Origin: Brevibacillus sp. DP1.3A
Lineage (GTDB): Bacteria > Bacillota > Bacilli > Brevibacillales > Brevibacillaceae
Assembly: GCF_013284245.2 (NCBI RefSeq)
Contig: NZ_CP085876.1
Coordinates: forward strand, 4,986,001 to 5,050,000
Direction: 5' to 3'
Length of the DNA: 64,000 bases
Both the position numbers and the translations under genes were made by a program. The notes beneath the pieces were generated by a model. The model was not told where the DNA came from. It worked only from the letters and a program-made list of their open reading frames with translations, and did no database searches. Below are positions 1 to 64,000 of the stretch, one piece after another. Every line of letters begins with the position of its first letter. Position 1 is the stretch's first letter.

Positions 1-37
1 AGCTCATGCTGCGTAATGGTGTGTAATAAAGAAAAAC

Positions 38-235
38 TTACATGTAAGTGAGCATTTGCTCAATACGTTTTTGATCGCCTTTGGAAACGAGTGCAGCTTT
101 GCGCAGGTGGCGCTTAGCTTTCGTCGATTTGTTAGCGAACAAGTGGCTACCAAACGCACGGTCGCGCTTCAATTGGCCGCTTCCAGTCTTTTTGAAACGT
201 TTCGCAGCGGCCTTGTTGGTTTTCATTTTAGGCAT
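38..235 (-). CDS. rpmI: 50S ribosomal protein L35
   Basis: This is the 65-residue protein L35 of the large ribosomal subunit. It is small and very basic, begins [20 protein letters not shown] and shows the family's [22 protein letters not shown] stretch in order, at the usual length. It lies 30 bp downstream of infC on the same strand, the standard infC-rpmI-rplT arrangement, so rplT is expected just outside the left edge. Expression should follow the infC promoter and leader. Confidence 0.98.
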
Positions 236-265
236 CTGAAAAATCCTCCTGTCTAAACTACTATC

Positions 266-787
266 TTACTGCTTTTCCGCTTTCGGAGCCAGAATCATGA
301 TCATGCTGCGACCCTCGATCTTCGGCTTGCGCTCAGGCGTAGCGAGATCTTCACACTGGGCAGCAACACGTTCCATAACGCCTAGTCCAATTTCGGAGTG
401 GGTGATTTCACGTCCACGGAAACGGATCGTACACTTCACCTTGTGTTGATCCTCCAAGAACTTGCGGACGTTGCGAAGCTTTGTTTGAAAATCGTGTTCC
501 TCGATGTTAGAAGAAAAACGCACTTCTTTCAGCTCGATGATCTTCTGGTTTTTACGCGCTTCTTTTTCCTTTTTCGCCTGCTCGTATTTGAACTTTCCAT
601 AGTCCATGATACGGCATACAGGCGGCTTGGCTGTAGGAGCAACGTTTACCAGATCCAATTCAGCTTCCTGGGCAATGCGCAATGCTTCCCTAAAAGGTAC
701 GACTCCCAATTGGCTCCCGTCAGCACCGATTAAACGGACTTCACGGGCTCGGATCGCTTCGTTAATTAACATTTGATCCTTGCTAAT
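266..787 (-). CDS. infC: Translation initiation factor IF-3
   Basis: IF-3 binds the 30S subunit, prevents premature joining of 50S and checks start-codon pairing. The protein has the N-terminal [13 protein letters not shown] motif and the C-terminal domain with [18 protein letters not shown]. The reading frame is open further upstream, but conservation begins at [14 protein letters not shown]. An ATT codon at 787-785 follows a GGGGGTGG ribosome-binding site, so I take ATT as the start (173 residues). ATT starts are typical of infC and allow IF-3 to repress its own translation. The next gene is rpmI. An in-frame ATG further in (MLIN) is the only nearby alternative. Confidence 0.95.
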
Positions 788-993
788 ACTTGCCACCCCC
801 GTCAATTTCGAGAAGGAACAAAAATATGCGAACGCAATCTGCGCCCGCACATATCTCACCTAAGCAATTTCATCAGATCCGAGGATCCTTGCGTAAGAGT
901 TACCTGTCAACAGTCGTATACGACGTCGACCCAGGTGAGAAGCTGTGCGCCTCTGCTTGTTCTCGAAGTATGAAGTGTTTATACACGCAACTT
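788..993 (-). promoter_or_regulatory. infC operon 5' leader, probable L20-type autoregulatory leader
   Basis: About 200 nt of untranslated leader separates the promoter from the ATT start of infC. It contains TCTCACCT (940-933, minus strand) and its exact complement AGGTGAGA (861-854), which could pair over about 70 nt, and a 12-bp palindrome GTCGTATACGAC at 913-924. Bacillus infC operons carry a leader controlled by ribosomal protein L20, and long-range pairing is part of that design. Assignment to that family is inference from position and pairing. Confidence 0.55.
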
Positions 994-1022
994 ATATTAC
1001 AAGGTAGCTTGGGTTTTGTCAA
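994..1022 (-). promoter_or_regulatory. Promoter of the infC operon
   Basis: Reading the minus strand, TTGACA (1022-1017) and TAATAT (999-994) are separated by exactly 17 bp, a near-consensus vegetative sigma-A promoter. It sits just past the end of moaA and drives the long leader of infC. Confidence 0.85.
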
Positions 1023-1035
1023 GGCTAATACCTAA

Positions 1036-2055
1036 TTATCCCCCGATATGGGACATTTCAACCTTATCACGCTTGGCGAGACCAGGCGTTTCACTTAGTC
1101 GTTCCTCCGAGTAGCGCACGTCGCGCCGCTCCCAGATCGCACGTATCAGCTCGCGAATCTCCTCATCCGTGCGTCCATCGCGGACTGGCTCGCGCAAATC
1201 ATCTCCGGATGAAGCGAAGAGACAGTTGTACAATTTCCCTTCTGCCGACAGGCGAGCTCGCGTACAAGTGGAGCAAAAAGCTTGGGTCACCGATGAGATC
1301 AACCCGATCTCCTGGTCCGATCCCTCATAGCGATAGCGAGAAGCCACCTCTCCATAGTAGTTCGCTTCAGTCGCTACCAACGGCATCTCTTCATGGATCA
1401 TGCGCACAATTTCACGGGAAGGTACGACTTGATCCAGCCGCCAGCCGTTACTGTTTCCCACATCCATGAATTCAATAAATCGAAGGGTGTGCCCTTGCTC
1501 ACGGAAGTACCGTGCCATCGGCAAAATATCTTGATCGTTGACTCCGCGTTGTACCACCATGTTGATCTTGATCGAAAGCCCGGCATCTGCCGCAACACGA
1601 ATCCCTTCCAGCACGGTATCGACCTGATAGCCTCTACCGTTCAACATCCCAAAGCGCTCATTATCCAAGCTGTCTAAGCTGACCGTGACCCGATCCAGAC
1701 CTGCTTCTTTTAGTGCTTGCGCATGGCGGGACAAGAGAGAACCGTTGGTCGTCATCGCAATATCTTGAACGCCTTCCACTTCACGTATCATTCGAATCAA
1801 TTCAGGCAAATTTCTGCGCATTAATGGCTCTCCGCCGGTAATGCGGATTTTCCCGACCCCAAGCGAAGTAAAGATCTGGGTCAAACGGGTAATCTCCTCA
1901 AAGGTCAGCAACTTACTTTGCGGCAAAAACTCAAAATCCGGTCCAAAAATTTCGGCAGGCATGCAATAACGACAACGAAAGTTACATTTATCGGTGACAG
2001 ATATTCGTAAATCCCGGAGAGGACGGTTCCGCAAATCAAGCACTTTTTCTGGCAT
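1036..2055 (-). CDS. moaA: GTP 3',8-cyclase MoaA (molybdenum cofactor synthesis)
   Basis: MoaA is a radical-SAM enzyme that, with MoaC, converts GTP to cyclic pyranopterin monophosphate, the first step of molybdenum cofactor synthesis. The radical-SAM cluster motif CNFRCRYC is near residue 24. GGEPL follows near residue 74, and the C-terminal second iron-sulfur site is visible as CSTCTRARL with a later Cys in LYNCLF. The 339-residue length is normal. The C-terminus ends SHIGG, close to the family's conserved double-glycine tail. No other moa genes are adjacent, so the gene appears isolated here. Confidence 0.96.
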
Positions 2056-2172
2056 AGATGTTCACTCTCCTTTTATCGCATTTCGACTTAGTACCAGTCT
2101 ATTATCATAAATCGAAATAGCCAAATTTTCAAACGTAAACCGCACATTGTGTCATAAATGGGACCACTTTGC

Positions 2173-2212
2173 AAAAAAAGAGTACGAATACCTCCCGACA
2201 TTCGTACTCTTT
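2173..2212 (-). terminator. Terminator of the chemoreceptor gene
   Basis: Inverted repeat AGAGTACGAAT / ATTCGTACTCT followed on the minus strand by a run of seven T, just beyond the chemoreceptor stop codon. Confidence 0.9.
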
Positions 2213-2225
2213 CCGTTATGCATTC

Positions 2226-4280
2226 TTATATCTTAAATTTACTGATCATTCTTTCCAGTTCACGAGCCATATGATTCAAGGATTCAAATGAAGCGGAAAA
2301 CTCTTCCATAGTGGCCAATTGTCCTTTGGAGGAAGCAGCCAGATTTTCAGCATTGTGCGCTGAAATCCTTGCAATTTGAGCAGTCTCGTCCACAGATGCT
2401 GCTACTTGTTCCGATCCAGCGGACATCTGTTCAGAGACAGCAGATACCTCCTGAATTTGATCGGTTATCTGTTGAATTTCTTGTAAGATGCGTTGGAAGG
2501 CTTCTCCTGACTCCAGTACAGTAGACAATCCATCCTGAACATCTTGATTGACTGAATCCATCGCGGTGACCGCCATGGTCGTATCTGCTTGGATCTCCTG
2601 AATGAGGTTGGCGATTTGCCGAGCAGACTCATCAGATTGTTCAGCGAGTTTTCTCACTTCATCTGCTACGACAGCAAAACCTCGTCCATGCTCTCCCGCA
2701 CGGGCAGCTTCGATGGCTGCATTGAGAGCAAGCAGATTCGTTTGGGAAGCAATTCCCGTAATCACATCAATGATTTGCACAATTTCTTTGGATCGCTCAC
2801 CCAATTGCTTGACTACGGATACGGAATGTTCCACAGAGTCACGGACGGAGTCCATTTGCTGGATAGCTTTTTGGATGGACTGGTTTCCTAGCTGCGCTTC
2901 ATCCGCCGTACATGTAGATGCTTCCGAGATGATGGAGGTTGTTTCCGCCACACGCTGGATGCCGATTGACATTTCTTCCATCGCTCTTGCGGATTCTTCC
3001 GTACCTCTGAGCTGATTTTGCGCCCCGCTCGCTACCTCCTGTATGGTAGTAGATATCTTGTTCGTAGTATCTACATTGTCTGCCAAGCGAACCGATATGT
3101 TGTCTGACGAAGTAGAGAGGGTGTTAACCGCTTTTTGGACTTCCCGAATGAGTCCTTGGATGGATACTTGCATCACCTGAATGCTCTGACCAAGCATGCC
3201 GATTTCATCTTTTCTTTCCAAAAGGTTTTTGGGCAATTCAGCAGTAAAGTCACCACGTCCGATCTGGGCAATCTGGTCAACGATGGCAAGCAATGGCTTG
3301 GTGAATTTGTGCGAGAAAAGAACGGAAGCGACAACCGCTAGTAAGGCAAACAAAATACTTAACATCCCGATGATGAAACCGATTTGATGGGCTTCAGCAG
3401 AGAGCTCAGCTTTTTCAATAAACGAAATATATTTCCAGCCAGTTTTGTCTGAAGTAAAGACGTTCGCCAAATACTCGGTATCGTTCATCGTGACCGCAAA
3501 GCTGCTGGGGGTATTCTCTGCGATAGCAGCCAATTCAGGAATTTGCGTATCTTTCAGTTTTTTCGAATTGAGCTCGGGGTTCTTCGGATTAGCCAAAATC
3601 GTTCCGTCTTTGCCAACCAGCATGAGATAACCCGTTTTCCCAATCTTAATTTCTTTCAAAATGTCGGTTAGCCCTTTTAAATTCACATCCAGTCCAACGA
3701 CGCCCAGTGGTTCACCCTTGTCATCCTTTAGCATCGTCACGTTACTGATCACGATACTGTTGTCGCCCAAATAGAGATACGGATCTGTCGTGATCACTTT
3801 TCCGGGATTCTCCATTGGGGTTTTGTACCAATCCCTTGTACGCGGATCGTAATTCGGAATGACATCATCTGTCGGCCACTGTATGTATCCTCCGTATTTT
3901 GTCGCTAAATAAATAAATGCAGTATTCGGATGAGAATCGACAAATCGTAGGAAATCTTTAAAAATGGCCGCCTCTACCCCGCCATTTTGCAGTGGGGTAT
4001 GCTTGGTTTTGGTTGGTTTGTCCATATACGTCGTGATAGTGTTATCTGCACTTTTTAATAAGGGACTGCCTGCTATCAGGTTTACGTTTTCACGAATCGA
4101 GTCGAAATACAAGTTAATCGCGTTGTCTACTTGAGCCACTTCTTTTGTCGAGGATTCAATAAAATAAGTCTGGATTCGCTCCTCCATACTGACATATACA
4201 AATGAGCTAATCACTCCAATCGGGATTAAAATAATGGCAAGAAATGCTGCTATCAGTCTTTGCTTGATGCTTACCCGCAT
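2226..4280 (-). CDS. Methyl-accepting chemotaxis protein
   Basis: This transmembrane chemoreceptor (684 residues) signals to the CheA-CheW complex. A first membrane segment (about 9-30) is followed by a large extracellular region (about 31-295) with Cache-type sequence ([34 protein letters not shown]). A second membrane segment (about 298-320), a HAMP linker and a long helical signalling domain complete it. The highly conserved tip is present around residue 510 ([34 protein letters not shown]). The ligand is unknown; Cache domains often bind amino or organic acids. It is a single-gene unit with its own terminator. Confidence 0.94.
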
Positions 4281-4368
4281 ACGTATCCCCCGCAGTTCTT
4301 CTTGATGTCCATAAGAACAATTACCCTACATCCTTTTCCCGTTCTTTTTTCCAAGTAAACGTATAATG

Positions 4369-4398
4369 AAAAAAGCCGCCCAAAACTTCAGGGCGGCT
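4369..4398 (-). terminator. Terminator of thrS
   Basis: AGCCGCCC and GGGCGGCT form a strong GC-rich stem; the minus-strand 3' side runs into six T. It lies directly after the thrS stop. Confidence 0.9.
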
Positions 4399-4414
4399 CT
4401 ACTTCTATACGCTT

Positions 4415-6328
4415 TTACTTCATTTCATTGATTTCAGCGCGGATTTTTTCTACAAACGCATCCACTGTCATCGCGCCTTCATCGCCCACTCCGCGTTTGC
4501 GGACGGACAGTGTACCGTCAGCCACCTCTTTTTCACCGATGACCAGCATGTACGGGATTTTTTCAACTTGTGCTTCACGGATTTTGTAGCCGATCTTCTC
4601 ATTGCGGCCATCCAGCTCTACGCGAATGCCAGCTTGTTGCAGTTTTTCTCTTACTTGTTCTGCATATGGCATATGCACTTCGCTGATGTTCATGATGCGT
4701 GCTTGGATCGGAGTCAGCCAAATCGGGAATGCACCAGCGTAGTGCTCGATCAGGATACCAATGAAGCGCTCCATGGAGCCGTACATCGCACGGTGCAAAA
4801 CAACTGGACGATGCTTCTCGTTGTCTTGACCGACATAAGTCAGGTCGAATTTCTCAGGCATTTGGAAGTCCAGCTGGATCGTTCCACATTGGTGACGGCG
4901 TTTCAGAGCGTCGGTAATTTGGAAGTCGATCTTCGGTCCGTAGAACGCACCGTCTCCGTCTTTGATTTCATAGGCCATACCGAGCTCATCCAACACTGTT
5001 TTCAGAGAGCTTTCTGCTGCTTCCCATAGCTCATCAGAGCCCATGGAATCTTCCGGACGAGTGGACAGAGCCACACTGTATTCGAAGCCAAATACCTTGT
5101 AGATGCTATCAATCAAAGTGATCATGCCTTTGATTTCGCTCGCGATCTGATCAGGACGAACAAATACGTGCGCGTCATCCTGGCAGAAGGTACGCACCCG
5201 CAGCATTCCATTCAATGCCCCGGAGTACTCATGGCGGTGAACTTGCCCGAACTCGGAGTAACGGATCGGCAGGTCGCGGTAGGAATGCATCTCGTTTTTA
5301 TAGATCAGCATGTGACCTGGGCAGTTCATTGGTTTCAAGGCATAAGTCGCGTTGTCTACTTCAGAGAAGTACATGTTCTCTTTGTAATGATCCCAGTGAC
5401 CAGATTCTTTCCAGAGACGCTCGTTCATGAGGAACGGAGAGCGCACTTCTGTGTATTGTGCCAATTGTTGCAGACGGCGGGAGAATTGCTCCAGCTCGTT
5501 GCGAACAGTGAAGCCTTTTGGCAGGTAGAACGGCATACCTGGTGCTTCCTCGGAGAACATGAACAGTCCCAGTTCTTTACCCAATTTGCGGTGATCGCGC
5601 TTTTTCGCTTCTTCGATGAAGTGCAGATATTCATCCATGTCTGCTTTTTTCGGCCAAGCTGTACCGTATACGCGTTGCAGAACTTGGTTTTCTGCTTTTC
5701 CGCGCCAGTATGCACCTGCCACGCTCATCAGCTTGAATGCTTTGATGAAGCCAGTGGACGGCAAGTGCGGACCACGACAGAGGTCGAAAAATTCGCCTTG
5801 CTCATACATCGTGATAGTCGCATCCTCTGGCAGGTCGCGAATCAGTTCCAGCTTCAGGTGATCGTTCAGTTCTTGGAAAATCGCAGTTGCTTCTTCGCGG
5901 CTTACGACTTTGCGGCGAATCGGCAGGTCTTCCTTCACGATTTTTTCCATTTCTGCTTCGATTTTGCCCAAATCCTCTGGGGAAAGGGAAACTGGAATAT
6001 CCATGTCGTAGTAGAAGCCATCTTCGATCACAGGACCGATTCCGAACTTCACTTCAGCGCCGTAAATGCGTTTTACCGCTTGAGCGAGCAAGTGAGCTGT
6101 ACTGTGGCGGTATACTTCCAACCCGTCGGCAGAATCGAGGGTAACGATTTCAATCGCTGCGTCATCTGTGAGTTCTGTGTACAGATCGACAACCTTGCCG
6201 TCTTTTTTACCAGCTACTGCCTTTTTCTTCAGGCTAGAGCTAATGGAGCCTGCGATGTCTTCGATAGTAATCCCAGCGTCGTATTGACGAACGGCTCCAT
6301 CTGGGAAAGTAACATGAATTTGTGCCAC
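4415..6328 (-). CDS. thrS: Threonyl-tRNA synthetase
   Basis: The enzyme charges tRNA-Thr with threonine. Visible parts are an N-terminal TGS domain (IHVTFPDGAVRQYDAG), the editing domain with HSTAHLLAQAV, and the class II catalytic core. In the core, MNCPGHM and the motif-2 segment QVHRHEYSG provide zinc-binding Cys and His, and LHRAMYGSMERFIGIL is motif 3. A C-terminal anticodon-binding domain ends the protein. The frame opens 17 codons earlier, but conservation starts at AQIHVTF. A GTG at 6328 preceded by GGAAGG is the best start (637 residues), and the earlier codons overlap the T-box terminator. Regulation is by the upstream threonine T-box. Confidence 0.97.
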   Translation of the reverse strand: MAQIHVTFPDGAVRQYDAGITIEDIAGSISSSLKKKAVAGKKDGKVVDLYTELTDDAAIEIVTLDSADGLEVYRHSTAHLLAQAVKRIYGAEVKFGIGPVIEDGFYYDMDIPVSLSPEDLGKIEAEMEKIVKEDLPIRRKVVSREEATAIFQELNDHLKLELIRDLPEDATITMYEQGEFFDLCRGPHLPSTGFIKAFKLMSVAGAYWRGKAENQVLQRVYGTAWPKKADMDEYLHFIEEAKKRDHRKLGKELGLFMFSEEAPGMPFYLPKGFTVRNELEQFSRRLQQLAQYTEVRSPFLMNERLWKESGHWDHYKENMYFSEVDNATYALKPMNCPGHMLIYKNEMHSYRDLPIRYSEFGQVHRHEYSGALNGMLRVRTFCQDDAHVFVRPDQIASEIKGMITLIDSIYKVFGFEYSVALSTRPEDSMGSDELWEAAESSLKTVLDELGMAYEIKDGDGAFYGPKIDFQITDALKRRHQCGTIQLDFQMPEKFDLTYVGQDNEKHRPVVLHRAMYGSMERFIGILIEHYAGAFPIWLTPIQARIMNISEVHMPYAEQVREKLQQAGIRVELDGRNEKIGYKIREAQVEKIPYMLVIGEKEVADGTLSVRKRGVGDEGAMTVDAFVEKIRAEINEMK

Positions 6329-6369
6329 TGTGGATTCTTCCTTCCTGTATCTTGTTTGGTTGAGAAAAT

Positions 6370-6642
6370 AAAAAAACACTCATCCCCAAAAAGGGACGAG
6401 TGTGTTCTCGCGGTACCACCCTACTTCAAGTCTGTTCACAAAAACAGACTCCTCATTCCATGTAACGGTATTTAACCGGCATACCGATAGTAAAAGCCTA
6501 CGCTTCGTTCCCGGTAGCTACTCGAAGGTGGTAGATCAATAACAGTTCGCAGCGAGCTTCCAGCCTGTGACCCGCCTCTCTAGAGCGTCCTAACTATTGT
6601 CCGTGTCCTTCTCATCGTATTTATAAGCGCTGTAAAGTTGTT
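6370..6642 (-). ncRNA. T-box leader of thrS
   Basis: The 14-nt T-box AGGGTGGTACCGCG is exact at 6422-6409. It is followed by an intrinsic terminator (ACACTCGTCCC / GGGGATGAGTGT, then seven T, down to 6370). Upstream lies the stem I region beginning GATGAGAAGGACACGG, with a candidate specifier ACC (threonine) in GATCTACCACC near 6523-6513. T-box leaders sense uncharged tRNA: pairing of its acceptor end with the T-box stabilises an antiterminator and allows thrS transcription. The specifier position is my reading by eye. Confidence 0.93.
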
Positions 6643-6648
6643 GTTGCT

Positions 6649-6678
6649 ATTATAGTTTAGAGGGATTATTCCCGTCAA
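6649..6678 (-). promoter_or_regulatory. Promoter of the thrS T-box transcript
   Basis: Minus-strand TTGACG (6678-6673) and TATAAT (6654-6649) with an 18-bp spacer. The -10 hexamer overlaps the TAA stop codon of the upstream ytxC-like gene, so the thrS promoter is embedded in that gene's 3' end. Confidence 0.8.
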
Positions 6679-7570
6679 GTACACGTCGCTCGGATAGACA
6701 AAGCGAACAAGAGTGGCAAGTAACGAGCCGACTGTCAAAAATACTGCGGATCGTCTGTGCAAGCCCAGGCTTTTCGGAAGCCATATGGAGCACGATACTC
6801 TCAGGAGCCAGTGTAACCAAAGCACTGACCAAATAATCCTCGTCCCTGCATTTTTGTTCGTCCATGTTCAGAACGGTATCCAACTGTTCAAGCCAAAGCC
6901 GATCCCCTTTTTTATCATAAAGATGGAAAGGTTTGTCCACACTAGGAACGACATGAACGACTTCCTGCTTGGTTTCCTGTACAGCAATGAAATAGCGCAA
7001 CAACTCGACAAACTCTTGGTATTGCTTGTCTTCCAGATATTCATCAATGCCAGTTTCCACGAGTTCGAATAGCTCGTTCCAATGTTCCTGTAGTCGAAAC
7101 CGGACGAAGCCCAAGACGTTGATTGTTCTCTCCCACTCCAAATAGGTGAAAACGTTGCGATATACGTTTGCCTTGCGTGTTGTAGCCGTTAACAGTTCCC
7201 TGCCATCAAGCTCGACTTCTTGGCACATACGTTGAATATAAGGAAAAATCTCTGCCCACTCTGTCTCCATCTGTTCGGCAGCGAGTAAGTCAGCGGCCAT
7301 TTCTTCCATAATTTTCGGTTCCTTCACCTGAATGACCCATTCGGCTAATGTAAGAGCAACGAAGGCTCTCGCCCACTCGATGGTCTGCGCGTCATACTCA
7401 GTCTCACACCAGCTTTGAAAGTAGAACAAGAGGTATCCATTCTCTTCTTGCTCCCTGTATGTAATGCGCACCGGTGCAGTGTTGACCCGCTCCGTCATCT
7501 CATTTACGATAGCCCGATACGTGTCACAATGCTCAGGGACATTCTCCAGCAATACGCGAAACGTCTGCAT
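6650..7570 (-). CDS. ytxC: YtxC-like sporulation-associated protein
   Basis: This resembles the YtxC family of putative sporulation proteins, found next to thrS in Bacillus as well. It is a soluble, mostly helical protein of about 306 residues. The recognisable core is LLTATTRKANVYRNVFTYLEWERTINVLGFVRFRLQEHW, with EYLEDKQYQEFVELLRYF after it. Its biochemical role is unknown. I chose the ATG at 7570 (MQTFRVLL) because GGGGGG lies 7 bp upstream of it; the frame is open for seven more codons. The 3' end contains the thrS promoter. Confidence 0.8.
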   Translation of the reverse strand: MQTFRVLLENVPEHCDTYRAIVNEMTERVNTAPVRITYREQEENGYLLFYFQSWCETEYDAQTIEWARAFVALTLAEWVIQVKEPKIMEEMAADLLAAEQMETEWAEIFPYIQRMCQEVELDGRELLTATTRKANVYRNVFTYLEWERTINVLGFVRFRLQEHWNELFELVETGIDEYLEDKQYQEFVELLRYFIAVQETKQEVVHVVPSVDKPFHLYDKKGDRLWLEQLDTVLNMDEQKCRDEDYLVSALVTLAPESIVLHMASEKPGLAQTIRSIFDSRLVTCHSCSLCLSERRVLDGNNPSKL

Positions 7571-7687
7571 AACCATCCCCCCAACCGCCATTGTAGTTAC
7601 AGTATATGTCCCGTCAGGAGCGATATACTTTTAAACGGTTGGAAACTCAGGGAAGGTTGCAGGTAAAAAGTTCCTGATTAAATAACC

Positions 7688-7748
7688 AAAAAACGCTCCC
7701 CTGCCGATTTCCCTTTGTTAGGAGGTGGGGCAGAGAAGCGTTTTTTTG
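7688..7748 (-). terminator. Terminator of mqnC
   Basis: AACGCT with TGCC on one side and GGCA with AGCGTT on the other form a hairpin flanked by A and T runs on both sides. It lies after the mqnC stop and could also act on the other strand. Confidence 0.75.
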
Positions 7749-7753
7749 GTTTA

Positions 7754-8860
7754 TTAGTTTTGCATGACAAAATCACGTTCTGCCATCTCGCCGTCTTTGA
7801 AAACGCGCAGAATGTCATACTGTGTGTTGCGCTGTGCAGGGATTTTGCCTGCGCCGCGAATGAGCTCCAAAATTTGGTTCGTGTTTACCTTGTACGTACA
7901 TGCCGCTGCGGAAACAACGTTTTCTTCCATCATCGTTTGACCGAAATCGTTCGCTCCATAAGAGAGAGAAAGCTGACCGTAATGCGGGCCCATCGTCACC
8001 CAGGAGGATTGGAAGTTTTTGATATTATCCAGCATAAGGCGGCTGATTGCCAGTGTTTTCAAGTATTCCTCTGGCGTATTGTTGACAGCCTTCATGTTGG
8101 TGTTGTCCGGCTGGAAGGTCCAGACGATAAACGCTTTGAAGCCGCCTGTCTCATCTTGTGCATCACGAATTCGCAGAAGGGACAGTACACGCTCTTCCAT
8201 CTCTTCCCCAAAACCAATTACCATGGTAGCTGTACCTGGCAAGCCTGCACGGTGTGCGGCTTTTTGAGTATCAATCCATTCAGTCCAAGAACCCTTCAAG
8301 CGGGAAATCTTCTGACGTGTACGATCATCGAGGATTTCGCCACCCGCTCCCGGCAAGGAATCGAGACCCGCTGCCTTCAGCTCTTTCAGCACTTCCTCGA
8401 CAGACATGTTGGAAACTTCCGCGATTTTCATCACTTCCGCTACAGACAGAGAGTGCATCGTAATATGCGGGAAGCGCTGCTTGATCTCACGCAAGAGGTC
8501 AGTATAATAATCCAGTTTCAGATCCGGATTGGTACCGCCTTGCATCAAGATTTCTGTACCGCCAACGTCCACGGTCTCCTGAATTTTTTGGAAAATCGTT
8601 TCTTTGGGGAGAACGTATCCTTCAGAAGAGCCCGGGCGACGGTAAAAGGCACAAAAACGGCAATACGTGTCACATACGTTCGTGTAATTGACGTTGCGAC
8701 TGATGACAAAAGTCGCAATCGGTTCTGGATGATGCTTTTGCATGACCAGATTGGCGTAATGTCCGATCTTTTCGATTTCATTGCTCGCAAACAAAGCCAG
8801 ACCGTCTTCGAGACCCAGTCGTTCACCTGCGAGAGCACGTTCCAATATAGAATCGATCAT
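7754..8860 (-). CDS. mqnC: Cyclic dehypoxanthinyl futalosine synthase MqnC
   Basis: MqnC is a radical-SAM enzyme of the futalosine route to menaquinone; it cyclises dehypoxanthine futalosine. The cluster motif CDTYCRFCAFYRRPG is near residue 66. Typical blocks follow: GGTEILMQGGTNPDL, then SLPGAGGEILDDRTRQKISRLKGSWTEWIDTQ. The start is placed at MIDSILERAL (8860) because AAGGAG lies 8 bp upstream; the frame remains open for another 53 codons without conservation. The length of 368 residues fits the family. No other mqn genes are nearby. Confidence 0.95.
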   Translation of the reverse strand: MIDSILERALAGERLGLEDGLALFASNEIEKIGHYANLVMQKHHPEPIATFVISRNVNYTNVCDTYCRFCAFYRRPGSSEGYVLPKETIFQKIQETVDVGGTEILMQGGTNPDLKLDYYTDLLREIKQRFPHITMHSLSVAEVMKIAEVSNMSVEEVLKELKAAGLDSLPGAGGEILDDRTRQKISRLKGSWTEWIDTQKAAHRAGLPGTATMVIGFGEEMEERVLSLLRIRDAQDETGGFKAFIVWTFQPDNTNMKAVNNTPEEYLKTLAISRLMLDNIKNFQSSWVTMGPHYGQLSLSYGANDFGQTMMEENVVSAAACTYKVNTNQILELIRGAGKIPAQRNTQYDILRVFKDGEMAERDFVMQN

Positions 8861-8963
8861 AAGGATCACTCCTTGTACCATACGTAAATTCCATCCCACA
8901 TCATAACACAATACCAGGACATCGGCTATAGCCCGAGGTGCTGGCAGATTCGCTCCATACGCG

Positions 8964-8988
8964 AAAAAACCCTGCAAGAGACAGGGCT
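8964..8988 (-). terminator. Terminator after the 74-residue gene
   Basis: CCCTG / CAGGG stem followed by TTTTTT on the minus strand, 20 bp past the stop of the small gene at 9006-9230. Confidence 0.75.
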
Positions 8989-9005
8989 TGGAATCGCAAT
9001 GATTC

Positions 9006-9230
9006 TTATTGTTCTTCATATCCGATCTGTTCGTATACTTCTGGCTCCCAGTAAATCACGGTTTGCGCGAGTGGCAAATTCGTTTCGCGTGCTCCGTTTG
9101 GTTGGCCATTAAAATAGATGATTTCTGTTATGGCTACCCGATCACCACGAACGTCAATTTCCCCAGACAATTGCAAGTTAGTCCCGTTTGGCGCATAGAA
9201 AACGACTTTTCCCGAACCCAATGTTTTCAT
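9006..9230 (-). CDS. Small hypothetical protein
   Basis: A 74-residue acidic protein with no recognised domain. It has a good ribosome-binding site (GGGAGGAACCA then ATG) and its own terminator, which argue that it is real. The sequence reads like a short beta-rich protein (GKVVFYAPNGTNLQLSGEI, RVAITEIIYFNG), with no signal peptide or membrane segment. It lies upstream of mqnC on the same strand, but a terminator separates them, so a shared role is not implied. Confidence 0.7.
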   Translation of the reverse strand: MKTLGSGKVVFYAPNGTNLQLSGEIDVRGDRVAITEIIYFNGQPNGARETNLPLAQTVIYWEPEVYEQIGYEEQ

Positions 9231-9417
9231 TGGTTCCTCCCATGATGTTTGTCCTGTTTCCCTACATTTTAGTGGATAATCTTTCCTAGCGTCAATGAAA
9301 AAACAAGGACTTCACTACCAATATTCGACCTAGGATACACTCATTGGACCACGCTAATAACCATTTTACTGGCCCAGCGATTCCCACTCGACATCTAACT
9401 TCAGTTGTGGTCTTTCT

Positions 9418-9447
9418 TTGGACAAACTGGCATAGGATAGCTACAAT
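9418..9447 (+). promoter_or_regulatory. Promoter of the YqaA/DedA-like gene
   Basis: TTGGAC (9418-9423) and TACAAT (9442-9447) with an 18-bp spacer, 26 bp upstream of the start codon. Confidence 0.55.
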
Positions 9448-9473
9448 AGAAAAAACCTTCTAAGGAGATGCTC

Positions 9474-10040
9474 ATGCTCGAACATATCACACAGCTATTC
9501 ATGCAATATGGGATGTGGGGACTTGTTGCCATGGCATTTTTGGACTCATTTATTAGTCCGATTCCTCCGTTTTTTATGCAAATTGCGATGAGTCTGCTCG
9601 ATCCAGGCTCAGCGATTCAGTTTGCAACAGTAGCCTTTACTGCTTCCGTCCTCGGCGCCCCCATCGGATTTTTGTTGGGGAGATGGCTGGGAAAACCACT
9701 TTTGCACAAGATTCTCCCTGAAAAATGGGTGATTGTAGCGACGGAAAAATTCGCAAAAAACGGGGATGCTGCCGTACTGATCGGAGCTTTTACCCCCATT
9801 CCTTTCAAGGTTTTCACTGTGCTCTCTGGCGTATTCAATTACTCGCTGACCAAGCTGATGTTTTATGCGATCATCGGGCGGGGATTGAAGTTTTATTTGA
9901 TTGGCACCTTGTTTTATTTGTACGGAAAACACGCAAAGGTTCTGATCGATGAATACTTTGAGATCACGCTGCTGGCGATCGCAACAGTGGTTGCTGCGAT
10001 CTGGTTTATTTGGAGTATGCGCCGCAAGCGGTATGCGTAA
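9474..10040 (+). CDS. YqaA/DedA-type membrane protein (VTT domain)
   Basis: An integral membrane protein of 188 residues. It has the re-entrant hairpin features of the SNARE-associated/VTT family: FLDSFISPIPPFFMQIA near the start, then GAPIGFLLGRWLGKP, GAFTPIPFKVFTVLSGVF, and a last membrane helix before a basic tail RRKRYA. DedA relatives act in membrane lipid (undecaprenyl phosphate or phospholipid) translocation; the precise substrate of the YqaA branch is not settled. I start at 9474 because the AAGGAG site is 6 bp upstream; an ATG at 9468 abuts that site. Confidence 0.85.
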   Translation: MLEHITQLFMQYGMWGLVAMAFLDSFISPIPPFFMQIAMSLLDPGSAIQFATVAFTASVLGAPIGFLLGRWLGKPLLHKILPEKWVIVATEKFAKNGDAAVLIGAFTPIPFKVFTVLSGVFNYSLTKLMFYAIIGRGLKFYLIGTLFYLYGKHAKVLIDEYFEITLLAIATVVAAIWFIWSMRRKRYA

Positions 10041-10094
10041 AAATCAAAAGCGCCTTCGCCACCTCAATAAGTGGTCTAAGGCGCATTTTGATTT
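10041..10094. terminator. Bidirectional terminator
   Basis: AAATCAAAAGCGCCTT pairs with AAGGCGCATTTTGATTT. It lies between convergent genes and serves both; it slightly overlaps the acyl-CoA dehydrogenase stop codon at 10093. Confidence 0.85.
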
Positions 10095-11904
10095 ATCGGG
10101 TCTGAACAATAGCGGACTGTTGGGCCCAATCTTCAACGCTGACAAACTGATATTCCACCAGTTGGGTAAAGAACTGTACATCCAGCAAAGAATCGGCTTG
10201 AATCCCCCGCTTTTCTTGTGAATGGAAATGCTTTTCGGCATACAGCTTTGCCAAAATGTATTTGCGGGCATTTCCCTCACGCGTCACCTGATCCTCTGCT
10301 TCACTGACGATGCATGATAAGGTGTACAAATCTACCATATGGTCCGCGAGCGTTTTTAATTTGTACGTTACATAATCGTGGGTCTGTTGCATGAGATAGG
10401 CGATATTTTCCTCTAGGATGGCCAGTTCTGTCCGAATCAACTCGGCGTACGTCTGTGAAAAGGCATGCTTCCAGCCAGCTATGCGCTCCCGAAGCAATCT
10501 GCTAAACGCTTCGTGGCTGTTTTCTTTTTGCATCACACGCAAAATATCGAGTGCGAGTATATTCGAGGTGCCTTCCCATACGGTCAAAACTTGCGCATCA
10601 CGCAACAGACGCGGTGTTACGTATTCCTCGATATAACCGTTACCGCCATGAATTTCAATTGCGGTATGAGTCGATTCGACAGCCTCTTCCCCTGTACGAT
10701 ATTTCAGCAAAGGAATCAGCAGGCGAGCAAGCGCGTTATCCTCTTTGCTCGCTGAATGAGACTGCAAGCGATCATAAACAGCAATCATATCAAACACCGC
10801 ACCCGTGCTGACCTCCGTATCCATTAAGAGGCTCACCAGCATTTCTTTTACCATCGGGTACTGATCGATTGGATTCCCGAATGCACGACGTTGCTCGGCG
10901 TAATACCTCGCTTCGTAAAAAGCTCGACGCATGATCCCGATCGAAGCAATCGCGTTGCAAATGCGAGACAGATTCAGGGCTTCTGCCATGTACTTGAAGC
11001 CGTTCTGAGGCTCCCCGATCAAATAGCCCTCTGCTCCGTTCAACAGTATCTCCGCAGATGGTACGGCGTTGACGCCCAGCTTATCTTTCAGGCGGCGGAC
11101 CTGGATGTGATTGCGTTCGTTGTCAGGCTTTATCCAAGGCACCAAAAACAGTCCGAGCCCTTTTGTCCCCGGTTTCTCCTCATCGATTCTCGCCAAAACA
11201 GTCGCAACAAATGCTCCAGCATTGCTCGCAAAAAACTTTTCTCCTGTCAATCGGTACACACCAGGCCGACCTGTTACTGGCTCTGCTACAGTCAAATTCG
11301 CACCGACATCCGAACCACCCTGTCTCTCCGTCAGCCAAGTAGCCCCTTCATACAGGCGAGTGCGATCACGAGAGGTCAGTCCTGTCAGGTACTGCTCCTT
11401 TTGTTCTTCGCTGCCATAGCGGTCAATTAAATAAGCAGCTGACATCGACAAGGTGACAGGGCAATAGAAGCCCGGCTCAGACTGACTCACGAGATAGCCC
11501 ATGAAAAAGGAATAGCTATACGGCGCTTTTCTGCCCAACTCAGGAATGTCTTGATACAAGTAGCTGACGATGCCTGCTCCGTAAACTTCTGCTATTGTTT
11601 CCTTATAGCCTTCATTGGTAATGATCTCAGAAATGTCCTCGCCCAGTCGATTGTACTTGCGCAATCTCGGCTTTCCTTCTCTGTCTGTATAGGCGGCACG
11701 CTCATCGATGGGTCCTGCCACTTGCGTACCTAACCAGCTCAACTGCTGTCTGGCCCATTCATGCATGGAAGCAGGGAGATAACGTTCCAGCAAATAATCG
11801 AGGTTGGGATCTGCTTTGAAAAAGTTTTGCGCCTGTGGCGTACGCGGGTGCGGGATGTTGTCGCTGTATGTTCGCTGATCGATGCTCGTTTGCAAATCAC
11901 TCAT
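10093..11904 (-). CDS. AidB-like acyl-CoA dehydrogenase
   Basis: An FAD-dependent acyl-CoA dehydrogenase family protein of 603 residues, longer than the usual 380 and close to the AidB branch. Flavin and substrate-site motifs include EGATWLTERQGGSDVGAN (about 190), RRAFGNPIDQYPM (about 340) and the C-terminal IEIHGGNGYIEEYVTPRLLRDAQVLTVWEGTSNI (about 440). A helical tail of roughly 130 residues follows. It is the last gene of a three-gene operon and overlaps the ligase gene by 4 bp (ATGA), so translation is coupled. The context suggests oxidation of a fatty or branched acyl-CoA made by that ligase. Confidence 0.9.
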   Translation of the reverse strand: MSDLQTSIDQRTYSDNIPHPRTPQAQNFFKADPNLDYLLERYLPASMHEWARQQLSWLGTQVAGPIDERAAYTDREGKPRLRKYNRLGEDISEIITNEGYKETIAEVYGAGIVSYLYQDIPELGRKAPYSYSFFMGYLVSQSEPGFYCPVTLSMSAAYLIDRYGSEEQKEQYLTGLTSRDRTRLYEGATWLTERQGGSDVGANLTVAEPVTGRPGVYRLTGEKFFASNAGAFVATVLARIDEEKPGTKGLGLFLVPWIKPDNERNHIQVRRLKDKLGVNAVPSAEILLNGAEGYLIGEPQNGFKYMAEALNLSRICNAIASIGIMRRAFYEARYYAEQRRAFGNPIDQYPMVKEMLVSLLMDTEVSTGAVFDMIAVYDRLQSHSASKEDNALARLLIPLLKYRTGEEAVESTHTAIEIHGGNGYIEEYVTPRLLRDAQVLTVWEGTSNILALDILRVMQKENSHEAFSRLLRERIAGWKHAFSQTYAELIRTELAILEENIAYLMQQTHDYVTYKLKTLADHMVDLYTLSCIVSEAEDQVTREGNARKYILAKLYAEKHFHSQEKRGIQADSLLDVQFFTQLVEYQFVSVEDWAQQSAIVQTR

Positions 11905-13472
11905 CGTAGTTCCACTTCCTTTTGGGAACTGACATCACGCAATACATGCTTCAGGACTTTTCCGCTCGTGTTCCGCGGCAGCGCAGGAACGATATTCACC
12001 TGTCGCGGGAGCTTGTAATCGGCGAGATGACCACGCAAAAAGCCTTGGATTTCCTCTAGCCACTCTCGATTGGTATCAACTCCTGGTTTCAGAACCACAT
12101 AGGCCGTAACCGTCTCACCCCACTCAGGATGTGGCAAACCTACAACAGCTACCTCGCCAATCGACGGATGACGCTCCAACAACTGCTCGATTTCCTTAGG
12201 GTAGACGTTTACCCCGCCTGTAATCATCACGTCTTTTTTGCGATCAATCATCCACAGAAATCCATCCTCATCCACGCGTGCAATATCACCAGTGTACACC
12301 CAACCATCGCGTATGGTTTCTGCTGTAGCCACTGGATCGTTGTAGTATCCTTTCATTGTCCCTTCTCCGCGCAAGCGAATTTCGCCCGCTTCGCCACTGG
12401 CGCATCGCTCTCCTCGCTCGTTTACAACCTCCATTTCGGCGAACAATACACCTCGATTGCCTATACTGCCGATTTTGTCCGGATGCTCTCGATGCAGAAG
12501 ACACATTCCGGTCGGCCCTGCCTCCGTCAACCCGTAGACGCACGCCAGTTTATTGCGTCCATAAGCCCCTTCCATAACCGAAGCCATCTCTTTGGACAGA
12601 GGAGCCCCGCCATACATCCAATGTTCGATGGAAGACAAATCGTACGCCGTAAACTCGGGATGCTTCATCGTCAGCAAATACGCCACTGGCGCTCCGAAGA
12701 AATGCGTAATCCGATGCTGCTGCACCAAATCCAAAAGAAGCTGCGGCGAGAAGGTCAAGGCCATTACCTGGGTGGCGCCAAGCATAAGCCCTGCAATGAA
12801 AAAGAGATGGAGGGGAGCCGAATGACTCAGTGGCATCAAATGCAAAATTCGCGAATGATGAGTCATCGTCAGTTCAATCGACATCATTTTCGCGACAGTC
12901 AATAAGCTTCTATGTGTATAAAGCACCCCTTTAGGGCGTCCAGTCGTACCAGAAGTATACAGGATGCTGACCTCGCTATCTTCGTTCATGTTCGCCAAAT
13001 AAGGCTGCGAAGAAAGCGCCTTCATTTTATCAAAAGACACGTCATTGGCATCCCAGTCAGCGATTCCATGCCAATTCCCTTGACTCACACCTGTTTTGAT
13101 TGCCACAAGCTGTGGCGTTTGAAGGACCCACTCATTCACGATAGGTACGAGGGCATCATGAACAAGAAGTGCCTTTGCACCGGCATGTTCACATATATGT
13201 CGTACTTCTTCTTGGGTTGAGCGCGCATTGATCGGTACGACGAGGGCACCACTACGAATGACGGCGACGTAAAAAATGGCAAACTCCGGGCAATTGGGCA
13301 TCAGCATGACAACCCGATCCCCTTGCTCGATGCCAAGCTCTTGCAAATGGCAAGCCCACTGAGTAGAGCGTGTGTCCCACTGTGAAAAGCTGATCTCTAC
13401 ATCTCCTGCAATCAGCGCGGACTTGTCAGGGTATTTCCTTCCGTTTGCTGTGAGCAGAGCTGATACGTTCAT
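11901..13472 (-). CDS. Acyl-CoA ligase (AMP-forming)
   Basis: Activates a carboxylic acid to its CoA thioester via an acyl-adenylate. The ANL-superfamily motifs are all present: the P-loop-like SILYTSGTTGRPKGV (about 168), MYGGAPLS, VYGLTEAGPTGMC, YTGDIARVDEDGFLWMIDRKKDVMI (about 390), and a C-terminal catalytic lysine in PRNTSGKVLKH. The length (523) fits medium- or long-chain fatty acyl ligases. It is flanked in one operon by a MerR regulator (4-bp overlap upstream) and an acyl-CoA dehydrogenase (4-bp overlap downstream). The acyl substrate is not evident. Confidence 0.93.
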   Translation of the reverse strand: MNVSALLTANGRKYPDKSALIAGDVEISFSQWDTRSTQWACHLQELGIEQGDRVVMLMPNCPEFAIFYVAVIRSGALVVPINARSTQEEVRHICEHAGAKALLVHDALVPIVNEWVLQTPQLVAIKTGVSQGNWHGIADWDANDVSFDKMKALSSQPYLANMNEDSEVSILYTSGTTGRPKGVLYTHRSLLTVAKMMSIELTMTHHSRILHLMPLSHSAPLHLFFIAGLMLGATQVMALTFSPQLLLDLVQQHRITHFFGAPVAYLLTMKHPEFTAYDLSSIEHWMYGGAPLSKEMASVMEGAYGRNKLACVYGLTEAGPTGMCLLHREHPDKIGSIGNRGVLFAEMEVVNERGERCASGEAGEIRLRGEGTMKGYYNDPVATAETIRDGWVYTGDIARVDEDGFLWMIDRKKDVMITGGVNVYPKEIEQLLERHPSIGEVAVVGLPHPEWGETVTAYVVLKPGVDTNREWLEEIQGFLRGHLADYKLPRQVNIVPALPRNTSGKVLKHVLRDVSSQKEVELR

Positions 13473-13885
13473 CGTTTCTCCTCCTCATTTTCTTCAAGCA
13501 ATTTTTGTTCAAAGTTTTGCTTGTAGACGAGAATGTCTTCTCTCAGTTGTCGGAGTTCCATGATTTTCTCGTCGATCTCAGCCAGCTTTTGGTTGCCGTA
13601 CTCAATCGTTCGCATAAGCTGCGCACGACCTGAACGGTCCTCGTCGAACAGCTCAATCATTTCGCGAATCTGATCCAACGAAAATCCGAATCGCTTCCCT
13701 CGCAGAATGAGTCGCAGCCTGGCACGGTCCTTGCGGTTATAGTGCCTGCTTCCCTTCTCTGTCCGACTGGGAAAAATCAAGCCGAGCTCTTCGTAGTACC
13801 GAATCGTTCTGGTGCTGACATCTAATTGTTGAGCAAGATCAGAGATGGTCCACGATTCTTCCTTCTGTATTCCTTCTCTGCTCAT
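13469..13885 (-). CDS. MerR-family regulator of the acyl-CoA operon
   Basis: A 138-residue MerR protein. The N-terminal winged helix is WTISDLAQQLDVSTRTIRYYEELGLIFP and a coiled-coil dimerisation helix forms the C-terminal half. It has no metal-binding cysteines, and the RGKRFGFSLDQIREMIELFD segment resembles regulators of acyl-CoA/leucine catabolism of the LiuR type. It leads the operon and overlaps the ligase gene by 4 bp. A 12-bp palindrome over its own promoter suggests autoregulation, probably relieved by an acyl-CoA; this is inference from LiuR-like regulators. Confidence 0.9.
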   Translation of the reverse strand: MSREGIQKEESWTISDLAQQLDVSTRTIRYYEELGLIFPSRTEKGSRHYNRKDRARLRLILRGKRFGFSLDQIREMIELFDEDRSGRAQLMRTIEYGNQKLAEIDEKIMELRQLREDILVYKQNFEQKLLEENEEEKR

Positions 13886-13938
13886 GTCCAGCGCCCCTTA
13901 CTTACATTTATAAAATTCACAATTTACCGAATAAAATG

Positions 13939-13967
13939 ATTGTAACTGCCGTTTACGTAAACGTCAA
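13939..13967 (-). promoter_or_regulatory. Operon promoter with embedded palindromic operator
   Basis: Minus-strand TTGACG (13967-13962) and TACAAT (13944-13939) are 17 bp apart. The perfect palindrome GTTTACGTAAAC (13951-13962) fills the upstream half of the spacer and touches the -35 box. It resembles known LiuR-type sites and is a likely binding site for the MerR protein encoded downstream. Confidence 0.7.
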
Positions 13968-14052
13968 CTTGATGAAAATTTATCGGGCCAATCACCAATC
14001 TATTATTCGCCCATATATTGTTATTGTGATTTTTGTGGAAGGAGGTGAAGCA

Positions 14053-14475
14053 ATGGCCGTCATCAAAGCGAACTCCAGTGATGTCGATATGCTTGCCAGA
14101 CTGATTCGGGCCGAGGCTGAGGGTGAAGGTGAGTTGGGTATGTTGATGGTTGGCAACGTTGGGGTAAATCGGATTTTAGGTAACTGCCTTGACTTCAAAA
14201 ACATTCGCAGCATGCGTGACATGGTCTATCAATCTCCGGGAGGATTCGAAGCGATCCAGAAGCCGTATTTCTATCAACGGGCCAGGGAAAAAGACAGAAG
14301 ACTGGCACAGCGCGCAGTCAATGGAGAGAAAACCCGCCCCGCGAGCAACGCATTGTGGTTCTACCGTCCTGCCGGAAACTGTCCTCCTACTTGGTGGGAT
14401 CAACAAAACTCCGGTCGCTATAAGGCACACTGCTTCTTCGTTCCAACACCAGCAGATTGCCCACGCGTCTATTAA
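14053..14475 (+). CDS. cwlJ: Spore cortex-lytic hydrolase CwlJ
   Basis: CwlJ degrades spore cortex peptidoglycan during germination and is held in the coat by GerQ. The 140-residue protein is a single SleB/CwlJ hydrolase domain: DVDMLARLIRAEAEGEGELGMLMVGNVGVNRI, then FEAIQKPYFYQ, and SNALWFYRPAGNCPPTWW with GRYKAHCFFVP near the end. There is no signal peptide, as in B. subtilis CwlJ. The start at 14053 follows GGAAGGAGGTG; an in-frame ATG at 13936 lies in the divergent MerR promoter and is rejected. gerQ follows 32 bp downstream. Confidence 0.95.
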   Translation: MAVIKANSSDVDMLARLIRAEAEGEGELGMLMVGNVGVNRILGNCLDFKNIRSMRDMVYQSPGGFEAIQKPYFYQRAREKDRRLAQRAVNGEKTRPASNALWFYRPAGNCPPTWWDQQNSGRYKAHCFFVPTPADCPRVY

Positions 14476-14507
14476 AAGAATTAGATAGATAAAGGAGCGA
14501 GTTCATC

Positions 14508-14960
14508 ATGAGTCAACAAATGCCTTACACTGGTTACCCTCAACAACAATACGGATACGACATGTACCCATCCGCACAGTTTCCATACGGCATACCTCAG
14601 CAACAGCAGCAGATGATTCAGCAGCAGCAACCTCAACTGGTTCCGATGCAGCCAAGCGGATCCTTGATTCCTGGAATGCCCATTACTCCTGGGCAAGTGA
14701 TGGAAGAATCGTACATCGAAAACATCCTTCGCCTGAATCGAGGCAAGGTCATTACGGTGTACCAAACGTTTGAAAACAACAGCCAATGGAACGCCAAAAT
14801 TTTCCGTGGCGTCCTCGAAACAGCTGGCCGCGACCACATCATTATCAGCGATCCGCAAACCGGCAAACGCTATTTGCTCCTCATGGTCAACACCGATTAC
14901 ATCACCGCGGACGAAGAGTTAAATTACATTCCGCCTCAGCTTCCAACAGGAGTTCGGTAA
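14508..14960 (+). CDS. gerQ: Spore coat protein GerQ
   Basis: GerQ is a coat protein needed to localise CwlJ, cross-linked by transglutaminase in Bacillus. This copy has a low-complexity N-terminus rich in Q, Y and P (QQQQQMIQQQQPQ at about 30-42) that offers many glutamine and tyrosine side chains. The conserved C-terminal domain reads ESYIENILRLNRGKVITVYQTFENN and ends RYLLLMVNTDYITADEELNY. It is 150 residues long and cotranscribed with cwlJ. Expression in the mother cell during sporulation is expected but no clear sporulation-sigma promoter was identified. Confidence 0.95.
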   Translation: MSQQMPYTGYPQQQYGYDMYPSAQFPYGIPQQQQQMIQQQQPQLVPMQPSGSLIPGMPITPGQVMEESYIENILRLNRGKVITVYQTFENNSQWNAKIFRGVLETAGRDHIIISDPQTGKRYLLLMVNTDYITADEELNYIPPQLPTGVR

Positions 14961-14972
14961 GCAACCAAGCAC

Positions 14973-15019
14973 AAAAAGACAGTTTCCGTCGGCTATCCCC
15001 GGGGGAGAACTGTCTTTTT
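14973..15019 (+). terminator. Terminator of cwlJ-gerQ
   Basis: AAAGACAGTT and AACTGTCTTT form a 10-bp stem followed by TTTTT, 12 bp after the gerQ stop. Confidence 0.9.
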
Positions 15020-15086
15020 GACGTTTATACCATTCCATGCTATTAATGAGTGAGAAACACGACCGCTTTGCAAAGGATGAGGAAGA

Positions 15087-15404
15087 GTGGCATTTGGGAT
15101 TACACGAGACGAACTGAACCGTTGGAAGCAAGCCGTTAGTCGAGGCGAATTGGCATTTCTCACTCACTATTGGCTGGACCCCCGGTTTCCCGGAATCAAA
15201 ACCGTTACAAAAGTAGGCTGTGCCAATTATTCGTTACTGACAGACTGGTGCCTTGCCAACGGGCTCGATCCTGTCTACATCCATAACCGTGCACCCTTCC
15301 CACATTTTGATTTACTTGGCGAAAAACAAATCCAGATCTTGCAAAAGGAAGGTCTGTGGGATCACTTGGAGCGCTTCCGCATGCTGGATGATAGACGAGA
15401 CTAG
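15087..15404 (+). CDS. Small conserved protein, YneQ-like
   Basis: A 105-residue soluble protein starting at GTG (15087) with AAGGA nine bases upstream. The sequence (FGITRDELNRWKQAVSRGELAFLTHYWLDPRFPG, then KTVTKVGCANYSLL and IHNRAPFPHFDLLG) resembles small Bacillus proteins such as YneQ, from memory. No enzymatic motif is evident. It converges on the GIY-YIG protein gene; the two stop codons overlap by 4 bp. Confidence 0.7.
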   Translation: MAFGITRDELNRWKQAVSRGELAFLTHYWLDPRFPGIKTVTKVGCANYSLLTDWCLANGLDPVYIHNRAPFPHFDLLGEKQIQILQKEGLWDHLERFRMLDDRRD

Positions 15405-16543
15405 GATGGATCTTTTTGCACGTGATAGCCTCGATCACCATATGGCGCCAGCTTTTTCATCCATTTATCTTCGAGTTTTTCCAGTGCATCCTTTCCATCA
15501 AAATACGGATGGTCTTTCTTCTCAACCTTTTCTAGTACTTCGATTTCAAAAGCGTCCGAACCGTATTTATCCCAGTCTTTTTGCAGCTCACGATTAGGAT
15601 GCGAGCCATGCTGAAGCATGAACTTCCTACCGTTGATCGTTTTTAGGTTATTCGTGCTCGCGATGAACACTTTGTCATTTTGCTTGTTCTTAATTTGATA
15701 AACGCCTGCATCGGTTTCTACTTCCTTGTACATCTGTTTGAGCTCTTGCTTGCGATTCATCTGTTGCGCTCCCCGTTCCTCTCCTTCATTTTCCACAGCG
15801 ATCCGCCAATATTGACTCCCGTCCGCCTGTCTATCCATCAAACCAACATCGACTAAATATCTCCGCAAGGTCACATAATCATCGTAGAGACCTTCCAAAA
15901 TCTCATTCACTTCCCGCTCGGTGTAGAAACGATCGAGCTCAAATTTTTTAGAAATCTCTTCGAGGAGAATGAGTTTATGCTTGTGCTTGCGCGGGAATCG
16001 TTCTAATCGACCTGATAGTCCATTCGGCAAGAATTTCTTTACGATCGCGGCATACTCTGCGGCATCGCCATCTTTCGAGGTATTCTTTTGCTTGCTTGAT
16101 TTGGCATCGTTGGACGATTGATTTTTATCCGCTTCATGCAGTAACTCCATCATGACCAGGAACACCTTGGCCTGACGTTCTTTTTCCTTGAGTGCAAAGC
16201 GGTGATTACGGATCGTCGATGCACTGCCGATCCCCATTTCATTTTGAACCTCAGTATCTGTCTTGCCCTGGTAAAAGAGGCGAAGCAAATTAACCTGATG
16301 ATCAGACAAGCCCGTCAATCGTTTATCCAACTGGCTCAGGTGAGTAAAGACAGAACCGTGCGTAGCCTCGATATGATGGCGCATAAAGCGGGACGCTTCA
16401 TACAGGACACCCTCCACTGGATAAATAATTCCTTTCTCCACCTGTTCCCCACAGAGCAAACACATAAAATGTTCGTCTTGTTCGATGTAACCTTGCTTCC
16501 ACTCTTGAAGGGAAGCGCTCCAGAATGCTTCATGAAGACTCAT
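15401..16543 (-). CDS. Multidomain Zn-finger / HTH / DUF2087 / GIY-YIG protein
   Basis: A 380-residue protein with an unusual order of parts. Residues 28-62 hold CLLC with two or three histidines (FMRHHIEATHG), a probable C2H2-like zinc site. Residues 75-135 form a LuxR/sigma-4-like helix-turn-helix (GLSDHQVNLLRLFYQGKTDTEV). Residues 165-245 match DUF2087 (FLPNGLSGRLERFPRKHKHKLILL). Residues 275-375 look like a GIY-YIG fold (AGVYQIKNKQNDKVFIAST), here reading GVY and FIA, with a late Glu in LEKLEDKWM. Role unknown; a DNA-binding regulator with a degenerate nuclease module is plausible. Start at 16543 is supported by AAAGG; a TTG at 16555 lies too close to it. Confidence 0.75.
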   Translation of the reverse strand: MSLHEAFWSASLQEWKQGYIEQDEHFMCLLCGEQVEKGIIYPVEGVLYEASRFMRHHIEATHGSVFTHLSQLDKRLTGLSDHQVNLLRLFYQGKTDTEVQNEMGIGSASTIRNHRFALKEKERQAKVFLVMMELLHEADKNQSSNDAKSSKQKNTSKDGDAAEYAAIVKKFLPNGLSGRLERFPRKHKHKLILLEEISKKFELDRFYTEREVNEILEGLYDDYVTLRRYLVDVGLMDRQADGSQYWRIAVENEGEERGAQQMNRKQELKQMYKEVETDAGVYQIKNKQNDKVFIASTNNLKTINGRKFMLQHGSHPNRELQKDWDKYGSDAFEIEVLEKVEKKDHPYFDGKDALEKLEDKWMKKLAPYGDRGYHVQKDPS

Positions 16544-16613
16544 ATATAAACACAACCTTTATTCGTTTGATTTATTATAGATAACTTATCACCGTGTTTG
16601 TTTTATGTCAAAC

Positions 16614-16657
16614 AAAAAAGCCCTCTGTTGTGTATTCACACAACAGAAAGCGTTTTT
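16614..16657 (-). terminator. Terminator of the PilZ gene
   Basis: CTGTTGTGT / ACACAACAG stem with A and T runs on both flanks, just after the PilZ-protein stop. Confidence 0.85.
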
Positions 16658-16659
16658 GT

Positions 16660-17136
16660 CTATGCTTCACTGGCTCGCATCGCAAGACTTGCTTGAGCCA
16701 ACTCTTTTAAAAATGCCAGACGATCACCTTTAAAGAAACGTCCTTCTGTTGCTGTCCGATTCTGCCGATAGCGGATCGCCAATCGGTTTACCAAGCGATT
16801 AATCTCCAGATGTTGTTCCTCTTCCATAGTAAACCGTACAGCGTATTCGTAATAGTCCGTTTCCCACGGAATCGTGCGGACTACGTGTCCGTACATTTTC
16901 AGAGCCTGTCCGCACAATTCCGTCGCAAACTGCAGAACGAGCTGGTCATTTGCCGGCATTTTGAGATGAGAGAGAAAACGAAGTCCACCTGCCCCGATAT
17001 CCTCGATCAATACCTGCGTGCTCCCAATCTCCATGGTTTTCCCTTTGACCAGCACAATAGTCATGTCTGCACAGAGGGCGTATTCTAGACGTAAGCGAAA
17101 AAATTCACGTTGATGCCCCTCTGATCTACCTGGCAT
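16660..17136 (-). CDS. PilZ-domain protein (c-di-GMP binding)
   Basis: A 158-residue protein consisting of one PilZ domain. The c-di-GMP contact motifs are visible as RxxxR in QREFFRLRL (about 12-18) and the D-x-x-x-x-G-x-R segment EDIGAGGLRFLS (about 48). It therefore probably links cyclic di-GMP levels to motility or surface behaviour. Start at MPGRSEG (17136) is preceded by AAAGGAG; the frame runs 14 codons further upstream without a ribosome-binding site. It is a stand-alone gene. Confidence 0.85.
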   Translation of the reverse strand: MPGRSEGHQREFFRLRLEYALCADMTIVLVKGKTMEIGSTQVLIEDIGAGGLRFLSHLKMPANDQLVLQFATELCGQALKMYGHVVRTIPWETDYYEYAVRFTMEEEQHLEINRLVNRLAIRYRQNRTATEGRFFKGDRLAFLKELAQASLAMRASEA

Positions 17137-17185
17137 TGTTTTCTCCTTCTTTCTCTTCTCATAGTGGGTAAGACGCAAAAGAAAG

Positions 17186-17216
17186 AGCGCCTGTCACCTT
17201 GGCGCCTTTCTTTTTA
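17186..17216 (-). terminator. Terminator of the small membrane protein gene
   Basis: GGCGCC-containing stem (AAAGAAAGAGCGCCT / TGGCGCCTTTCTTTTT) overlapping the stop region of the gene at 17214. Confidence 0.7.
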
Positions 17217-17387
17217 TTTTTTGGGCTTTCGGTATTTGATCTCCTGCTCTTTCACCTGAAAGCGATTCCATAATTCTCTCTCATCATGTGTGATGGAATC
17301 ATGCTTTTCCAGTCGGAAGAGGAGTCTAACGACCACCCAAACAATCAAAAGAAACGCAAAAAAGATAACCAGTGTAAGAAAGATCAT
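17214..17387 (-). CDS. Small single-pass membrane protein
   Basis: A 57-residue protein with one strong hydrophobic segment at its N-terminus (IFLTLVIFFAFLLIVWVVV) and a charged, basic cytoplasmic tail ending YRKPKK. GGGAGGAGG five to six bases upstream of the ATG at 17387 fixes the start. No family is recognised. It has its own terminator. Confidence 0.65.
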   Translation of the reverse strand: MIFLTLVIFFAFLLIVWVVVRLLFRLEKHDSITHDERELWNRFQVKEQEIKYRKPKK

Positions 17388-17477
17388 AAAACCTACCTCC
17401 TCCCGTTTACTAACAACATATGGGAGGAAGCAACATAAGATAACCAAATGTATCAAAAACGTGACAATTCTTCTTTT

Positions 17478-18728
17478 CTAGAAGGTAGTCACACTTCGCG
17501 GCTTCTCAGGAACAGCGAACAGCCTATCCAAAATCAGAAGCTTTTCTGGAGCATCCAGCTCCAATTGGCCGTATTGATACAGTTTTTGGGCAGTTACTAC
17601 CCCCATCACGAGCGAAGAAAAATTCGAAATATCTAGCTGTACCGAAACGTCAGGCTCCACTGCCTCTCCTAATTCCGGACGTCCATCGACAAACTTGATG
17701 ACCCATGTTCCTTCATTCTCAGGCAGGAACGAATCGCGGATCGTCAGCTTTACATTTACCGTTTCCGAACCAAAACGGTGGTGGGACAACTGACGGAAAA
17801 ATCCCGGCACATCAATGATCCGATACATCAAACCGACTCCAGATACATGGCTCTCATGATAAATGCTCCACAATATCGAATCCGTTCCATTGCCTGGATC
17901 AGATAGCAACAAGTGAAAATCTTCGTCATGCGTCGTAAATTCGATCCGTTGAATCTGATCGGCCTGGCTACGCAGGAAAGAGAGCAGTTGTGCAAGTGCT
18001 TCGCGGCTCTCATACTGAAGCTCTCTTACTTCTATGTTGTTGAAGAGTTTGTTTTTTTCATGGGCGCTCTGGAACTGGAAAACGAGATAGCCGCTTAGCC
18101 TCCCTTCCTTTTTGTAGCCGACGGTAATCATTTCAGGACCATCGAGGAGTCTATCCCACTCTCGATCTGTTCGCTTGATCATGCCATGTGTTTGACGGGC
18201 GATTCGGTGATAGCAAGCAGACAGTTCTTCTTTGTCCTCTTTTCCTATATAGACGATTTTGTCCTTGCCTACAAACGGCAGGCTGGACGGCTTGAACTTG
18301 TATTGGTGAACCTTGGTCCCTATTCCAAAACCCATTTGCTTGTAAAAATCAACACGAAACGGATAGAGAGAGACCAGCGAGATTCCCCGCTCCCGATAGC
18401 TGGAAAGAAAACCTTGCAGCATCGTCATGGCCACTTTTTCCTTTTTATGCAAAAGGTCTACGGCGACCATCCCAATACCGCCAGTCAAAAGCGGTGTACC
18501 GTGAACATTCATAGGAAAATCGTACCATTTCATTATACCCGCTAGTCTTCCATCACGGTAGCATCCGTGGTAGCTGACATGTGGGTCGTTTTCGATCGTC
18601 TCCCTTACGCGTTCGGCAAATCGCTGTCTGCTCTCTGCACCCAGTAGATTGCTTCCAGGGTAGCTCATCGCTGCAATCCTAACGACCTCATCGATATCGT
18701 CAATTGAAACCGGTCGAATCTCCTCCAT
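17478..18728 (-). CDS. Eis-like GNAT N-acetyltransferase
   Basis: An acetyl-CoA-dependent N-acetyltransferase of the Eis type (about 416 residues). It has an N-terminal GNAT domain (IRPVSIDDIDEVVRIAAMSYP, GGIGMVAVDLLHKKEKVAMTMLQGFL, SLVSLYPFRVDFYKQMGFGIG), a second GNAT-like central region, and a C-terminal sterol-carrier-like domain (DISNFSSLVMGVVTAQKLYQYGQL). Eis relatives acetylate amines such as aminoglycosides or polyamines; the substrate here is unknown. The start at 18728 (MEEIRPV) is favoured by CAGGAG upstream; an ATG at 18764 has no ribosome-binding site. Confidence 0.85.
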   Translation of the reverse strand: MEEIRPVSIDDIDEVVRIAAMSYPGSNLLGAESRQRFAERVRETIENDPHVSYHGCYRDGRLAGIMKWYDFPMNVHGTPLLTGGIGMVAVDLLHKKEKVAMTMLQGFLSSYRERGISLVSLYPFRVDFYKQMGFGIGTKVHQYKFKPSSLPFVGKDKIVYIGKEDKEELSACYHRIARQTHGMIKRTDREWDRLLDGPEMITVGYKKEGRLSGYLVFQFQSAHEKNKLFNNIEVRELQYESREALAQLLSFLRSQADQIQRIEFTTHDEDFHLLLSDPGNGTDSILWSIYHESHVSGVGLMYRIIDVPGFFRQLSHHRFGSETVNVKLTIRDSFLPENEGTWVIKFVDGRPELGEAVEPDVSVQLDISNFSSLVMGVVTAQKLYQYGQLELDAPEKLLILDRLFAVPEKPRSVTTF

Positions 18729-18842
18729 CGTCTCATGCACTCCTGTCAGCAAAAATTTGGGCATCTAGGAAAATAGTATCGATGAATGCAACAACTGGCA
18801 ATATGTAGTTTGTATTTTTTGGAAAACTGTAACCAATTATTG

Positions 18843-18868
18843 AAAAAACGTCCGCACTCGGCGGACGT
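18843..18868 (-). terminator. Terminator of the DHA2 transporter gene
   Basis: ACGTCCGC / GCGGACGT stem followed by six T on the minus strand. Confidence 0.9.
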
Positions 18869-18875
18869 CTTCGAA

Positions 18876-20312
18876 TTAGTGTGTCTGTTTGACTCGGCTT
18901 CCTTTTGCGATCACAAGCGCCAGAACAAAGCTGCCTATCGCAAGCACTAATGTGCCTGTGAAGACCACATGAACACCGCTAGCCAATAAGTCTCGGATCT
19001 GTGCCAGCTGTGCCACTGGAATCGATCCGTGTTCAAAGGAAGCTCCTAAATTCGCATGACCACTTGCTACAGTCACCATGTTGAACAACATTCCGAATAC
19101 CGCTGCCCCAAAGGTTTGACTAAATGTACCCGTGAATGTATTGAGGGCAACCGCTGTCCCCCTCTTGTCGACTGCAACGGACGATTGAATTTTTACCATG
19201 ATGATCGGAGAAATGAGCCCCATTCCCAAACCAATTAAGCCTACAGCCACATAAATGAGGTATCCCGCTGACTGAGCGGACAAGAAGCTCAACAATGTTG
19301 TCGCTACGGTCAGAACGGCTGTCCCTGCCATAAACAATTGTTCAGCTCGCAGCTTGCCTAACAAGTTCCCGGCAAGGATAGAGCCGATCGTCCAGCATAC
19401 CGGCATCGGTGTCAGGACAAAGCCAGCCATTGTCGCACTTTCTCCCAAGACTCCCTGGCTCCAGATCGGCAAGTACACCACCATGCTGATTACAATTCCA
19501 TTGGTCAAGAGCGTCAGCAGATTGGTCATGGCCACGTTTCGATTGGTAAAAAGCGAAAGCGGAATCAGCGGCTCAGGCGATTTCTTCTCCACCGATATAA
19601 ACATCAGATAGGTCACCAAAGCAAATACGATCAAGGAAATCGTCACCGGACTGGTCCAGGATTGATTTTGGCTACCTGTTAACAAGGCATACAACAAGGC
19701 GATGGTCCCGAGCGAAAAAATAAGCGCGCCTGGATAATCGATATGGCGCTTTTCTTTGACGGAAAGCTTTTCCTTGTACAAAAAGACGAGCATGAAAAAT
19801 GATACGAGGCCAAAAGGCAAGTTAAGAAAAAAGATATAACGCCACGTCAGTGTATCGACTAAAAATCCTCCGACCAACGGACCTGCCACACCGGAAAGTC
19901 CCCATACAGCGCTAATCCAGCCCTGCGCTTTTGCTCTGGCAGTCTGCTCGGTGTACAAATCTCCAATGATAGTCATCGTAATCGGCATGACTGAACCTGC
20001 ACCCAAGCCTTGAATGGCACGGAAAACAATGAGCTGCCACATCGACGTCGCCACTCCACAAAGCGTGGAACCTAACAAAAAGATACCGATCCCGATTAGC
20101 AATACGTTTTTTCGGCCAAATAAATCAGCCAGCTTGCCGTAAATGGGAGCAGATACGGCAGTGGCAAGCATGTAGATGGCGTATACCCAGCTCACCTGTT
20201 CAAAGCCTGCCAAATCACTCGTAATACGTGGTACGGCTGTACTCACAATCGTTCCTTCCATCGCAGCAAGGAATGTCGAGAGCATAAGGGCAATCATAAT
20301 CTGTAGTCTCAT
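18876..20312 (-). CDS. DHA2-family multidrug efflux transporter (MFS)
   Basis: A proton-driven exporter of 478 residues with 14 predicted membrane helices, the EmrB/QacA layout. Signature segments are LDxT-like AAMEGTIVSTAVPRI in helix 1, GKLADLFGRKNVLLIG in loop 2-3, and GLGAGSVMPITMTIIGDLY in helix 4, followed by GPLVGGFLVDTLTWRYIFFLNLP. Substrate unknown; drugs or toxic organic compounds are typical. It is monocistronic with its own terminator and no adjacent regulator. Confidence 0.92.
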   Translation of the reverse strand: MRLQIMIALMLSTFLAAMEGTIVSTAVPRITSDLAGFEQVSWVYAIYMLATAVSAPIYGKLADLFGRKNVLLIGIGIFLLGSTLCGVATSMWQLIVFRAIQGLGAGSVMPITMTIIGDLYTEQTARAKAQGWISAVWGLSGVAGPLVGGFLVDTLTWRYIFFLNLPFGLVSFFMLVFLYKEKLSVKEKRHIDYPGALIFSLGTIALLYALLTGSQNQSWTSPVTISLIVFALVTYLMFISVEKKSPEPLIPLSLFTNRNVAMTNLLTLLTNGIVISMVVYLPIWSQGVLGESATMAGFVLTPMPVCWTIGSILAGNLLGKLRAEQLFMAGTAVLTVATTLLSFLSAQSAGYLIYVAVGLIGLGMGLISPIIMVKIQSSVAVDKRGTAVALNTFTGTFSQTFGAAVFGMLFNMVTVASGHANLGASFEHGSIPVAQLAQIRDLLASGVHVVFTGTLVLAIGSFVLALVIAKGSRVKQTH

Positions 20313-20417
20313 CTCGATCTCCTCTCTCTATCTACGCATGATCGCGAGCAGTGAAAAAGCATTGTCTAGTATATCACATTAGGGAACATGTTTTCGCCAA
20401 TCTTTCTCACCCAACGA

Positions 20418-20456
20418 AAAACCTCGTCTTGTCGATGACAAACGAGGCATTGTTTT
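20418..20456 (-). terminator. Terminator of the NUDIX gene
   Basis: CCTCGT with TTGTC pairs with GACAA and ACGAGG; the minus-strand 3' side ends in TTTTT. Confidence 0.85.
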
Positions 20457-20467
20457 TCTGATCAGGG

Positions 20468-21097
20468 TTATCGATTAGCTGCGCGTAGTTTCACAGCTGC
20501 AAACACCTGCTGGTAATAATGCACTTCATGTGGAACAAAGTCAGCGTTGGCCGCAATCATCGCTGTATCTTTTTGCTCACCATCTTCCGTTAGCAAAAAT
20601 CCATTCACCGTCATCTGCCCGATCTCGCCAGCAAACAACCGCTCTAGCTCATGCAGACTGACCCAAAACAGCCCTGTGACTTCTTCTTCCTGTACCCGGT
20701 ACTCGCGTAAGGGTTGATCGCATTCATACAAAAATGTATGGCACATTTCCTTATCAATGATGGAGGGGGCAACCATTACATCACGGATCACGCCTAGCTT
20801 GTCCAATTCCTCAAAGCTCACGGACAAGCCCAGCTCCTCCTCCAATTCCCGTACGCCGTCACATGGCTGTTCCGAAGCGAGAAGATGACCGGCAGAGGTG
20901 ATGTCAAGCAAGTTCGGACAAGTATCCTTTTGTGGATGTCTTTTTTGGAACAACAATTCGATCTGGTCATCTACTACGCGATAAATCCAGCAGTGAAAGG
21001 TTTGGTGCCACAGCCCCAAACGGTGTACTTCGCTACGCGCTTCTACCCCGATGTGCTGTCCTGCTTCGTCAAAAATGTCTAGCTGCTCTTCCTGCAT
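20468..21097 (-). CDS. NUDIX hydrolase
   Basis: A 209-residue NUDIX pyrophosphohydrolase. The Nudix box spans roughly residues 70-92: GHLLASEQPCDGVRELEEELG, with the conserved E and the R-E-x-x-E-E core. The N-terminal part (DEAGQHIGVEARSEVHRLGLWHQTFHCWIYR) is typical of the isopentenyl-diphosphate-isomerase-like branch (YfcD type), but its real substrate is unknown. The start at 21097 has GGGGTGG five bases upstream; a GTG three codons earlier overlaps that site. Confidence 0.88.
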   Translation of the reverse strand: MQEEQLDIFDEAGQHIGVEARSEVHRLGLWHQTFHCWIYRVVDDQIELLFQKRHPQKDTCPNLLDITSAGHLLASEQPCDGVRELEEELGLSVSFEELDKLGVIRDVMVAPSIIDKEMCHTFLYECDQPLREYRVQEEEVTGLFWVSLHELERLFAGEIGQMTVNGFLLTEDGEQKDTAMIAANADFVPHEVHYYQQVFAAVKLRAANR

Positions 21098-21189
21098 GTT
21101 TTCCACCCCATGACTTGTCTCTTGCGCATTTCTTTCCCCTAAGTTAGATTCCCGGTCCAGAGCGTAAATTCCTCTCTATTGACGTGACG

Positions 21190-21221
21190 AAAGAAGGGAC
21201 AGCGACAAACGCCATCCCTTC
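21190..21221 (-). terminator. Probable terminator of the first binding-protein gene
   Basis: AGAAGGGA / TCCCTTCT stem with a short T-rich tail on the minus strand, right after the stop at 21230. Confidence 0.6.
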
Positions 21222-21229
21222 TATCACCA

Positions 21230-22804
21230 TTAGTTGATCGATACTTCATCCAGCATCAAGTAGCCAACAGGGCTCAGCCAGAAGCCGTTTACATTCTTGG
21301 ATGTAACCGCCACATGGTCAATCGTGCGGATTGGAAGGATCGGTACTTCCTTCAGCTCGATTTCTTGCAGCTTTGCGTAAATTTCATTGCGTTTTTGTAC
21401 ATCTTTTTCGCGACGTCCTTCTTCAATCAGCTTGTCTATCTCTGGGTTGTTGTAGAACGCCATGTTACCTGCGCTGCCTTTCGAAGTGCTGTGGAAGACG
21501 TTGTACTGGTTGTAATCGCCATCCCCTGTTGCATTGCCCCAGCCCCCGATGAACATCGCATGCTCACCATTGTCTGTGTGCTCCAGATACGCACCGTATT
21601 CCATTACTTTGATCTCCAAATCAATGCCGATGCCTTTCAACTGTGACTGGATGACTTCTGCTACGTTCATGCGCTCTTTACGGTCGTCTGTCACGATGGA
21701 CGTCTTGAAACCGTTCGGGTAACCTGCTTCTGCGAGCAGTGCTTTTGCTGCATTGACGTCATACGAGTAATCCTGGAGATTCGGGTTGTAGCCGATTACT
21801 TTTGGTGACATAGAGGAAACAGCTTGTGTTCCTACATTGTTGTATACCCCTTGTACAATGGCTTGTTTTTCGATAGCATGCGCGACAGCTTGACGTACGC
21901 GTACATCATCAAATGGCTTCTTCTGCACGTTAAAGCCAATATAATCCACACCCAAGCCTTCTGCACGCACCATGTTCATGCCAGGAGATGCCTGTGCACG
22001 CTCTACTTCCGTCACTGGAAGCTGATCGCCGATGTGCGCTTCGCCTGCTTCGATCATCGCTACGCGTGTCGTATCTTCTGGCACGACCTTGTACAATACT
22101 TCATCTACCTTTGGCTTTTCACCCCAGTAGGTATCATTTTTCGAGAGTTTCATATCTTGACCCGGTGCCCACGATGTAAATTTGAAAGGTCCGGTTCCTA
22201 CAGGCTGCTTCGCCAATGTATCGGAATGCTCGGCGATTGCTTTCGGGCTGATGATGCTTCCTTCTGAGCTAGCCAAGATGGAGAGCAGCGGTGCAAAAGG
22301 ATACTCCAGCGCGAAATGTACAGTCTTGTCATCCACGATCTTGATTTCTTTGATCATGGAGAAGTTGGATGCACGCGGTGATGCCACCTTTGGATCGAGT
22401 ACACGTTCGAACGTCTTTTTCACAGCTTCTGCTGTAAAGGGTGTACCATCGTGGAACGTAACGCCCTCACGGAGCTTAAACTCCCATGTCAAGTCGTCGA
22501 GCTGTTTCCATTCAGTAGCGAGTGTAGGCTTGTACTCGCCGTTTTTATCACGAGACACCAAGCTCTCATACACTTTTCCATACACATAGTTTGCCGAAGG
22601 AATATTAGAAATGAAATGCGGGTCCAAATTGTTGGCGTCTGCCTTGCGGGCTACAATCAGGGTTCCCCCTTCTTTCGGAGCTTCTGTAGCAGTTGTATTT
22701 GTTGAACCGGATTGCTCCGAGCTCGCACCACCACATCCAGTCAGCGCAACACTAACCGTCAATGTCAGAGCCAACAAGGAACCGACCATGCGCGTTTTCT
22801 TCAT
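21230..22804 (-). CDS. Family 5 solute-binding lipoprotein (copy 1)
   Basis: A 524-residue binding protein of the dipeptide/oligopeptide/nickel class (SBP family 5). The signal peptide ends in a lipobox with Cys24 (LTVSVALTGC). The family core is clear: RKADANNLDPHFISN, LTWEFKLREGVTFHDGTPFTAEAVKKTFERV, VGTGPFKFTSWAPGQDMKLSKNDTYWG and NVQKKPFDDVRVRQAVAHAIEKQAIV. It is one of four paralogues within 9 kb, none encoded beside a permease, and probably serves the permease at 57.3-61.2 kb. Transcription is from its own promoter with two 16-bp activator repeats at 22887-22923. Substrate unknown. Confidence 0.93.
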   Translation of the reverse strand: MKKTRMVGSLLALTLTVSVALTGCGGASSEQSGSTNTTATEAPKEGGTLIVARKADANNLDPHFISNIPSANYVYGKVYESLVSRDKNGEYKPTLATEWKQLDDLTWEFKLREGVTFHDGTPFTAEAVKKTFERVLDPKVASPRASNFSMIKEIKIVDDKTVHFALEYPFAPLLSILASSEGSIISPKAIAEHSDTLAKQPVGTGPFKFTSWAPGQDMKLSKNDTYWGEKPKVDEVLYKVVPEDTTRVAMIEAGEAHIGDQLPVTEVERAQASPGMNMVRAEGLGVDYIGFNVQKKPFDDVRVRQAVAHAIEKQAIVQGVYNNVGTQAVSSMSPKVIGYNPNLQDYSYDVNAAKALLAEAGYPNGFKTSIVTDDRKERMNVAEVIQSQLKGIGIDLEIKVMEYGAYLEHTDNGEHAMFIGGWGNATGDGDYNQYNVFHSTSKGSAGNMAFYNNPEIDKLIEEGRREKDVQKRNEIYAKLQEIELKEVPILPIRTIDHVAVTSKNVNGFWLSPVGYLMLDEVSIN

Positions 22805-22860
22805 TTGTGTCTACCCCCTGTAGAATACTGTCGAAAATTCTGAATGTATTTCTTATTTGC

Positions 22861-22923
22861 ATTATACGGTAGATTTTCAACCGAACCTTTCAGCATCTTT
22901 ACATCAATTTATAATATTTTTAC
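22861..22923 (-). promoter_or_regulatory. Activator-type promoter of binding-protein copy 1
   Basis: Two direct repeats, CTTTCAGCATCTTTAC (22887-22902) and TTTATAATATTTTTAC (22908-22923), start 21 bp apart. A TATAAT -10 box on the minus strand lies at 22866-22861, exactly 20 bp from the nearer repeat; there is no good -35 hexamer. The pattern recurs at five other promoters in this window. Confidence 0.75.
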
Positions 22924-22976
22924 TTTTATTTAATTTTGTACAGATGAAAATACATTGATACCGTAGCTTCGGTGGA

Positions 22977-23051
22977 GAAGCGTGTTTCCAGTCTTCGCTT
23001 CGGCCTCCGCTCGGTCGGGCTCCAGAGGCGCTATGACTGGAAACACGCTTC
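22977..23051. repeat. Long-hairpin repeat element, copy A
   Basis: A 75-bp element with perfect 17-bp terminal inverted repeats, GAAGCGTGTTTCCAGTC and its complement. Internal segments CGCTTCGGCCTCCGC and AGCGCCTCTGGAGCCCG are shared with copy B at 23241-23440, there in inverted order. No coding capacity. Confidence 0.75.
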
Positions 23052-23240
23052 TTTGACGTTGCTTTTGTCTATTTTTCGATCTATGTATGAAAAGCAACAA
23101 GAAAATGTTTGAAGGTTCTTCATGATTGTTCTTCTGTAGCATTCTAATGTATGGATTTGCTATGAAAAACACTTTATAGTTAGTTAAGTAATTAATTGTC
23201 GCCTTGAATCTACTTTCAAGATGTTACCAAAGCTACGCCG

Positions 23241-23440
23241 GAAGAAGTGCATTTCCAGTCCAAGCGCCTCTGGAGCCCGCCCCAGCGTAGGAATTCATGG
23301 TGGGGAATTTCAGCTTCACTTATGAACTACCTCCTCGAAACTTCTACGTTTGAAGCGCTCCCGCCATTTATTCCGAAGCGAGCAGTCAATCCCCCCTTGC
23401 GGGGCGGAGGCCGAAGCGTAGACTGGAAAGGCGCTTCTTC
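23241..23440. repeat. Long-hairpin repeat element, copy B
   Basis: A 200-bp element with near-perfect 20-bp ends (GAAGAAGTGCATTTCCAGTC and GACTGGAAAGGCGCTTCTTC). Its ends and subterminal blocks match copy A but in opposite orientation, and it has a longer middle that includes CAATCCCCCCTTGC. It is probably a MITE-like or REP-like non-coding repeat; no target duplication was identified. Confidence 0.7.
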
Positions 23441-23470
23441 CTTCACTACGGCTACTTTTATTAACAAATG

Positions 23471-23509
23471 AAAAATCCGACCTCCCCAAGAAGCCTTGGA
23501 AGATCGGAT
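23471..23509 (-). terminator. Terminator of the SBP3-SBP2-amidohydrolase operon
   Basis: ATCCGA...CCAAG / CCTTGG...TCGGAT hairpin with a five-T tail on the minus strand. Confidence 0.75.
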
Positions 23510-23524
23510 CACATCTTACTATCT

Positions 23525-24748
23525 TTATGATTGTTTCTGCCAAACCATCTTGCCCGAGAAAACCACCGCTTCCTTCGGAGATAGTCTAGCCACAGCCTCG
23601 GCGGAGCATTTGGCACGGACGAAAACCGCATTTGCTTCGTCTCCGACTTTTGGCCAAACCTGATTCCCAGCTTGGTCCAGTGGAGTCACGCCACCTGTAA
23701 CGAATCCCAGTGCTCGCGATAGAGATCGCTCATCAATCCAACGGAACCGTTCAGCCAGACGGTTTGCTTTTTGCAGCATATCTCCGGTTCCAAATGGGTC
23801 CCAGTGATCGGTGATGTTGTCATTGCCCAATCCAACATGAACGCCCTTGGCATGAAGCAATGGAATCGGGATGGTCGGCATATCAATGGGAACAGCTGAC
23901 ATGACAGCGATTTGCTGTTCGGCAAAAAGCTCCGCAACCTCTTCTACCACAGCAGTCGGAACCTCTCCTAGCCCATAAGCATGACTGACAGTGACTCGCC
24001 CTTGCCACCCCGCATCCTTCGTCATAGCAGCCAGCTTTTTCATAATATAAACACCCAAATGTCCAGGCTCGTGCAAGTGCAGGTCAACATCCGCATTCGC
24101 TTCCACCGCTATGTCCATCATCGTATCAAGAGATTTCTCGATATCATCGTCAAACGTGGCAGGATCGACACCACCGACGAGGCCGGCTCCATGCTTCATC
24201 GCCTCACGGACGAGGGCAACGGAATCACTGCGGAGCAAACCATGTTGGGGAAACGCGACAATTTCCCAGGAAAGTTTTTCACGGTAAGTTGCCAATGCTT
24301 CCAATGTGGCTTCCAGGTTCTTCAACCCAATGACCGGGTCAATGTTGCAATGGGTTCGCACGTGAGTAGCACCGTGTGATTGCACTAACTCCAGCAGCTT
24401 TTCTGCACGCTCACGAGCGACGGGAAGCTGGCGGGGCAGCAATTCCTGCTCTTGTTCGATTCGAAAAAAACGATTGGGAGCAGGAAGAACGGCTTGCCAC
24501 GGACCTCCATAAAATGTTTTGTCCAAATGAATGTGCATTTCCCGGAAAGAAGGAAGCATCAGTAAGCCTTGTGCATCCCACACAGATACCCCATCGGGTA
24601 TACCAGAAGAAGCAGGTACGATTTTCTCCACGCGACCGTCCGTGAGCAAGACATGAAAACGCTCCGTCTTTGTTCCCGTCGCGATGCCATTCGCCTCTGT
24701 ATAACCACATTCCAGACTCGCATTTTTGATCCACAAGCTTTCTTTCAT
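23525..24748 (-). CDS. CodA-like amidohydrolase (copy 1)
   Basis: A metal-dependent hydrolase of the cytosine-deaminase branch, about 407 residues. Metal ligands are visible as HIHLDKT (about 69), the central His in DLHLHEPGHLG (about 210), His in VTVSHAYGLG (about 242) and Asp in LGNDNITDHWDPFGTGDML (about 305). EIVAFPQHGLL also matches CodA. At the position corresponding to the CodA catalytic Glu it keeps Glu (HLHE), unlike the four other copies in this window. It is the last gene of an operon with two binding proteins. The ATG at 24748 matches paralogue starts. The substrate is unknown, probably a cyclic amidine or amide. Confidence 0.88.
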   Translation of the reverse strand: MKESLWIKNASLECGYTEANGIATGTKTERFHVLLTDGRVEKIVPASSGIPDGVSVWDAQGLLMLPSFREMHIHLDKTFYGGPWQAVLPAPNRFFRIEQEQELLPRQLPVARERAEKLLELVQSHGATHVRTHCNIDPVIGLKNLEATLEALATYREKLSWEIVAFPQHGLLRSDSVALVREAMKHGAGLVGGVDPATFDDDIEKSLDTMMDIAVEANADVDLHLHEPGHLGVYIMKKLAAMTKDAGWQGRVTVSHAYGLGEVPTAVVEEVAELFAEQQIAVMSAVPIDMPTIPIPLLHAKGVHVGLGNDNITDHWDPFGTGDMLQKANRLAERFRWIDERSLSRALGFVTGGVTPLDQAGNQVWPKVGDEANAVFVRAKCSAEAVARLSPKEAVVFSGKMVWQKQS

Positions 24749-24783
24749 GCTCCGTCCCATCCTTTTCTCTCTAAATGTTTGCG

Positions 24784-26355
24784 TTATTCAATCGTAATGC
24801 CATTGATCATCATGTACCCAGAAGGGCTGATCCAGAAGCCTTTGATGTTTTTGGCGACTGCAGCGACATGCTCAAGATTGCGGATTGGGACGATTGGTGC
24901 TTCTTGCTTTTCAATCTCTAGCGCCTTTGCATAGATTTGCTTGCGCTTTTCCGTATCCTGCTCGCGGCGCCCCTCTTCGATCAGCTTGTCCACTTCTTTA
25001 TTCACGTAGAACGTTGTGTTTCCACCTTTGCCCAAAGAGCTGGAGTGGAACAGATTGTACTGGTTGTAGTCAGCGTCACCAGTGGCATTGCCCCAGCCGC
25101 TGATGAACAGCTCTGTTTCACCGTTGTCTTCAGCATCTAAATAGGCTCCATACTCAAGCACTTTTACCTCTACTTCAATGCCGATTCCCTTTAATTGGGA
25201 CTGGATTACTTCCGCTGCATTAATCCGTTCCTTGCGATCGCCTGTCCACAAGGTTGTCTTGAAGCCGTCCGGATAGCCTGCTTCTTTCAACAGAGCCTTC
25301 GCCTTGTTCGGATCGAACTCGTATCCTTTTAACGCCTCATCGTATCCAAGAACCTTCGGACTCATTGCGGAATTCGCTTTCGTTCCGACATCGTTGTACA
25401 CACCTTTGATGATCGCATCGGTCTCAATCGCATAGTTGATCGCCTGGCGAACACGGGCGTCGTCAAACGGTTTTTTCTTGGTATTGAACCCGATGAAATC
25501 TGTCCCTAAGCCCTCTGTCCGATACAAGCTCATATGAGGGGAATTACTGACGCGGTCTATTTCTGTCACCGGCAATGGTTCAGCGATGTGCGCCTCTCCC
25601 GTCTCTACCATGGCTACGCGTGTCGTGTCCTCTGGCACGACTTTGAAGACGGCCTTCTTGAATTTTACCTTTTCTCCCCAGTAGTTGTCATTTTTCACGA
25701 GTACGATCTCTTGGCCAGGTGTCCACGATTCGAATACGAACGGCCCTGTACCGACGGGATGTTTGCTCAGCTCCTTGCCGTATTGCTCAATTGCTTTTGG
25801 ACTAATGATGCTGCCTTCGTGGTTGGCGAGGATCGACAGCAATGGGGAATACGGGTAGGCTAGCTTGAAATGAACGGTGTAATCATCCACTACCTTGACT
25901 TCCGATACCATCTTGAACTGAGTCGCACGTGGAGAGGCGACCTTTTCATCGAGGACGCGTGCGAATGTTGCTTTCACCGCCTCGGCGTTAAACGGCGTAC
26001 CATCGTGGAAGTTGACTCCCTGACGCAGCTTGAACTCCCAGGTGACATCATCCAACTGCTTCCATTCCGTGGCGAGCATCGGTTTGAACGCCATGTTATC
26101 ATCTCGCTGGACGAGACCTTCGTACACTTTGTGATGGACCACACTCGCTGCATTGATCGCTGAAATAAAGTGCGGGTCTAGATTATTTGCGTCAGACTGA
26201 CGTGCAATCACCAGCGTCTGATCTGTTGCGGGAGCTTCCTTTGCAGCCGGAGTCCCTGCCGCACCTTGCTCTGTACCTGATGAACAGCCTGTAAGCACGA
26301 GGCCAACGCTCAGGATACCTGCCAGCATTGAACCTAGCATCTTCTGTTTTTTCAT
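24784..26355 (-). CDS. Family 5 solute-binding lipoprotein (copy 2)
   Basis: A 523-residue lipoprotein, lipobox Cys24 (VGLVLTGC), with the same family-5 blocks as copy 1: ARQSDANNLDPHFIS, VTWEFKLRQGVNFHDGTPFNAEAV, VGTGPFVFESWTPGQEIVLVKNDNYWG. It lacks its own copy of the activator repeats and follows copy 3 by 99 bp on the same strand, so it is probably in that operon. The CodA-like gene follows 35 bp downstream. An inverted repeat lies between copies 3 and 2. Confidence 0.92.
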   Translation of the reverse strand: MKKQKMLGSMLAGILSVGLVLTGCSSGTEQGAAGTPAAKEAPATDQTLVIARQSDANNLDPHFISAINAASVVHHKVYEGLVQRDDNMAFKPMLATEWKQLDDVTWEFKLRQGVNFHDGTPFNAEAVKATFARVLDEKVASPRATQFKMVSEVKVVDDYTVHFKLAYPYSPLLSILANHEGSIISPKAIEQYGKELSKHPVGTGPFVFESWTPGQEIVLVKNDNYWGEKVKFKKAVFKVVPEDTTRVAMVETGEAHIAEPLPVTEIDRVSNSPHMSLYRTEGLGTDFIGFNTKKKPFDDARVRQAINYAIETDAIIKGVYNDVGTKANSAMSPKVLGYDEALKGYEFDPNKAKALLKEAGYPDGFKTTLWTGDRKERINAAEVIQSQLKGIGIEVEVKVLEYGAYLDAEDNGETELFISGWGNATGDADYNQYNLFHSSSLGKGGNTTFYVNKEVDKLIEEGRREQDTEKRKQIYAKALEIEKQEAPIVPIRNLEHVAAVAKNIKGFWISPSGYMMINGITIE

Positions 26356-26391
26356 AGACTCGCCCCCATTTTATTCCTCTTTGTATAATCA

Positions 26392-26431
26392 ATCAGCATA
26401 GCTCGTTCCCAATGGGCGAAGCTATGCTGAT
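26392..26431 (-). repeat. Intercistronic hairpin between binding-protein copies 3 and 2
   Basis: ATCAGCATAGCT and AGCTATGCTGAT form a perfect 12-bp stem with a 16-base loop. The minus-strand 3' side has no T run, so it is more likely an mRNA stability or processing hairpin, or an operator, than a terminator. Confidence 0.6.
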
Positions 26432-26454
26432 CATGAAGCACTTTTTGCTGAAAA

Positions 26455-28041
26455 TTATGGCAATGTTACATCGTCGATCTCAATGTGTCCTGCTGGGCTG
26501 ATCCAAACTCCCTCTACACCTTTTTGGATCGCTGCGAGGTTTTCTGAGAAGCGGTATGGTACCATTGCGGCTTCGTCCATTTCGATTTGCTGTGCTTTTT
26601 CGTAGATTTGCTTCCGTTTTTCTTCGTCTTTCTCTTTGCGGCCCTCATCGATCAGCTTGTCCACTTCCGGATTGCTGTAGAAAGCATGGTTGCCGGCTGC
26701 TCCTTGCGACTTCGTGTGGAACAGGTTGTATTGGTTGTAGTCTGCATCGCCTGTGGCATTGCCCCAACCACTGAGGAACAATTCTGTTTCGCCTTTGTTG
26801 GCTGCTTCAATATAAGCTCCGAACTCTAGCACTTTCACTTCCAAATCGATATTGATTTGTTTCAGCTGTTGCTGCAACACCTCTGCCAAGCTAACTCGTG
26901 CCTTGTTATCATTTAAGTAAATAGTTGCTTTGAAGCCGTTCGCGTATCCAGCTTCTGCCAACAGTTTTTTGGATTTTTCCAGATCGTAAGGCAAGTCTTT
27001 TACATTCGGGCTGTACCCAACCATGGACGGGGTAATGGAAGAATGAGCAACCGTACCGACATCGTTGTAGACCCCTTGAATGATGGTCTTCTTATCGATC
27101 GCATGTGCAATCGCTTGACGAACGCGCACATCATCGAATGGCTTCTTCGAGTTGTTAATCCCGATATGATCGCTAGCGAAAGCAGGGTAACGACCAAGTG
27201 TCATACTCGGAGAATTTTTCACCCGATCGACTTCTGTCACTGGCAATTGCTCAGCTACATTCGCTTCTCCTGTCTCGACCATCGCGAGTCTGGTCGTATC
27301 CTCTGGAACGGTCTTGAAGACGACTTTGTCCAGATTCGGTTTGTCGCCCCAATAGCTATCGTTTTTCACCAGGACGACTTCTTGACCAGGTGTCCATGAT
27401 TCGAATTTGTAAGGGCCTGTTCCCGTTGGATGCTTGGTCAATTCTTTTCCATACTGTTCGATCGCTTTTGGTGACAAAATTCCACCCTCTGCACTGGCGA
27501 GCACGGACAGGAGTGGTGCGTATGGATAGTGCAGGATGAATTGAACCGTTGTATCATCCACGACCTTTACTTCTTTGATTGCTTCAAACAAATTGGCGCG
27601 GTTAGAGCCTACTGCCGGGTCTTGGACACGAGCAATCGTCTTTTTCACAGCTTCCGCATTGAATGGCGTGCCATCGTGGAACGTCACACCGGAGCGAAGC
27701 TTGAATTCCCATGTCACGTCATCGAGCTGCTTCCATTCAGAAGCGAGTGAGCCTACATATTTGCTTTCTTTGTCCATCCGAACAAGACCCTCGTATACCT
27801 TGTGATGAATGATGGCAGCGGAATTGATTTGTGTTAGAAAATGTGGGTCAAGGTTGTTCGCATCAGACAAGCGGGCGATGACGAGTGTCCCGCCTTCTTT
27901 GCCAGCTGGTGCAAAAGCATTGGTTTGCCCTGAAGAATTGGTACTCCCTCCTGCTTCAGGTGCTTGTGAGCAGCCTGCCAACGCTGTAGACACCACAACG
28001 GTCATGGCAAGCAGCGTCTGGAAAAAGCGCGTCTTTTTCAT
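26455..28041 (-). CDS. Family 5 solute-binding lipoprotein (copy 3)
   Basis: A 528-residue binding lipoprotein starting at 28041 (GGGGG ten bases upstream), lipobox Cys24 (STALAGC). Core blocks include ARLSDANNLDPHFLTQ, VTFHDGTPFNAEAVKKTIARV, TGTGPYKFESWTPGQEVVLVKNDSYWG and NNSKKPFDDVRVRQAIAHAIDKKTI. It is the first gene of an operon with copy 2 and the CodA-like copy 1. Its promoter carries three activator repeats, the most in this set, and its roughly 130-nt leader contains a terminator-like hairpin. Confidence 0.92.
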   Translation of the reverse strand: MKKTRFFQTLLAMTVVVSTALAGCSQAPEAGGSTNSSGQTNAFAPAGKEGGTLVIARLSDANNLDPHFLTQINSAAIIHHKVYEGLVRMDKESKYVGSLASEWKQLDDVTWEFKLRSGVTFHDGTPFNAEAVKKTIARVQDPAVGSNRANLFEAIKEVKVVDDTTVQFILHYPYAPLLSVLASAEGGILSPKAIEQYGKELTKHPTGTGPYKFESWTPGQEVVLVKNDSYWGDKPNLDKVVFKTVPEDTTRLAMVETGEANVAEQLPVTEVDRVKNSPSMTLGRYPAFASDHIGINNSKKPFDDVRVRQAIAHAIDKKTIIQGVYNDVGTVAHSSITPSMVGYSPNVKDLPYDLEKSKKLLAEAGYANGFKATIYLNDNKARVSLAEVLQQQLKQINIDLEVKVLEFGAYIEAANKGETELFLSGWGNATGDADYNQYNLFHTKSQGAAGNHAFYSNPEVDKLIDEGRKEKDEEKRKQIYEKAQQIEMDEAAMVPYRFSENLAAIQKGVEGVWISPAGHIEIDDVTLP

Positions 28042-28062
28042 GTAGTTATCCCCCTGTTTTGT

Positions 28063-28139
28063 GAAAAACGTCTCGACGTTTTTCATAAATGTTGATGTGA
28101 CCGCTTGCGGTCAAAAAAACGGTGGTGACCGTTTTTTGC
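28063..28139 (-). promoter_or_regulatory. Hairpin-rich leader, possible attenuator
   Basis: In the minus-strand transcript the order is AAAAAACGGT/ACCGTTTTTT (28139-28116, perfect 10-bp stem ending in a U run), TGACCGCTTGCGGTCA (28115-28100), then an imperfect GAAAAACGT/ACGTTTTT hairpin. The first looks like an intrinsic terminator in front of the coding region. The CGGTC and GACCG segments of the first two hairpins could also pair with each other, a layout that would permit attenuation. Confidence 0.5.
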
Positions 28140-28180
28140 GCCCGATGTACTTGAATATTTTGACCATTCGCGCATATTTC

Positions 28181-28264
28181 ATTTTACCCACTATTCTGGC
28201 ATTGTATTTTCACTCTCTTTACTTGTATTTTCACTATCTTTACTCTTTTTTTCACTTTTTCTAC
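28181..28264 (-). promoter_or_regulatory. Activator-type promoter of the SBP3-SBP2-amidohydrolase operon
   Basis: Three direct repeats at exact 21-bp spacing: TTTTCACTCTCTTTAC (28207), TTTTCACTATCTTTAC (28228) and TTTTCACTTTTTCTAC (28249). A minus-strand -10 box TAAAAT is at 28186-28181, 20 bp from the nearest repeat. Confidence 0.78.
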
Positions 28265-28287
28265 TTTTATACGAACAGAGCGTGTTC

Positions 28288-28322
28288 AAAAAAAGACCCT
28301 CTCCATTTGTTGGAGAAGGTCT
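28288..28322 (-). terminator. Terminator of binding-protein copy 4
   Basis: AGACC-TCTCC / GGAGA-GGTCT stem with a seven-T tail on the minus strand, directly after the stop at 28333. Confidence 0.9.
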
Positions 28323-28332
28323 CATGCTCCTG

Positions 28333-29937
28333 CTATTGAATCGTCACTTGGCTCACGTCAATGTACCCGGATGGACTGATGTACACACCCTGTACATTTT
28401 TTGCAATGGCCGCGAGGTTTTCACTGCTGCGGAATGGCAGCAACGGCACCTCCTCCATCTCGATTTGCTGCGCCTCTGCGTAGATTTCCTTGCGCTTCTC
28501 TGGATCTTTTTCCTTACGACCCGCTTCAATCAGCGCATCGACTTTTGGATTATTATAGAAGGAATGGTTGCCTGGCACACCTGCTGACGTGCTGTGGAAA
28601 AGGTTGTACTGGTTGTAATCTGCATCCCCGGTCGCATTGCCCCATCCACTAATGAACATTTGCGCTTCACCTTTTGCCGCCAATTCCAGATACGCGCCGA
28701 ACTCCATCACTTGAATCTGCAAGTCGATGCCGATTCCCTTCAGCTGGGATTGCAGCACTTCTGCCACATTGATCCGTGCCTTGTTGTCATTGAGATAGAT
28801 GGTTGCCTTGAATCCGTTGGCGTAGCCTGCTTCGGTGAGCAATTGCTTTGCTTTGTTCAAATCGTATTCCGGCGTTTTAATATTCGGGCTATAGCCGATG
28901 ACTTTTGGCCCTAATGACGAGATGGCTACTTTTCCGACATTGTTGTAAACCCCTTTTATAATCGCTTCCTTATCAATCGCATGGGCGATGGCCTGACGGA
29001 CGCGAACATCGTCAAAAGGCTTCTGCTTGACGTTCATCCCGATGTGGTCAACTGCAAATGATTCGAACCGTCCCAAAGACATGCTCTGCGAGTTCTGTAC
29101 CCTTTCCAATTCAGTGACTGGAAGCTGTTCTGCGACATGGGCTTCACCTGTCTCCACCATGGCTACGCGTGTCGCATCCTCAGGAATAGTCTTGAAAACG
29201 ACTTTTTCCAGCTTCGGTTGGGTGCCCCAATACTTCTCGTTTTTCACCATGACGATTTCTTGTCCAGGCGTCCATGATTCAAAGATGAACGGCCCCGTAC
29301 CTACTGGTTTCTTGGACAACTCTTTGCCAAATTCCTTAATCGCCTTCGGACTGATAATGCCACCCTCGGCACTCGCCAGTACGGACAGTAGCCCTGCGAA
29401 CGGATAATGTAAAATAATTTCTACCTTCAGTGGGTCAATGACCTTCACTTCTTTAATCATGCCAAACATGTTTGCTTTGGGAGTCGGATTGTCTTTGTCC
29501 AAAATACGGTCGATCGTCTTCTTCACGGCTTCAGCATGGAAGGGTTCCCCGTCATGGAAGGTAACACCATCACGCAGCGTGAACTCCCAGGTGACATCGT
29601 CTTTTTGTTTCCATTCCTTTGCCAAAAGAGGTTTGTACTCACTATTCCGATCCATCATGACCAGACCTTCATAGAGCTTGTGCTGCGTCACTGCCATGGA
29701 ATTAATCTGGGTACTGAAATGCGGGTCCAGATTATTCGCATCGGACAAGCGCGCAATAATCAAGGTACCGCCTTCACCCGCTGCGGCCGATGAAGACGCG
29801 GGGCTAGTCGAAGCTTGATTGGAGTTGGACGCGGAATTCGTCCCACTGGATGTCTGACTGCCACCACAGCCTGCCAAGACTGTAGAAAGCAAGACGGACA
29901 GGGCGAGAATGGATCCTAGCATGTGCTTCTTCTTCAC
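28333..29937 (-). CDS. Family 5 solute-binding lipoprotein (copy 4)
   Basis: A 534-residue binding lipoprotein that starts at a GTG (29937) with GGGGG eight bases upstream. Lipobox Cys24 (STVLAGC) is followed by a longer Ser/Asn-rich linker than in the other copies. Core blocks: ARLSDANNLDPHFSTQ, VTWEFTLRDGVTFHDGEPFHAEAV, VGTGPFIFESWTPGQEIVMVKNEKYWG. It is monocistronic, with its own terminator and its own activator-type promoter (29992-30055). It is closest to copy 3 by eye, consistent with tandem duplication. Confidence 0.92.
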   Translation of the reverse strand: MKKKHMLGSILALSVLLSTVLAGCGGSQTSSGTNSASNSNQASTSPASSSAAAGEGGTLIIARLSDANNLDPHFSTQINSMAVTQHKLYEGLVMMDRNSEYKPLLAKEWKQKDDVTWEFTLRDGVTFHDGEPFHAEAVKKTIDRILDKDNPTPKANMFGMIKEVKVIDPLKVEIILHYPFAGLLSVLASAEGGIISPKAIKEFGKELSKKPVGTGPFIFESWTPGQEIVMVKNEKYWGTQPKLEKVVFKTIPEDATRVAMVETGEAHVAEQLPVTELERVQNSQSMSLGRFESFAVDHIGMNVKQKPFDDVRVRQAIAHAIDKEAIIKGVYNNVGKVAISSLGPKVIGYSPNIKTPEYDLNKAKQLLTEAGYANGFKATIYLNDNKARINVAEVLQSQLKGIGIDLQIQVMEFGAYLELAAKGEAQMFISGWGNATGDADYNQYNLFHSTSAGVPGNHSFYNNPKVDALIEAGRKEKDPEKRKEIYAEAQQIEMEEVPLLPFRSSENLAAIAKNVQGVYISPSGYIDVSQVTIQ

Positions 29938-29991
29938 TGTGAATGCCCCCTTATTCTGGATGATAGAATGAAAAGAATATGACATGACTAA

Positions 29992-30055
29992 ATATTACTA
30001 ATTTTCTTACTATTAATCTTTTCAATATCTTTACCTTTCTTTTCATTTTCTTTAC
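29992..30055 (-). promoter_or_regulatory. Activator-type promoter of binding-protein copy 4
   Basis: Direct repeats TTTTCAATATCTTTAC (30019-30034) and TTTTCATTTTCTTTAC (30040-30055), period 21 bp. The minus-strand -10 box TAATAT lies at 29997-29992, 21 bp from the nearer repeat. Confidence 0.75.
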
Positions 30056-30110
30056 CATGTGGTTTTTTAATGTTCAAAATAACTCTATTGAAGCTACCTA
30101 CATAGTGGAG

Positions 30111-30322
30111 GAGAAGAAAAAGCACAGTTCTCTTCGACTCTGACACGCCAGCAGGGGGGATTCACTGGCCGTCTACACTTCAAAAAGGGGACCGTCGAGC
30201 CAAAGCCACCCTACGGGCGGACGTTTCTCAAGGAAGAAGTGTTCGACAAGCGTGGTCCCCTTTTTGAAGTTCCGACTGGGTAGGCGTTGTCAAGGTCTAC
30301 GAGCCCTGTGCTTTTTCTTCTC
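30111..30322. repeat. Long-hairpin repeat element, copy C (nested inverted repeats)
   Basis: Outer arms GAGAAGAAAAAGCACAG (30111-30127) and their perfect complement (30306-30322) enclose inner arms ACTTCAAAAAGGGGACC (30177-30193) and their perfect complement (30254-30270). A GCAGGGGGGATTCACTGG block resembles the middle of copy B. Diverged from copies A and B; membership of the same family is tentative. Confidence 0.6.
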
Positions 30323-30365
30323 ACCAGCTTTGGCGGTTTATCGATAGCTTGTAAATCTTGGGAAG

Positions 30366-30393
30366 AAAAAAACCATCCCTTAAAAAGGGATGG
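30366..30393 (-). terminator. Terminator of the fatty acid hydroxylase gene
   Basis: CCATCCCTT / AAGGGATGG stem with a seven-T tail on the minus strand. Confidence 0.9.
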
Positions 30394-30411
30394 CCGTGCA
30401 TGAAAGACCAT

Positions 30412-31044
30412 TTACAGTTCAACATCTTTGTCCCATCGTCTTTCCAGATCCCTCACCGTCGAACTTTTCTCGACATCCTGTTCATTCTTGTAAGTTCCCA
30501 GCATGACGTCAAAAACAGGGCTGGTGACACCGTACCAATAGTGTTCATTTTTAAAGTGATGCCATAGATGGAGCTTTTTCATCCAGCGCCCCCATGGAGA
30601 TATGGGTTGAATCGGACGATGGGCGATATAATGCGTCCATTCATAAAATAGCAGAAATCCTATCACACCTGTAACAAAGGCATTGGTCACAATCACGTCG
30701 GAAGTAAGCAGATAACAAATGGCTCCGGTTCCCGCAATGAGCGGCAAGCTGTACCACACGGGCAAGAACAACAGGTGCAAGTTGTTCGGATCAGCGTGAT
30801 GATCGTAATGTAAGCGTTTTAACAAATGAAGAAAAAATGGATTTCGAGGCGGTTTAAGGTGAAAGAGAAATCGATGAATCAAGTATTCGCTTGCCGCATA
30901 TCCAATCATCCCCGCCACGAGTGCCACCCATGTTTCCAACACGTACCATTCAGAAATAGTGAAAGACAAGCTGATCAGAAGTAGAATGCTCATGATGAGG
31001 ATATCCGGAAACGTAAAGAATTCCTTCAGAAACTTTGCCTTCAA
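30412..31044 (-). CDS. Fatty acid hydroxylase / sterol desaturase-family protein
   Basis: A 210-residue membrane-bound di-iron oxygenase. The His clusters that bind the metals are all present: HRFLFH (about 56), HYDHH (about 77), WTHYIAH (about 136) and HLWHHFKNEH (about 158), between hydrophobic segments. Such enzymes hydroxylate or desaturate lipids or carotenoids; the substrate is unknown. The start is a TTG at 31044 with AGGAGGG seven bases upstream. It follows a FadR-like regulator gene by 25 bp, probably as one transcript, which points to a fatty-acid substrate. Confidence 0.86.
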   Translation of the reverse strand: MKAKFLKEFFTFPDILIMSILLLISLSFTISEWYVLETWVALVAGMIGYAASEYLIHRFLFHLKPPRNPFFLHLLKRLHYDHHADPNNLHLLFLPVWYSLPLIAGTGAICYLLTSDVIVTNAFVTGVIGFLLFYEWTHYIAHRPIQPISPWGRWMKKLHLWHHFKNEHYWYGVTSPVFDVMLGTYKNEQDVEKSSTVRDLERRWDKDVEL

Positions 31045-31069
31045 CAGAACGCCCTCCTCTTGTGTTCCT

Positions 31070-31786
31070 TCACTTTTCTTGTTCCAACACGGTTCGGTTT
31101 TTCCACAGCTCCAAACTTTTTTCCATTGCCTTTTTGGCTACTCGCTCTGCTTCGATGTCATCTCCCTGTAAAGCGACGTTCAACAGTTCATGGTAATACT
31201 GCCAAGATGCTTCGCGGTGTTCCGGGATGGAAAAATACCTTCGCGCCATTTTTAGGTAAAAGGAATCAAAACTGTTTACAATCAGTAAATAGATAGGATT
31301 TGGGGAAAGCCTCGTCAGATTTTTCTGCAGCTCCCAGTCAAACGCTGCATAAGAATCAGCATCAGGTTTCAGTTGATCGAGATTGGCAAGCAATGCGACT
31401 ACCTTCGGCTGATGAGCAGCAACTGCGTTGCGAATGTAAACAGGCGCCAACGATATCCGCAGTTCCAGCAAGTACGAAATAAACTCATCCGTAACATCGT
31501 CGTGGTTTTGAATGATATGGACAAGGGTCATTACATTGCCTTGGTGCCAATAATCGTTGACAATTGCCGGATGTCCTTTCCGCACAGTAATCCAGCCATC
31601 TCTTTCCAAGCGTTGCAGTGCTTCTCTAACGGTTGGCCGACCTACCCCGTAGTACTCTGCCAACTCCCGTTCCGGCCGCAGCGTACTTCCTGTAGGATAT
31701 TCTTTGGTCAAAATTGCCTTGATTAATTTCATCTCAATTTGATCCGACGCCCGTTCTTTCTTTCCCCCTTTTTTCTCCAATGTCAT
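31070..31786 (-). CDS. GntR-family regulator resembling FadR
   Basis: A 238-residue DNA-binding protein. The N-terminal winged helix (PERELAEYYGVGRPTVREALQRLERDGWITVRKGHPAIVNDYW) is followed by an all-helical effector domain with NLTRLSPNPIYLLIVNSFDSFYLKMARRYF. This pattern and length resemble E. coli FadR (239 residues), which binds long-chain acyl-CoA, more than the commoner FCD-domain regulators. Two TGGT-N3/4-ACCA-like sites lie directly upstream, fitting autoregulation. It probably controls the hydroxylase gene downstream. The acyl-CoA effector is inferred. Confidence 0.82.
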   Translation of the reverse strand: MTLEKKGGKKERASDQIEMKLIKAILTKEYPTGSTLRPERELAEYYGVGRPTVREALQRLERDGWITVRKGHPAIVNDYWHQGNVMTLVHIIQNHDDVTDEFISYLLELRISLAPVYIRNAVAAHQPKVVALLANLDQLKPDADSYAAFDWELQKNLTRLSPNPIYLLIVNSFDSFYLKMARRYFSIPEHREASWQYYHELLNVALQGDDIEAERVAKKAMEKSLELWKNRTVLEQEK

Positions 31787-31822
31787 GATCGCCTCCTTGT
31801 ACTGCTGGTCCTATAACAAGTT

Positions 31823-31841
31823 TTTGTGGTATTACCACAAA
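31823..31841. promoter_or_regulatory. Operator of the FadR-like regulator
   Basis: TTTGTGGTATTACCACAAA is a perfect 9+1+9 palindrome containing TGGT-N3-ACCA, the core recognised by FadR-type GntR proteins. A second, overlapping half-pattern TACCACAAATGGTA continues to 31846. Confidence 0.7.
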
Positions 31842-31966
31842 TGGTAGTATTTTACACAATCCCCTGTCAAGAAGTGAAATACTGCGACATTCCAGTACCT
31901 GCGCGAAATGGAGTGTTCCTTCTCCAACTTTCGCGCGGTGAAGCGATTGAACTTTCCTGCACGATC

Positions 31967-32008
31967 AAAAAAGGCATAGCCCTCTTTCGAAAAAGAGAAG
32001 GCTATGCC
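31967..32008 (-). terminator. Terminator of ilvE
   Basis: GGCATAGCC and GGCTATGCC stem with a secondary inner stem and a six-T tail on the minus strand. Confidence 0.9.
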
Positions 32009-32027
32009 TCTTGTATTACTGGCGTGA

Positions 32028-33101
32028 TTATTCTGTCACTTCTACCGACCAGCCAAACTTGTCTTCACGCTCACCGTACTGGATTCCTGTCATCTCGTCG
32101 TACAGTCTTGTTGTCAATTCCCCTGTTTTTTCACCGTTAATGATCATCTGATGTCCGTTCCAGTTCAGATCACCTACTGGGGAAATAACAGCCGCTGTTC
32201 CGGTACCGAACGCTTCTTCCAGCTCACCGTTGACGTAAGCGGTATGCAGGTCTTCCATCGAGATCCGCTTCTCTACGACTGGAATTCCCCAGTCCTTGAG
32301 CAATTGAATGGTCGAATCTCTCGTGATACCCTCCAGGATGCTGCCGTTCAATGATGGGGTCCACACTTCCCCTTTTACCTTGAAGAACACGTTCATACTG
32401 CCTACTTCTTCAATATATTTATTCTCTACGCCATCGAGCCACAGCACTTGCTCATAGCCTTTTTCTTTTGCTTCCACTTGTGCTTTCAGACCGCCCGCGT
32501 AGTTACCTGCTACTTTAGCGTTTCCTGTTCCGCCTCTTACCGCACGAACATAATTGTTTTCTACGTAAATTTTCACGGGCTTCATGCCACCCGCATAGTA
32601 CGCTCCAACTGGAGAGAGCACAATCACCAATTTGTACGTATACGAGGCGCGCACACCAAAGCATGGCTCTGTCGCGATTACGAAGGGACGAATGTAGAGA
32701 GACTGTCCACTTTCTGTTGGAATCCATTCTTTATCTACTGCAACCAGCTGTTTCAATGCCTCGACCATGAATTCCTCGTCGATCAACGGCATGCTCATAC
32801 GCTCCAATGAACGGTTCATACGCTTGAAATTTTGATCAGGACGGAACAAGCGAACCTTGCCCTCTTGATTGCGATAAGCTTTCAAGCCCTCAAATACAGC
32901 TTGCCCGTAATGGAACACCATTGCTGCCGGGTCCAATGTCAGCGGAGAGTAAGGAACGATTTGTGGATCATGCCATCCTTTACCTTCTGTATAATCCATG
33001 GTGAACATATGATCGGTAAAATGAACACCGAACCCCAGCTTGTCAGAAGCTGGTTTTTCTTTTTTCTGTTCTGTCCGGGTAATTGTTAACTGACACTCCA
33101 T
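32028..33101 (-). CDS. ilvE: Branched-chain amino acid aminotransferase
   Basis: A PLP enzyme of fold type IV that interconverts leucine, isoleucine and valine with their 2-oxo acids using glutamate/2-oxoglutarate. The 357-residue length fits the larger BCAT form. Conserved blocks are [18 protein letters not shown] (about 62), [14 protein letters not shown], the lysine region [16 protein letters not shown] with the PLP lysine near residue 196, then [19 protein letters not shown] and [15 protein letters not shown]. It stands alone with a strong terminator. Branched-chain oxo acids also prime iso/anteiso fatty acid synthesis in these bacteria. Confidence 0.96.
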
Positions 33102-33332
33102 CTTCTACATCTCCCTTAGTATTAAATCCACTATTTGAACAACTTCCTATATATACAAAATAGCAACAATTTTGCATGATTTCCAGCGTAAGTTTCTCCT
33201 ACCCCTACAATTTATGGTTATTTAGCGAAAACTTCGCAAAATTTTCGCGATCGATTTTTTTCTTCGTATGTAGGATGAAAGGAATAGGTATCCCGAAAAG
33301 AAAGTATAGTGACAGAATGAGGAGGGATATGT

Positions 33333-34115
33333 ATGACCACACACCTTCACTTGCACGGAAAAATTGCCATAGTAACAGGAGCCAGCCGCCTTCAAGGGAT
33401 TGGGGCTGCTATCTGTAAAATGCTTGCCTCACACGGGGCCGATATTTTCCATACGTATTGGACCGCCTATGACCAATCCATGACGCATGGGATTCAAAAG
33501 GATGAACCCGCAATCTTGCAGGACGAGATCAGACGCTACGGAGTCAGATGTGCCGGGATCGAAATCAACCTGTCACAGTCTGATGTCTACAAAGAGGTGC
33601 TCGACGCAGCTACAGCACAACTGGGCGAACCAATCATCCTCGTCAACAACGCTTGCTACTCGACAAATGACGGCTACGAGGCACTGGATATTGCCAGTTT
33701 GGACGCACATTATGCCATCAATGTACGGGCAACCACAATGCTCAGTGTGGAATTTGCACGTCGCTTCTCTCACCAACGCGGAGGACGAATCATCAATATG
33801 ACATCTGGTCAGTCCAAAGGCCCGATGGTCGGTGAGATCGCGTATGCCGCAACAAAAGGAGCCGTGGATGCCCTGACGACGACACTGGCTGCCGAAGTAG
33901 CTACGCGAGGGATTACGGTCAACGCTGTAAATCCTGGGCCCACCAATTCAGGCTGGATGAACGAAGAAATCAAGCAAAACATTTTGCAGCGATTTCCTAT
34001 GGGACGGATTGGACAGCCCGAGGATGCAGCGCGACTTGTCGCTTTTCTGGCAAGTGACGAAGCGGAGTGGATTACCGGACAGATTATGCATTCCGAAGGT
34101 GGGTTCATCCGGTAA
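33333..34115 (+). CDS. Short-chain dehydrogenase/reductase
   Basis: A 260-residue NAD(P)-dependent SDR. The cofactor motif is TGASRLQGIG (about 15, with two extra residues compared with TGxxxGIG), followed by LVNNACYS (about 107). The catalytic residues are Ser in NMTSGQSKG and Tyr/Lys in YAATKG (about 170). NAVNPGPTNSGWM and SDEAEWITGQIMHSEGG complete the FabG-like pattern. The substrate is unknown. GAGGAGGG precedes the ATG at 33333. Single-gene unit. Confidence 0.9.
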   Translation: MTTHLHLHGKIAIVTGASRLQGIGAAICKMLASHGADIFHTYWTAYDQSMTHGIQKDEPAILQDEIRRYGVRCAGIEINLSQSDVYKEVLDAATAQLGEPIILVNNACYSTNDGYEALDIASLDAHYAINVRATTMLSVEFARRFSHQRGGRIINMTSGQSKGPMVGEIAYAATKGAVDALTTTLAAEVATRGITVNAVNPGPTNSGWMNEEIKQNILQRFPMGRIGQPEDAARLVAFLASDEAEWITGQIMHSEGGFIR

Positions 34116-34118
34116 GTG

Positions 34119-34160
34119 AAAAAAGCACAATCCGCCGTTTCTAGCAGATTGTGCTTCTTC
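34119..34160. terminator. Bidirectional terminator between convergent genes
   Basis: AAGCACAATC (34123) pairs with GATTGTGCTT (34147); A-rich and T-rich flanks allow function on both strands. Confidence 0.85.
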
Positions 34161-34172
34161 TATTTATTTAGG

Positions 34173-35642
34173 CTATAGTTTGCTCACGATTGGGAAAGAA
34201 GGCTTAAACAGCTCTTTTTCGCCCAGCTGTTGATAGTCGCGCTCTACGTAGCCCAGACGCATTTTGTCAAAGTAACGCTGTCCCTTTGCTTTGATCTCTT
34301 CCAAATCAACTCCTGGCATGAGGCGGTCTTTCATTACGGTGCGTCCAGCGATGATGGAGAGCTTCACATCACGACCTGAGCCACACGTGATGATCGTACG
34401 GATTGGATCATCAACCGCACCCATGTGGAAACCGTCCAGATCGATGGCAATGATATCTGCTTTTGCCCCCGGCGCCAATCGTCCCAGATCATCTCTGCCA
34501 AGGAAACGTGCGCCGCCCAATGTTGCTGCGCGGTAAATATCCGCGTAGCTGGAATCCGCGACATCGCCTTCCACCAAACGAGACAGCATGCTGGCTGTGC
34601 GAATGTTTTGGATGAAGTCAGGCGGGAACGTATCGGTTCCAATCGCGATGTTGACGCCGCGACGTTTGTAACGGGCAAACGATTCGAGTGCCTCGCCATG
34701 GCGACCGACTACGAGCGGGCAGTGAATCACGGTCGTGCCTGTCTCTTGGAGGATCGCCAAATCGTCTCCCTCTCCGAATTTCGCTTTACTAAACCCTGGA
34801 ATGAAATGTGCGTGCGGAATTGCCGTTTTCTTTCCGAGGAAGCCGATCTCATTCAGGAACTGAATCGGTGATTTGTTGTGTCGACGATGGATTTCTGTAT
34901 ATTCATAGAGACCTTGTGCAGCATGAAGACGGATAGGACATCCGAGCTCTTCGCTGTAGCGCTTTGTGTTGATCAGGTTCTCTACAGACTGTGACTCGAT
35001 TCGCTCCGGCGCCAGCATTCCACGGATGAGTCCGTTGTGAGCCCCATCGAAATCTTTGACAAATTGTACGGCCCGCTCCAGACCTGCTTGTCCTTCCGCT
35101 TCGTTCCACAGTACTTCAATCTCTCCATTTGCCTTCACGACACGCATACCGGATTGATAGCTCGGCCCCATGTACATACGCAATCCCAAGCGTCCTGCAT
35201 GATCGGCTGCGGCTGCCAGCTCCTCATACGTTTCCGCCCAGCGCTTATAGAAAACGGATGTAATCGGCATCGCTGTCGTTACCCCATTTAGAATCAGTTG
35301 GCTGTAGGCGTAAAGGGATTTGAACGCCTCTTCCTCAGGGGGCATTACCTCATGGTAGCCTTTGCGGTAGTAGTCTTCAGACCAAAGCATGTTTTTGCTT
35401 CTCGCAGAAGCTTGCTCCAGATGTACGATGTCGTGATCAATATCACCCAACGCATTCAGGTCAATGAAGCCCGGGCTGACTACTGCATTGCCAGCATCGA
35501 TCACTTCATCTACCTCGCCATCAAAATGGTGCCCCACATACACAATGGTGTCATTCTCGTAAACGACTTCCCCATCCTTGATAATCACATGATCTTCGCC
35601 GTCAAAACCGATGACATATTTTGCGGTTATTTTCTTTTTCAT
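34173..35642 (-). CDS. Atypical amidohydrolase of the chlorohydrolase/SsnA type
   Basis: A 489-residue protein of the amidohydrolase superfamily (COG0402-like), different from the five CodA-like copies. The barrel Asp is clear (IAIGTDTFPPDF, about 348), as are RLHAAQG, AHFIPG and VIHCPLVVGRHG. However, the usual metal-binding HxH after PGFID is missing: the sequence reads PGFIDLNALGDIDHDIVHLE. It may use fewer metals, or be a subfamily with a substituted site. The start at 35642 (MKKKITAKY) follows GGAGG by six bases. Its promoter has the shared activator repeats, placing it in the same regulon as the binding proteins. Confidence 0.83.
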   Translation of the reverse strand: MKKKITAKYVIGFDGEDHVIIKDGEVVYENDTIVYVGHHFDGEVDEVIDAGNAVVSPGFIDLNALGDIDHDIVHLEQASARSKNMLWSEDYYRKGYHEVMPPEEEAFKSLYAYSQLILNGVTTAMPITSVFYKRWAETYEELAAAADHAGRLGLRMYMGPSYQSGMRVVKANGEIEVLWNEAEGQAGLERAVQFVKDFDGAHNGLIRGMLAPERIESQSVENLINTKRYSEELGCPIRLHAAQGLYEYTEIHRRHNKSPIQFLNEIGFLGKKTAIPHAHFIPGFSKAKFGEGDDLAILQETGTTVIHCPLVVGRHGEALESFARYKRRGVNIAIGTDTFPPDFIQNIRTASMLSRLVEGDVADSSYADIYRAATLGGARFLGRDDLGRLAPGAKADIIAIDLDGFHMGAVDDPIRTIITCGSGRDVKLSIIAGRTVMKDRLMPGVDLEEIKAKGQRYFDKMRLGYVERDYQQLGEKELFKPSFPIVSKL

Positions 35643-35699
35643 GATGATCCTCCCTACTCTTTCTCGTTCCGGCCTCTCCACTCCATTGTATCTTTCGTT

Positions 35700-35762
35700 A
35701 TTATAGGAAATATTCTGTAAAATTTGTTTCAAAACTTTTATATGTATTTGCACAATCTTTAC
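35700..35762 (-). promoter_or_regulatory. Activator-type promoter of the atypical amidohydrolase
   Basis: Repeats GTTTCAAAACTTTTAT (35726-35741) and TTTGCACAATCTTTAC (35747-35762), period 21 bp. The minus-strand TATAAT lies at 35705-35700, 20 bp from the nearer repeat. Confidence 0.78.
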
Positions 35763-35797
35763 TCCTTTTCGAAAACACACAAGATTCCACGCAATAC

Positions 35798-35860
35798 GTA
35801 AAGATCATGCAAAAACTAGTAAAAAAGATGAAAAAACTTATTCAAAATATTCACTACAAT
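35798..35860 (+). promoter_or_regulatory. Activator-type promoter of CodA-like copy 2
   Basis: The same motif in reverse orientation: GTAAAGATCATGCAAA (35798-35813) and GTAAAAAAGATGAAAA (35819-35834), period 21 bp. TACAAT at 35855-35860 is 20 bp further on. This is the mirror image of the neighbouring divergent promoter. Confidence 0.78.
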
Positions 35861-35925
35861 TAACATAGACAGCTAGACTGGACTCTCATCCACTAAATGC
35901 ACTACAGAGAAAGGGCTGATTTCTA

Positions 35926-37167
35926 GTGATGCAAGCTTTTTGGTTAACCAACGTTCGTCTTGATAAAGGATTTGAAACAGGAGAAGACGGCGTCTTTCAC
36001 ACACTCTCAGAAATCTGTCATCTAAAAATCGAAGACGGCAAAATCGCAGAGATCGTATCGGCGCACGAAACACTCGACACCACTTTACCGCAAGAAGATG
36101 CAAAAGGTTTATTGGCCCTCCCCTCTTTTGTTGAAAAGCATAATCATCTGGACAAAACGTATGCGGGCGCAACCTGGAAATCGTGCCTCCCTCCGAAAAA
36201 ACTGATTGATCGCTTGGAGTTCGAAGCAAAAGAAATGCCGCTGATGACTGGGACGACCAAGGAGCGCGCGCAAGCAATGCTCCAGTGGCATATCAAAGGC
36301 GGTGCCACACATGTCCGCACACACGTCAACATCGATCCATACATCGGGCTGAAAAACCTGGAGGGTGTGCGTGCAGCACTGGAAGAGTACAGCGATCGCC
36401 TGACGTATGAAATCGTCGCTTTCCCGCAGCAGGGGCTCCTGCGCACACAAGCAAGCTCCTTGATGAGACAAGCGATGAAGGAAGGCGCTACACTGGTTGG
36501 AGGCTTGGACCCGGCTGGGATTGATAATGAATTGGAAGGCTCCTTGCGTGAAATGATGGACATTGCAGTGGAAGCAGATGCGGATGTCGATATTCACCTG
36601 CATGATCCGGGGACACTCGGCTTTTATACGATCAAAAGACTGCTCGATCTGACCGAGGAAGCTGGCTGGCAAAACCGTATGGCGATCAGTCATGCCTTTG
36701 CGCTCGGAGATGTGTCGATAGAGGAAAGCTCGGACATGGCAGACCGATTGTCCCAGCTGGGAACGATGATCATGACGACCGTTCCGATTAATCGGGCAAT
36801 GCCACCTGTTCCGATGCTTCATGCCAAAGGCGTACAAGTCGCACTTGGTTATGATGGCTTCTACGATTCGTGGTCGCCATATGGTACAGGCGATATGCTG
36901 GATAAGTTAAACCGTCTGGTTGAGCGCTACCGTTGGGTCGATGAGAAATCATTGGTGCAATCCTTGTACTTCATCACCGGAGGAAAAACAACGCTCGATA
37001 AAGATGGCAACCGTGCATGGCCAAAGGTTGGCGACGCGGCAAGCATCGTGTTTGCAGAAAGCTCCTGCTCTGCGGAAGCGATTGCGAGAAAATCTCGTCG
37101 GGCTGCTGTTATGTTTAAAGGAAAGATTGTGCATGGTGCTTTGGAGAGATTGGAAGCGGGCAGATAA
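35926..37167 (+). CDS. CodA-like amidohydrolase (copy 2)
   Basis: A 413-residue cytosine-deaminase-like hydrolase. Metal ligands: HNHLDKT (about 69), DIHLHDPGTLGFY (about 211), MAISHAFALGD and the Asp of LGYDGFYDSWSPYGTGDML (about 307). It reads HLHD where CodA has its catalytic Glu. It is the only one of the five copies on the plus strand and is transcribed divergently from the atypical amidohydrolase. GTG at 35926 is ten bases from GGG; ATG at 35929 is the alternative. Regulated by the shared repeats. Substrate unknown. Confidence 0.87.
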   Translation: MMQAFWLTNVRLDKGFETGEDGVFHTLSEICHLKIEDGKIAEIVSAHETLDTTLPQEDAKGLLALPSFVEKHNHLDKTYAGATWKSCLPPKKLIDRLEFEAKEMPLMTGTTKERAQAMLQWHIKGGATHVRTHVNIDPYIGLKNLEGVRAALEEYSDRLTYEIVAFPQQGLLRTQASSLMRQAMKEGATLVGGLDPAGIDNELEGSLREMMDIAVEADADVDIHLHDPGTLGFYTIKRLLDLTEEAGWQNRMAISHAFALGDVSIEESSDMADRLSQLGTMIMTTVPINRAMPPVPMLHAKGVQVALGYDGFYDSWSPYGTGDMLDKLNRLVERYRWVDEKSLVQSLYFITGGKTTLDKDGNRAWPKVGDAASIVFAESSCSAEAIARKSRRAAVMFKGKIVHGALERLEAGR

Positions 37168-37175
37168 TAGATGGG

Positions 37176-37207
37176 AAGGCTTCGCCGATTTGGGCGAAGC
37201 CTCTTTA
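37176..37207 (+). terminator. Terminator of CodA-like copy 2
   Basis: GGCTTCGCC / GGGCGAAGCC stem followed by CTCTTTA; the T run is weak. May also serve the converging TerC-type gene. Confidence 0.7.
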
Positions 37208-37221
37208 TGCTTTATCGGATA

Positions 37222-37998
37222 TTAAGCTGCTGGATGATTGGAGAAAGATTCCTTCTCTTTAGATAAGAACCAACCCAGTACAGCGATCAAGAGAAGAACG
37301 GTCCAGAACGTTGCCTTCCACGCGACCGACTTTGGGAAATCTGCTGCCAAATAACCTAGCTCAGGGTGCGACAGTGTGTATACGGCCAACTTAACACCAA
37401 CCCAGCCGACGATCAAAAATGCGGCTGTCTCTATTCCAGGCTTTCGCTGTAGCAACCCTACAAAGTAAGAGGCGGCAAATCGCATTATGACTAACCCGAT
37501 GATTCCACCGGCAAGAATGACACCAAACTGCCCGCCATCCAATCCGCCTACTTTTGGTAATGACGTCTCCGGGAGTGTCACAGCGAAGGCAACAGCAGCG
37601 AGGATAGCATCAACTGCAAAGGCAAGGTCCGCTAATTCCACTTTCAGTACCGTCATCCATAATCCAGAGCCTTGCTTCTCGGCGCCAGTCTCCTTATTTT
37701 GATCTTTGCGCAATATAAATTTCTTCACGATATGGTGGATGGCTATAAACAGGAGGTAAGCTGCCCCGATTGCCTGTACTTGCCATACGTCCACAAGGTA
37801 GGAAATGATAAATAACGAACCGAAACGGAATAGAAAGGCTCCAGCAAGCCCATAAAATAAAGCTTTCTTCCGCTCTTTCTCCGGAAGATGCTTCACCATA
37901 ATTGCGATCACCAAAGCATTGTCTGCCGCCAAGATCCCTTCTAGGCCAATCAGGACAAGTAGCACCCATCCATACTCCACTATCATAGCCCAATCCAT
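37222..37998 (-). CDS. TerC/YceF-family integral membrane protein
   Basis: A 258-residue polytopic protein with seven or so membrane helices and the TerC acidic motifs in helices: GLEGILAADNALVIAIMVKHLP (about 18) and VELADLAFAVDAILAAVAF (about 122). Family members act in metal ion (for example manganese) export or in metalation of secreted enzymes. No manganese riboswitch-like structure was found upstream. It converges on CodA-like copy 2 and seems unrelated to it. Confidence 0.88.
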   Translation of the reverse strand: MDWAMIVEYGWVLLVLIGLEGILAADNALVIAIMVKHLPEKERKKALFYGLAGAFLFRFGSLFIISYLVDVWQVQAIGAAYLLFIAIHHIVKKFILRKDQNKETGAEKQGSGLWMTVLKVELADLAFAVDAILAAVAFAVTLPETSLPKVGGLDGGQFGVILAGGIIGLVIMRFAASYFVGLLQRKPGIETAAFLIVGWVGVKLAVYTLSHPELGYLAADFPKSVAWKATFWTVLLLIAVLGWFLSKEKESFSNHPAA

Positions 37999-38119
37999 TC
38001 CAGTCCCCCCTTATGTAAGTCCTATCCCTCTTTGTGGTAAATCCATCCTTTCTCTTTTTTTAGTATACTGTATTCTCGTTGTTTATAAGTATATAAACAT
38101 ATGTTTATGTTAATGGATT

Positions 38120-39499
38120 TTAAAACCAAGCCTTTTTTAAGAGCTTCACACCACGTTGGATTTCATCACTTGATAAATTACTGAAACCAAGCTTCATCAT
38201 TGGTTGATCGGTTTTGTTTTTAAGGAAGTAGAGTGAAGTCGGATAGACTTTAACTCCCTGAATGGCCGCTTGTTGAATGAGCCATTCTTCTGAACGCTCC
38301 ACGTGTACTTTGACTAATACGTACAATCCAGACTGCTCCCCAATGATAGAAATACGTTGTTTGAAATGCTTCCTCAATTCACAAACGAAGTGCTGCATTT
38401 TTCGTTTATAAACAAGACGCATCCGTTTAATATGGCGATTCCACTCCCCTTCTTCCATAAATTTCGCCATTGCGAATTGGCTAAGTAGTGAAGTGGTACT
38501 CTCGAAATGTGCGAATTGATTTTTATAACAGTTGATAAGTGGCTGTGGCAACACCATATAACTTAAACGAATTCCTGGCAGAAAGCACTTCGAGAAATTT
38601 CCGAGATAAATAACTCTCGTTGAATCGATGGAAGCGAGAGCCGGAAATGGTTGTTGGGTATAGCGATATTCACTATCATAATCGTCTTCGATAATATATC
38701 CTTGCCTATTTTTTGCCCAATGGATGAGTGTATGCCTTTGTTGAATGGGCATGCTTACCCCATATGGACTGTGATGGGACGGCGCCACATATATCAATCG
38801 TGATTTCATATGTTCCAAGTATGAAAAATCAGCACCTGTCTCATAAACGGGTAACGTTTCCAGTGTAAAACCGTTCAATTGAAAAGCATTTCTAGCGCCA
38901 TCATAACCAGGGTCCTCGACAATGATGCTAGGAAAATCATGTTTCAGGACAAGACCGAGATACACAAGCATTTGTTGGGTACTACTTCCGATAATGATGG
39001 CATCTGGTTCTGTTCTCACTCCACGAGATTGGAGTAAATATGCTGCGATTTGCTCACGTAGGCTCCATTCACCAAAAGGCTCCCCATACCGAAAGCTGTC
39101 CTTTGCCGTTAATACTTGATTCGAAATCCTCCGCCATGTTTTTAAAGGGAAATGCGCTTGATCGACGATGTCTGCGCGAAAATCAATGCGAACAGGTGGT
39201 ACCGGCTCTGTATGCTTGTGAGTAGAAGAGCTGCGGGCCTCTAGAAATAAAACGGGCTCTAACTCATTGACAAAATAACCCTTGCGGCCTTCTCCACGAA
39301 CATACCCTTCAGCAACAAGTTGTTCATACGCCATTAGTGTTGTATTACGGCTTACATGCAAGGAATCTGCAAGTTGACGAATGGAGGGCAATGGCTCATC
39401 CGCCTTAATGTCGCCTTGTTCAATAAATGATTTAAATTTCTCGTATATTTGTTTGTATTTAGGAGAGTTATCTTTGAATGTAAAAATGGTATTTTTCAT
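38120..39499 (-). CDS. MocR/PdxR-type regulator (GntR HTH + aminotransferase fold)
   Basis: A 459-residue regulator. The N-terminal GntR winged helix is PLPSIRQLADSLHVSRNTTLMAYEQLVAEGYV (about 38-70). The remaining part is a fold-type I aminotransferase domain, with IIEDDYDSEYRY, YLGNFSKCFLPGIRLSYMV (PLP lysine in NFSK) and an Arg near the C-terminus. Such proteins sense PLP or amino-acid adducts. The start at 39499 is preceded by AAGGGG. It is divergent from the PaiB/B3-4 pair, its likely target, with direct repeats in the shared region. Confidence 0.92.
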   Translation of the reverse strand: MKNTIFTFKDNSPKYKQIYEKFKSFIEQGDIKADEPLPSIRQLADSLHVSRNTTLMAYEQLVAEGYVRGEGRKGYFVNELEPVLFLEARSSSTHKHTEPVPPVRIDFRADIVDQAHFPLKTWRRISNQVLTAKDSFRYGEPFGEWSLREQIAAYLLQSRGVRTEPDAIIIGSSTQQMLVYLGLVLKHDFPSIIVEDPGYDGARNAFQLNGFTLETLPVYETGADFSYLEHMKSRLIYVAPSHHSPYGVSMPIQQRHTLIHWAKNRQGYIIEDDYDSEYRYTQQPFPALASIDSTRVIYLGNFSKCFLPGIRLSYMVLPQPLINCYKNQFAHFESTTSLLSQFAMAKFMEEGEWNRHIKRMRLVYKRKMQHFVCELRKHFKQRISIIGEQSGLYVLVKVHVERSEEWLIQQAAIQGVKVYPTSLYFLKNKTDQPMMKLGFSNLSSDEIQRGVKLLKKAWF

Positions 39500-39533
39500 T
39501 TGCACCCCTTCTGACATGTATATTTGTTTGTTA

Positions 39534-39562
39534 TTGTATCTTTTTTTATGTCAGTTTGTATC
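39534..39562. promoter_or_regulatory. Direct repeats between the MocR-type gene and paiB
   Basis: TTGTATC occurs twice (39534-39540 and 39556-39562), 22 bp apart, in the 102-bp divergent region. MocR proteins often bind direct repeats, so this is a candidate operator. Confidence 0.45.
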
Positions 39563-39601
39563 ATACTCTTGGTTCAAGAACAAGTTGAAAGGGTGGTTAC
39601 T

Positions 39602-40225
39602 GTGTACATTCCTAAGCAATATCGGATGAATCATGACGAGGCAGTTCAAATGATGAAGTCTAACCCGTTTGCCCTATTGATTACGGTTGATGAACATCGC
39701 CCGTTGGCTACGCATATTCCGTTGGAAATTCGTGAAGAGGAAGGGAAAATCTATGCGACTGGGCACATCGCATACGGAAACACGCAGAAGAAAACGTTGG
39801 ATAACAATAGAGAAGTTTTGCTTATTTTTCAAGGACCGCACGCTTACATTTCGTCAAGCTGGTATGAGAGTGAACAAGTTCCCACATGGGACTATCTCGC
39901 TGTACATGCGTATGGGACAGCACGTATCCTCACGAAGGATGAACTGAAATCGGCTTTGGATTCTATGCTTACACACTATGAATCTCACCGAGAAAATGGT
40001 CGGCTCTGGGAGACCTTCAATCCTGAGTTGCTTGAGAGAGAAATGAAAGGAATCGTTGGTTTTGAGATTGAAATCACCTCTATTCAAGGGGCAGCCAAAA
40101 TGAGCCAAAATCGCAACAACACCGATTATCAATCGATTGTGGCAGAGCTTGAAAAATCAAGTGATCAAGGGGAAATTCAGGTTGCTCAGTGGATGCGTGA
40201 GCAACGGAAAGAGTTATTTAAATGA
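39602..40225 (+). CDS. PaiB-like FMN-binding protein
   Basis: A 207-residue protein of the PaiB family (putative FMN-binding transcriptional regulator). It has YIPKQYRMNHDEAVQMMKSNPFALLIT at the start, then PLATHIPL, GPHAYISSSWYES and VPTWDYLAVHAYG. In Bacillus PaiB was linked to repression of protease and sporulation genes, though the split-barrel fold also suits a small flavoenzyme. The start is a GTG at 39602 with AAAGGGTGG upstream. It is followed 78 bp later by the B3/4 gene and divergent from the MocR-type regulator. Confidence 0.88.
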   Translation: MYIPKQYRMNHDEAVQMMKSNPFALLITVDEHRPLATHIPLEIREEEGKIYATGHIAYGNTQKKTLDNNREVLLIFQGPHAYISSSWYESEQVPTWDYLAVHAYGTARILTKDELKSALDSMLTHYESHRENGRLWETFNPELLEREMKGIVGFEIEITSIQGAAKMSQNRNNTDYQSIVAELEKSSDQGEIQVAQWMREQRKELFK

Positions 40226-40302
40226 TCAGCCTATAGAACGGCTTCCGAAATTCCAAAGGCCCCTCCAAAACATAATAAGTGAAATGAAACGGAGAGATAG
40301 TT

Positions 40303-41013
40303 ATGACTAGATTTATCATTGAAGATGATTTTTGGTCGTTATTTCCGCATGCAAAAATAGGCATCGTGATTTGCCAAGGAATTGATAATTCAATTAGGGA
40401 CGTTGAAAAATACGAGAAGCTGCTGCAGGAGGCAGAGAAAGAAGCGCATAAATTCTTACGTCTAGAGGAATTCAGTAGTAATCCTGTTATTTCCGTTTGG
40501 CGAGAAGCTTTTCAGAAATTCAAGACTAAGAAAGGGGCAAGGTGTTCCATTGAAGCTTTATTAAAAAGAGTGAAAAATGGCAATCCGATCGGAACAATAA
40601 ACCCGCTTGTTGACATCTATAATTCCATTTCATTGCGTTATGGGCTTCCGTGTGGTGGAGAAGATATCGATACTTTTGTAGGCGATATTCGGCTAACACA
40701 AGCAAACGGTAACGAACCGTTTATCCCATTGGGACAGGATGAAAATGCTTCGCCATATGAAGGGGAAATTGTTTATAAAGATGATGACGGTGCCATCTGC
40801 AGATGCTGGAATTGGCGTGAAGCTCAGCGGACGATGCTAACAGAAAATACGAAAAATGCATTCCTCTGTATTGAATTAATAGATGAAACAAGAATCGATG
40901 AATTCCATATGGCGCTAAAAGAATTGTCTGATTTAGTGCCACATCATCTTGGCGGTATGGTGAAGATGGAAGTGTTAGATATCAATCTTAAGGAAATGAC
41001 CATCTTTGGTTAA
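40303..41013 (+). CDS. B3/4-domain protein (Phe-tRNA synthetase editing-like)
   Basis: A 236-residue stand-alone B3/4 domain, related to the editing module of phenylalanyl-tRNA synthetase beta. Typical pieces are SVWREAFQKFKTKKGARCSIEALLKRV (about 66), NPLVDIYNSISLRYGLPCGGEDIDTF and DDGAICRCWNWREAQRTML. Free-standing versions are thought to deacylate mischarged tRNA or act on amino-acid-like substrates. Its neighbours (PaiB and a MocR-type regulator) suggest a role in amino-acid or amine metabolism. It lies downstream of paiB in the same direction and has its own terminator. Confidence 0.78.
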   Translation: MTRFIIEDDFWSLFPHAKIGIVICQGIDNSIRDVEKYEKLLQEAEKEAHKFLRLEEFSSNPVISVWREAFQKFKTKKGARCSIEALLKRVKNGNPIGTINPLVDIYNSISLRYGLPCGGEDIDTFVGDIRLTQANGNEPFIPLGQDENASPYEGEIVYKDDDGAICRCWNWREAQRTMLTENTKNAFLCIELIDETRIDEFHMALKELSDLVPHHLGGMVKMEVLDINLKEMTIFG

Positions 41014-41017
41014 ACAA

Positions 41018-41049
41018 ACGGCAGCCAAATGCACTGGCTGCCATTCTTT
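41018..41049 (+). terminator. Terminator of the paiB-B3/4 unit
   Basis: GGCAGCCA / TGGCTGCC stem followed by ATTCTTTG, just after the B3/4 stop. Confidence 0.75.
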
Positions 41050-41099
41050 GTGTTTATGAAACGATCGATGCCCGTTCGCTCAACAACCATATCCTGACT

Positions 41100-41474
41100 T
41101 TAGAACATTCCATTCTCATTGGGGGAATCATCCGGTATGGGCTGGCCTACATCCCACAATTCAATGATTTGGTCGTTATGAAAACGGAAGATATGGACTA
41201 CAGCTCCCCCAAGATCCTCTTGGTTTTGCTTCACATGGGAATGAACCGCAACGATCTCCCCCTCTTCGATGGCACGTTTCACTTCGAGAGTCTTATGAGG
41301 ATTCTTTGCGGCGTTCTCTTCCATTGCGAGCATAAGCGAATGAGCATCGCCACGGAAAAAGGGATTATGGTGGCGGAAATTCGGACCAGTGTGTCTTTGG
41401 TATGCTTCTCGCACATTCCCCGACGCTACCAGTTGCAAAAACGACACCGCATTCTCTTTGAGAGAAGTCTTCAT
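41100..41474 (-). CDS. SnoaL-like / NTF2-fold protein
   Basis: A 124-residue protein with the polyketide-cyclase-like cone fold signature: ENAVSFLQLVASGNVREAYQRHTGPNFRHHNPFFRGD, VAVHSHVKQ and IFRFHNDQIIELWDVGQPIP. Members are often annotated as putative SnoaL-like aldol condensation or detoxification enzymes. The function here is unknown. It stands alone between the B3/4 gene and the DUF92 gene. Confidence 0.8.
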   Translation of the reverse strand: MKTSLKENAVSFLQLVASGNVREAYQRHTGPNFRHHNPFFRGDAHSLMLAMEENAAKNPHKTLEVKRAIEEGEIVAVHSHVKQNQEDLGGAVVHIFRFHNDQIIELWDVGQPIPDDSPNENGMF

Positions 41475-41720
41475 ACCAAATCATCCTTTCTTTAATAAGA
41501 TACCCGTTCATACAACACGTCTATCTATGCCCAACTTTTTGCACTTTTTAACTCCCCTCGTACGTCCTCCTCGTCACTTGCTATGCTTTTAATCTTGCCA
41601 TTCGTATTTACTATTTCTTCTGTGTACCCAATTAACCTTTTTCCCACATCCGTTATTCAACCGCTCATCTTGCCTGCTGCGTTGAGGTATAATAGTTCAA
41701 AGAAAAGGGGGCGGAAAACT

Positions 41721-42548
41721 GTGGAGTGGTTAATCGGTCTGGCATGCAGCGTCGGAATTGCCGGAGCGGCTTATGCAAAACGGTCGCTGTCTGGTTCCGG
41801 CTTTTTGGCGGCAGTGATACTGGGCACCATGATGTACGCACTCGGAAGCCCTATCTGGTTCGGCTCCCTCATCGCTTTTTTTGTCTCGTCCACCTTATTG
41901 TCCAAGTGGAAAAAGCATAGAAAGCAAGAGGCCGAGCGCGGTTATGAGAAAACAGGGAGACGCGATGCTGGCCAGGTGCTCGCAAACGGCGGGCTCGGGC
42001 TCCTGTTATGTGTAGCAAATTGGGCGTGGCCGTATCCGCTATGGTGGTACGCGTTCCTCGGCGTGATGGCGGCGGTCACAGCCGATACATGGGCGACAGA
42101 AATCGGCGGCTTAAGCCGGAAGCCTCCGAGATCGATCAAGACGGGTCAGCGTGTTCCGCCCGGCACTTCTGGCGGTATTTCTGGCCTGGGCATGGGTGCT
42201 TCGCTGGCTGGTGGACTATTTATCGGCGTTGTAGCGTGGTTGCTGCTTGCAATTCCCGGGCAACCCGCGCCGGATGTGATCACACCTGCCCTTAGACTGG
42301 CAGCCTGGATCGGCATAGCAGGACTGGCGGGCATGATAGGGTCACTGGTTGATTCGTGGATCGGTGCGACATGGCAGCAAATGTACCGTTGCGGCGCTTG
42401 CGGTCGTGAAATCGAGCAGGCTCGTCACTGCGGCAAACCAGCCGTGCGAATCCGCGGCCGCACTGGTTGGAACAACGATGCCGTCAATGTCGTTGGCTCA
42501 CTTGCAGGTGGTGCTTTCGCCGTCTTATTGGCGCTGGCAATTGGCTAA
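41721..42548 (+). CDS. DUF92-family membrane protein
   Basis: A 275-residue polytopic protein of the DUF92 (TIGR00297/TMEM19-like) family. Conserved parts are KRSLSGSGFLAAVILGTMMY, GRRDAGQVLANGG, TADTWATEIGGLS and GISGLGMGASLAGG. A Cys-rich loop follows (MYRCGACGREIEQARHCGK), then GWNNDAVNVVGSLAGG at the end. The plant relative VTE6 is a phytyl-phosphate kinase, so a polyprenyl-phosphate kinase role is possible but unproven. I start at GTG 41721 after AGGGGGCGG because a TATAAT at 41688-41693 lies inside the longer open frame. Confidence 0.82.
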   Translation: MEWLIGLACSVGIAGAAYAKRSLSGSGFLAAVILGTMMYALGSPIWFGSLIAFFVSSTLLSKWKKHRKQEAERGYEKTGRRDAGQVLANGGLGLLLCVANWAWPYPLWWYAFLGVMAAVTADTWATEIGGLSRKPPRSIKTGQRVPPGTSGGISGLGMGASLAGGLFIGVVAWLLLAIPGQPAPDVITPALRLAAWIGIAGLAGMIGSLVDSWIGATWQQMYRCGACGREIEQARHCGKPAVRIRGRTGWNNDAVNVVGSLAGGAFAVLLALAIG

Positions 42549-42560
42549 TCGTTTGACATA

Positions 42561-42624
42561 TAAAGAAACGGAAAGACTTCGTATCACAAAAACGATACTG
42601 AGTTTTTCCGTTTCTTTATTTTGG
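42561..42624. terminator. Bidirectional terminator
   Basis: AAAGAAACGGAAA pairs with TTTCCGTTTCTTT across an inner TCGTATC / GATAC stem, between convergent genes. Confidence 0.85.
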
Positions 42625-42633
42625 GACACAAGT

Positions 42634-43836
42634 CTAGGCTATTTTCGTCACTTTCTTCGCGTTCTGTACCATTTTTGAGACGCACGCCCAAAGTATGAAG
42701 CCAACCAGGAGAAAGCCGACATTCATGCTGATGACGCCTCCCCATCCGTATGCGGACCAAAACAATCCTCCGATTGTTCCTCCTACACTTGAGCCCGTAT
42801 AGTAGAAAAATAAGTACAAGGAAGAGGCCTGTGCTTTGTTCTGTAAAGCAAGCTGTCCTACCCAGCTGCTTGCAACGGCATGAGCTCCAAAAAATCCAAA
42901 AGTAAAAAATCCAAGTCCTCCTATTTTTAGAATGAGATTCGCTTCCCACGTCAAGCAGACGCCGATCAATGCGAGAATCAAGCTTATGAATAATAGCTTT
43001 TGCTTACCATGACGATCTATTAATTTTCCTATCCAGACAGAGCTGAACATTCCGATGATCATAATTAAAAATGTCCAACTTATAAATGTTTGGCTGAGTG
43101 AATAGGGCTTTTCGAGCAATACATAAGCGATGTAATTGAACAGCGCTACATTACTCCCTAAAAGTATAAAGCCGATGACAAATAAACAAATGAGACTTGG
43201 AGCCTTTAGATGGTCTATTAAAGACAGACCTAATTTTCTAATTACGAATGGGCGTGCTTTGAAATTTTGTGACGGTGGTAAGGCGTTCCAAAAAATCAGT
43301 GTGGCAGCCAAACTGATGAGACCAATCCCCCCTATTGCGATCTGCCAGCCGAAGTAGTCACTCATCATTCCAGAGAAAACCCTGCCAAACACAGCCCCAA
43401 TGGAATTGCCGCATATATAGAGACCCATAGCCGCTCCCAAACTTTTGGATTCGATTTCTTCTCCGAGATAGGCCATTGCGATGGAGGGTAAACCGGCCAA
43501 TGAAATTCCTTCAATCGTTCGCAATACTAGGAGAACATGAAAATTCGAACTAAATGCTGTGAGAATACAAAACACAGACGAAGCGAGCATGGAAACGATC
43601 ATGATTGGCTTGCGTCCCCATACTTCTGACAGCGACCCAAAAATGAGCATACTGATGGCAAGAACCATCGTTGTAATGGAGAGGGAAAAGCTTGCTGTCG
43701 TTGGACTAACCGAAAATTCTTTTGAAAATTCCGGCATTAAAGGCTGTACGCAGTAAAGAATAGCAAACGTATTGAAACCAGCAGCAAAAAAAGCAAAGCT
43801 GGTTTTGCGGAAGAGTGGCGTGCCTTGTTGTATCAT
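42634..43836 (-). CDS. MFS transporter, YnfM/AraJ-like
   Basis: A 400-residue, 12-helix major facilitator. The helix 1 to loop 2-3 region reads FNTFAILYCVQPLMPEFSKEFSVSPTTASFSLS, with FGSLSEVWGRKPIMI as the loop signature. GLPSIAMAYLGEEI and a repeat of the pattern in the second half follow. This branch exports small organic compounds (for example sugars, arabinose-like or drug-like molecules); the substrate is unknown. It is divergent from a LysR gene, the usual local regulator, with about 130 bp between the starts. Confidence 0.88.
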   Translation of the reverse strand: MIQQGTPLFRKTSFAFFAAGFNTFAILYCVQPLMPEFSKEFSVSPTTASFSLSITTMVLAISMLIFGSLSEVWGRKPIMIVSMLASSVFCILTAFSSNFHVLLVLRTIEGISLAGLPSIAMAYLGEEIESKSLGAAMGLYICGNSIGAVFGRVFSGMMSDYFGWQIAIGGIGLISLAATLIFWNALPPSQNFKARPFVIRKLGLSLIDHLKAPSLICLFVIGFILLGSNVALFNYIAYVLLEKPYSLSQTFISWTFLIMIIGMFSSVWIGKLIDRHGKQKLLFISLILALIGVCLTWEANLILKIGGLGFFTFGFFGAHAVASSWVGQLALQNKAQASSLYLFFYYTGSSVGGTIGGLFWSAYGWGGVISMNVGFLLVGFILWACVSKMVQNAKKVTKIA

Positions 43837-43969
43837 GTGATCACCATATCATTTCAGGATGATTATGGTTTCATGGTATCACCATTTATCTATGATGTAT
43901 AATTCATTATAATCATGTTTTTCATGCATTTATGTAATGAAAAATCCGAACGGAAAGTGGTGCTTTCGA

Positions 43970-44854
43970 ATGGAATGGCAACAATTTGAATATTTTCAGA
44001 CACTGGCAAGAATCCAACACGTGACACATGCTGCCAAAGCTCTCTCGATTTCCCAGTCTGCCCTTAGTCGTTCGATTGCCCGATTTGAGGATGAAGTAGG
44101 CGTGCCCTTATTTGACCGTCAGGGACGTTCGATACGGCTCAATAAATATGGTCATCTCTTTTTAAAGCGAGTCGAAAATATGATGAAGGAATTCCATGAA
44201 GGAAAACAAGAAATCATGGATTTACTTGATCCAGATAAGGGTGAAGTGTCTCTTGGGTTTCTGCACACGCTAAGTACCAGTCGTATCCCTGATTTACTTG
44301 CTTCTTTTCGCTCCCACTACCCAAACATTCATTTTCGCCTCGGACAAGGTCCCTCCCATACGCTTATGAATCAGTTGCAAGGAGGAGAATTTGATCTTTG
44401 TCTACTTGCTCCTATGGATATGAAATCTCCCTTTGTATGGAAGCCGCTTTGGAATGAAGAACTTTTTGTAATTGTCCCCAAAGACCACAAATATGCAAAT
44501 CGTCCCTCGATTACTTTGGAAGAGATTGCAGATGAAGCATTTATTCATTTAAAAGAAGGGTACTCCCTTCGTATCACCGTCGAGCAATTGTTTCAAGAAG
44601 CTGGCATTACACCTCCGATTACATTTGAAGGCGAAGAAGCAGACACCGTTGCAGGACTGGTCGCTGCTGGGCTAGGAATCTCCCTTTTGCCCAATTTAAA
44701 GGGCACGGACCAGAGTAAGATCACACAAATCCCTGTCAAAAGCCCGAAGTGCCAACGGACAATTGGAATTGCTTGGGTAGAAGGGAGATATTTATCACCT
44801 GCCACTGAAAAATTCAAACAATTTGTTATGAACCATGCCTGCGATTTTGAATAG
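43970..44854 (+). CDS. LysR-family regulator (first)
   Basis: A 294-residue LysR protein. The N-terminal helix-turn-helix is MEWQQFEYFQTLARIQHVTHAAKALSISQSALSRSIARFEDEVGVPLFDR, followed by a periplasmic-binding-like effector domain. It probably controls the divergent MFS gene at 42634-43836. The ATG at 43970 is chosen because conservation starts there and GGAAAGTGG lies upstream; the frame is open for 11 more codons. Its sequence is clearly related to the second LysR gene at 46362. Confidence 0.9.
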   Translation: MEWQQFEYFQTLARIQHVTHAAKALSISQSALSRSIARFEDEVGVPLFDRQGRSIRLNKYGHLFLKRVENMMKEFHEGKQEIMDLLDPDKGEVSLGFLHTLSTSRIPDLLASFRSHYPNIHFRLGQGPSHTLMNQLQGGEFDLCLLAPMDMKSPFVWKPLWNEELFVIVPKDHKYANRPSITLEEIADEAFIHLKEGYSLRITVEQLFQEAGITPPITFEGEEADTVAGLVAAGLGISLLPNLKGTDQSKITQIPVKSPKCQRTIGIAWVEGRYLSPATEKFKQFVMNHACDFE

Positions 44855-44866
44855 GGATGAGTGAAT

Positions 44867-46249
44867 CTACGACTCCCCCGCTTGCCTTGATTCCCGTCGC
44901 CAACTTCTAAGTACCAAAGACAATGAGATTGTCGTGAGGATAATGCCAAGCGCTTGCAAACCCTCGGCGCTAAACTTATCTCCCATTACAATGCTTATCA
45001 ACAACGAGGAGAGAATGGTTCCCAGGTATCTGGATGTTTGAAATAATCCGGATGCTACTCCGATGATTTCTTTTGGAGAGCTTTTGAACAAGGCTGCTTG
45101 CATTCCGACATTGTTTAACCCGTTGCTAATACCGAATGCTGCTAACGCCACACACACACTGATCACATGTGAATCTTGATTGAACGTCACGAGCCACAAT
45201 GACCCAAATGTCATAAGCATGGCGGATGCGAACAATGCCGGCCGAGGTCCTGATTGATCAATCCATCTTCCTGCTATTGGAGACACAACGAGTGAGCATA
45301 AACCTAAGCTGAGCATGAGCATTCCTGTATGGAACTCGCTGACATGACGAACCATTTGCAAGTAGGACGGAAGCCCGAAAAAGAGCGAATAAAAAAGGAC
45401 GTTAACGAGCATGAATTCAATATTGACCCACGTCATCGCAGGATACTTGGCGAATGTCCGTAGAGGAATAAACGGAGACGTCGTTTTTAACTCATGTCGT
45501 ACGAAAGCCCCCAGTGTAACGAGGCCGATCCCTCCAACCACGATATGCCACCATGTGACATGCCCCGATGATTTTGCTGACAGTAATCCAATGAGCAGTG
45601 CAACCAGACCCACTGCGAAGAGCATGATCCCTGTTGCATCAATCAGCTCCAACCATTTTCGAAAGGACATGTTATGTGCAACAGATGCTGCCGATTCATC
45701 CTTTGGAATCATCTTCCAGGCTAACAGTAAGCTCGCCACCACGAACGGAATATTAATGAGAAAGATAGCAGACCAATCCCAATAATGAATCAATACCCCT
45801 CCGATAAAAGGTCCAATTGCTGCTGCTCCGGATAGGAATATGGACAGTACGGAAAGCGCAGTCGCTTGTTTCTCCGTAATATGAATTCGTACAATGGCCA
45901 TTCCAACCGCAACCATCATGCTTGTTCCGATCGATTGCACAATTCGGAACACAATGAGCCACCCAAAGCTTGGTGATAATGGAGCCAATAATGAAGCAAC
46001 GAAAGATACGACAAGCCCGGTAAGAAATATCTTCTTACGACCGAACAAATCGCTTGCCTTTCCCATGACAGGCTGAGCGATCGCACTCGCAATGTAAAAC
46101 GAGAAAATAATCCACGAAACAACAGTGAAGTCAAGACGGTACACATTTTGCAGCCTTGCAATCGCAACAGAAATCATCGAAGAATTTAATGGGTTCAATA
46201 ATATCCCCAGTCCAACGGAAATCATCAACCACCTGTTGTGAGTCCCCAT
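44867..46249 (-). CDS. MFS transporter, DHA2-like
   Basis: A 460-residue multidrug-type exporter with 12 to 14 membrane helices: LLNPLNSSMISVAIARLQNVY in helix 1, GKASDLFGRKKIFLTG in loop 2-3, QSIGTSMMVAVGMAIVRIHI in helix 4 and GPFIGGVLIHYWDWSAIFLINIPF. The start at 46249 has GGGGGG six bases upstream; an ATG two codons earlier abuts that site. It is divergent from the second LysR gene and converges on the first LysR gene with 12 bp between stops. Confidence 0.9.
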   Translation of the reverse strand: MGTHNRWLMISVGLGILLNPLNSSMISVAIARLQNVYRLDFTVVSWIIFSFYIASAIAQPVMGKASDLFGRKKIFLTGLVVSFVASLLAPLSPSFGWLIVFRIVQSIGTSMMVAVGMAIVRIHITEKQATALSVLSIFLSGAAAIGPFIGGVLIHYWDWSAIFLINIPFVVASLLLAWKMIPKDESAASVAHNMSFRKWLELIDATGIMLFAVGLVALLIGLLSAKSSGHVTWWHIVVGGIGLVTLGAFVRHELKTTSPFIPLRTFAKYPAMTWVNIEFMLVNVLFYSLFFGLPSYLQMVRHVSEFHTGMLMLSLGLCSLVVSPIAGRWIDQSGPRPALFASAMLMTFGSLWLVTFNQDSHVISVCVALAAFGISNGLNNVGMQAALFKSSPKEIIGVASGLFQTSRYLGTILSSLLISIVMGDKFSAEGLQALGIILTTISLSLVLRSWRRESRQAGES

Positions 46250-46361
46250 TTTCATCCCCCCTTAAAGCGTTTTGATGATATCGTACTGGAAATCAAACAT
46301 TTACTCCAACGCATTTCATGTTATGATTTCATAGATTGAAAGGAATGAATGGAGGAGCTAC

Positions 46362-47249
46362 ATGGAACTTCTTCAATTGCAATACTTTCTTACGGTAGCT
46401 CGTATGGAGCATATGACCGAAGCTGCGAGAAGTCTGCATGTGACCCAATCGTCTCTAAGCAAAACGATTCAACGATTAGAGGAGGATCTGGGAGTCCCGC
46501 TCTTTGATCGAAAAGGGAGAAAGCTACGTCTGAATGAGTTCGGAAGCAAATTCCTTTGCCGTGTGGAAAGAGCTTTATTTGAATTAGAACAGGGGAAGCT
46601 AGAGCTTAGCGATTTGTCCAACCCGGAACATGGCACACTTGAATTGGCGGTGACAACTGCAAGCACGCTGCCCAATATCCTTCGCGAGTTTCGGAAAAAG
46701 CGGCCCGATATCCAATTCCATGTACAAATGCTCACCACGCAGGAAATGGTTACGCTTCTTCATAGAGGAGAGGTCGATTTTTGCTTGTCCTCCCCTCCGA
46801 TACAAGACGATGACATTGAATGTCAAATCGTCTTCATTGACCCTATCCTCGTAGCTGTTCCAAGGGGACATCGACTAGCAGACCGAAGTATCGTATCTTT
46901 GACAGAACTGAAGGATGAATCGTTTGTCGGTGTAAAGAAAGGGTACGGTACACGCGATTTCGTAGACGCTATATGCAAGTCAGCTGGATTCGCACCTACA
47001 TATGTGTATGAGGGAGATGAACCTGCAAGGCTAATCCAGCTGGTGGAAGCAGAAATTGGCATAGCCTTCATACCAAGCACAGCAAGAGATTCTCGTGAAC
47101 AAATCAAGTATCTCCAAGTAGAAAATCACGAATTGGTACGGGAAATCGCATTATTATGGCACAGGAGTCGGTACATTTCGCGAGCCGCTCAAGAATTCCG
47201 TGAGGTTGTTGTCGATTATTTTGGGGATGTATGCAAACTTGAGAGGTGA
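46362..47249 (+). CDS. LysR-family regulator (second)
   Basis: A 295-residue LysR protein with MELLQLQYFLTVARMEHMTEAARSLHVTQSSLSKTIQRLEEDLGVPLFDRKGRKLRLNEFG at its N-terminus and a substrate-binding-like C-terminal domain. It is probably the regulator of the divergent DHA2-like transporter. A small cysteine-rich gene follows after 6 bp and should be cotranscribed. Together with the neighbouring pair it forms two tandem transporter/LysR cassettes. Confidence 0.91.
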   Translation: MELLQLQYFLTVARMEHMTEAARSLHVTQSSLSKTIQRLEEDLGVPLFDRKGRKLRLNEFGSKFLCRVERALFELEQGKLELSDLSNPEHGTLELAVTTASTLPNILREFRKKRPDIQFHVQMLTTQEMVTLLHRGEVDFCLSSPPIQDDDIECQIVFIDPILVAVPRGHRLADRSIVSLTELKDESFVGVKKGYGTRDFVDAICKSAGFAPTYVYEGDEPARLIQLVEAEIGIAFIPSTARDSREQIKYLQVENHELVREIALLWHRSRYISRAAQEFREVVVDYFGDVCKLER

Positions 47250-47255
47250 TAAATC

Positions 47256-47546
47256 ATGAAACTTCACGATTGTCCTACTTGTAGTACCAACAGTCAAGAA
47301 TGTATGATCGTCATCGAGAATGCGTTGCACCCTACAGCTGAGAGATTAACGTGCAGGATATGTTCCTGGAGCGGCAAGTGGTCGGACATGAAAGTGCGCG
47401 AGATCCCAGACGAACCAATCCCGGGCGTCGAACCGATTACCGACTATGGTGTGCTACATTCAGATCAAATTCGACTTCGATATACAGGAGGTTGTTGCCC
47501 TCATTGTGGGGGCGATGATCCTTTATGCTGGTGCCATGCATTTTAG
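47256..47546 (+). CDS. Small cysteine-rich, probably zinc-binding protein
   Basis: A 96-residue protein with four cysteine groups: CPTC near residue 6, CRIC near 41, GGCCPHCGG near 79-85 and CWCHAF at the end. The spacing suggests one or two zinc ribbons. No family is recognised. It begins 6 bp after the second LysR gene, with the GAGAGGTGATAA ribosome-binding site inside the end of that gene, and is followed by a terminator. A partner or modulator of the LysR/transporter cassette is possible, but this is only context. Confidence 0.7.
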   Translation: MKLHDCPTCSTNSQECMIVIENALHPTAERLTCRICSWSGKWSDMKVREIPDEPIPGVEPITDYGVLHSDQIRLRYTGGCCPHCGGDDPLCWCHAF

Positions 47547-47572
47547 GTGCAGGCATAACCCACTAGCTGAAC

Positions 47573-47609
47573 AAAAAAACAGACACGTCACATTCGCGTG
47601 TCTGTTTTT
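47573..47609. terminator. Bidirectional terminator
   Basis: AAACAGACACG / CGTGTCTGTTT stem between the convergent Cys-rich gene and ABC ATPase gene; it overlaps the last codons of the ATPase gene. Confidence 0.85.
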
Positions 47610-48481
47610 GTGGAGGCTACAGGCGCCTTTAGGATAATTCGATCATCTTCCAGCTCGATTCGGAGCTTGCCGTCCGCCTGGATCGCCTGGAGGTACTCCA
47701 TTGGGATCTGGAGCCTCCCCACCTGATCAAGCACAGCTAGTTCCTCATGAGTGTCCTCGTTAGCTGACTCATCCGAAGACTCGGAAGTGTTTTCTTCCGT
47801 TCCTTTTCGCCGCAACAACTCGCTGGACGTTTTCCCATCCCTAATGGCTACGACACGATCGACTTTGCGTGCCAGCTCCAAGTCATGAGTCACGATGACG
47901 ACGGTTAGCCCAAACGAACGGTTCAGCTCTTGAAACAAATCGAGAATGATAGCTGCCGTTCGAGTGTCTACACTGCCAGTCGGTTCATCTGCCAAAAGCA
48001 GCTTGGGCTCGTTCGCCAACGCGATCGCGATGGCTACCCGTTGTTGCTCCCCGCCGGAAAGTTCGCTCAGCTTGTTCTTTTTTCGGTGGCCCAGCCCCAC
48101 GAGTTCCAACAACTCGTGGGCGCGCTCCCTTTTTCGCTTGCCCCTCAAAAGCATTGGCATCTCCACATTTTGCAGTGCGGATAGATACGGGATCAGATTG
48201 CGGGCGTTGTTCTGCCAGACAAAGCCTACGGTCTGCAAGCGATACTGAACCAGCTCGGAAGTCGTCAATCGAAATAAATCAGCTCCCGCGACGGAAAGTT
48301 TTCCTGCTGAAGGACGGTCCAGCCCTCCCAGCATGTTCAAAAGTGTTGATTTGCCACTGCCACTATTTCCAATGATCCCCATCAGCTCTCCGGTCTCTAC
48401 ACGCAAATCCAACCCTTGCAGCGCGACCACTTCTAGATCATTTGCCTTGTAGATTTTCACCAAATTTTCGCATACGATCAT
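47588..48481 (-). CDS. ABC transporter ATPase with C-terminal AbrB-like domain
   Basis: A LolD/MacB-type ATPase of 297 residues. Walker A is GNSGSGKST (about 38), the Q-loop region FVWQNN, the signature [12 protein letters not shown] (about 140), and Walker [13 protein letters not shown]. After about residue 225 it continues through an acidic linker ([19 protein letters not shown]) into [19 protein letters not shown] and [12 protein letters not shown], a good match to a SpoVT/AbrB swapped-hairpin unit. It is the last gene of a four-gene export operon, 4 bp after the permease gene. Confidence 0.88.
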
Positions 48482-48485
48482 CTGA

Positions 48486-51374
48486 TTAGTCCTCCCCCAG
48501 CTTTACGGCTTGATGGATCTGCATCCGTGACAGCAGAATACCAACGATCCCGATTCCGATAACCAGTGTCACGGCAATGAACGTATAAATGATTTGTTCA
48601 TCTTGCAGCATCGAAATAACGGTAAAGGGAGGAACTTGCTTATCGGCATGTAAATAGAGACTAAGTGCAGGCAAAAACAGGCTATTTGCCAGCTTGCCCG
48701 CTGTCATTCCCATCGCAAAAGCGACGCCAAACGTCAAGAGTTGCTCCCATGCGAGTATGGCAAGAAGCTGTCTGAATGGCATTCCCATCGCGCGGAACAC
48801 GCCGTATTGCAATTTTCTGGCTCCAAGTGTAAGCACCCAGTACAACACGTAGCCGATAAAGGTGACCAGCATGGAAAGCAGGAACCCAAGCGTCAGTGAT
48901 CCGTTCAGCCCCAAATAAAAGGCGCTGTTTTTCGTCTGGATCACTTGCTGTTTGGCATTATTCAGCATGGCGAGCTTGACTCCCTCTTGTGACAGTCCCT
49001 TGTAAAGCGATTCAGAAGACGATCCCTCTTTCATTTTGATCCAAACCTCATACGGCTCCAGACGCATCTTGTCTTGCACAAACGGGAGATTGGCGACTGC
49101 CAAATACCGTTCTTCCATTCTGCTTCCATATGTGCTTTTTTCAGGCGCAGGATTCCATCCCGGCCAGTAATCCACGATAGCATACACAATCATTTCAACC
49201 CTGCGAGAATCCCCCCAACCGAGCAGGATGGTTTGTCCCTCCACCACGTGCAGCTTGTCAGCGAGGCTGCGAGACAACAATAGGGCATGCGGTTCTTTTG
49301 CTATCAAATTCAAATAATCGTGGAAGTGATGCGGAAGCAAGTCAGACTTCATCCAAGCGGTCTTAGCAAACTCTTTGGGCTCGATCCCCATCAAGGTGAT
49401 GTCCTTCACAGGATCGCCACGAAAAGAAGCCTCCGCCAGGCCGTTCACAAAGACTTTTGTTGCATGCTCAACCTCAGGCAATCGACTGTACACTTCGAAA
49501 TCCGGCTCTACAAACTGAATGGGAGGAGCTGCAGGCGCTTGTTCCACTTCTGCTTCCTCACCTTCTTCCGCATTCCTTCCTCCCCGATAGACCGTTACTT
49601 CCGGTTTGTCGCTCTGCCACTCTGCCTTCAAACGAATATCCGCGCCGATATGGTAACGAATTCTCTCCTCTGCATTTTGATTGATCGTCCGTGCCATGCT
49701 TGCACTGAACATTCCTACTGCGACCGTAATCGTCACAAACAGCATGAGAAAATGATACTGTCGTGGAGCTCTCCCTACCTGAACCAGCGTCGTATGCAGA
49801 GAAAGCGGGAAGAAGGAACGTCCTGCCCAAGACATCAGACGCAGGAGCCACGGGTATAATCGGAGAAGCAGTAGGCCAAGACCGAGCGAAAACAGAACGG
49901 GCACAAAAAAGAGAAGGAAATCGATCGAGATGGCCGTAGCCCCTTCGCTCGTTTTTGCTGCGGTTTCAGCGGCGTTTTGATAGGAATACCATCCATACCA
50001 CGATATCGCAAGCAGCAATACATCGAAAAACAGCCGGTGCCAAATGGCGGATCCACTCATTCTCGCCATGTTTTGTTTGTGCGTGACGATATTTTGCCTG
50101 GTTGCCAGAAACACAGAAATCAAAACAAGTGTGATACAAGCAACCACCATCCACGCTGCATACACGAACACTTCCGGACTGATCGTGACATCCAAACCTT
50201 TGCGATCGACAAATTCGAGAAATCCATTCGAGACGCCAAGTATCTTACTAAGCTGAATCCCCACAAAGGGACCGATCAAGAAGGCGCATAACCCAAGAAT
50301 GGCCATCTCCATAAAATAAATAGAAAAAATCTGCATTCTGCTGGCTCCCCTGCTGCCCAGCACTGCGATTTCCGTTCGTTGCCTTTCCACAATTAATCCC
50401 GAAACCATCACGAGATAAAGGCCCAGCATAATGAAAATGGGGATGTAGAGAGACCAGAGAATGGTTTTGAATTGCTTCTCTTGCTCATTGTACTTGCCCA
50501 CAAGACTAGCCGCCGGAAACTGAACGTCGATTTCCGCTTTTTTCAATCCATGCTGTTGCAGCTTCCCTTCGATTCCGGCCACCAATGAATTCAGCTTCTC
50601 TGTATCACTGATCCGAAATGATTGATAGTGAAAGGCCGTATACATCTGGGTTGAAATGACTAGATTTTTCTCTTCCAAAAACACACTCCGAAAAAGCCGT
50701 TCATCCAATACGAAGCCACTGGAGTATTCACTAGTCGAAGCAAACCAATAAGGATCGTTCCCCTCTTTTTCCTTGAAAACACCGACTGGCTTGATTCGCA
50801 CCTTGAGTCCTTCTACCTGGATCGTGGTCAGCTCATACAAGCTGCCTAGCACCATCCGGCGGTCCTTTAACGCTTTTTCCGTTACCAGCGCTTCGTACAC
50901 GCCATCAACGGGGGTTGCAGCAGGCAGGCGACCGTCGACAAGCGTCATATGCTGCGCAAGTCCGCTCAGCGAATAGATCCGCGAACTGTCGGAACTGACC
51001 GTGCTCTTCGGCTGTATGTTTTCTTGAATAGCATTAAACGGAATGGTCCGCAAAACGGTCACTTCTGCATACACCGGGACATCCAGTTGAGCGATTACTT
51101 CGTTTTGCAGATGAGCGGTCATTTCGTCTACAAGAGCCGCCCCATTCTTTCCCAGTTTGTTTTGATTGACCCCAATCAGTAAGCCACCAGGGAAGCGGTT
51201 CACATTCTTCTGGTATTCCTCCAAATCCTTGGTCAACATGCGTTGGAGTACCCCTGACGTGAATGCGGGTATACTCGATACCAATCCGACAGCGACGACC
51301 AGCCCGATCAACAGACTGCCGACCAGCCAGCGGTTATTCATCATTTTCCGCAAGATCATTTGCAGCATCGCCAC
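48486..51374 (-). CDS. Large FtsX/MacB-type ABC permease
   Basis: A 962-residue membrane protein with an N-terminal membrane helix (LVGSLLIGLVVAVGLVSS), a large extracytoplasmic region, and FtsX-like helix sets in the middle (IPIFIMLGLYLVMVSGLIVERQRTEIAVLGSRGAS) and at the C-terminus (LGARKLQYGVFRAMGMPFRQLLAILAWEQLLTF). A long extracellular segment lies between them. This two-module layout is typical of exporters that act mechanically on lipoproteins or peptides. GTG start at 51374 with GGGGG eight bases upstream. It partners the adaptor and the two ATPases in this operon; the substrate is unknown. Confidence 0.88.
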   Translation of the reverse strand: MAMLQMILRKMMNNRWLVGSLLIGLVVAVGLVSSIPAFTSGVLQRMLTKDLEEYQKNVNRFPGGLLIGVNQNKLGKNGAALVDEMTAHLQNEVIAQLDVPVYAEVTVLRTIPFNAIQENIQPKSTVSSDSSRIYSLSGLAQHMTLVDGRLPAATPVDGVYEALVTEKALKDRRMVLGSLYELTTIQVEGLKVRIKPVGVFKEKEGNDPYWFASTSEYSSGFVLDERLFRSVFLEEKNLVISTQMYTAFHYQSFRISDTEKLNSLVAGIEGKLQQHGLKKAEIDVQFPAASLVGKYNEQEKQFKTILWSLYIPIFIMLGLYLVMVSGLIVERQRTEIAVLGSRGASRMQIFSIYFMEMAILGLCAFLIGPFVGIQLSKILGVSNGFLEFVDRKGLDVTISPEVFVYAAWMVVACITLVLISVFLATRQNIVTHKQNMARMSGSAIWHRLFFDVLLLAISWYGWYSYQNAAETAAKTSEGATAISIDFLLFFVPVLFSLGLGLLLLRLYPWLLRLMSWAGRSFFPLSLHTTLVQVGRAPRQYHFLMLFVTITVAVGMFSASMARTINQNAEERIRYHIGADIRLKAEWQSDKPEVTVYRGGRNAEEGEEAEVEQAPAAPPIQFVEPDFEVYSRLPEVEHATKVFVNGLAEASFRGDPVKDITLMGIEPKEFAKTAWMKSDLLPHHFHDYLNLIAKEPHALLLSRSLADKLHVVEGQTILLGWGDSRRVEMIVYAIVDYWPGWNPAPEKSTYGSRMEERYLAVANLPFVQDKMRLEPYEVWIKMKEGSSSESLYKGLSQEGVKLAMLNNAKQQVIQTKNSAFYLGLNGSLTLGFLLSMLVTFIGYVLYWVLTLGARKLQYGVFRAMGMPFRQLLAILAWEQLLTFGVAFAMGMTAGKLANSLFLPALSLYLHADKQVPPFTVISMLQDEQIIYTFIAVTLVIGIGIVGILLSRMQIHQAVKLGED

Positions 51375-51386
51375 GAAATTGTCCCC

Positions 51387-52565
51387 CTATTCCAAAATAA
51401 CCAGTTGGCCTGCCGATAGACCTTTGCGAATCTCAACCTCCCTCTGGGTGATGATACCAGTCTCCACGTCCACTTCCTTCTTGCTATTCCCGTCGAGCAC
51501 CCGAACGTACTTCCTACCTGATAATTCATGAAGTGCTTTTCTCGGTATAAAAAGCGTCTGATCCTGCTTGTCCACAATCACTTCAATACTAACTCCTGTC
51601 CCGATCTCCAAGCCCTTTGGAGGGATTTTCGGTGTAATGAGTAGACTTCTCTGATACAGCTTCGTCAAATCCTCTGGTAAATTGGATGGGACATGCAGGG
51701 GTGTCTGAACAACGGTCCCCTCGCCTTTTTCGCCGTCTTTGCCCGAGAGAATGACTTTCATCCCTTCCCTAACATCTTGCAGCGCCTCTTTCTCGGGAGC
51801 GGTATACACCACGAACAGCTTGTTCGGATCGCCTATGGTTACCAACTTTTGATGCGCCTCCACCTCATCCCCTACCTGTTGATTGCTTACGAAAAGCACG
51901 ATTCCGTCAAAAGGCGAGATCAGCTTGGTCTCGGCCCAACGCTGTTGCAGGTTCTTCAGGTCCATCTCTTTTTGCTTCACGTTCAGCCTGGCACGCTCCA
52001 CCACGTACTGCTGCTTCTTGGGATCCTGCAATTTCGCCAAGTCTAGCTTAACCTTTTCCAATTCGATCTTGGCTAGCTTGGTCTCGTCTACCTTGGCGTT
52101 CATCTCTGCCTTCAAAACGTCCAGCTTGGCGGATTCGACTTCGTAGTGATTATCCTGCTGGGCTTCAAGCAGCTCCAGCTTTGCCTTCTCCACTTCATAC
52201 CGGGCCGACTCGATCGACCTCTCCATTTCAGCCGCATCCAATTCAGCAAGTACCTGTCCTTTTTTCACCTGATCGCCGCCTTGGACAGAGAACGACTTCA
52301 GCCGCAGTCCCTTCGTCTCTGGGAAAGAGAGCTCCGCCGTTTTCACGGTCGTGAAGGAGGCGTTTCCTTTCACACTTTTTACGATCGTCCCTTGTAAAAC
52401 TTCTGCCACCTCGTATTTGATAGGCGAAGGCTCCACTAATGGCGGAGCCAGAACCTCCTCTTCCTTAGGGAATAGGGAACAGCCCGTCAACAAAAGGAAA
52501 ACGCTCAAGTACGCCCATTTTATTTTGCTATTCCTTGATACGACCGTCCTCCAATTCATAGACAT
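51387..52565 (-). CDS. HlyD-family adaptor lipoprotein
   Basis: A 392-residue membrane fusion protein anchored by a lipobox (FLLLTGC, Cys29). A lipoyl-like half motif (VQGGDQVKKGQVLAELDAAEMERSIESARYEVEKAK) is followed by a long coiled coil rich in K, E and L (about 130-215), the second lipoyl half (TKLISPFDGIVLFVSNQQVGDEVEA), and a beta-barrel plus membrane-proximal domain ending RKGLSAGQLVILE. It would link the ABC permease to the cell surface, as YknX does in Bacillus. Its start overlaps the end of the upstream ATPase gene by 38 bp, with GGAGGTGG as ribosome-binding site. Confidence 0.9.
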   Translation of the reverse strand: MSMNWRTVVSRNSKIKWAYLSVFLLLTGCSLFPKEEEVLAPPLVEPSPIKYEVAEVLQGTIVKSVKGNASFTTVKTAELSFPETKGLRLKSFSVQGGDQVKKGQVLAELDAAEMERSIESARYEVEKAKLELLEAQQDNHYEVESAKLDVLKAEMNAKVDETKLAKIELEKVKLDLAKLQDPKKQQYVVERARLNVKQKEMDLKNLQQRWAETKLISPFDGIVLFVSNQQVGDEVEAHQKLVTIGDPNKLFVVYTAPEKEALQDVREGMKVILSGKDGEKGEGTVVQTPLHVPSNLPEDLTKLYQRSLLITPKIPPKGLEIGTGVSIEVIVDKQDQTLFIPRKALHELSGRKYVRVLDGNSKKEVDVETGIITQREVEIRKGLSAGQLVILE

Positions 52566-53202
52566 CGTCCGCCACCTCCATTACACCAGGATCATGTGTC
52601 GTCATGACAATACTCATAGCACCTTCATCGACCAGTTGGCGAAATAAACGGCTAATTTGCAGGCCCGTTTTACTATCCAGCTCAGCTGTCGGCTCATCCG
52701 CCAATAGTAGTGTCGGCCTGTTCGCAACAGCTCTGGCAATCGCACAGCGTTGCTGTTCTCCACCGGACATCTCAAACGGCCGATGATGTGCCCGTTTGGA
52801 CAACCCAACGATATCCAGCGATTCGCGAACACGCTCCCTCCATTCGGCAGCAGGCACCCCTGACAGGCGGAGTCCAAACTCGACGTTTTCAGCGGCTGAC
52901 ATCAGCGGAAGCAAGCCAAACGACTGGAAGATAAATGCCATGTTTTTTTGCCTGATCTTCGTTCTCTCATGATCCGATAGCTGGCCGATTTCTCGTCCCT
53001 GAAAGTACACGCTTCCTGCCGTCGGACGATCGAGACCACCCAAAAGGTTTAATAGAGTCGTTTTTCCTGACCCTGATCTGCCTTTTAGTACGAGCAAACG
53101 TCCTGATTCTACACGCATTTTTACGCCCGCAAGCGCTCTGACGGCAGTTGCCCCTCTACCAAACGTGCGTTCTACGTTTTTTGTCTCTGCAATGAACGAC
53201 AA
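52528..53202 (-). CDS. ABC transporter ATPase (first gene of the export operon)
   Basis: A 224-residue LolD/MacB-type ATPase with Walker A GRSGSGKTT (about 42), Q-loop FIFQSFGLLP, signature MSGGEQQRCAIARA (about 140), Walker [13 protein letters not shown] and the H-loop VMTTHDP. I start at a TTG (53202) with GGGGG seven bases upstream, where the conserved FIAETKNVERTF begins; the upstream open frame is hydrophobic and unrelated. The operon order is ATPase, adaptor, permease, second ATPase, so one transporter set has two different ATPases. Confidence 0.88.
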   Translation of the reverse strand: MSFIAETKNVERTFGRGATAVRALAGVKMRVESGRLLVLKGRSGSGKTTLLNLLGGLDRPTAGSVYFQGREIGQLSDHERTKIRQKNMAFIFQSFGLLPLMSAAENVEFGLRLSGVPAAEWRERVRESLDIVGLSKRAHHRPFEMSGGEQQRCAIARAVANRPTLLLADEPTAELDSKTGLQISRLFRQLVDEGAMSIVMTTHDPGVMEVADDVYELEDGRIKE

Positions 53203-53347
53203 AATGACACCCCCGAAAATATGTCTGAAAAATATGAGATTTATTAATAGTAACGCAAATGGAAACCATTGTTTAATAAAATTGGAATAAACTAAGATAA
53301 ACGAAAATAAATTCCTCATTATGGAAACTATAACCACTTACAAAAAG

Positions 53348-53380
53348 AAAAAAGGCAAAACCCTGTGGTTCTGCCTTTTT
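53348..53380 (-). terminator. Terminator of the three-gene CodA-like operon
   Basis: AAAAAGGCA-AACC / GGTT-TGCCTTTTT hairpin on the minus strand with flanking T run, after the stop of copy 3. Confidence 0.88.
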
Positions 53381-53398
53381 ACGCTTTCATTTTCGATT

Positions 53399-54616
53399 TT
53401 ACAAAGCCCCAGAAACAACATTCCCACGGTACATGACCGCTTGACGCTTCGCACGGCGTGCAACTGCTTCTGCTGCCGAGGCTGCATGAACGAATACGAT
53501 ATCCGCCTCGTCGCCAACATTCGGCCACATGCGGTTGCCCTCTTTATCCAGCGGCGTTTTCCCACCTGTAATGAACCCCAGTGCTTGGGACAGGGAACGC
53601 TCATCCTGCATGCGGAAGCGCTCTGCCAAGCGACCTGCTTTTTCCAAGCTGTCACCTTGTCCAAATGGCGACCAGTGATCGGTAATACTGTCGTCTCCGA
53701 GAGAGACGGAGACACCTTTTTCATGCAGCAATGGAATGGGAATCGTCCCTCTGTTCACTGGTACAGTGGAAGTGATCGAAATGCCCAAGCCAGCAAGCAT
53801 TTCAGCAACGTCACCTGCTTCTTCCAGGCTGATGTCAGCAAGGGAGTTGGCATGGCTGATGGTAACGCGACCTTGCCACCCTGCTTCTTCGGTCATTTTA
53901 GCCAGACGCTTGAATGTAAACACCCCGAGATGATCTGGGTCATGCAAATGAACGTCGATTGGTGCATTCGCTTCGACTGCCAGCTCAAAAATGGTAGCGA
54001 GCGATTTCTCGATGTTTTGATCCACTGTCGCCGGGTCTACACCACCAACGTAGGTCGCGCCCATCTTCAAGGCTTGACGGATGTTCTCCACTTGGTTGCT
54101 TCGCAGAAGACCTTGCTGCGGGAAGGCAACGACTTCGCACTGTAATCTGCCGCTAAAGGTCTCCAGTGCAGCCATAGTCGCTTCCAGGTTTTTAAGTCCG
54201 ATGTACGGATCGATATTACAATGAGAGCGAATATGGGTGGAGCCTGCGGACAGCAGCAATTCCAGCATTTTTTCTGCGCGCTCTTGTGCTGTTGGCAATA
54301 GCTTCGGCATGAGCTGGCTCTCTTCTTCCAGTCGACCCAAGATGTTTTTTACTGGTGTCACGGCTTTCCAAGGACCGCCATAGTACGTTTTATCGATATG
54401 GATGTGCATATCCCTAAATGACGGCAGTGCCAACAAACCGCTGGCATCCTTCGTTGGCAGCTCGGTTTGTGGAGCAGCTCCACTCACGATCTGTGCAATT
54501 CGTCCGTCTTCTATTAATAGATGCGCCACTTCAGTATCTGTAGCAACCACCTTGTCATTTTCTTTGCGGTATCCGCTCTCCAAGCGGACGTTGGTAATCC
54601 AATAGGCTGTAGACAT
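53399..54616 (-). CDS. CodA-like amidohydrolase (copy 3)
   Basis: A 405-residue cytosine-deaminase-like hydrolase. Ligand positions: HIHIDKTYYGGPW (about 71), DVHLHDPDHLG (about 210), VTISHANSLAD and the Asp of LGDDSITDHWSPFGQGD (about 306). It has HLHD in place of the CodA Glu-bearing segment. It is the last gene of a three-gene tandem (copies 5, 4, 3), 34 bp after copy 4. Pairwise similarity with the other copies extends over the full length, so the array arose by duplication followed by divergence. Substrate unknown. Confidence 0.88.
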   Translation of the reverse strand: MSTAYWITNVRLESGYRKENDKVVATDTEVAHLLIEDGRIAQIVSGAAPQTELPTKDASGLLALPSFRDMHIHIDKTYYGGPWKAVTPVKNILGRLEEESQLMPKLLPTAQERAEKMLELLLSAGSTHIRSHCNIDPYIGLKNLEATMAALETFSGRLQCEVVAFPQQGLLRSNQVENIRQALKMGATYVGGVDPATVDQNIEKSLATIFELAVEANAPIDVHLHDPDHLGVFTFKRLAKMTEEAGWQGRVTISHANSLADISLEEAGDVAEMLAGLGISITSTVPVNRGTIPIPLLHEKGVSVSLGDDSITDHWSPFGQGDSLEKAGRLAERFRMQDERSLSQALGFITGGKTPLDKEGNRMWPNVGDEADIVFVHAASAAEAVARRAKRQAVMYRGNVVSGAL

Positions 54617-54650
54617 CTATCCATGACATCCTTTCTATTTAAAAGTAGTA

Positions 54651-55874
54651 CTACCACTCACCTGCTACCCGGTTGCCTTGAAAAAGAACGACCTTGCGCT
54701 TCGCACGTCTCGCAACAGCTTCTGCTGAACATGTCGCTTCGACCGCCATCAGGCTCGCCTCATCTCCAGCCAATGGCCACAGGCGATTCCCGGTTTCGTC
54801 GAGAGTGATCCGCCCTTCTGTCACAAAGCCGAGTGCTACGCCTAACGATCTTTCATCCGTCAAGCGGAAGCGTTCAGCCAGTCGTCCTGCTTTTTCCAAC
54901 AAGTCTCCGCTGCCAAAGGGTGTCCAGTTGTCTGTCAAGCTATCGTTGCCGAGCATGACCGCTACGCCTTCTTGATGCAGCAACGGAATCGGAATGGTCG
55001 GGCGATTGATCGGCACTGTCGATGCGATAGAGATACCAAGAGAGGCGAGTCGTTGCGCCATCTCTTTGGCTTCCTCCTGTGAAACATCGCCTAATCCCAT
55101 CGCGTGGCTAATCGTGACACGTCCTTGCCAGTCTGCCTCTTCAGTCAGAGTAGCAAGGCGCTTCATCGTAAATACTCCGAGATGCCCCGGATCATGCAAA
55201 TGCATGTCAATGTCGGCATCCGCTTCGACTGCCAGCTCTAGCATCGTTTGCAGAGAACGCTCGATGTCGCCGTCTACTCCACCTGGATCGACGCCGCCTA
55301 CATGAGTGGCTCCTTGACGCAGTGCCTCACGTACCATGTCGCGCGCTTGTGTACGCAGCATGCCATAATGCGGGAAAGCAACGATTTCGTGGGAGACACG
55401 GTCTGCATACGTCTCAAACGCACTCTTCATTCCTTCCAAAAACCCAAGACCAACCTGTGGGTCCACATGACAATGCGTTCTTACATGCGTAACCCCTGTT
55501 TCCACCAGCGTCGAGAGAATATTTTCTGCTCCTGTCTGAGCCTGTTTGAGATACATCGGCAACAGCCCTCTGTCCTCAGTGTGGCGTTCGAACAAGTTTT
55601 TTACGGGAGTCGTTGCCTTCCATGGGCCGCCGTAATACGTTTTTTCCAGATGAATGTGCTTCTCGGCCATAGACGGCAAGATCAGTAAGCCCTTCGCGTC
55701 CTTTTTAGGCAGCCCATCCTCCAAAATTTCACTAGAAGGGACAATGCGTGTGATTTTTCCATGCTCAATGAGCAAATCGCACAGCTCTGTCCGCGTTCCA
55801 CTGATCACGCCTTCTTCCCACTCATACCCGATTTCCAATCGAGCGTTGACGATCCAATAAGGAGAAGATTTCAC
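54651..55874 (-). CDS. CodA-like amidohydrolase (copy 4)
   Basis: A 407-residue paralogue starting at GTG 55874 (GAGGGGTG upstream). Ligands: HIHLEKTYYGGPW, in which the Asp after HxHL is Glu, DMHLHDPGHLG, VTISHAMGLGD and the Asp of LGNDSLTDNWTPFGSGDLL. The second block reads THCHVDPQVGLGFLE, where other copies have IGLKNLE or a close variant, and AFPHYGMLRT replaces AFPQxGLLRT. These changes near the pocket suggest a different substrate from its neighbours. Middle gene of the copy 5-4-3 operon, 16 bp after copy 5. Confidence 0.88.
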   Translation of the reverse strand: MKSSPYWIVNARLEIGYEWEEGVISGTRTELCDLLIEHGKITRIVPSSEILEDGLPKKDAKGLLILPSMAEKHIHLEKTYYGGPWKATTPVKNLFERHTEDRGLLPMYLKQAQTGAENILSTLVETGVTHVRTHCHVDPQVGLGFLEGMKSAFETYADRVSHEIVAFPHYGMLRTQARDMVREALRQGATHVGGVDPGGVDGDIERSLQTMLELAVEADADIDMHLHDPGHLGVFTMKRLATLTEEADWQGRVTISHAMGLGDVSQEEAKEMAQRLASLGISIASTVPINRPTIPIPLLHQEGVAVMLGNDSLTDNWTPFGSGDLLEKAGRLAERFRLTDERSLGVALGFVTEGRITLDETGNRLWPLAGDEASLMAVEATCSAEAVARRAKRKVVLFQGNRVAGEW

Positions 55875-55890
55875 CGGCTTTTCACCCCTC

Positions 55891-57126
55891 TTAAACGTTC
55901 ACTTCATCCACTTGACCAGAAGCGAGATTGCCTTTGAAGAATACTGCGTGTCGATCTGCACGGCGCGCGATCGCTTCTGCCGAGCAGGTCGCATCCACGA
56001 GGATCAGGCTAGCGTCTTCGCCTTGTGCAGGCCACAGCTGTGTTCCGTTGGCATCCAACGTCGTTTTGCCACCTGTGATAAAACGCAGCGATTGAGATAG
56101 GGACAACTCATCCAGCCAACGATTGCGTTCTGCCAGTCGCCAGAGGCGCTCCAATACATCGCCATTTCCATATGGTTGCCACGTGTCAAAAATGTTGTCG
56201 CAGCCGACCGCAACGTCTACGCCATTTTGGTGCAACAGCTGCACAGGTGGAATGACGCGGCTAAATGGTACGCTGGTGATGATCGTGATGCCCGCTTCCC
56301 GCAGGATCGTCGCCATCTCCTCTGCTTCTGGCACAGGGATGTCTCCAAGCGCAAACGCATGGCTGATTGCTACGCGACCTTGCCAGCCAGCGTCTACGGT
56401 CATTGCAGCTAGTCGTTTCATTGTGTAGGTTCCCAAATGTCCTGGGTCATGCAAATGCAAGTCCACACCTGCGTTTGCTTCTACAGCCAGCTCCATCATT
56501 TGGTGCAAGGATTCTTCTATATCGCCATCCACATTAGCTGGGTCTACACCACCTACATGAGTCGCGCCTTGACGCAATGCCTCACGTAAGAGCGCTTTTG
56601 CATCTGTACGCAACAAGCCATGCTGCGGGAATGCCACGATCTCGTGGGTTACTCGATCCGCGTAGGTTGCTAATGCTGCTTTTACTGATTCCAAATTGGA
56701 GATTCCCACTTCCGGGTAAATGTCCACATGTGTACGTACGTGTGTCGAGCCATAGGACAAGAGGATCTCCAACAGATTCTCCGCACGCTCTTGTGTAGTT
56801 GTAGGCAATCCCGGCAGTGTACGTTTTTCAATTTCACAGCGTTCAATGATAGTAGACACAGGAATGACGGCCCGCCATGGTTCTCCCTGAAGCGTCTTGT
56901 CCAAATGAACATGCTTCTCTACGAAAGATGGGAGTGCCAATAAGCCTTTTGCATCCTTTTGCAAAATACCATCTGTAAGCTTCTCTGTCGCTGGTACAAT
57001 ACGCGCGAATTTTCCGTCTTTTACCAAAATGTGAAACAAGGATGCCTCTGTCCCCGTGACGACACCGTTTTCCCGACGGTAGCCCGTCTCCAAACGAACA
57101 TTGGTCAACCAATAGGTAACGCCCAT
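55891..57126 (-). CDS. CodA-like amidohydrolase (copy 5)
   Basis: A 411-residue paralogue and the first gene of the tandem operon. Ligands: HVHLDKTLQGEPW (about 69), DLHLHDPGHLGTY, VAISHAFALGD and the Asp of VGCDNIFDTWQPYGNGDVL. The metal-Asp region is closest to that of E. coli CodA (GHDDVFDPWYPLGTANML, recalled from memory). The start at 57126 follows AGAGGGTGG. Its promoter has the shared activator repeats and it is divergent from the permease operon. Confidence 0.88.
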   Translation of the reverse strand: MGVTYWLTNVRLETGYRRENGVVTGTEASLFHILVKDGKFARIVPATEKLTDGILQKDAKGLLALPSFVEKHVHLDKTLQGEPWRAVIPVSTIIERCEIEKRTLPGLPTTTQERAENLLEILLSYGSTHVRTHVDIYPEVGISNLESVKAALATYADRVTHEIVAFPQHGLLRTDAKALLREALRQGATHVGGVDPANVDGDIEESLHQMMELAVEANAGVDLHLHDPGHLGTYTMKRLAAMTVDAGWQGRVAISHAFALGDIPVPEAEEMATILREAGITIITSVPFSRVIPPVQLLHQNGVDVAVGCDNIFDTWQPYGNGDVLERLWRLAERNRWLDELSLSQSLRFITGGKTTLDANGTQLWPAQGEDASLILVDATCSAEAIARRADRHAVFFKGNLASGQVDEVNV

Positions 57127-57171
57127 CCATTATCCACCCTCTCTTTGTCTCTCTCCATTCCTTTCTCCCCC

Positions 57172-57256
57172 ATTATCTAGGAAGCTGGAAGACTTGATTT
57201 GCACAATCTTTACGTCTATTTTCACTATTTTTACGACTTGTTCAAATTGCCTTTAC
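57172..57256 (-). promoter_or_regulatory. Activator-type promoter of the CodA-like tandem operon
   Basis: Repeats TTTGCACAATCTTTAC (57198-57213) and TTTTCACTATTTTTAC (57219-57234), period 21 bp, plus a weaker third copy TTCAAATTGCCTTTAC (57241-57256). Minus-strand GATAAT lies at 57177-57172, 20 bp from the nearest repeat. The first repeat is identical to the one at 35747-35762. Confidence 0.78.
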
Positions 57257-57266
57257 TTCGTACATT
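57238..57266 (+). promoter_or_regulatory. Possible promoter of the permease operon
   Basis: TTGTTC (57238-57243) and TACATT (57261-57266), 17-bp spacer, 40 bp before the first permease gene. It overlaps the third activator repeat of the divergent promoter. Weak match; no activator repeats in the orientation expected for this operon. Confidence 0.4.
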
Positions 57267-57306
57267 TTTCTGATAACTTTGACGTAAGCAAAGGAGGGGT
57301 TACACC

Positions 57307-58206
57307 ATGAAGGTTGAGATCGCACCAACCAATCAAGCTCTTCCGCCGAAAGCAGCGGCTGCACGCCCTAGTAGATGGCGGACTTTTTACAGGAAATTAC
57401 GAAAAAACAAACTCGCCATGGTAGGTGGCTGTATCGTGATTTTTTATATCGCGATTGCCCTGTTGGCACCATTCATCGCTCCCTACGATCCATATGAGAT
57501 TGACTTGGTTAACAAGTTGAAGCCACCATCTGCTGAACACTGGATGGGTACCGATGACAAAGGTCGGGATGTAATGAGCCGTCTTTTATACGGAACACAG
57601 CTCTCGATGTCCGTCGGATTTGTCGCCGTCTTTATTGGTGCATTTTTCGGAATTATTCTCGGATTATTATCCGGTTATTACGGGGGCTGGGTAGATACAG
57701 TTATCTCCCGTATCATCGATGTCCTGCTCGCCTTCCCGGGAATCCTGCTTTCTTTGGCCATCGTAAGTGCTTTAGGGCCGAGTCTCTTTAATGTCATGGT
57801 CGCCGTCGGTATCTTCTCGATCCCTGTATTTGCACGGATTGTTCGCGGTTCTACCCTGACTGTGAAAAAGCTGGAATACATCGATGCGATCCGCTCACTC
57901 GGTGCTAATGACTTCACGATTATCTTTAGACACATTTTTCCAAACATTTTGTCTCCTATTATTGTACAGGCAACGATGCGCCTAGCTACTGCGATTCTTT
58001 CCGCCGCTGGCCTCTCGTTCCTCGGACTGGGAGCACAGCCTCCTCTGCCGGAGTGGGGCGCCATGCTCAGTAACGGACGCGACTTCTTGTTTACCGCTCC
58101 GCATCTGGCCATGTTCCCTGGTTTCGCTATTGCAACTCTTGTTCTCGGCTTCAACATCTTTGGGGACGGCCTCAGGGACGCTCTCGATCCACGAATGAAA
58201 CAATAG
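57307..58206 (+). CDS. Dpp/Opp-type ABC permease, DppC-like
   Basis: A 299-residue inner permease subunit. A cytoplasmic N-terminus with RTFYRKLRKNKLAMVGGCIVIFYIAIALLAPFIAPYDP (OppC N-terminal domain) precedes the HWMGTDDKGRDVMSRLLYGTQLSM segment. The BPD-type helices and the ATPase-contact EAA loop (EYIDAIRSLGANDFTIIFRHIFPN, about 190) follow. AAGGAGGGG precedes the ATG. It is first in an operon of four with unusual order (C, B, D, F) and no binding protein, so the four orphan binding proteins at 21-30 kb are its likely partners. Confidence 0.92.
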   Translation: MKVEIAPTNQALPPKAAAARPSRWRTFYRKLRKNKLAMVGGCIVIFYIAIALLAPFIAPYDPYEIDLVNKLKPPSAEHWMGTDDKGRDVMSRLLYGTQLSMSVGFVAVFIGAFFGIILGLLSGYYGGWVDTVISRIIDVLLAFPGILLSLAIVSALGPSLFNVMVAVGIFSIPVFARIVRGSTLTVKKLEYIDAIRSLGANDFTIIFRHIFPNILSPIIVQATMRLATAILSAAGLSFLGLGAQPPLPEWGAMLSNGRDFLFTAPHLAMFPGFAIATLVLGFNIFGDGLRDALDPRMKQ

Positions 58207-58219
58207 GAGGGAATGCTAC

Positions 58220-59140
58220 ATGTTTGTTTACATTATCCGTCGCCTGCTGCAGATGATTCCCGTCCTGCTCGGTGTCATTCTGGTCGTGTTTTTGATCATG
58301 CAAATGGTTCCTGGCGACCCGGCGGTATTGCTTGCTGGTGAAGGCGCTTCTGAAGAAACGATTGCAAAAATGCGTACACAGCTCGGCTTGGATCAGCCGG
58401 TCATGGTTCAATACGTGCAATATGTCGCCAGCGTGTTCCAAGGCGATCTAGGTACATCACTTCGCTCCAATCTTCCCGTGTGGGATGAGATCATGGCTCG
58501 CCTGCCTGCTACCATCGAGCTCGCCGTTGCCAGTATTTTTGTAACGGTTGTACTCGGAATGATCGCAGGGATCATCTCTGCTACCAAGCAATACTCTGCT
58601 GCTGATATCACGATCATGGTTATTGCCTTGCTCGGTGTATCCTTGCCAAGCTTTTGGCTCGGCTTGAGTTTGATCTACACGTTCTCCGTCAAGTTGCAAC
58701 TCTTCCCGGTCGCAGGCTGGGGCACTTGGAAGCACATGATTTTGCCAGCGATCACACTCGGTACCGCTGGGGCTGCCATCGTTGCTCGTATGACTCGCTC
58801 CAGTATGCTCGACGTCGTACGTCAAGACTACATCCGCACTGCGAAAGCAAAAGGCTTGCGTGAAACAGTCATCATTTACAAGCATGCTTTGAAAAACGCG
58901 TTGATCCCGATTATTACCGTCGTTGGCTTGCAGTTCGGTTTCCTTTTGGGTGGTACGGTTCTCGTAGAATCTGTATTTGCCATCAACGGCTTGGGTCGTC
59001 TGATCGTCGATGCGATCCGCATGCGTGATTTACCTGTCGTACAAGGCGGCGTATTAATCGCTTCCATTATCTTCGTGTTCGTGAACCTGCTCGTCGATGT
59101 ATTGTATCGCTACTTCAATAAACGAATTGATCTGAACTAA
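58220..59140 (+). CDS. Dpp/Opp-type ABC permease, DppB-like
   Basis: A 306-residue permease subunit with the DppB N-terminal signature [32 protein letters not shown], the long first extracellular loop, and [19 protein letters not shown]. An EAA loop follows ([31 protein letters not shown], about 205). [31 protein letters not shown] closes the domain. It lies 13 bp after the DppC-like gene with GGAGGG as ribosome-binding site. Confidence 0.93.
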
Positions 59141-59152
59141 GGAGGGATCACC

Positions 59153-60175
59153 ATGCCGGAACAACAAGATATCATCCTGGACGTTCGCAATCTGCAAACG
59201 CATTTTTTCACAGAAGATGGCGTCAGTAAAGCAGTGGACGGCGTTGATTTCTCTCTAAATAGAGGAGAGACACTAGGTCTGGTAGGAGAATCGGGCTGTG
59301 GAAAAAGTATCACTTCCCTCTCGATCCTGCGTTTGATTGCCAGCCCTCCGGGAAAAATTGTAGGAGGAGAAATCCTTTTCAAAGGGCAAGACCTCACAAA
59401 GAAATCCGAGTCAGCCATGCGCTCGATCCGCGGCAACGAGATTTCAATGATTTTCCAAGAACCAATGACCTCGCTTAATCCGGTTTATTCGGTTGGGGAA
59501 CAAATCGCAGAGGTATTGCGTCTGCACCAAAACATGGGACGTAGGGAAGCGTGGGACAAAGCAGTCGACATGCTGCGTTTGGTCGGTATTCCTTCCCCAG
59601 AAAAACGCGCGACTCAAGAGCCACATGAATTGTCTGGTGGTATGCGCCAACGCGTCATGATCGCGATGGCTCTCGCCTGCCGCCCGGAAATTTTGATCGC
59701 GGATGAACCGACGACGGCTTTGGACGTTACCATTCAGGCTCAGATTCTCGAGCTGATGAAAAAGCTACAAGTCGAAATGGGCATGAGCATTATCATGATT
59801 ACTCACGATCTTGGCGTCGTTGCTGAAACATGCGATCGCGTTGCGGTCATGTACGCAGGAAAAGTCGTGGAGTACACGACTGCACAAAATCTGTTCGCGA
59901 ATCCACGCCATCCCTATACAGTAGGGCTGATGAACTCCCTCCCCCGTCTGGATGAGGACGTGGAAGAGCTGCAAGCGATTAAAGGGAACGTTCCAAGTCC
60001 GTTCAACATGCCAGTTGGATGCCGATTCGCTCCACGTTGCCCGCATGCAACAGAGCTGTGCAATACGAAGCTTCCTGAGCTCTTGGAGTATGCAGACGGA
60101 AGCAAAGTACGCTGCTGGATGTATACGTCAGAGTGGGACGGCGACACCAAGACTGCTACGGAAGTGGGGGTATGA
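59153..60175 (+). CDS. Dpp/Opp-type ATPase, DppD-like
   Basis: A 340-residue ATPase with Walker A GESGCGKS (about 44), Q-loop [13 protein letters not shown], signature [15 protein letters not shown] (about 160), Walker [13 protein letters not shown] and H-loop MITHDLG. The C-terminal oligopeptide-transporter domain carries a Cys cluster ([22 protein letters not shown]) that in relatives can bind an iron-sulfur cluster. AAGGAGGGATCACC precedes the ATG. Confidence 0.94.
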
Positions 60176-60177
60176 CC

Positions 60178-61173
60178 ATGATGACGACACAAACGAATCC
60201 AACAAAAAAACCACTGCTCGAAGTTAAAAATCTCAAGCAGCACTTCCCGATCAAAGGCGGCATTTTAGGCCGTACCGTCAACCATGTAAAAGCCGTGGAT
60301 GACATCAGCTTCACGATCCATGAAGGAGAAACACTGAGTATTGTAGGCGAATCCGGTTGTGGCAAATCCACTACCGGTCGTGCCATCCTCCGTCTAGATG
60401 AACCGACGAGCGGAACGGTATTATTCGAAGGACAAGATCTGCTGGCGATGTCCAAGAAGCAAATGCGCGACATGCGCAAGCATTTGCAAGTCATTTTCCA
60501 GGACCCATTTGCTTCGCTCAACCCGCGCCAATCTGTATCCGCTATTCTCGGGGAAGCGTTGGCGATCCAAAATATCGTACCTGCGCATCAACGCCGCGAG
60601 CGCATTATCGAGCTGCTCGGCTATGTAGGCTTGCGTCCGGATCAAATTGACCGATTCCCGCACGAGTTCAGCGGTGGACAACGCCAACGGATCGGGATTG
60701 CCCGTGCCCTCGCGATGCAACCAAAGCTGATCATTTGTGACGAAGCCGTATCGGCACTCGACGTATCCATTCAGGCTCAAGTGCTGAATCTCCTGAAATC
60801 GTTGCAAAGACAGTTCAAGCTGACGTATTTGTTCATCTCCCATGACCTCGGCGTCGTTCGTCACATCTCGGATCGCGTCATGGTGATGTACCTCGGTAAA
60901 GTGGTAGAGATCGCGGATAAAAAGTCGCTGTTCGACAACCCGCAGCATCCTTACACACAGGCACTCTTGTCTGCGATCCCGGTGCCAGACGTTAACAAAA
61001 AGCAGGAGCGAATCATTCTGCGCGGAGATGTACCTTCTCCCATCAATCCTCCGCAGGGCTGCCGCTTCCATACGCGTTGCCCGTATGCGATTGATCGCTG
61101 CAAAACAGAAGTACCTGGCTTGACCAGCCTGCACGACACGCATCAAGTCGCCTGCCACATCATCCAAGTCTAG
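60178..61173 (+). CDS. Dpp/Opp-type ATPase, DppF-like
   Basis: A 331-residue ATPase. Walker [22 protein letters not shown], signature FSGGQRQRIGIARAL (about 163), Walker B LIICDEAVSALD and the C-terminal Cys cluster (GCRFHTRCPYAIDRCKTEV) are all present. The ATG at 60178 has GGGGG seven bases upstream; an ATG at 60172 that overlaps the dppD-like stop is the alternative. No clear terminator follows, so some read-through to the sensor kinase gene 95 bp downstream is possible. Confidence 0.93.
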   Translation: MMTTQTNPTKKPLLEVKNLKQHFPIKGGILGRTVNHVKAVDDISFTIHEGETLSIVGESGCGKSTTGRAILRLDEPTSGTVLFEGQDLLAMSKKQMRDMRKHLQVIFQDPFASLNPRQSVSAILGEALAIQNIVPAHQRRERIIELLGYVGLRPDQIDRFPHEFSGGQRQRIGIARALAMQPKLIICDEAVSALDVSIQAQVLNLLKSLQRQFKLTYLFISHDLGVVRHISDRVMVMYLGKVVEIADKKSLFDNPQHPYTQALLSAIPVPDVNKKQERIILRGDVPSPINPPQGCRFHTRCPYAIDRCKTEVPGLTSLHDTHQVACHIIQV

Positions 61174-61268
61174 TAATAGAGAGATTAAAATTTTCTAAAA
61201 ACGCAAGCGATAACGAAGCAGCATGATATGATGGTAACTGCAAAATCTATCCATACAGAAGGGATCTC

Positions 61269-62057
61269 ATGATAAGCTTCGAAGGTTTCACATTGCTCAT
61301 TCTACTGTTTATTTTGGCTCCTATTATAGGAGCTATTGCTTTATTGTTTCTGTTCATTTTCGAGAAGCGGATTGATCTGTTAGAAAACAAGAATCTGAAG
61401 ATCGAGCTGGAAAAAGAGCTACAGCAAGCGCTCTACAATCAGTTGAATCAACAAATCCAGCCTCACTTCTTGTTTAATACGTTAAATGTCATTCTGAGTC
61501 TGGCGCGATTGAACCGAACGAAGGAACTGGTGAGAGCGCTCGAAGTCCTCTCCCAGTTTCTCAAATTTAAATACAAATCCACTGAGCCGTTGATTTCATT
61601 GGCGCGGGAGATTACGTACACGGAACAATATTTGGAGATTCAAAAGCTGCGTTTCGGCAATCGGCTCCGGATTCAGCTAGATTGTGCAGAGGATCTCTTA
61701 CAAGCATCGATTCCGCCATTCGTCTTGCAAACGCTCGTGGAAAACGCATTTAAGCATGGATTGGAACGAAAAATGGGCGAAGCTACCTTAGACATCCACA
61801 TAAGCCGAAAAGATGACGATGTCCTGCTTACGGTCATCGACAACGGTTCTTCCGGACTCACAACATTCCAGAATGAAAGTGAGATCGAAACTGAACAGCC
61901 ACATGAGGAGAGCGGTCACGGGTTAGACAACATCCGCAGGCGGCTCCACCTTTGTTTTGGTGATCATGCACATCTGGAGCTTGCTCCGATATCTGAGGGA
62001 GGAACTCTTGTGTCTGTCAGGTGGCCCTGTACGTATGAACAAATCGATCTGAGGTGA
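61269..62057 (+). CDS. LytS/YesM-type sensor histidine kinase without a sensor domain
   Basis: A 262-residue histidine kinase. One or two closely spaced hydrophobic stretches (LLILLFILAPIIGAIALLFLFIF, 8-30) are followed directly by a helical linker and the His_kinase domain (NQQIQPHFLFNTLNVILSLARL, phospho-accepting His near residue 66). A GHKL ATPase domain with N-box TLVENAFKHGLE, VIDNGSSGL and GHGLDNIRRRL completes it. Family members usually have large extracellular sensors; this one has none, so it must sense through the membrane segment or a partner protein. GAAGGG precedes the start. The response regulator gene starts 4 bp after its stop. Confidence 0.92.
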   Translation: MISFEGFTLLILLFILAPIIGAIALLFLFIFEKRIDLLENKNLKIELEKELQQALYNQLNQQIQPHFLFNTLNVILSLARLNRTKELVRALEVLSQFLKFKYKSTEPLISLAREITYTEQYLEIQKLRFGNRLRIQLDCAEDLLQASIPPFVLQTLVENAFKHGLERKMGEATLDIHISRKDDDVLLTVIDNGSSGLTTFQNESEIETEQPHEESGHGLDNIRRRLHLCFGDHAHLELAPISEGGTLVSVRWPCTYEQIDLR

Positions 62058-62061
62058 GAAG

Positions 62062-62766
62062 ATGAACGTACTACTCGTGGATGACGAACCGTTGGAGCTG
62101 GACCAACTCGAGTATTTGATTCAGCCCATGTTCCCCTTGTGGAAATTCTACAAGGCCGCAGATGGCAGTCAAGCCATGGCGATCAGCCAGAAGGTTCCTC
62201 TTCATCTCGCCTTTCTGGACATTAATCTTCCGGGGAAATCCGGGCTGGTGCTTGGCGAAGAGCTGAGAGCCCAGCACAAAGACATCGAGCTCATCATTGT
62301 CACGGCTTATCAAGATTTCCATTATGCCAAGCAATCGATCCGTCTCGGTGTCGTGGATTACATCACGAAGCCCGTCATTGAGAGCGAGCTGGTCGACATT
62401 CTGAAAAAATATCAGAAGAGCCCTGCCCTCTCCGCTTACACCCGAATTATTTCCGATGCGATGAACATCATTCATCAAAAATTCGCGGAGAAGCTGAATT
62501 TGGCTGATCTTGCCGCAGAAGTCCATATCAATCCTACCTATTTGAGCCGCCGTTTTCATGAAGAAGTAGGCGTCTCATTCTCTGAGTATTTAATGCAGTA
62601 CCGCATTCAAATGTCGAAGAAGTTCCTGATCGCTCATCCTGATTGGAGCATATCGACGGTTGCCGAGCGAACTGGCTTCAACAGCCAACACTATTTCAGC
62701 ACCATTTTTCGCAAGGTAGTGGGGAAAACCCCGAAAGAATACCGGGACAAGGGGAATGTATCTTGA
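62062..62766 (+). CDS. Response regulator with AraC-type DNA-binding domain
   Basis: A 234-residue YesN-type regulator. The receiver domain has the acidic pair DDEP (residues 7-10), phospho-acceptor Asp in HLAFLDINLPGKSG (about 54), Thr/Ser in IIVTAYQDF and Lys in DYITKPV. The C-terminal half is an AraC double helix-turn-helix: LNLADLAAEVHINPTYLSRRFHEEVGVSFSEYLMQYRI, then ISTVAERTGFNSQHYFSTIFRKVVGKTPKEYR. It is the best candidate for the protein that binds the 21-bp-period direct repeats at six promoters here. It overlaps the symporter gene by 4 bp (TTGA). Confidence 0.95.
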   Translation: MNVLLVDDEPLELDQLEYLIQPMFPLWKFYKAADGSQAMAISQKVPLHLAFLDINLPGKSGLVLGEELRAQHKDIELIIVTAYQDFHYAKQSIRLGVVDYITKPVIESELVDILKKYQKSPALSAYTRIISDAMNIIHQKFAEKLNLADLAAEVHINPTYLSRRFHEEVGVSFSEYLMQYRIQMSKKFLIAHPDWSISTVAERTGFNSQHYFSTIFRKVVGKTPKEYRDKGNVS

Positions 62767-64000
62767 CCTACTTATCGTTTCGCGAATACATGGTAGGTGC
62801 AGCAAAGATCGGCATTGGGCTTGGGGTCGTCTCGATCCTCGCCCGCTGGGTGACCGGAAACACGATCTTCGGTTCACCGGAAGCACTCGTCAAATACGGG
62901 ATATTTGGCGGGATCGGCTTCGCTTTGATGGGAGCATTTGCCCTCAGTATGTTTGGACTGCTTGGGCGTAAGGTCCGCCGTGAGTTATCAGAAGGGATGA
63001 CCATCGGGGATTACATGCGGGACAAGCTGCATCCTTTTGGTTACTGGTTGATGATCATCATCCTTTTGATTACCACGATTGAAGCGATGTTCGTCCAGGG
63101 AATGGCTGGGGGCGTATTGCTGAACATCTTGTTTGGCTTACCGATCCCGCTCGGCTTGCTCTGTTTTTTTGGATTTTGTGTGCTGTTTGCAGGCATCGGA
63201 GGTATCCGCTCGATCCATCGTTTTGCCATCGTGCAAATTGTCATTACGTTTGCGGCCATCATCCTGATTCCCGTCTACTTTTTCGTTGGAAAAGGGGTCG
63301 AGCACGTCTATAACGGACTGCGCCTTTACCATCCTTACCTTCTGGTGCTCAACAACAACGAGGGTCTTTTTTTTATCATTACCGGGCTGTTAATTGGGTT
63401 TGGTCAAGTGTTTGTCGATCAGGCATCGTGGCAGCGGCTCTATATGATGGAAGAGAAAAAGATCGTCCCTACCTTTCTGGTGTCCGGACTCATTTTTGCC
63501 ACCGTACCACTGGCGTTTTCCTCGCTGATCATCATCGTTCTTTTTACGGGCGGCTTTGATGATATTTACTCGCTGTTGTTTGATCTCGTACGCAAGATTG
63601 ACACGATGATATTGCTTGTATTATTTGTCCTCTGTGCCTTTGGTGCGATCATGTCCGCTTTTGGTGCAGGTCTTCATTCTATGATCAGTCTGATGGTCAA
63701 CAACGTCTATCAACTGTTCCGCCCAGACTCTTCTGAACGGCAAAAAATCCGTTTGGGCTACATCCTTGCCATTGCCATCGGCGCGCTTTCGTATGGTTTG
63801 ACGATCTACTTTCAGCCGACCTTGCTGGATTTGCTGTTCTTCTTTGGCATTATTTATGCCTCGCTGTTTTTGCCTGTCGTCGTCATCGTGTTGACGAAGG
63901 GGAAGGCACCTACTTTCATTTTGATCAGCGCAGTAATGGGATTCGTCGCAGGCTATAGCAGCCGGATGTACGTCGATCCGATGATGGCAATCTGGATTGC
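62763..64000 (+). CDS. Sodium:solute symporter-like permease (partial, continues beyond the window)
   Basis: An open frame from a TTG at 62763 (AAGGGG eight bases upstream, TTGA overlap with the regulator) to the right edge, 412 codons so far. It encodes at least ten hydrophobic helices. The region IGFGQVFVDQASWQRLYMMEE, with Gln and Trp before a helix, resembles the SSS family (for example urea or proline symporters). An N-terminal pair of helices is separated by a conserved-looking GDYMRDKLHPFGYW loop. Being coupled to the two-component genes, it may import the same substrate or act as a sensory partner of the kinase. Confidence 0.8.
   Translation, partial: MTYLSFREYMVGAAKIGIGLGVVSILARWVTGNTIFGSPEALVKYGIFGGIGFALMGAFALSMFGLLGRKVRRELSEGMTIGDYMRDKLHPFGYWLMIIILLITTIEAMFVQGMAGGVLLNILFGLPIPLGLLCFFGFCVLFAGIGGIRSIHRFAIVQIVITFAAIILIPVYFFVGKGVEHVYNGLRLYHPYLLVLNNNEGLFFIITGLLIGFGQVFVDQASWQRLYMMEEKKIVPTFLVSGLIFATVPLAFSSLIIIVLFTGGFDDIYSLLFDLVRKIDTMILLVLFVLCAFGAIMSAFGAGLHSMISLMVNNVYQLFRPDSSERQKIRLGYILAIAIGALSYGLTIYFQPTLLDLLFFFGIIYASLFLPVVVIVLTKGKAPTFILISAVMGFVAGYSSRMYVDPMMAIWI

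Follow-up and report, generated by a model that had tools for sequence, protein, structure and literature searches.

Six promoters in the 64,000-nucleotide stretch of the Brevibacillus sp. DP1.3A genome analysed here (the window) share tandem direct repeats at a nearly constant distance from the −10 box. Together with about three promoters elsewhere, they are best explained as one positively controlled regulon. Judging from gene linkage and promoter geometry, it is probable that the AraC-type response regulator encoded at 62062–62766, once phosphorylated by its kinase, binds these tandem sites in place of a −35 box and activates the whole set.

Promoter layout and target genes in the window

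All six promoters contain paired 16-bp repeats with a period of 21 bp, the gene-sense unit being GTAAAGATnnTGAAAA. Read in the direction of the gene, the units form a pair 21 bp apart at five promoters and a triplet at 28207. The promoter of the gene for a family-5 binding protein (SBP_bac_5, hereafter SBP5; 21230–22804, minus strand, domain match) spans 22861–22923 on the minus strand, with the distal repeat at 22908–22923, the proximal repeat at 22887–22902 and the −10 hexamer TATAAT at 22861–22866. The triple-repeat promoter (28181–28264, minus strand; repeats at 28249, 28228 and 28207, TAAAAT at 28181–28186) precedes three minus-strand genes, encoding two SBP5 proteins (26455–28086 and 24784–26355, domain matches) and a CodA-like amidohydrolase (23525–24760, family match to PRK06846). 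A fourth SBP5 gene (28333–29985, minus strand, domain match) follows the promoter at 29992–30055 (minus strand), which has repeats at 30040 and 30019 and the hexamer TAATAT at 29992–29997.

The promoter at 35700–35762 (minus strand; repeats at 35747 and 35726, TATAAT at 35700–35705, a CodY-like palindrome in the spacer) serves a chlorohydrolase-family amidohydrolase gene (family match to PRK06151, minus strand). The mechanically listed reading frame of this gene, 34173–35780, runs over both repeats; translation most probably begins instead at an ATG near 35642, which a ribosome site precedes, placing the gene at 34173 to about 35642. On the plus strand, the promoter at 35798–35860 (repeats at 35798 and 35819, TACAAT at 35855–35860) precedes a CodA-like amidohydrolase gene at 35926–37167 (plus strand, PRK06846). 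The sixth promoter (57172–57234, minus strand; repeats at 57219 and 57198, GATAAT at 57172–57177) drives three tandem CodA-like genes (55891–57126, 54651–55874 and 53399–54616; together 53399–57126, minus strand, PRK06846 family matches). An Opp/Gsi-type ABC transporter, with two permeases and two ATPases, is encoded nearby on the plus strand (57307–61173, domain and family matches). The four binding proteins, the atypical amidohydrolase and the five CodA-like enzymes named as targets in the preliminary description were thus all recovered, as four SBP_bac_5 proteins, one PRK06151-type chlorohydrolase and five PRK06846-type proteins, the last five all above the curated cut-off.

The proximal repeat lies exactly 20 bp from the −10 hexamer at five promoters and 21 bp from it at 30019. 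The repeats and this spacing were noted in the preliminary description; hexamers were located at every promoter, and the case for the repeats proved stronger than originally claimed. Half-site matches with up to three mismatches numbered 38 in the window versus 14.3 ± 3.5 in shuffled sequences, and with a leave-one-out matrix each omitted promoter ranked third or seventh among the window's paired positions on both strands (seven such pairs in total). The reported lack of good −35 boxes also held: among hexamers 15–19 bp upstream of the −10 box at the six window promoters and two further ones, TTGACA was matched at three of six positions at most.

Specificity and conservation of the operator

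A genome-wide search for the paired pattern, along the lines suggested in the preliminary description, returned eight places in the 6.66-Mb genome, seven of them at the window promoters, and none for the reversed control; its matches fall at transport and hydrolase promoters. The eighth place (C1:3790877), about 1.2 Mb away, precedes another SBP5 gene and has a −10 box at exactly 20 bp, as does a site at C1:5055724 preceding an SBP1 gene; a site at C1:3808701 is without a −10 box at 20 bp. Relaxing the pattern raised the count to 36 places, versus 22 for its reversed control. Of the 36, ten have up to two mismatches; the 26 with three were dropped, because the control alone yields about as many (22 in all). 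In three genomes, unlinked CodA-like genes carry a site with a −10 box at 20 bp, and their products are 79% identical to the window protein encoded at 55891–57126. The operator already predicts unlinked members; that at 3.81 Mb is an enzyme whose gene lies within the cluster in other genera. The proposal of a new regulon is supported, in that the motif is confined to target and related genes, is conserved between species and predicts members beyond the window.

A matrix built from the window only was applied to 80 loci around orthologous regulators, most of them from other genera. Repeat pairs turned up in 76 of these loci, 154 in total and within 10 kb of the regulator gene; four Sporosarcina loci fell under the threshold. 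Two of an initial 156 pairs were removed as upstream members of triples. Although the pairs were chosen without using the −10 box, its best offset was 20 bp in 121, 21 in 17, 19 in 11, 42 in one and tied in four, counts that are not independent since the loci are related. Outside Brevibacillus species (71 loci), 93 pairs had a period of 21 and five of 22, with at most three at any other period from 12 to 33; a looser cut-off gave 130, 25 and at most ten, respectively. The 80 loci and eight other stretches contained 197 hits (overlapping triples counted), whereas three sets resampled from the 80 with a Markov model averaged 3.3. Sites also lie upstream of SBP1 and chlorohydrolase genes, and in none of the 80 loci does such a site face the operon of the regulator itself. 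Since the signal recurs next to one and the same candidate regulator gene across numerous related species, it seems to belong to a genuine control circuit.

Within 14 genomes' stretches, with each promoter counted once, 76 of 87 sites have a −10-like hexamer at 20 bp, ten have TAATAT at 21 bp and one, in genome G001, has neither. Between species, the repeats are 90–95% identical, a figure inflated because sites were found through motif matching, and the −10 box, free of that bias, is 89% identical, while the flanks stay near 50%. This footprint covers seven of the 15 regulator-carrying genomes, near-identical ones being omitted, with orthology assigned by gene order and sequence; a site was present at 41 of 42 promoters, the chlorohydrolase promoter of G008 lacking one and being left out.

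The response regulator is present in 15 of 26 congeneric genomes, each of which shows five to eight matches; among the 11 others, a single match occurs in one and none in the remaining ten. G009 retains six sites beside a regulator whose match stops at residue 168 of 234, and G001, in which the regulator is absent at E 1e-40, retains two site-like pairs. In 21 regulator-less relatives the targets are mostly missing too: amidohydrolases are only distant (27–30%) in five and absent at E 1e-20 in 16, and a chlorohydrolase occurs in one, truncated. Co-occurrence therefore cannot prove the identity of the regulator, and we did not retain it as proof. Ten family genomes without the regulator gave six matches versus seven for the control pattern, so that single matches there are background; the single match in G031 and those on contigs C15 and C27 of G032 were likewise taken as background.

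A possible second signal is a CodY-like palindrome, which in many spacers may act between the activator site and the −10 box. The CodY box AATTTTCWGAAAATT, with up to three mismatches, is found in 40 of 120 distinct spacers versus 2.3 in shuffles. The window holds ten matches, as against 4.4 expected, of which two lie within spacers (35709 and 30000) and one, at 57264, ahead of the Opp operon. The genome contains two matches to the CodY family.

The candidate regulator and competing explanations

The gene at 62062–62766 (plus strand) encodes a 234-residue protein with a receiver domain and an AraC-type helix-turn-helix (Response_reg, HTH_AraC, HTH_18), whose nearest solved structures include two-component response regulators with AraC-type output. 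Just upstream, 61269–62057 (plus strand) encodes a 262-residue histidine kinase with one predicted transmembrane segment; a Pfam scan found no domain beyond His_kinase and HATPase_c, and hence no recognised sensor domain. In 78 orthologous kinases, one predicted transmembrane segment precedes the phospho-acceptor region in 62, two in 15 and none in one, the first 90 residues being taken in the 35 whose motif was unrecognised. An SSF-family symporter gene begins at 62764 (plus strand, domain match, start codon uncertain) and extends beyond the window end at 64000; the one full-length symporter scanned (L163) carries SSF only. The order kinase–regulator–symporter is kept in 78 of the 80 loci.

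We infer that two regulator monomers would bind the tandem 16-bp sites, 21 bp or two helical turns apart, and that within a site each helix-turn-helix would contact a box of its own, A (GTAAA) or B (TGnAAA), the two spaced by about 10 bp. With the proximal site ending 20 bp before the −10 box, the bound protein would cover the place of the −35 box and recruit RNA polymerase by class II activation. The regulator is presumably active when phosphorylated by the adjacent kinase, which has almost no sensor part and probably takes its input from a transport system encoded nearby, either the SSF symporter or the Opp-type one. The regulon's products would import and hydrolyse small nitrogenous ring compounds, probably nucleobase-like.

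The earlier assignment of 62062–62766 as the regulator is supported, short of proof, by its linkage to the sites, by presence and absence within the genus, and because its product is the sole AraC-type protein among 52 window proteins scanned; it stands as a candidate. The regulon could instead be real with another factor binding the repeats and 62062–62766 controlling something else, which we regard as unlikely. The genome is rich in AraC-type domains, the two domains of the regulator jointly giving 92 matches; two AraC-type proteins are encoded near the site at 3790877, one of them Btr-like with a helix-turn-helix and a periplasmic-binding domain, and either of these, or an unlinked factor, might bind; and the sites of G009 persist beside a truncated regulator. 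However, the close linkage in many genera and the lack of another AraC-type protein among the 52 window proteins scanned speak against such a factor, and the closest full-length paralogue (32%) has no repeat pair within about 4–5 kb, its best pair scoring 7.8 versus 34.5–45.5 for true pairs.

It is very improbable that an OmpR/PhoP-type response regulator reads the repeats as four half-sites of roughly 10.5 bp. OmpR-type sites are likewise tandem ahead of the −10 box, and the GTAAA and TGnAAA boxes do alternate every 10–11 bp or so, but the two boxes differ consistently, the information content recurs at 21 bp rather than 10–11, the linked regulator bears an AraC-type helix-turn-helix, and no OmpR-type output domain was found among the 52 proteins scanned. 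Least probable of all is a relic of promoter duplication with no common regulator today, since, although several targets are paralogous (four SBP5, five CodA-like), sites also precede SBP1 and chlorohydrolase genes and the repeats and −10 box of each promoter are far better conserved between species than their flanks.

Related systems and significance

Activation by the AraC-type regulator in place of the −35 box, as first proposed, agrees with the geometry: the regulator is linked to its targets, and tandem repeats have the proximal copy at the −35 position with no good −35 box. The available parts of the sources describe two 15-bp direct repeats with an A and a B box in each for XylS at Pm (PMC5481539), and 15-bp blocks at −72 to −58 and −50 to −36 for MtlR at PmtlE (PMC4514859); in both, as here, tandem repeats of about 15 bp offer two boxes for two helix-turn-helix motifs, the proximal repeat lying at or next to the −35 region. 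XylS and MtlR are one-component, ligand-binding proteins of Pseudomonas with a different repeat sequence, whereas the protein considered here combines its DNA-binding domain with a receiver domain and one half-site type recurs at no fewer than eight promoters.

Kinase and receiver domain are encoded together, as in two-component systems with AraC-type output such as those of YesN type and XydS/R of Clostridium cellulolyticum, in which a receiver with AraC-type helix-turn-helix and an adjacent kinase gene likewise control uptake and degradation (PMC3572039). The part of that report available gives no consensus binding site for XydR, whereas the operator and promoter geometry here are sharp; the regulator is also short for this type and its kinase has no recognised sensor domain. 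SLC5/STAC histidine kinases (CbrA, CrbS, RpuS) similarly tie a histidine kinase to an SLC5/SSF symporter (PMC9100948), and by this likeness the symporter might serve as the sensor. As far as the available text goes, CbrA-type proteins join symporter and kinase in one polypeptide through a STAC domain (PMC9100948), whereas here they are encoded separately with the regulator gene between them. A wider picture, which we put forward tentatively and hold somewhat doubtful, is nitrogenous-ring scavenging across the Bacillales. In it, a separately encoded SSF symporter would switch the sensorless kinase, the two forming a split CbrA-like transceptor; every target promoter would have the AraC-type regulator substituting for the −35 box; and CodY would veto expression through the palindrome when amino acids are plentiful.

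No paper describing the regulon or its operator was found in the literature searched, which mostly left out subscription journals and in part covered top matches only; this looks like a previously undescribed control circuit in a soil bacterium for genes of uptake proteins and ring-hydrolysing enzymes. Binding proteins and CodA-like amidohydrolases that were so far uncharacterised are brought together in a single regulon, for which there is now a candidate regulator, an operator that can be searched for and a sharply defined promoter architecture; its genes occur in Brevibacillus, Paenibacillus, Peribacillus, Gottfriedia, Neobacillus, Cytobacillus and others. A testable model of how a transporter might signal follows from the linked symporter and the kinase with its scant sensor part, and the inducer, once found, would indicate what these functionally uncharacterised enzyme families act on.

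Promoter architecture

In gene orientation, the repeat unit reads GTAAAGATnnTGAAAA, and each promoter carries two units at a 21-bp period, or three in the case of 28207. All of the repeat sites named in the preliminary description (22887, 28207, 30019, 35726, 35798 and 57198) were found in the window. The coordinates also bear out the spacing it gave, with the -10 hexamer 20 bp past the proximal repeat in five promoters (TATAAT, TAAAAT, TATAAT, TACAAT and GATAAT) and TAATAT at 21 bp in the sixth, at 30019. The end of the proximal repeat occupies the position of the -35 box, and the claimed lack of a good -35 box held, as hexamers 15 to 19 bp 5' of the -10 agree with TTGACA at three of six positions at best. 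With a leave-one-out matrix, every left-out promoter ranked 3rd or 7th among all paired window positions.

When the six promoters were compared across six or seven divergent Brevibacillus genomes, the mean pairwise identity was 95% and 90% in the repeats, values inflated because the sites were picked by motif, and 89% in the -10, which is free of this bias. The linker (78%), spacer (69%), upstream (52%) and downstream (49%) regions followed. Upstream of the 57198 repeats, identity in 57235-57290 reaches an unusual 88% over 60 bp; this DNA may contain the divergent promoter of the Opp operon or a third, degenerate repeat.

A palindrome resembling the CodY box, whose consensus is AATTTTCWGAAAATT in PMC5314169, lies between the proximal repeat and the -10 in 40 of 120 distinct spacers (≤3 mismatches; L180:403, L164:163 and L178:168 in extracted stretches, among others), as compared to 2.3 in shuffles, and mostly at one position. 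Within the window, only two spacers contain it, those of the 35726 (35709-35723) and 30019 (30000-30014) promoters, with three mismatches each; the whole window has 10 CodY-box matches against 4.4 expected, a modest excess. In the host genome, a search for the CodY family gave two matches. Since the palindrome usually reads GAATATT instead of GAAAATT, it could possibly serve another protein or be a promoter element.

Distribution of the sites

The strict pattern GTAAARATNNTGMAAA-N5-GTAAARATNNTGMAAA (≤3 mismatches) has eight matches in the 6.66-Mb host genome, seven of them at the six promoters, while its reversed control has none; the motif is thus not equally common before unrelated genes. 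The eighth match, C1:3790877, is followed exactly 20 bp on by TAAAAT, and then by a family-5 binding protein gene. This seventh promoter (stretch L019, C1:3784000-3796000) lies between that gene and one for a Btr-like AraC protein, which also has a periplasmic-binding domain; a second AraC-type protein is encoded close by. A looser pattern matched 36 places, as compared to 22 for its control. At ≤2 mismatches it found ten, namely the eight strict ones, C1:5055724, with TATAAT at 20 bp and an SBP_bac_1 gene downstream, and C1:3808701, where no -10 was found at 20 bp. The latter site is 5' of a gene for a 494-aa ATZ/TRZ-type amidohydrolase, relatives of which (71-80% identical, three partial) occur in 35 of the 80 named loci described below. 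Guided by nothing but sequence, the scan thus reached an enzyme encoded 1.2 Mb from the window whose relatives in other genera sit within the cluster.

The response regulator encoded at 62062-62766 (E 1e-40 or better) is present in 15 of 26 congeneric genomes, each with five to eight pattern matches. Among the 11 genomes lacking it, ten had no match and one (G001) had a single match; the control pattern gave none in all 26. Relatives without the regulator, 21 in all, mostly lack the targets as well, which weakens co-occurrence as an argument for this regulator. Counting each promoter once (≤5 mismatches), stretches from 14 genomes yielded 87 sites. In 76 of them the distance to a -10-like hexamer is exactly 20 bp, and in ten TAATAT follows at 21 bp; the remaining site, in G001, had neither in this count. 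Three genomes (G020, G021 and G024) have an extra site on a separate contig; it has GATAAT 20 bp on and lies 5' of a CodA-like amidohydrolase 79% identical to window protein 55891-57126. Elsewhere in the family, orthologues of the regulator accompany four sites on the same contig in G032 (80% identical), one in G037 (67%) and no convincing one in G031 (55%). In ten family genomes without the regulator, the looser pattern matched six times and its control seven.

We further scanned 80 loci, out of 129, around regulator orthologues (54-99% identity) with a matrix trained on the window's six promoters only and not requiring a -10. The genomes are named ones and belong to Brevibacillus, Paenibacillus, Gottfriedia, Peribacillus, Neobacillus, Cytobacillus, Sporosarcina and other genera. 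The scan revealed 154 repeat pairs in 76 loci, counts that are not independent owing to relatedness and synteny. The four other loci, all from Sporosarcina, have weaker pairs at the usual place with TATAAT at 20 bp. The best -10 offset was 20 in 121 pairs, 21 in 17, 19 in 11 and 42 in one, with ties in four. Strong half-sites in the 71 loci that do not come from Brevibacillus species paired at a period of 21 in 93 cases and 22 in five; no other period between 12 and 33 occurred more than three times. The motif is confined to these and related genes and conserved across genera, in line with the new regulon proposed in the preliminary description; with high confidence, the regulon is real.

The candidate regulator and its putative mode of action

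The 234-aa response regulator at 62062-62766 bears the sole AraC-type helix-turn-helix among 52 window proteins scanned. All 154 pairs lie on the strand opposite the regulator, and no site in the 80 loci faces the direction of its own operon, which gives no sign of autoregulation. Each repeat contains two boxes about 10 bp apart, the spacing expected of an AraC-type monomer such as MarA, whose two helix-turn-helix motifs enter successive major grooves (PMC8279559). One monomer would bind per repeat, one box for each motif, and two repeats at 21 bp would place two monomers on the same DNA face.

Numbering the -10 hexamer -12 to -7, as is conventional, would put the end of the proximal site near -33, a layout close to those reported for XylS/Pm and MtlR.

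The order kinase-regulator-SSF symporter is kept in 78 of the 80 loci; the other two have two regulator copies each and no recognised kinase. The kinase (61269-62057) has 262 aa and one predicted transmembrane segment, and a simple hydropathy count gave one segment in 62 of 78 orthologues, two in 15 and none in one. Because the kinase is small, mostly with one segment, and the gene order is kept, the signal would come from the SSF symporter or the Opp-type transporter (57307-61173). The near-sensorless kinase, AraC-type regulator and symporter (61269-64000) possibly form a split transporter-sensor. Four loci (L194, L203, L216 and L236) carry two regulator copies, one apart from the kinase. A second short receiver-AraC regulator (C1:1610646-1611374, stretch L021), 32% identical to the window's, has no such repeats nearby.

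The 62062-62766 protein is likely the regulator of these promoters. Another protein might bind the sites instead, given that G001 keeps two sites in the absence of the regulator. One, decayed and followed by TATACT at 20 bp, precedes a chlorohydrolase gene that is truncated; the other is 5' of the ATZ/TRZ-type gene. Recent loss of the regulator fits these sites equally well. In Brevibacillus centrosporus (G009), six sites are intact although the regulator match stops at residue 167-168, a further point against the assignment; the frame (L190:10001-10570) ends at a different stop, through true truncation or an assembly fault. Two-component systems that act through an AraC-type activator are a known kind; no description of this operator, its members and its wiring was found in the literature searched.

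Targets and function

The targets in the window are family-5 binding proteins, CodA-like amidohydrolases (PRK06846) and a PRK06151-type chlorohydrolase, with the ATZ/TRZ-type amidohydrolase as a further type outside it. Behind the 154 pairs lie 89 family-5 binding proteins, 22 CodA-like amidohydrolases, 11 chlorohydrolase types and seven SBP_bac_1 proteins; 12 pairs face a locus end and 13 other frames, four of these being ATZ/TRZ-type amidohydrolases. The first binding-protein gene is separated from the amidohydrolase gene by a stretch of about 460 bp (22976-23439) that contains inverted repeats nested in one another, of 35 nt (91%) and 50 nt (84%), and looks like a small non-coding mobile element. 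In both loci scanned behind the symporter (L197 and L206), the next frame is a cytosine/purine-type permease. The family-5 binding proteins probably serve the linked Opp-type transporter, and, judging from the family names, the substrates are likely nucleobase-like or other nitrogenous rings.
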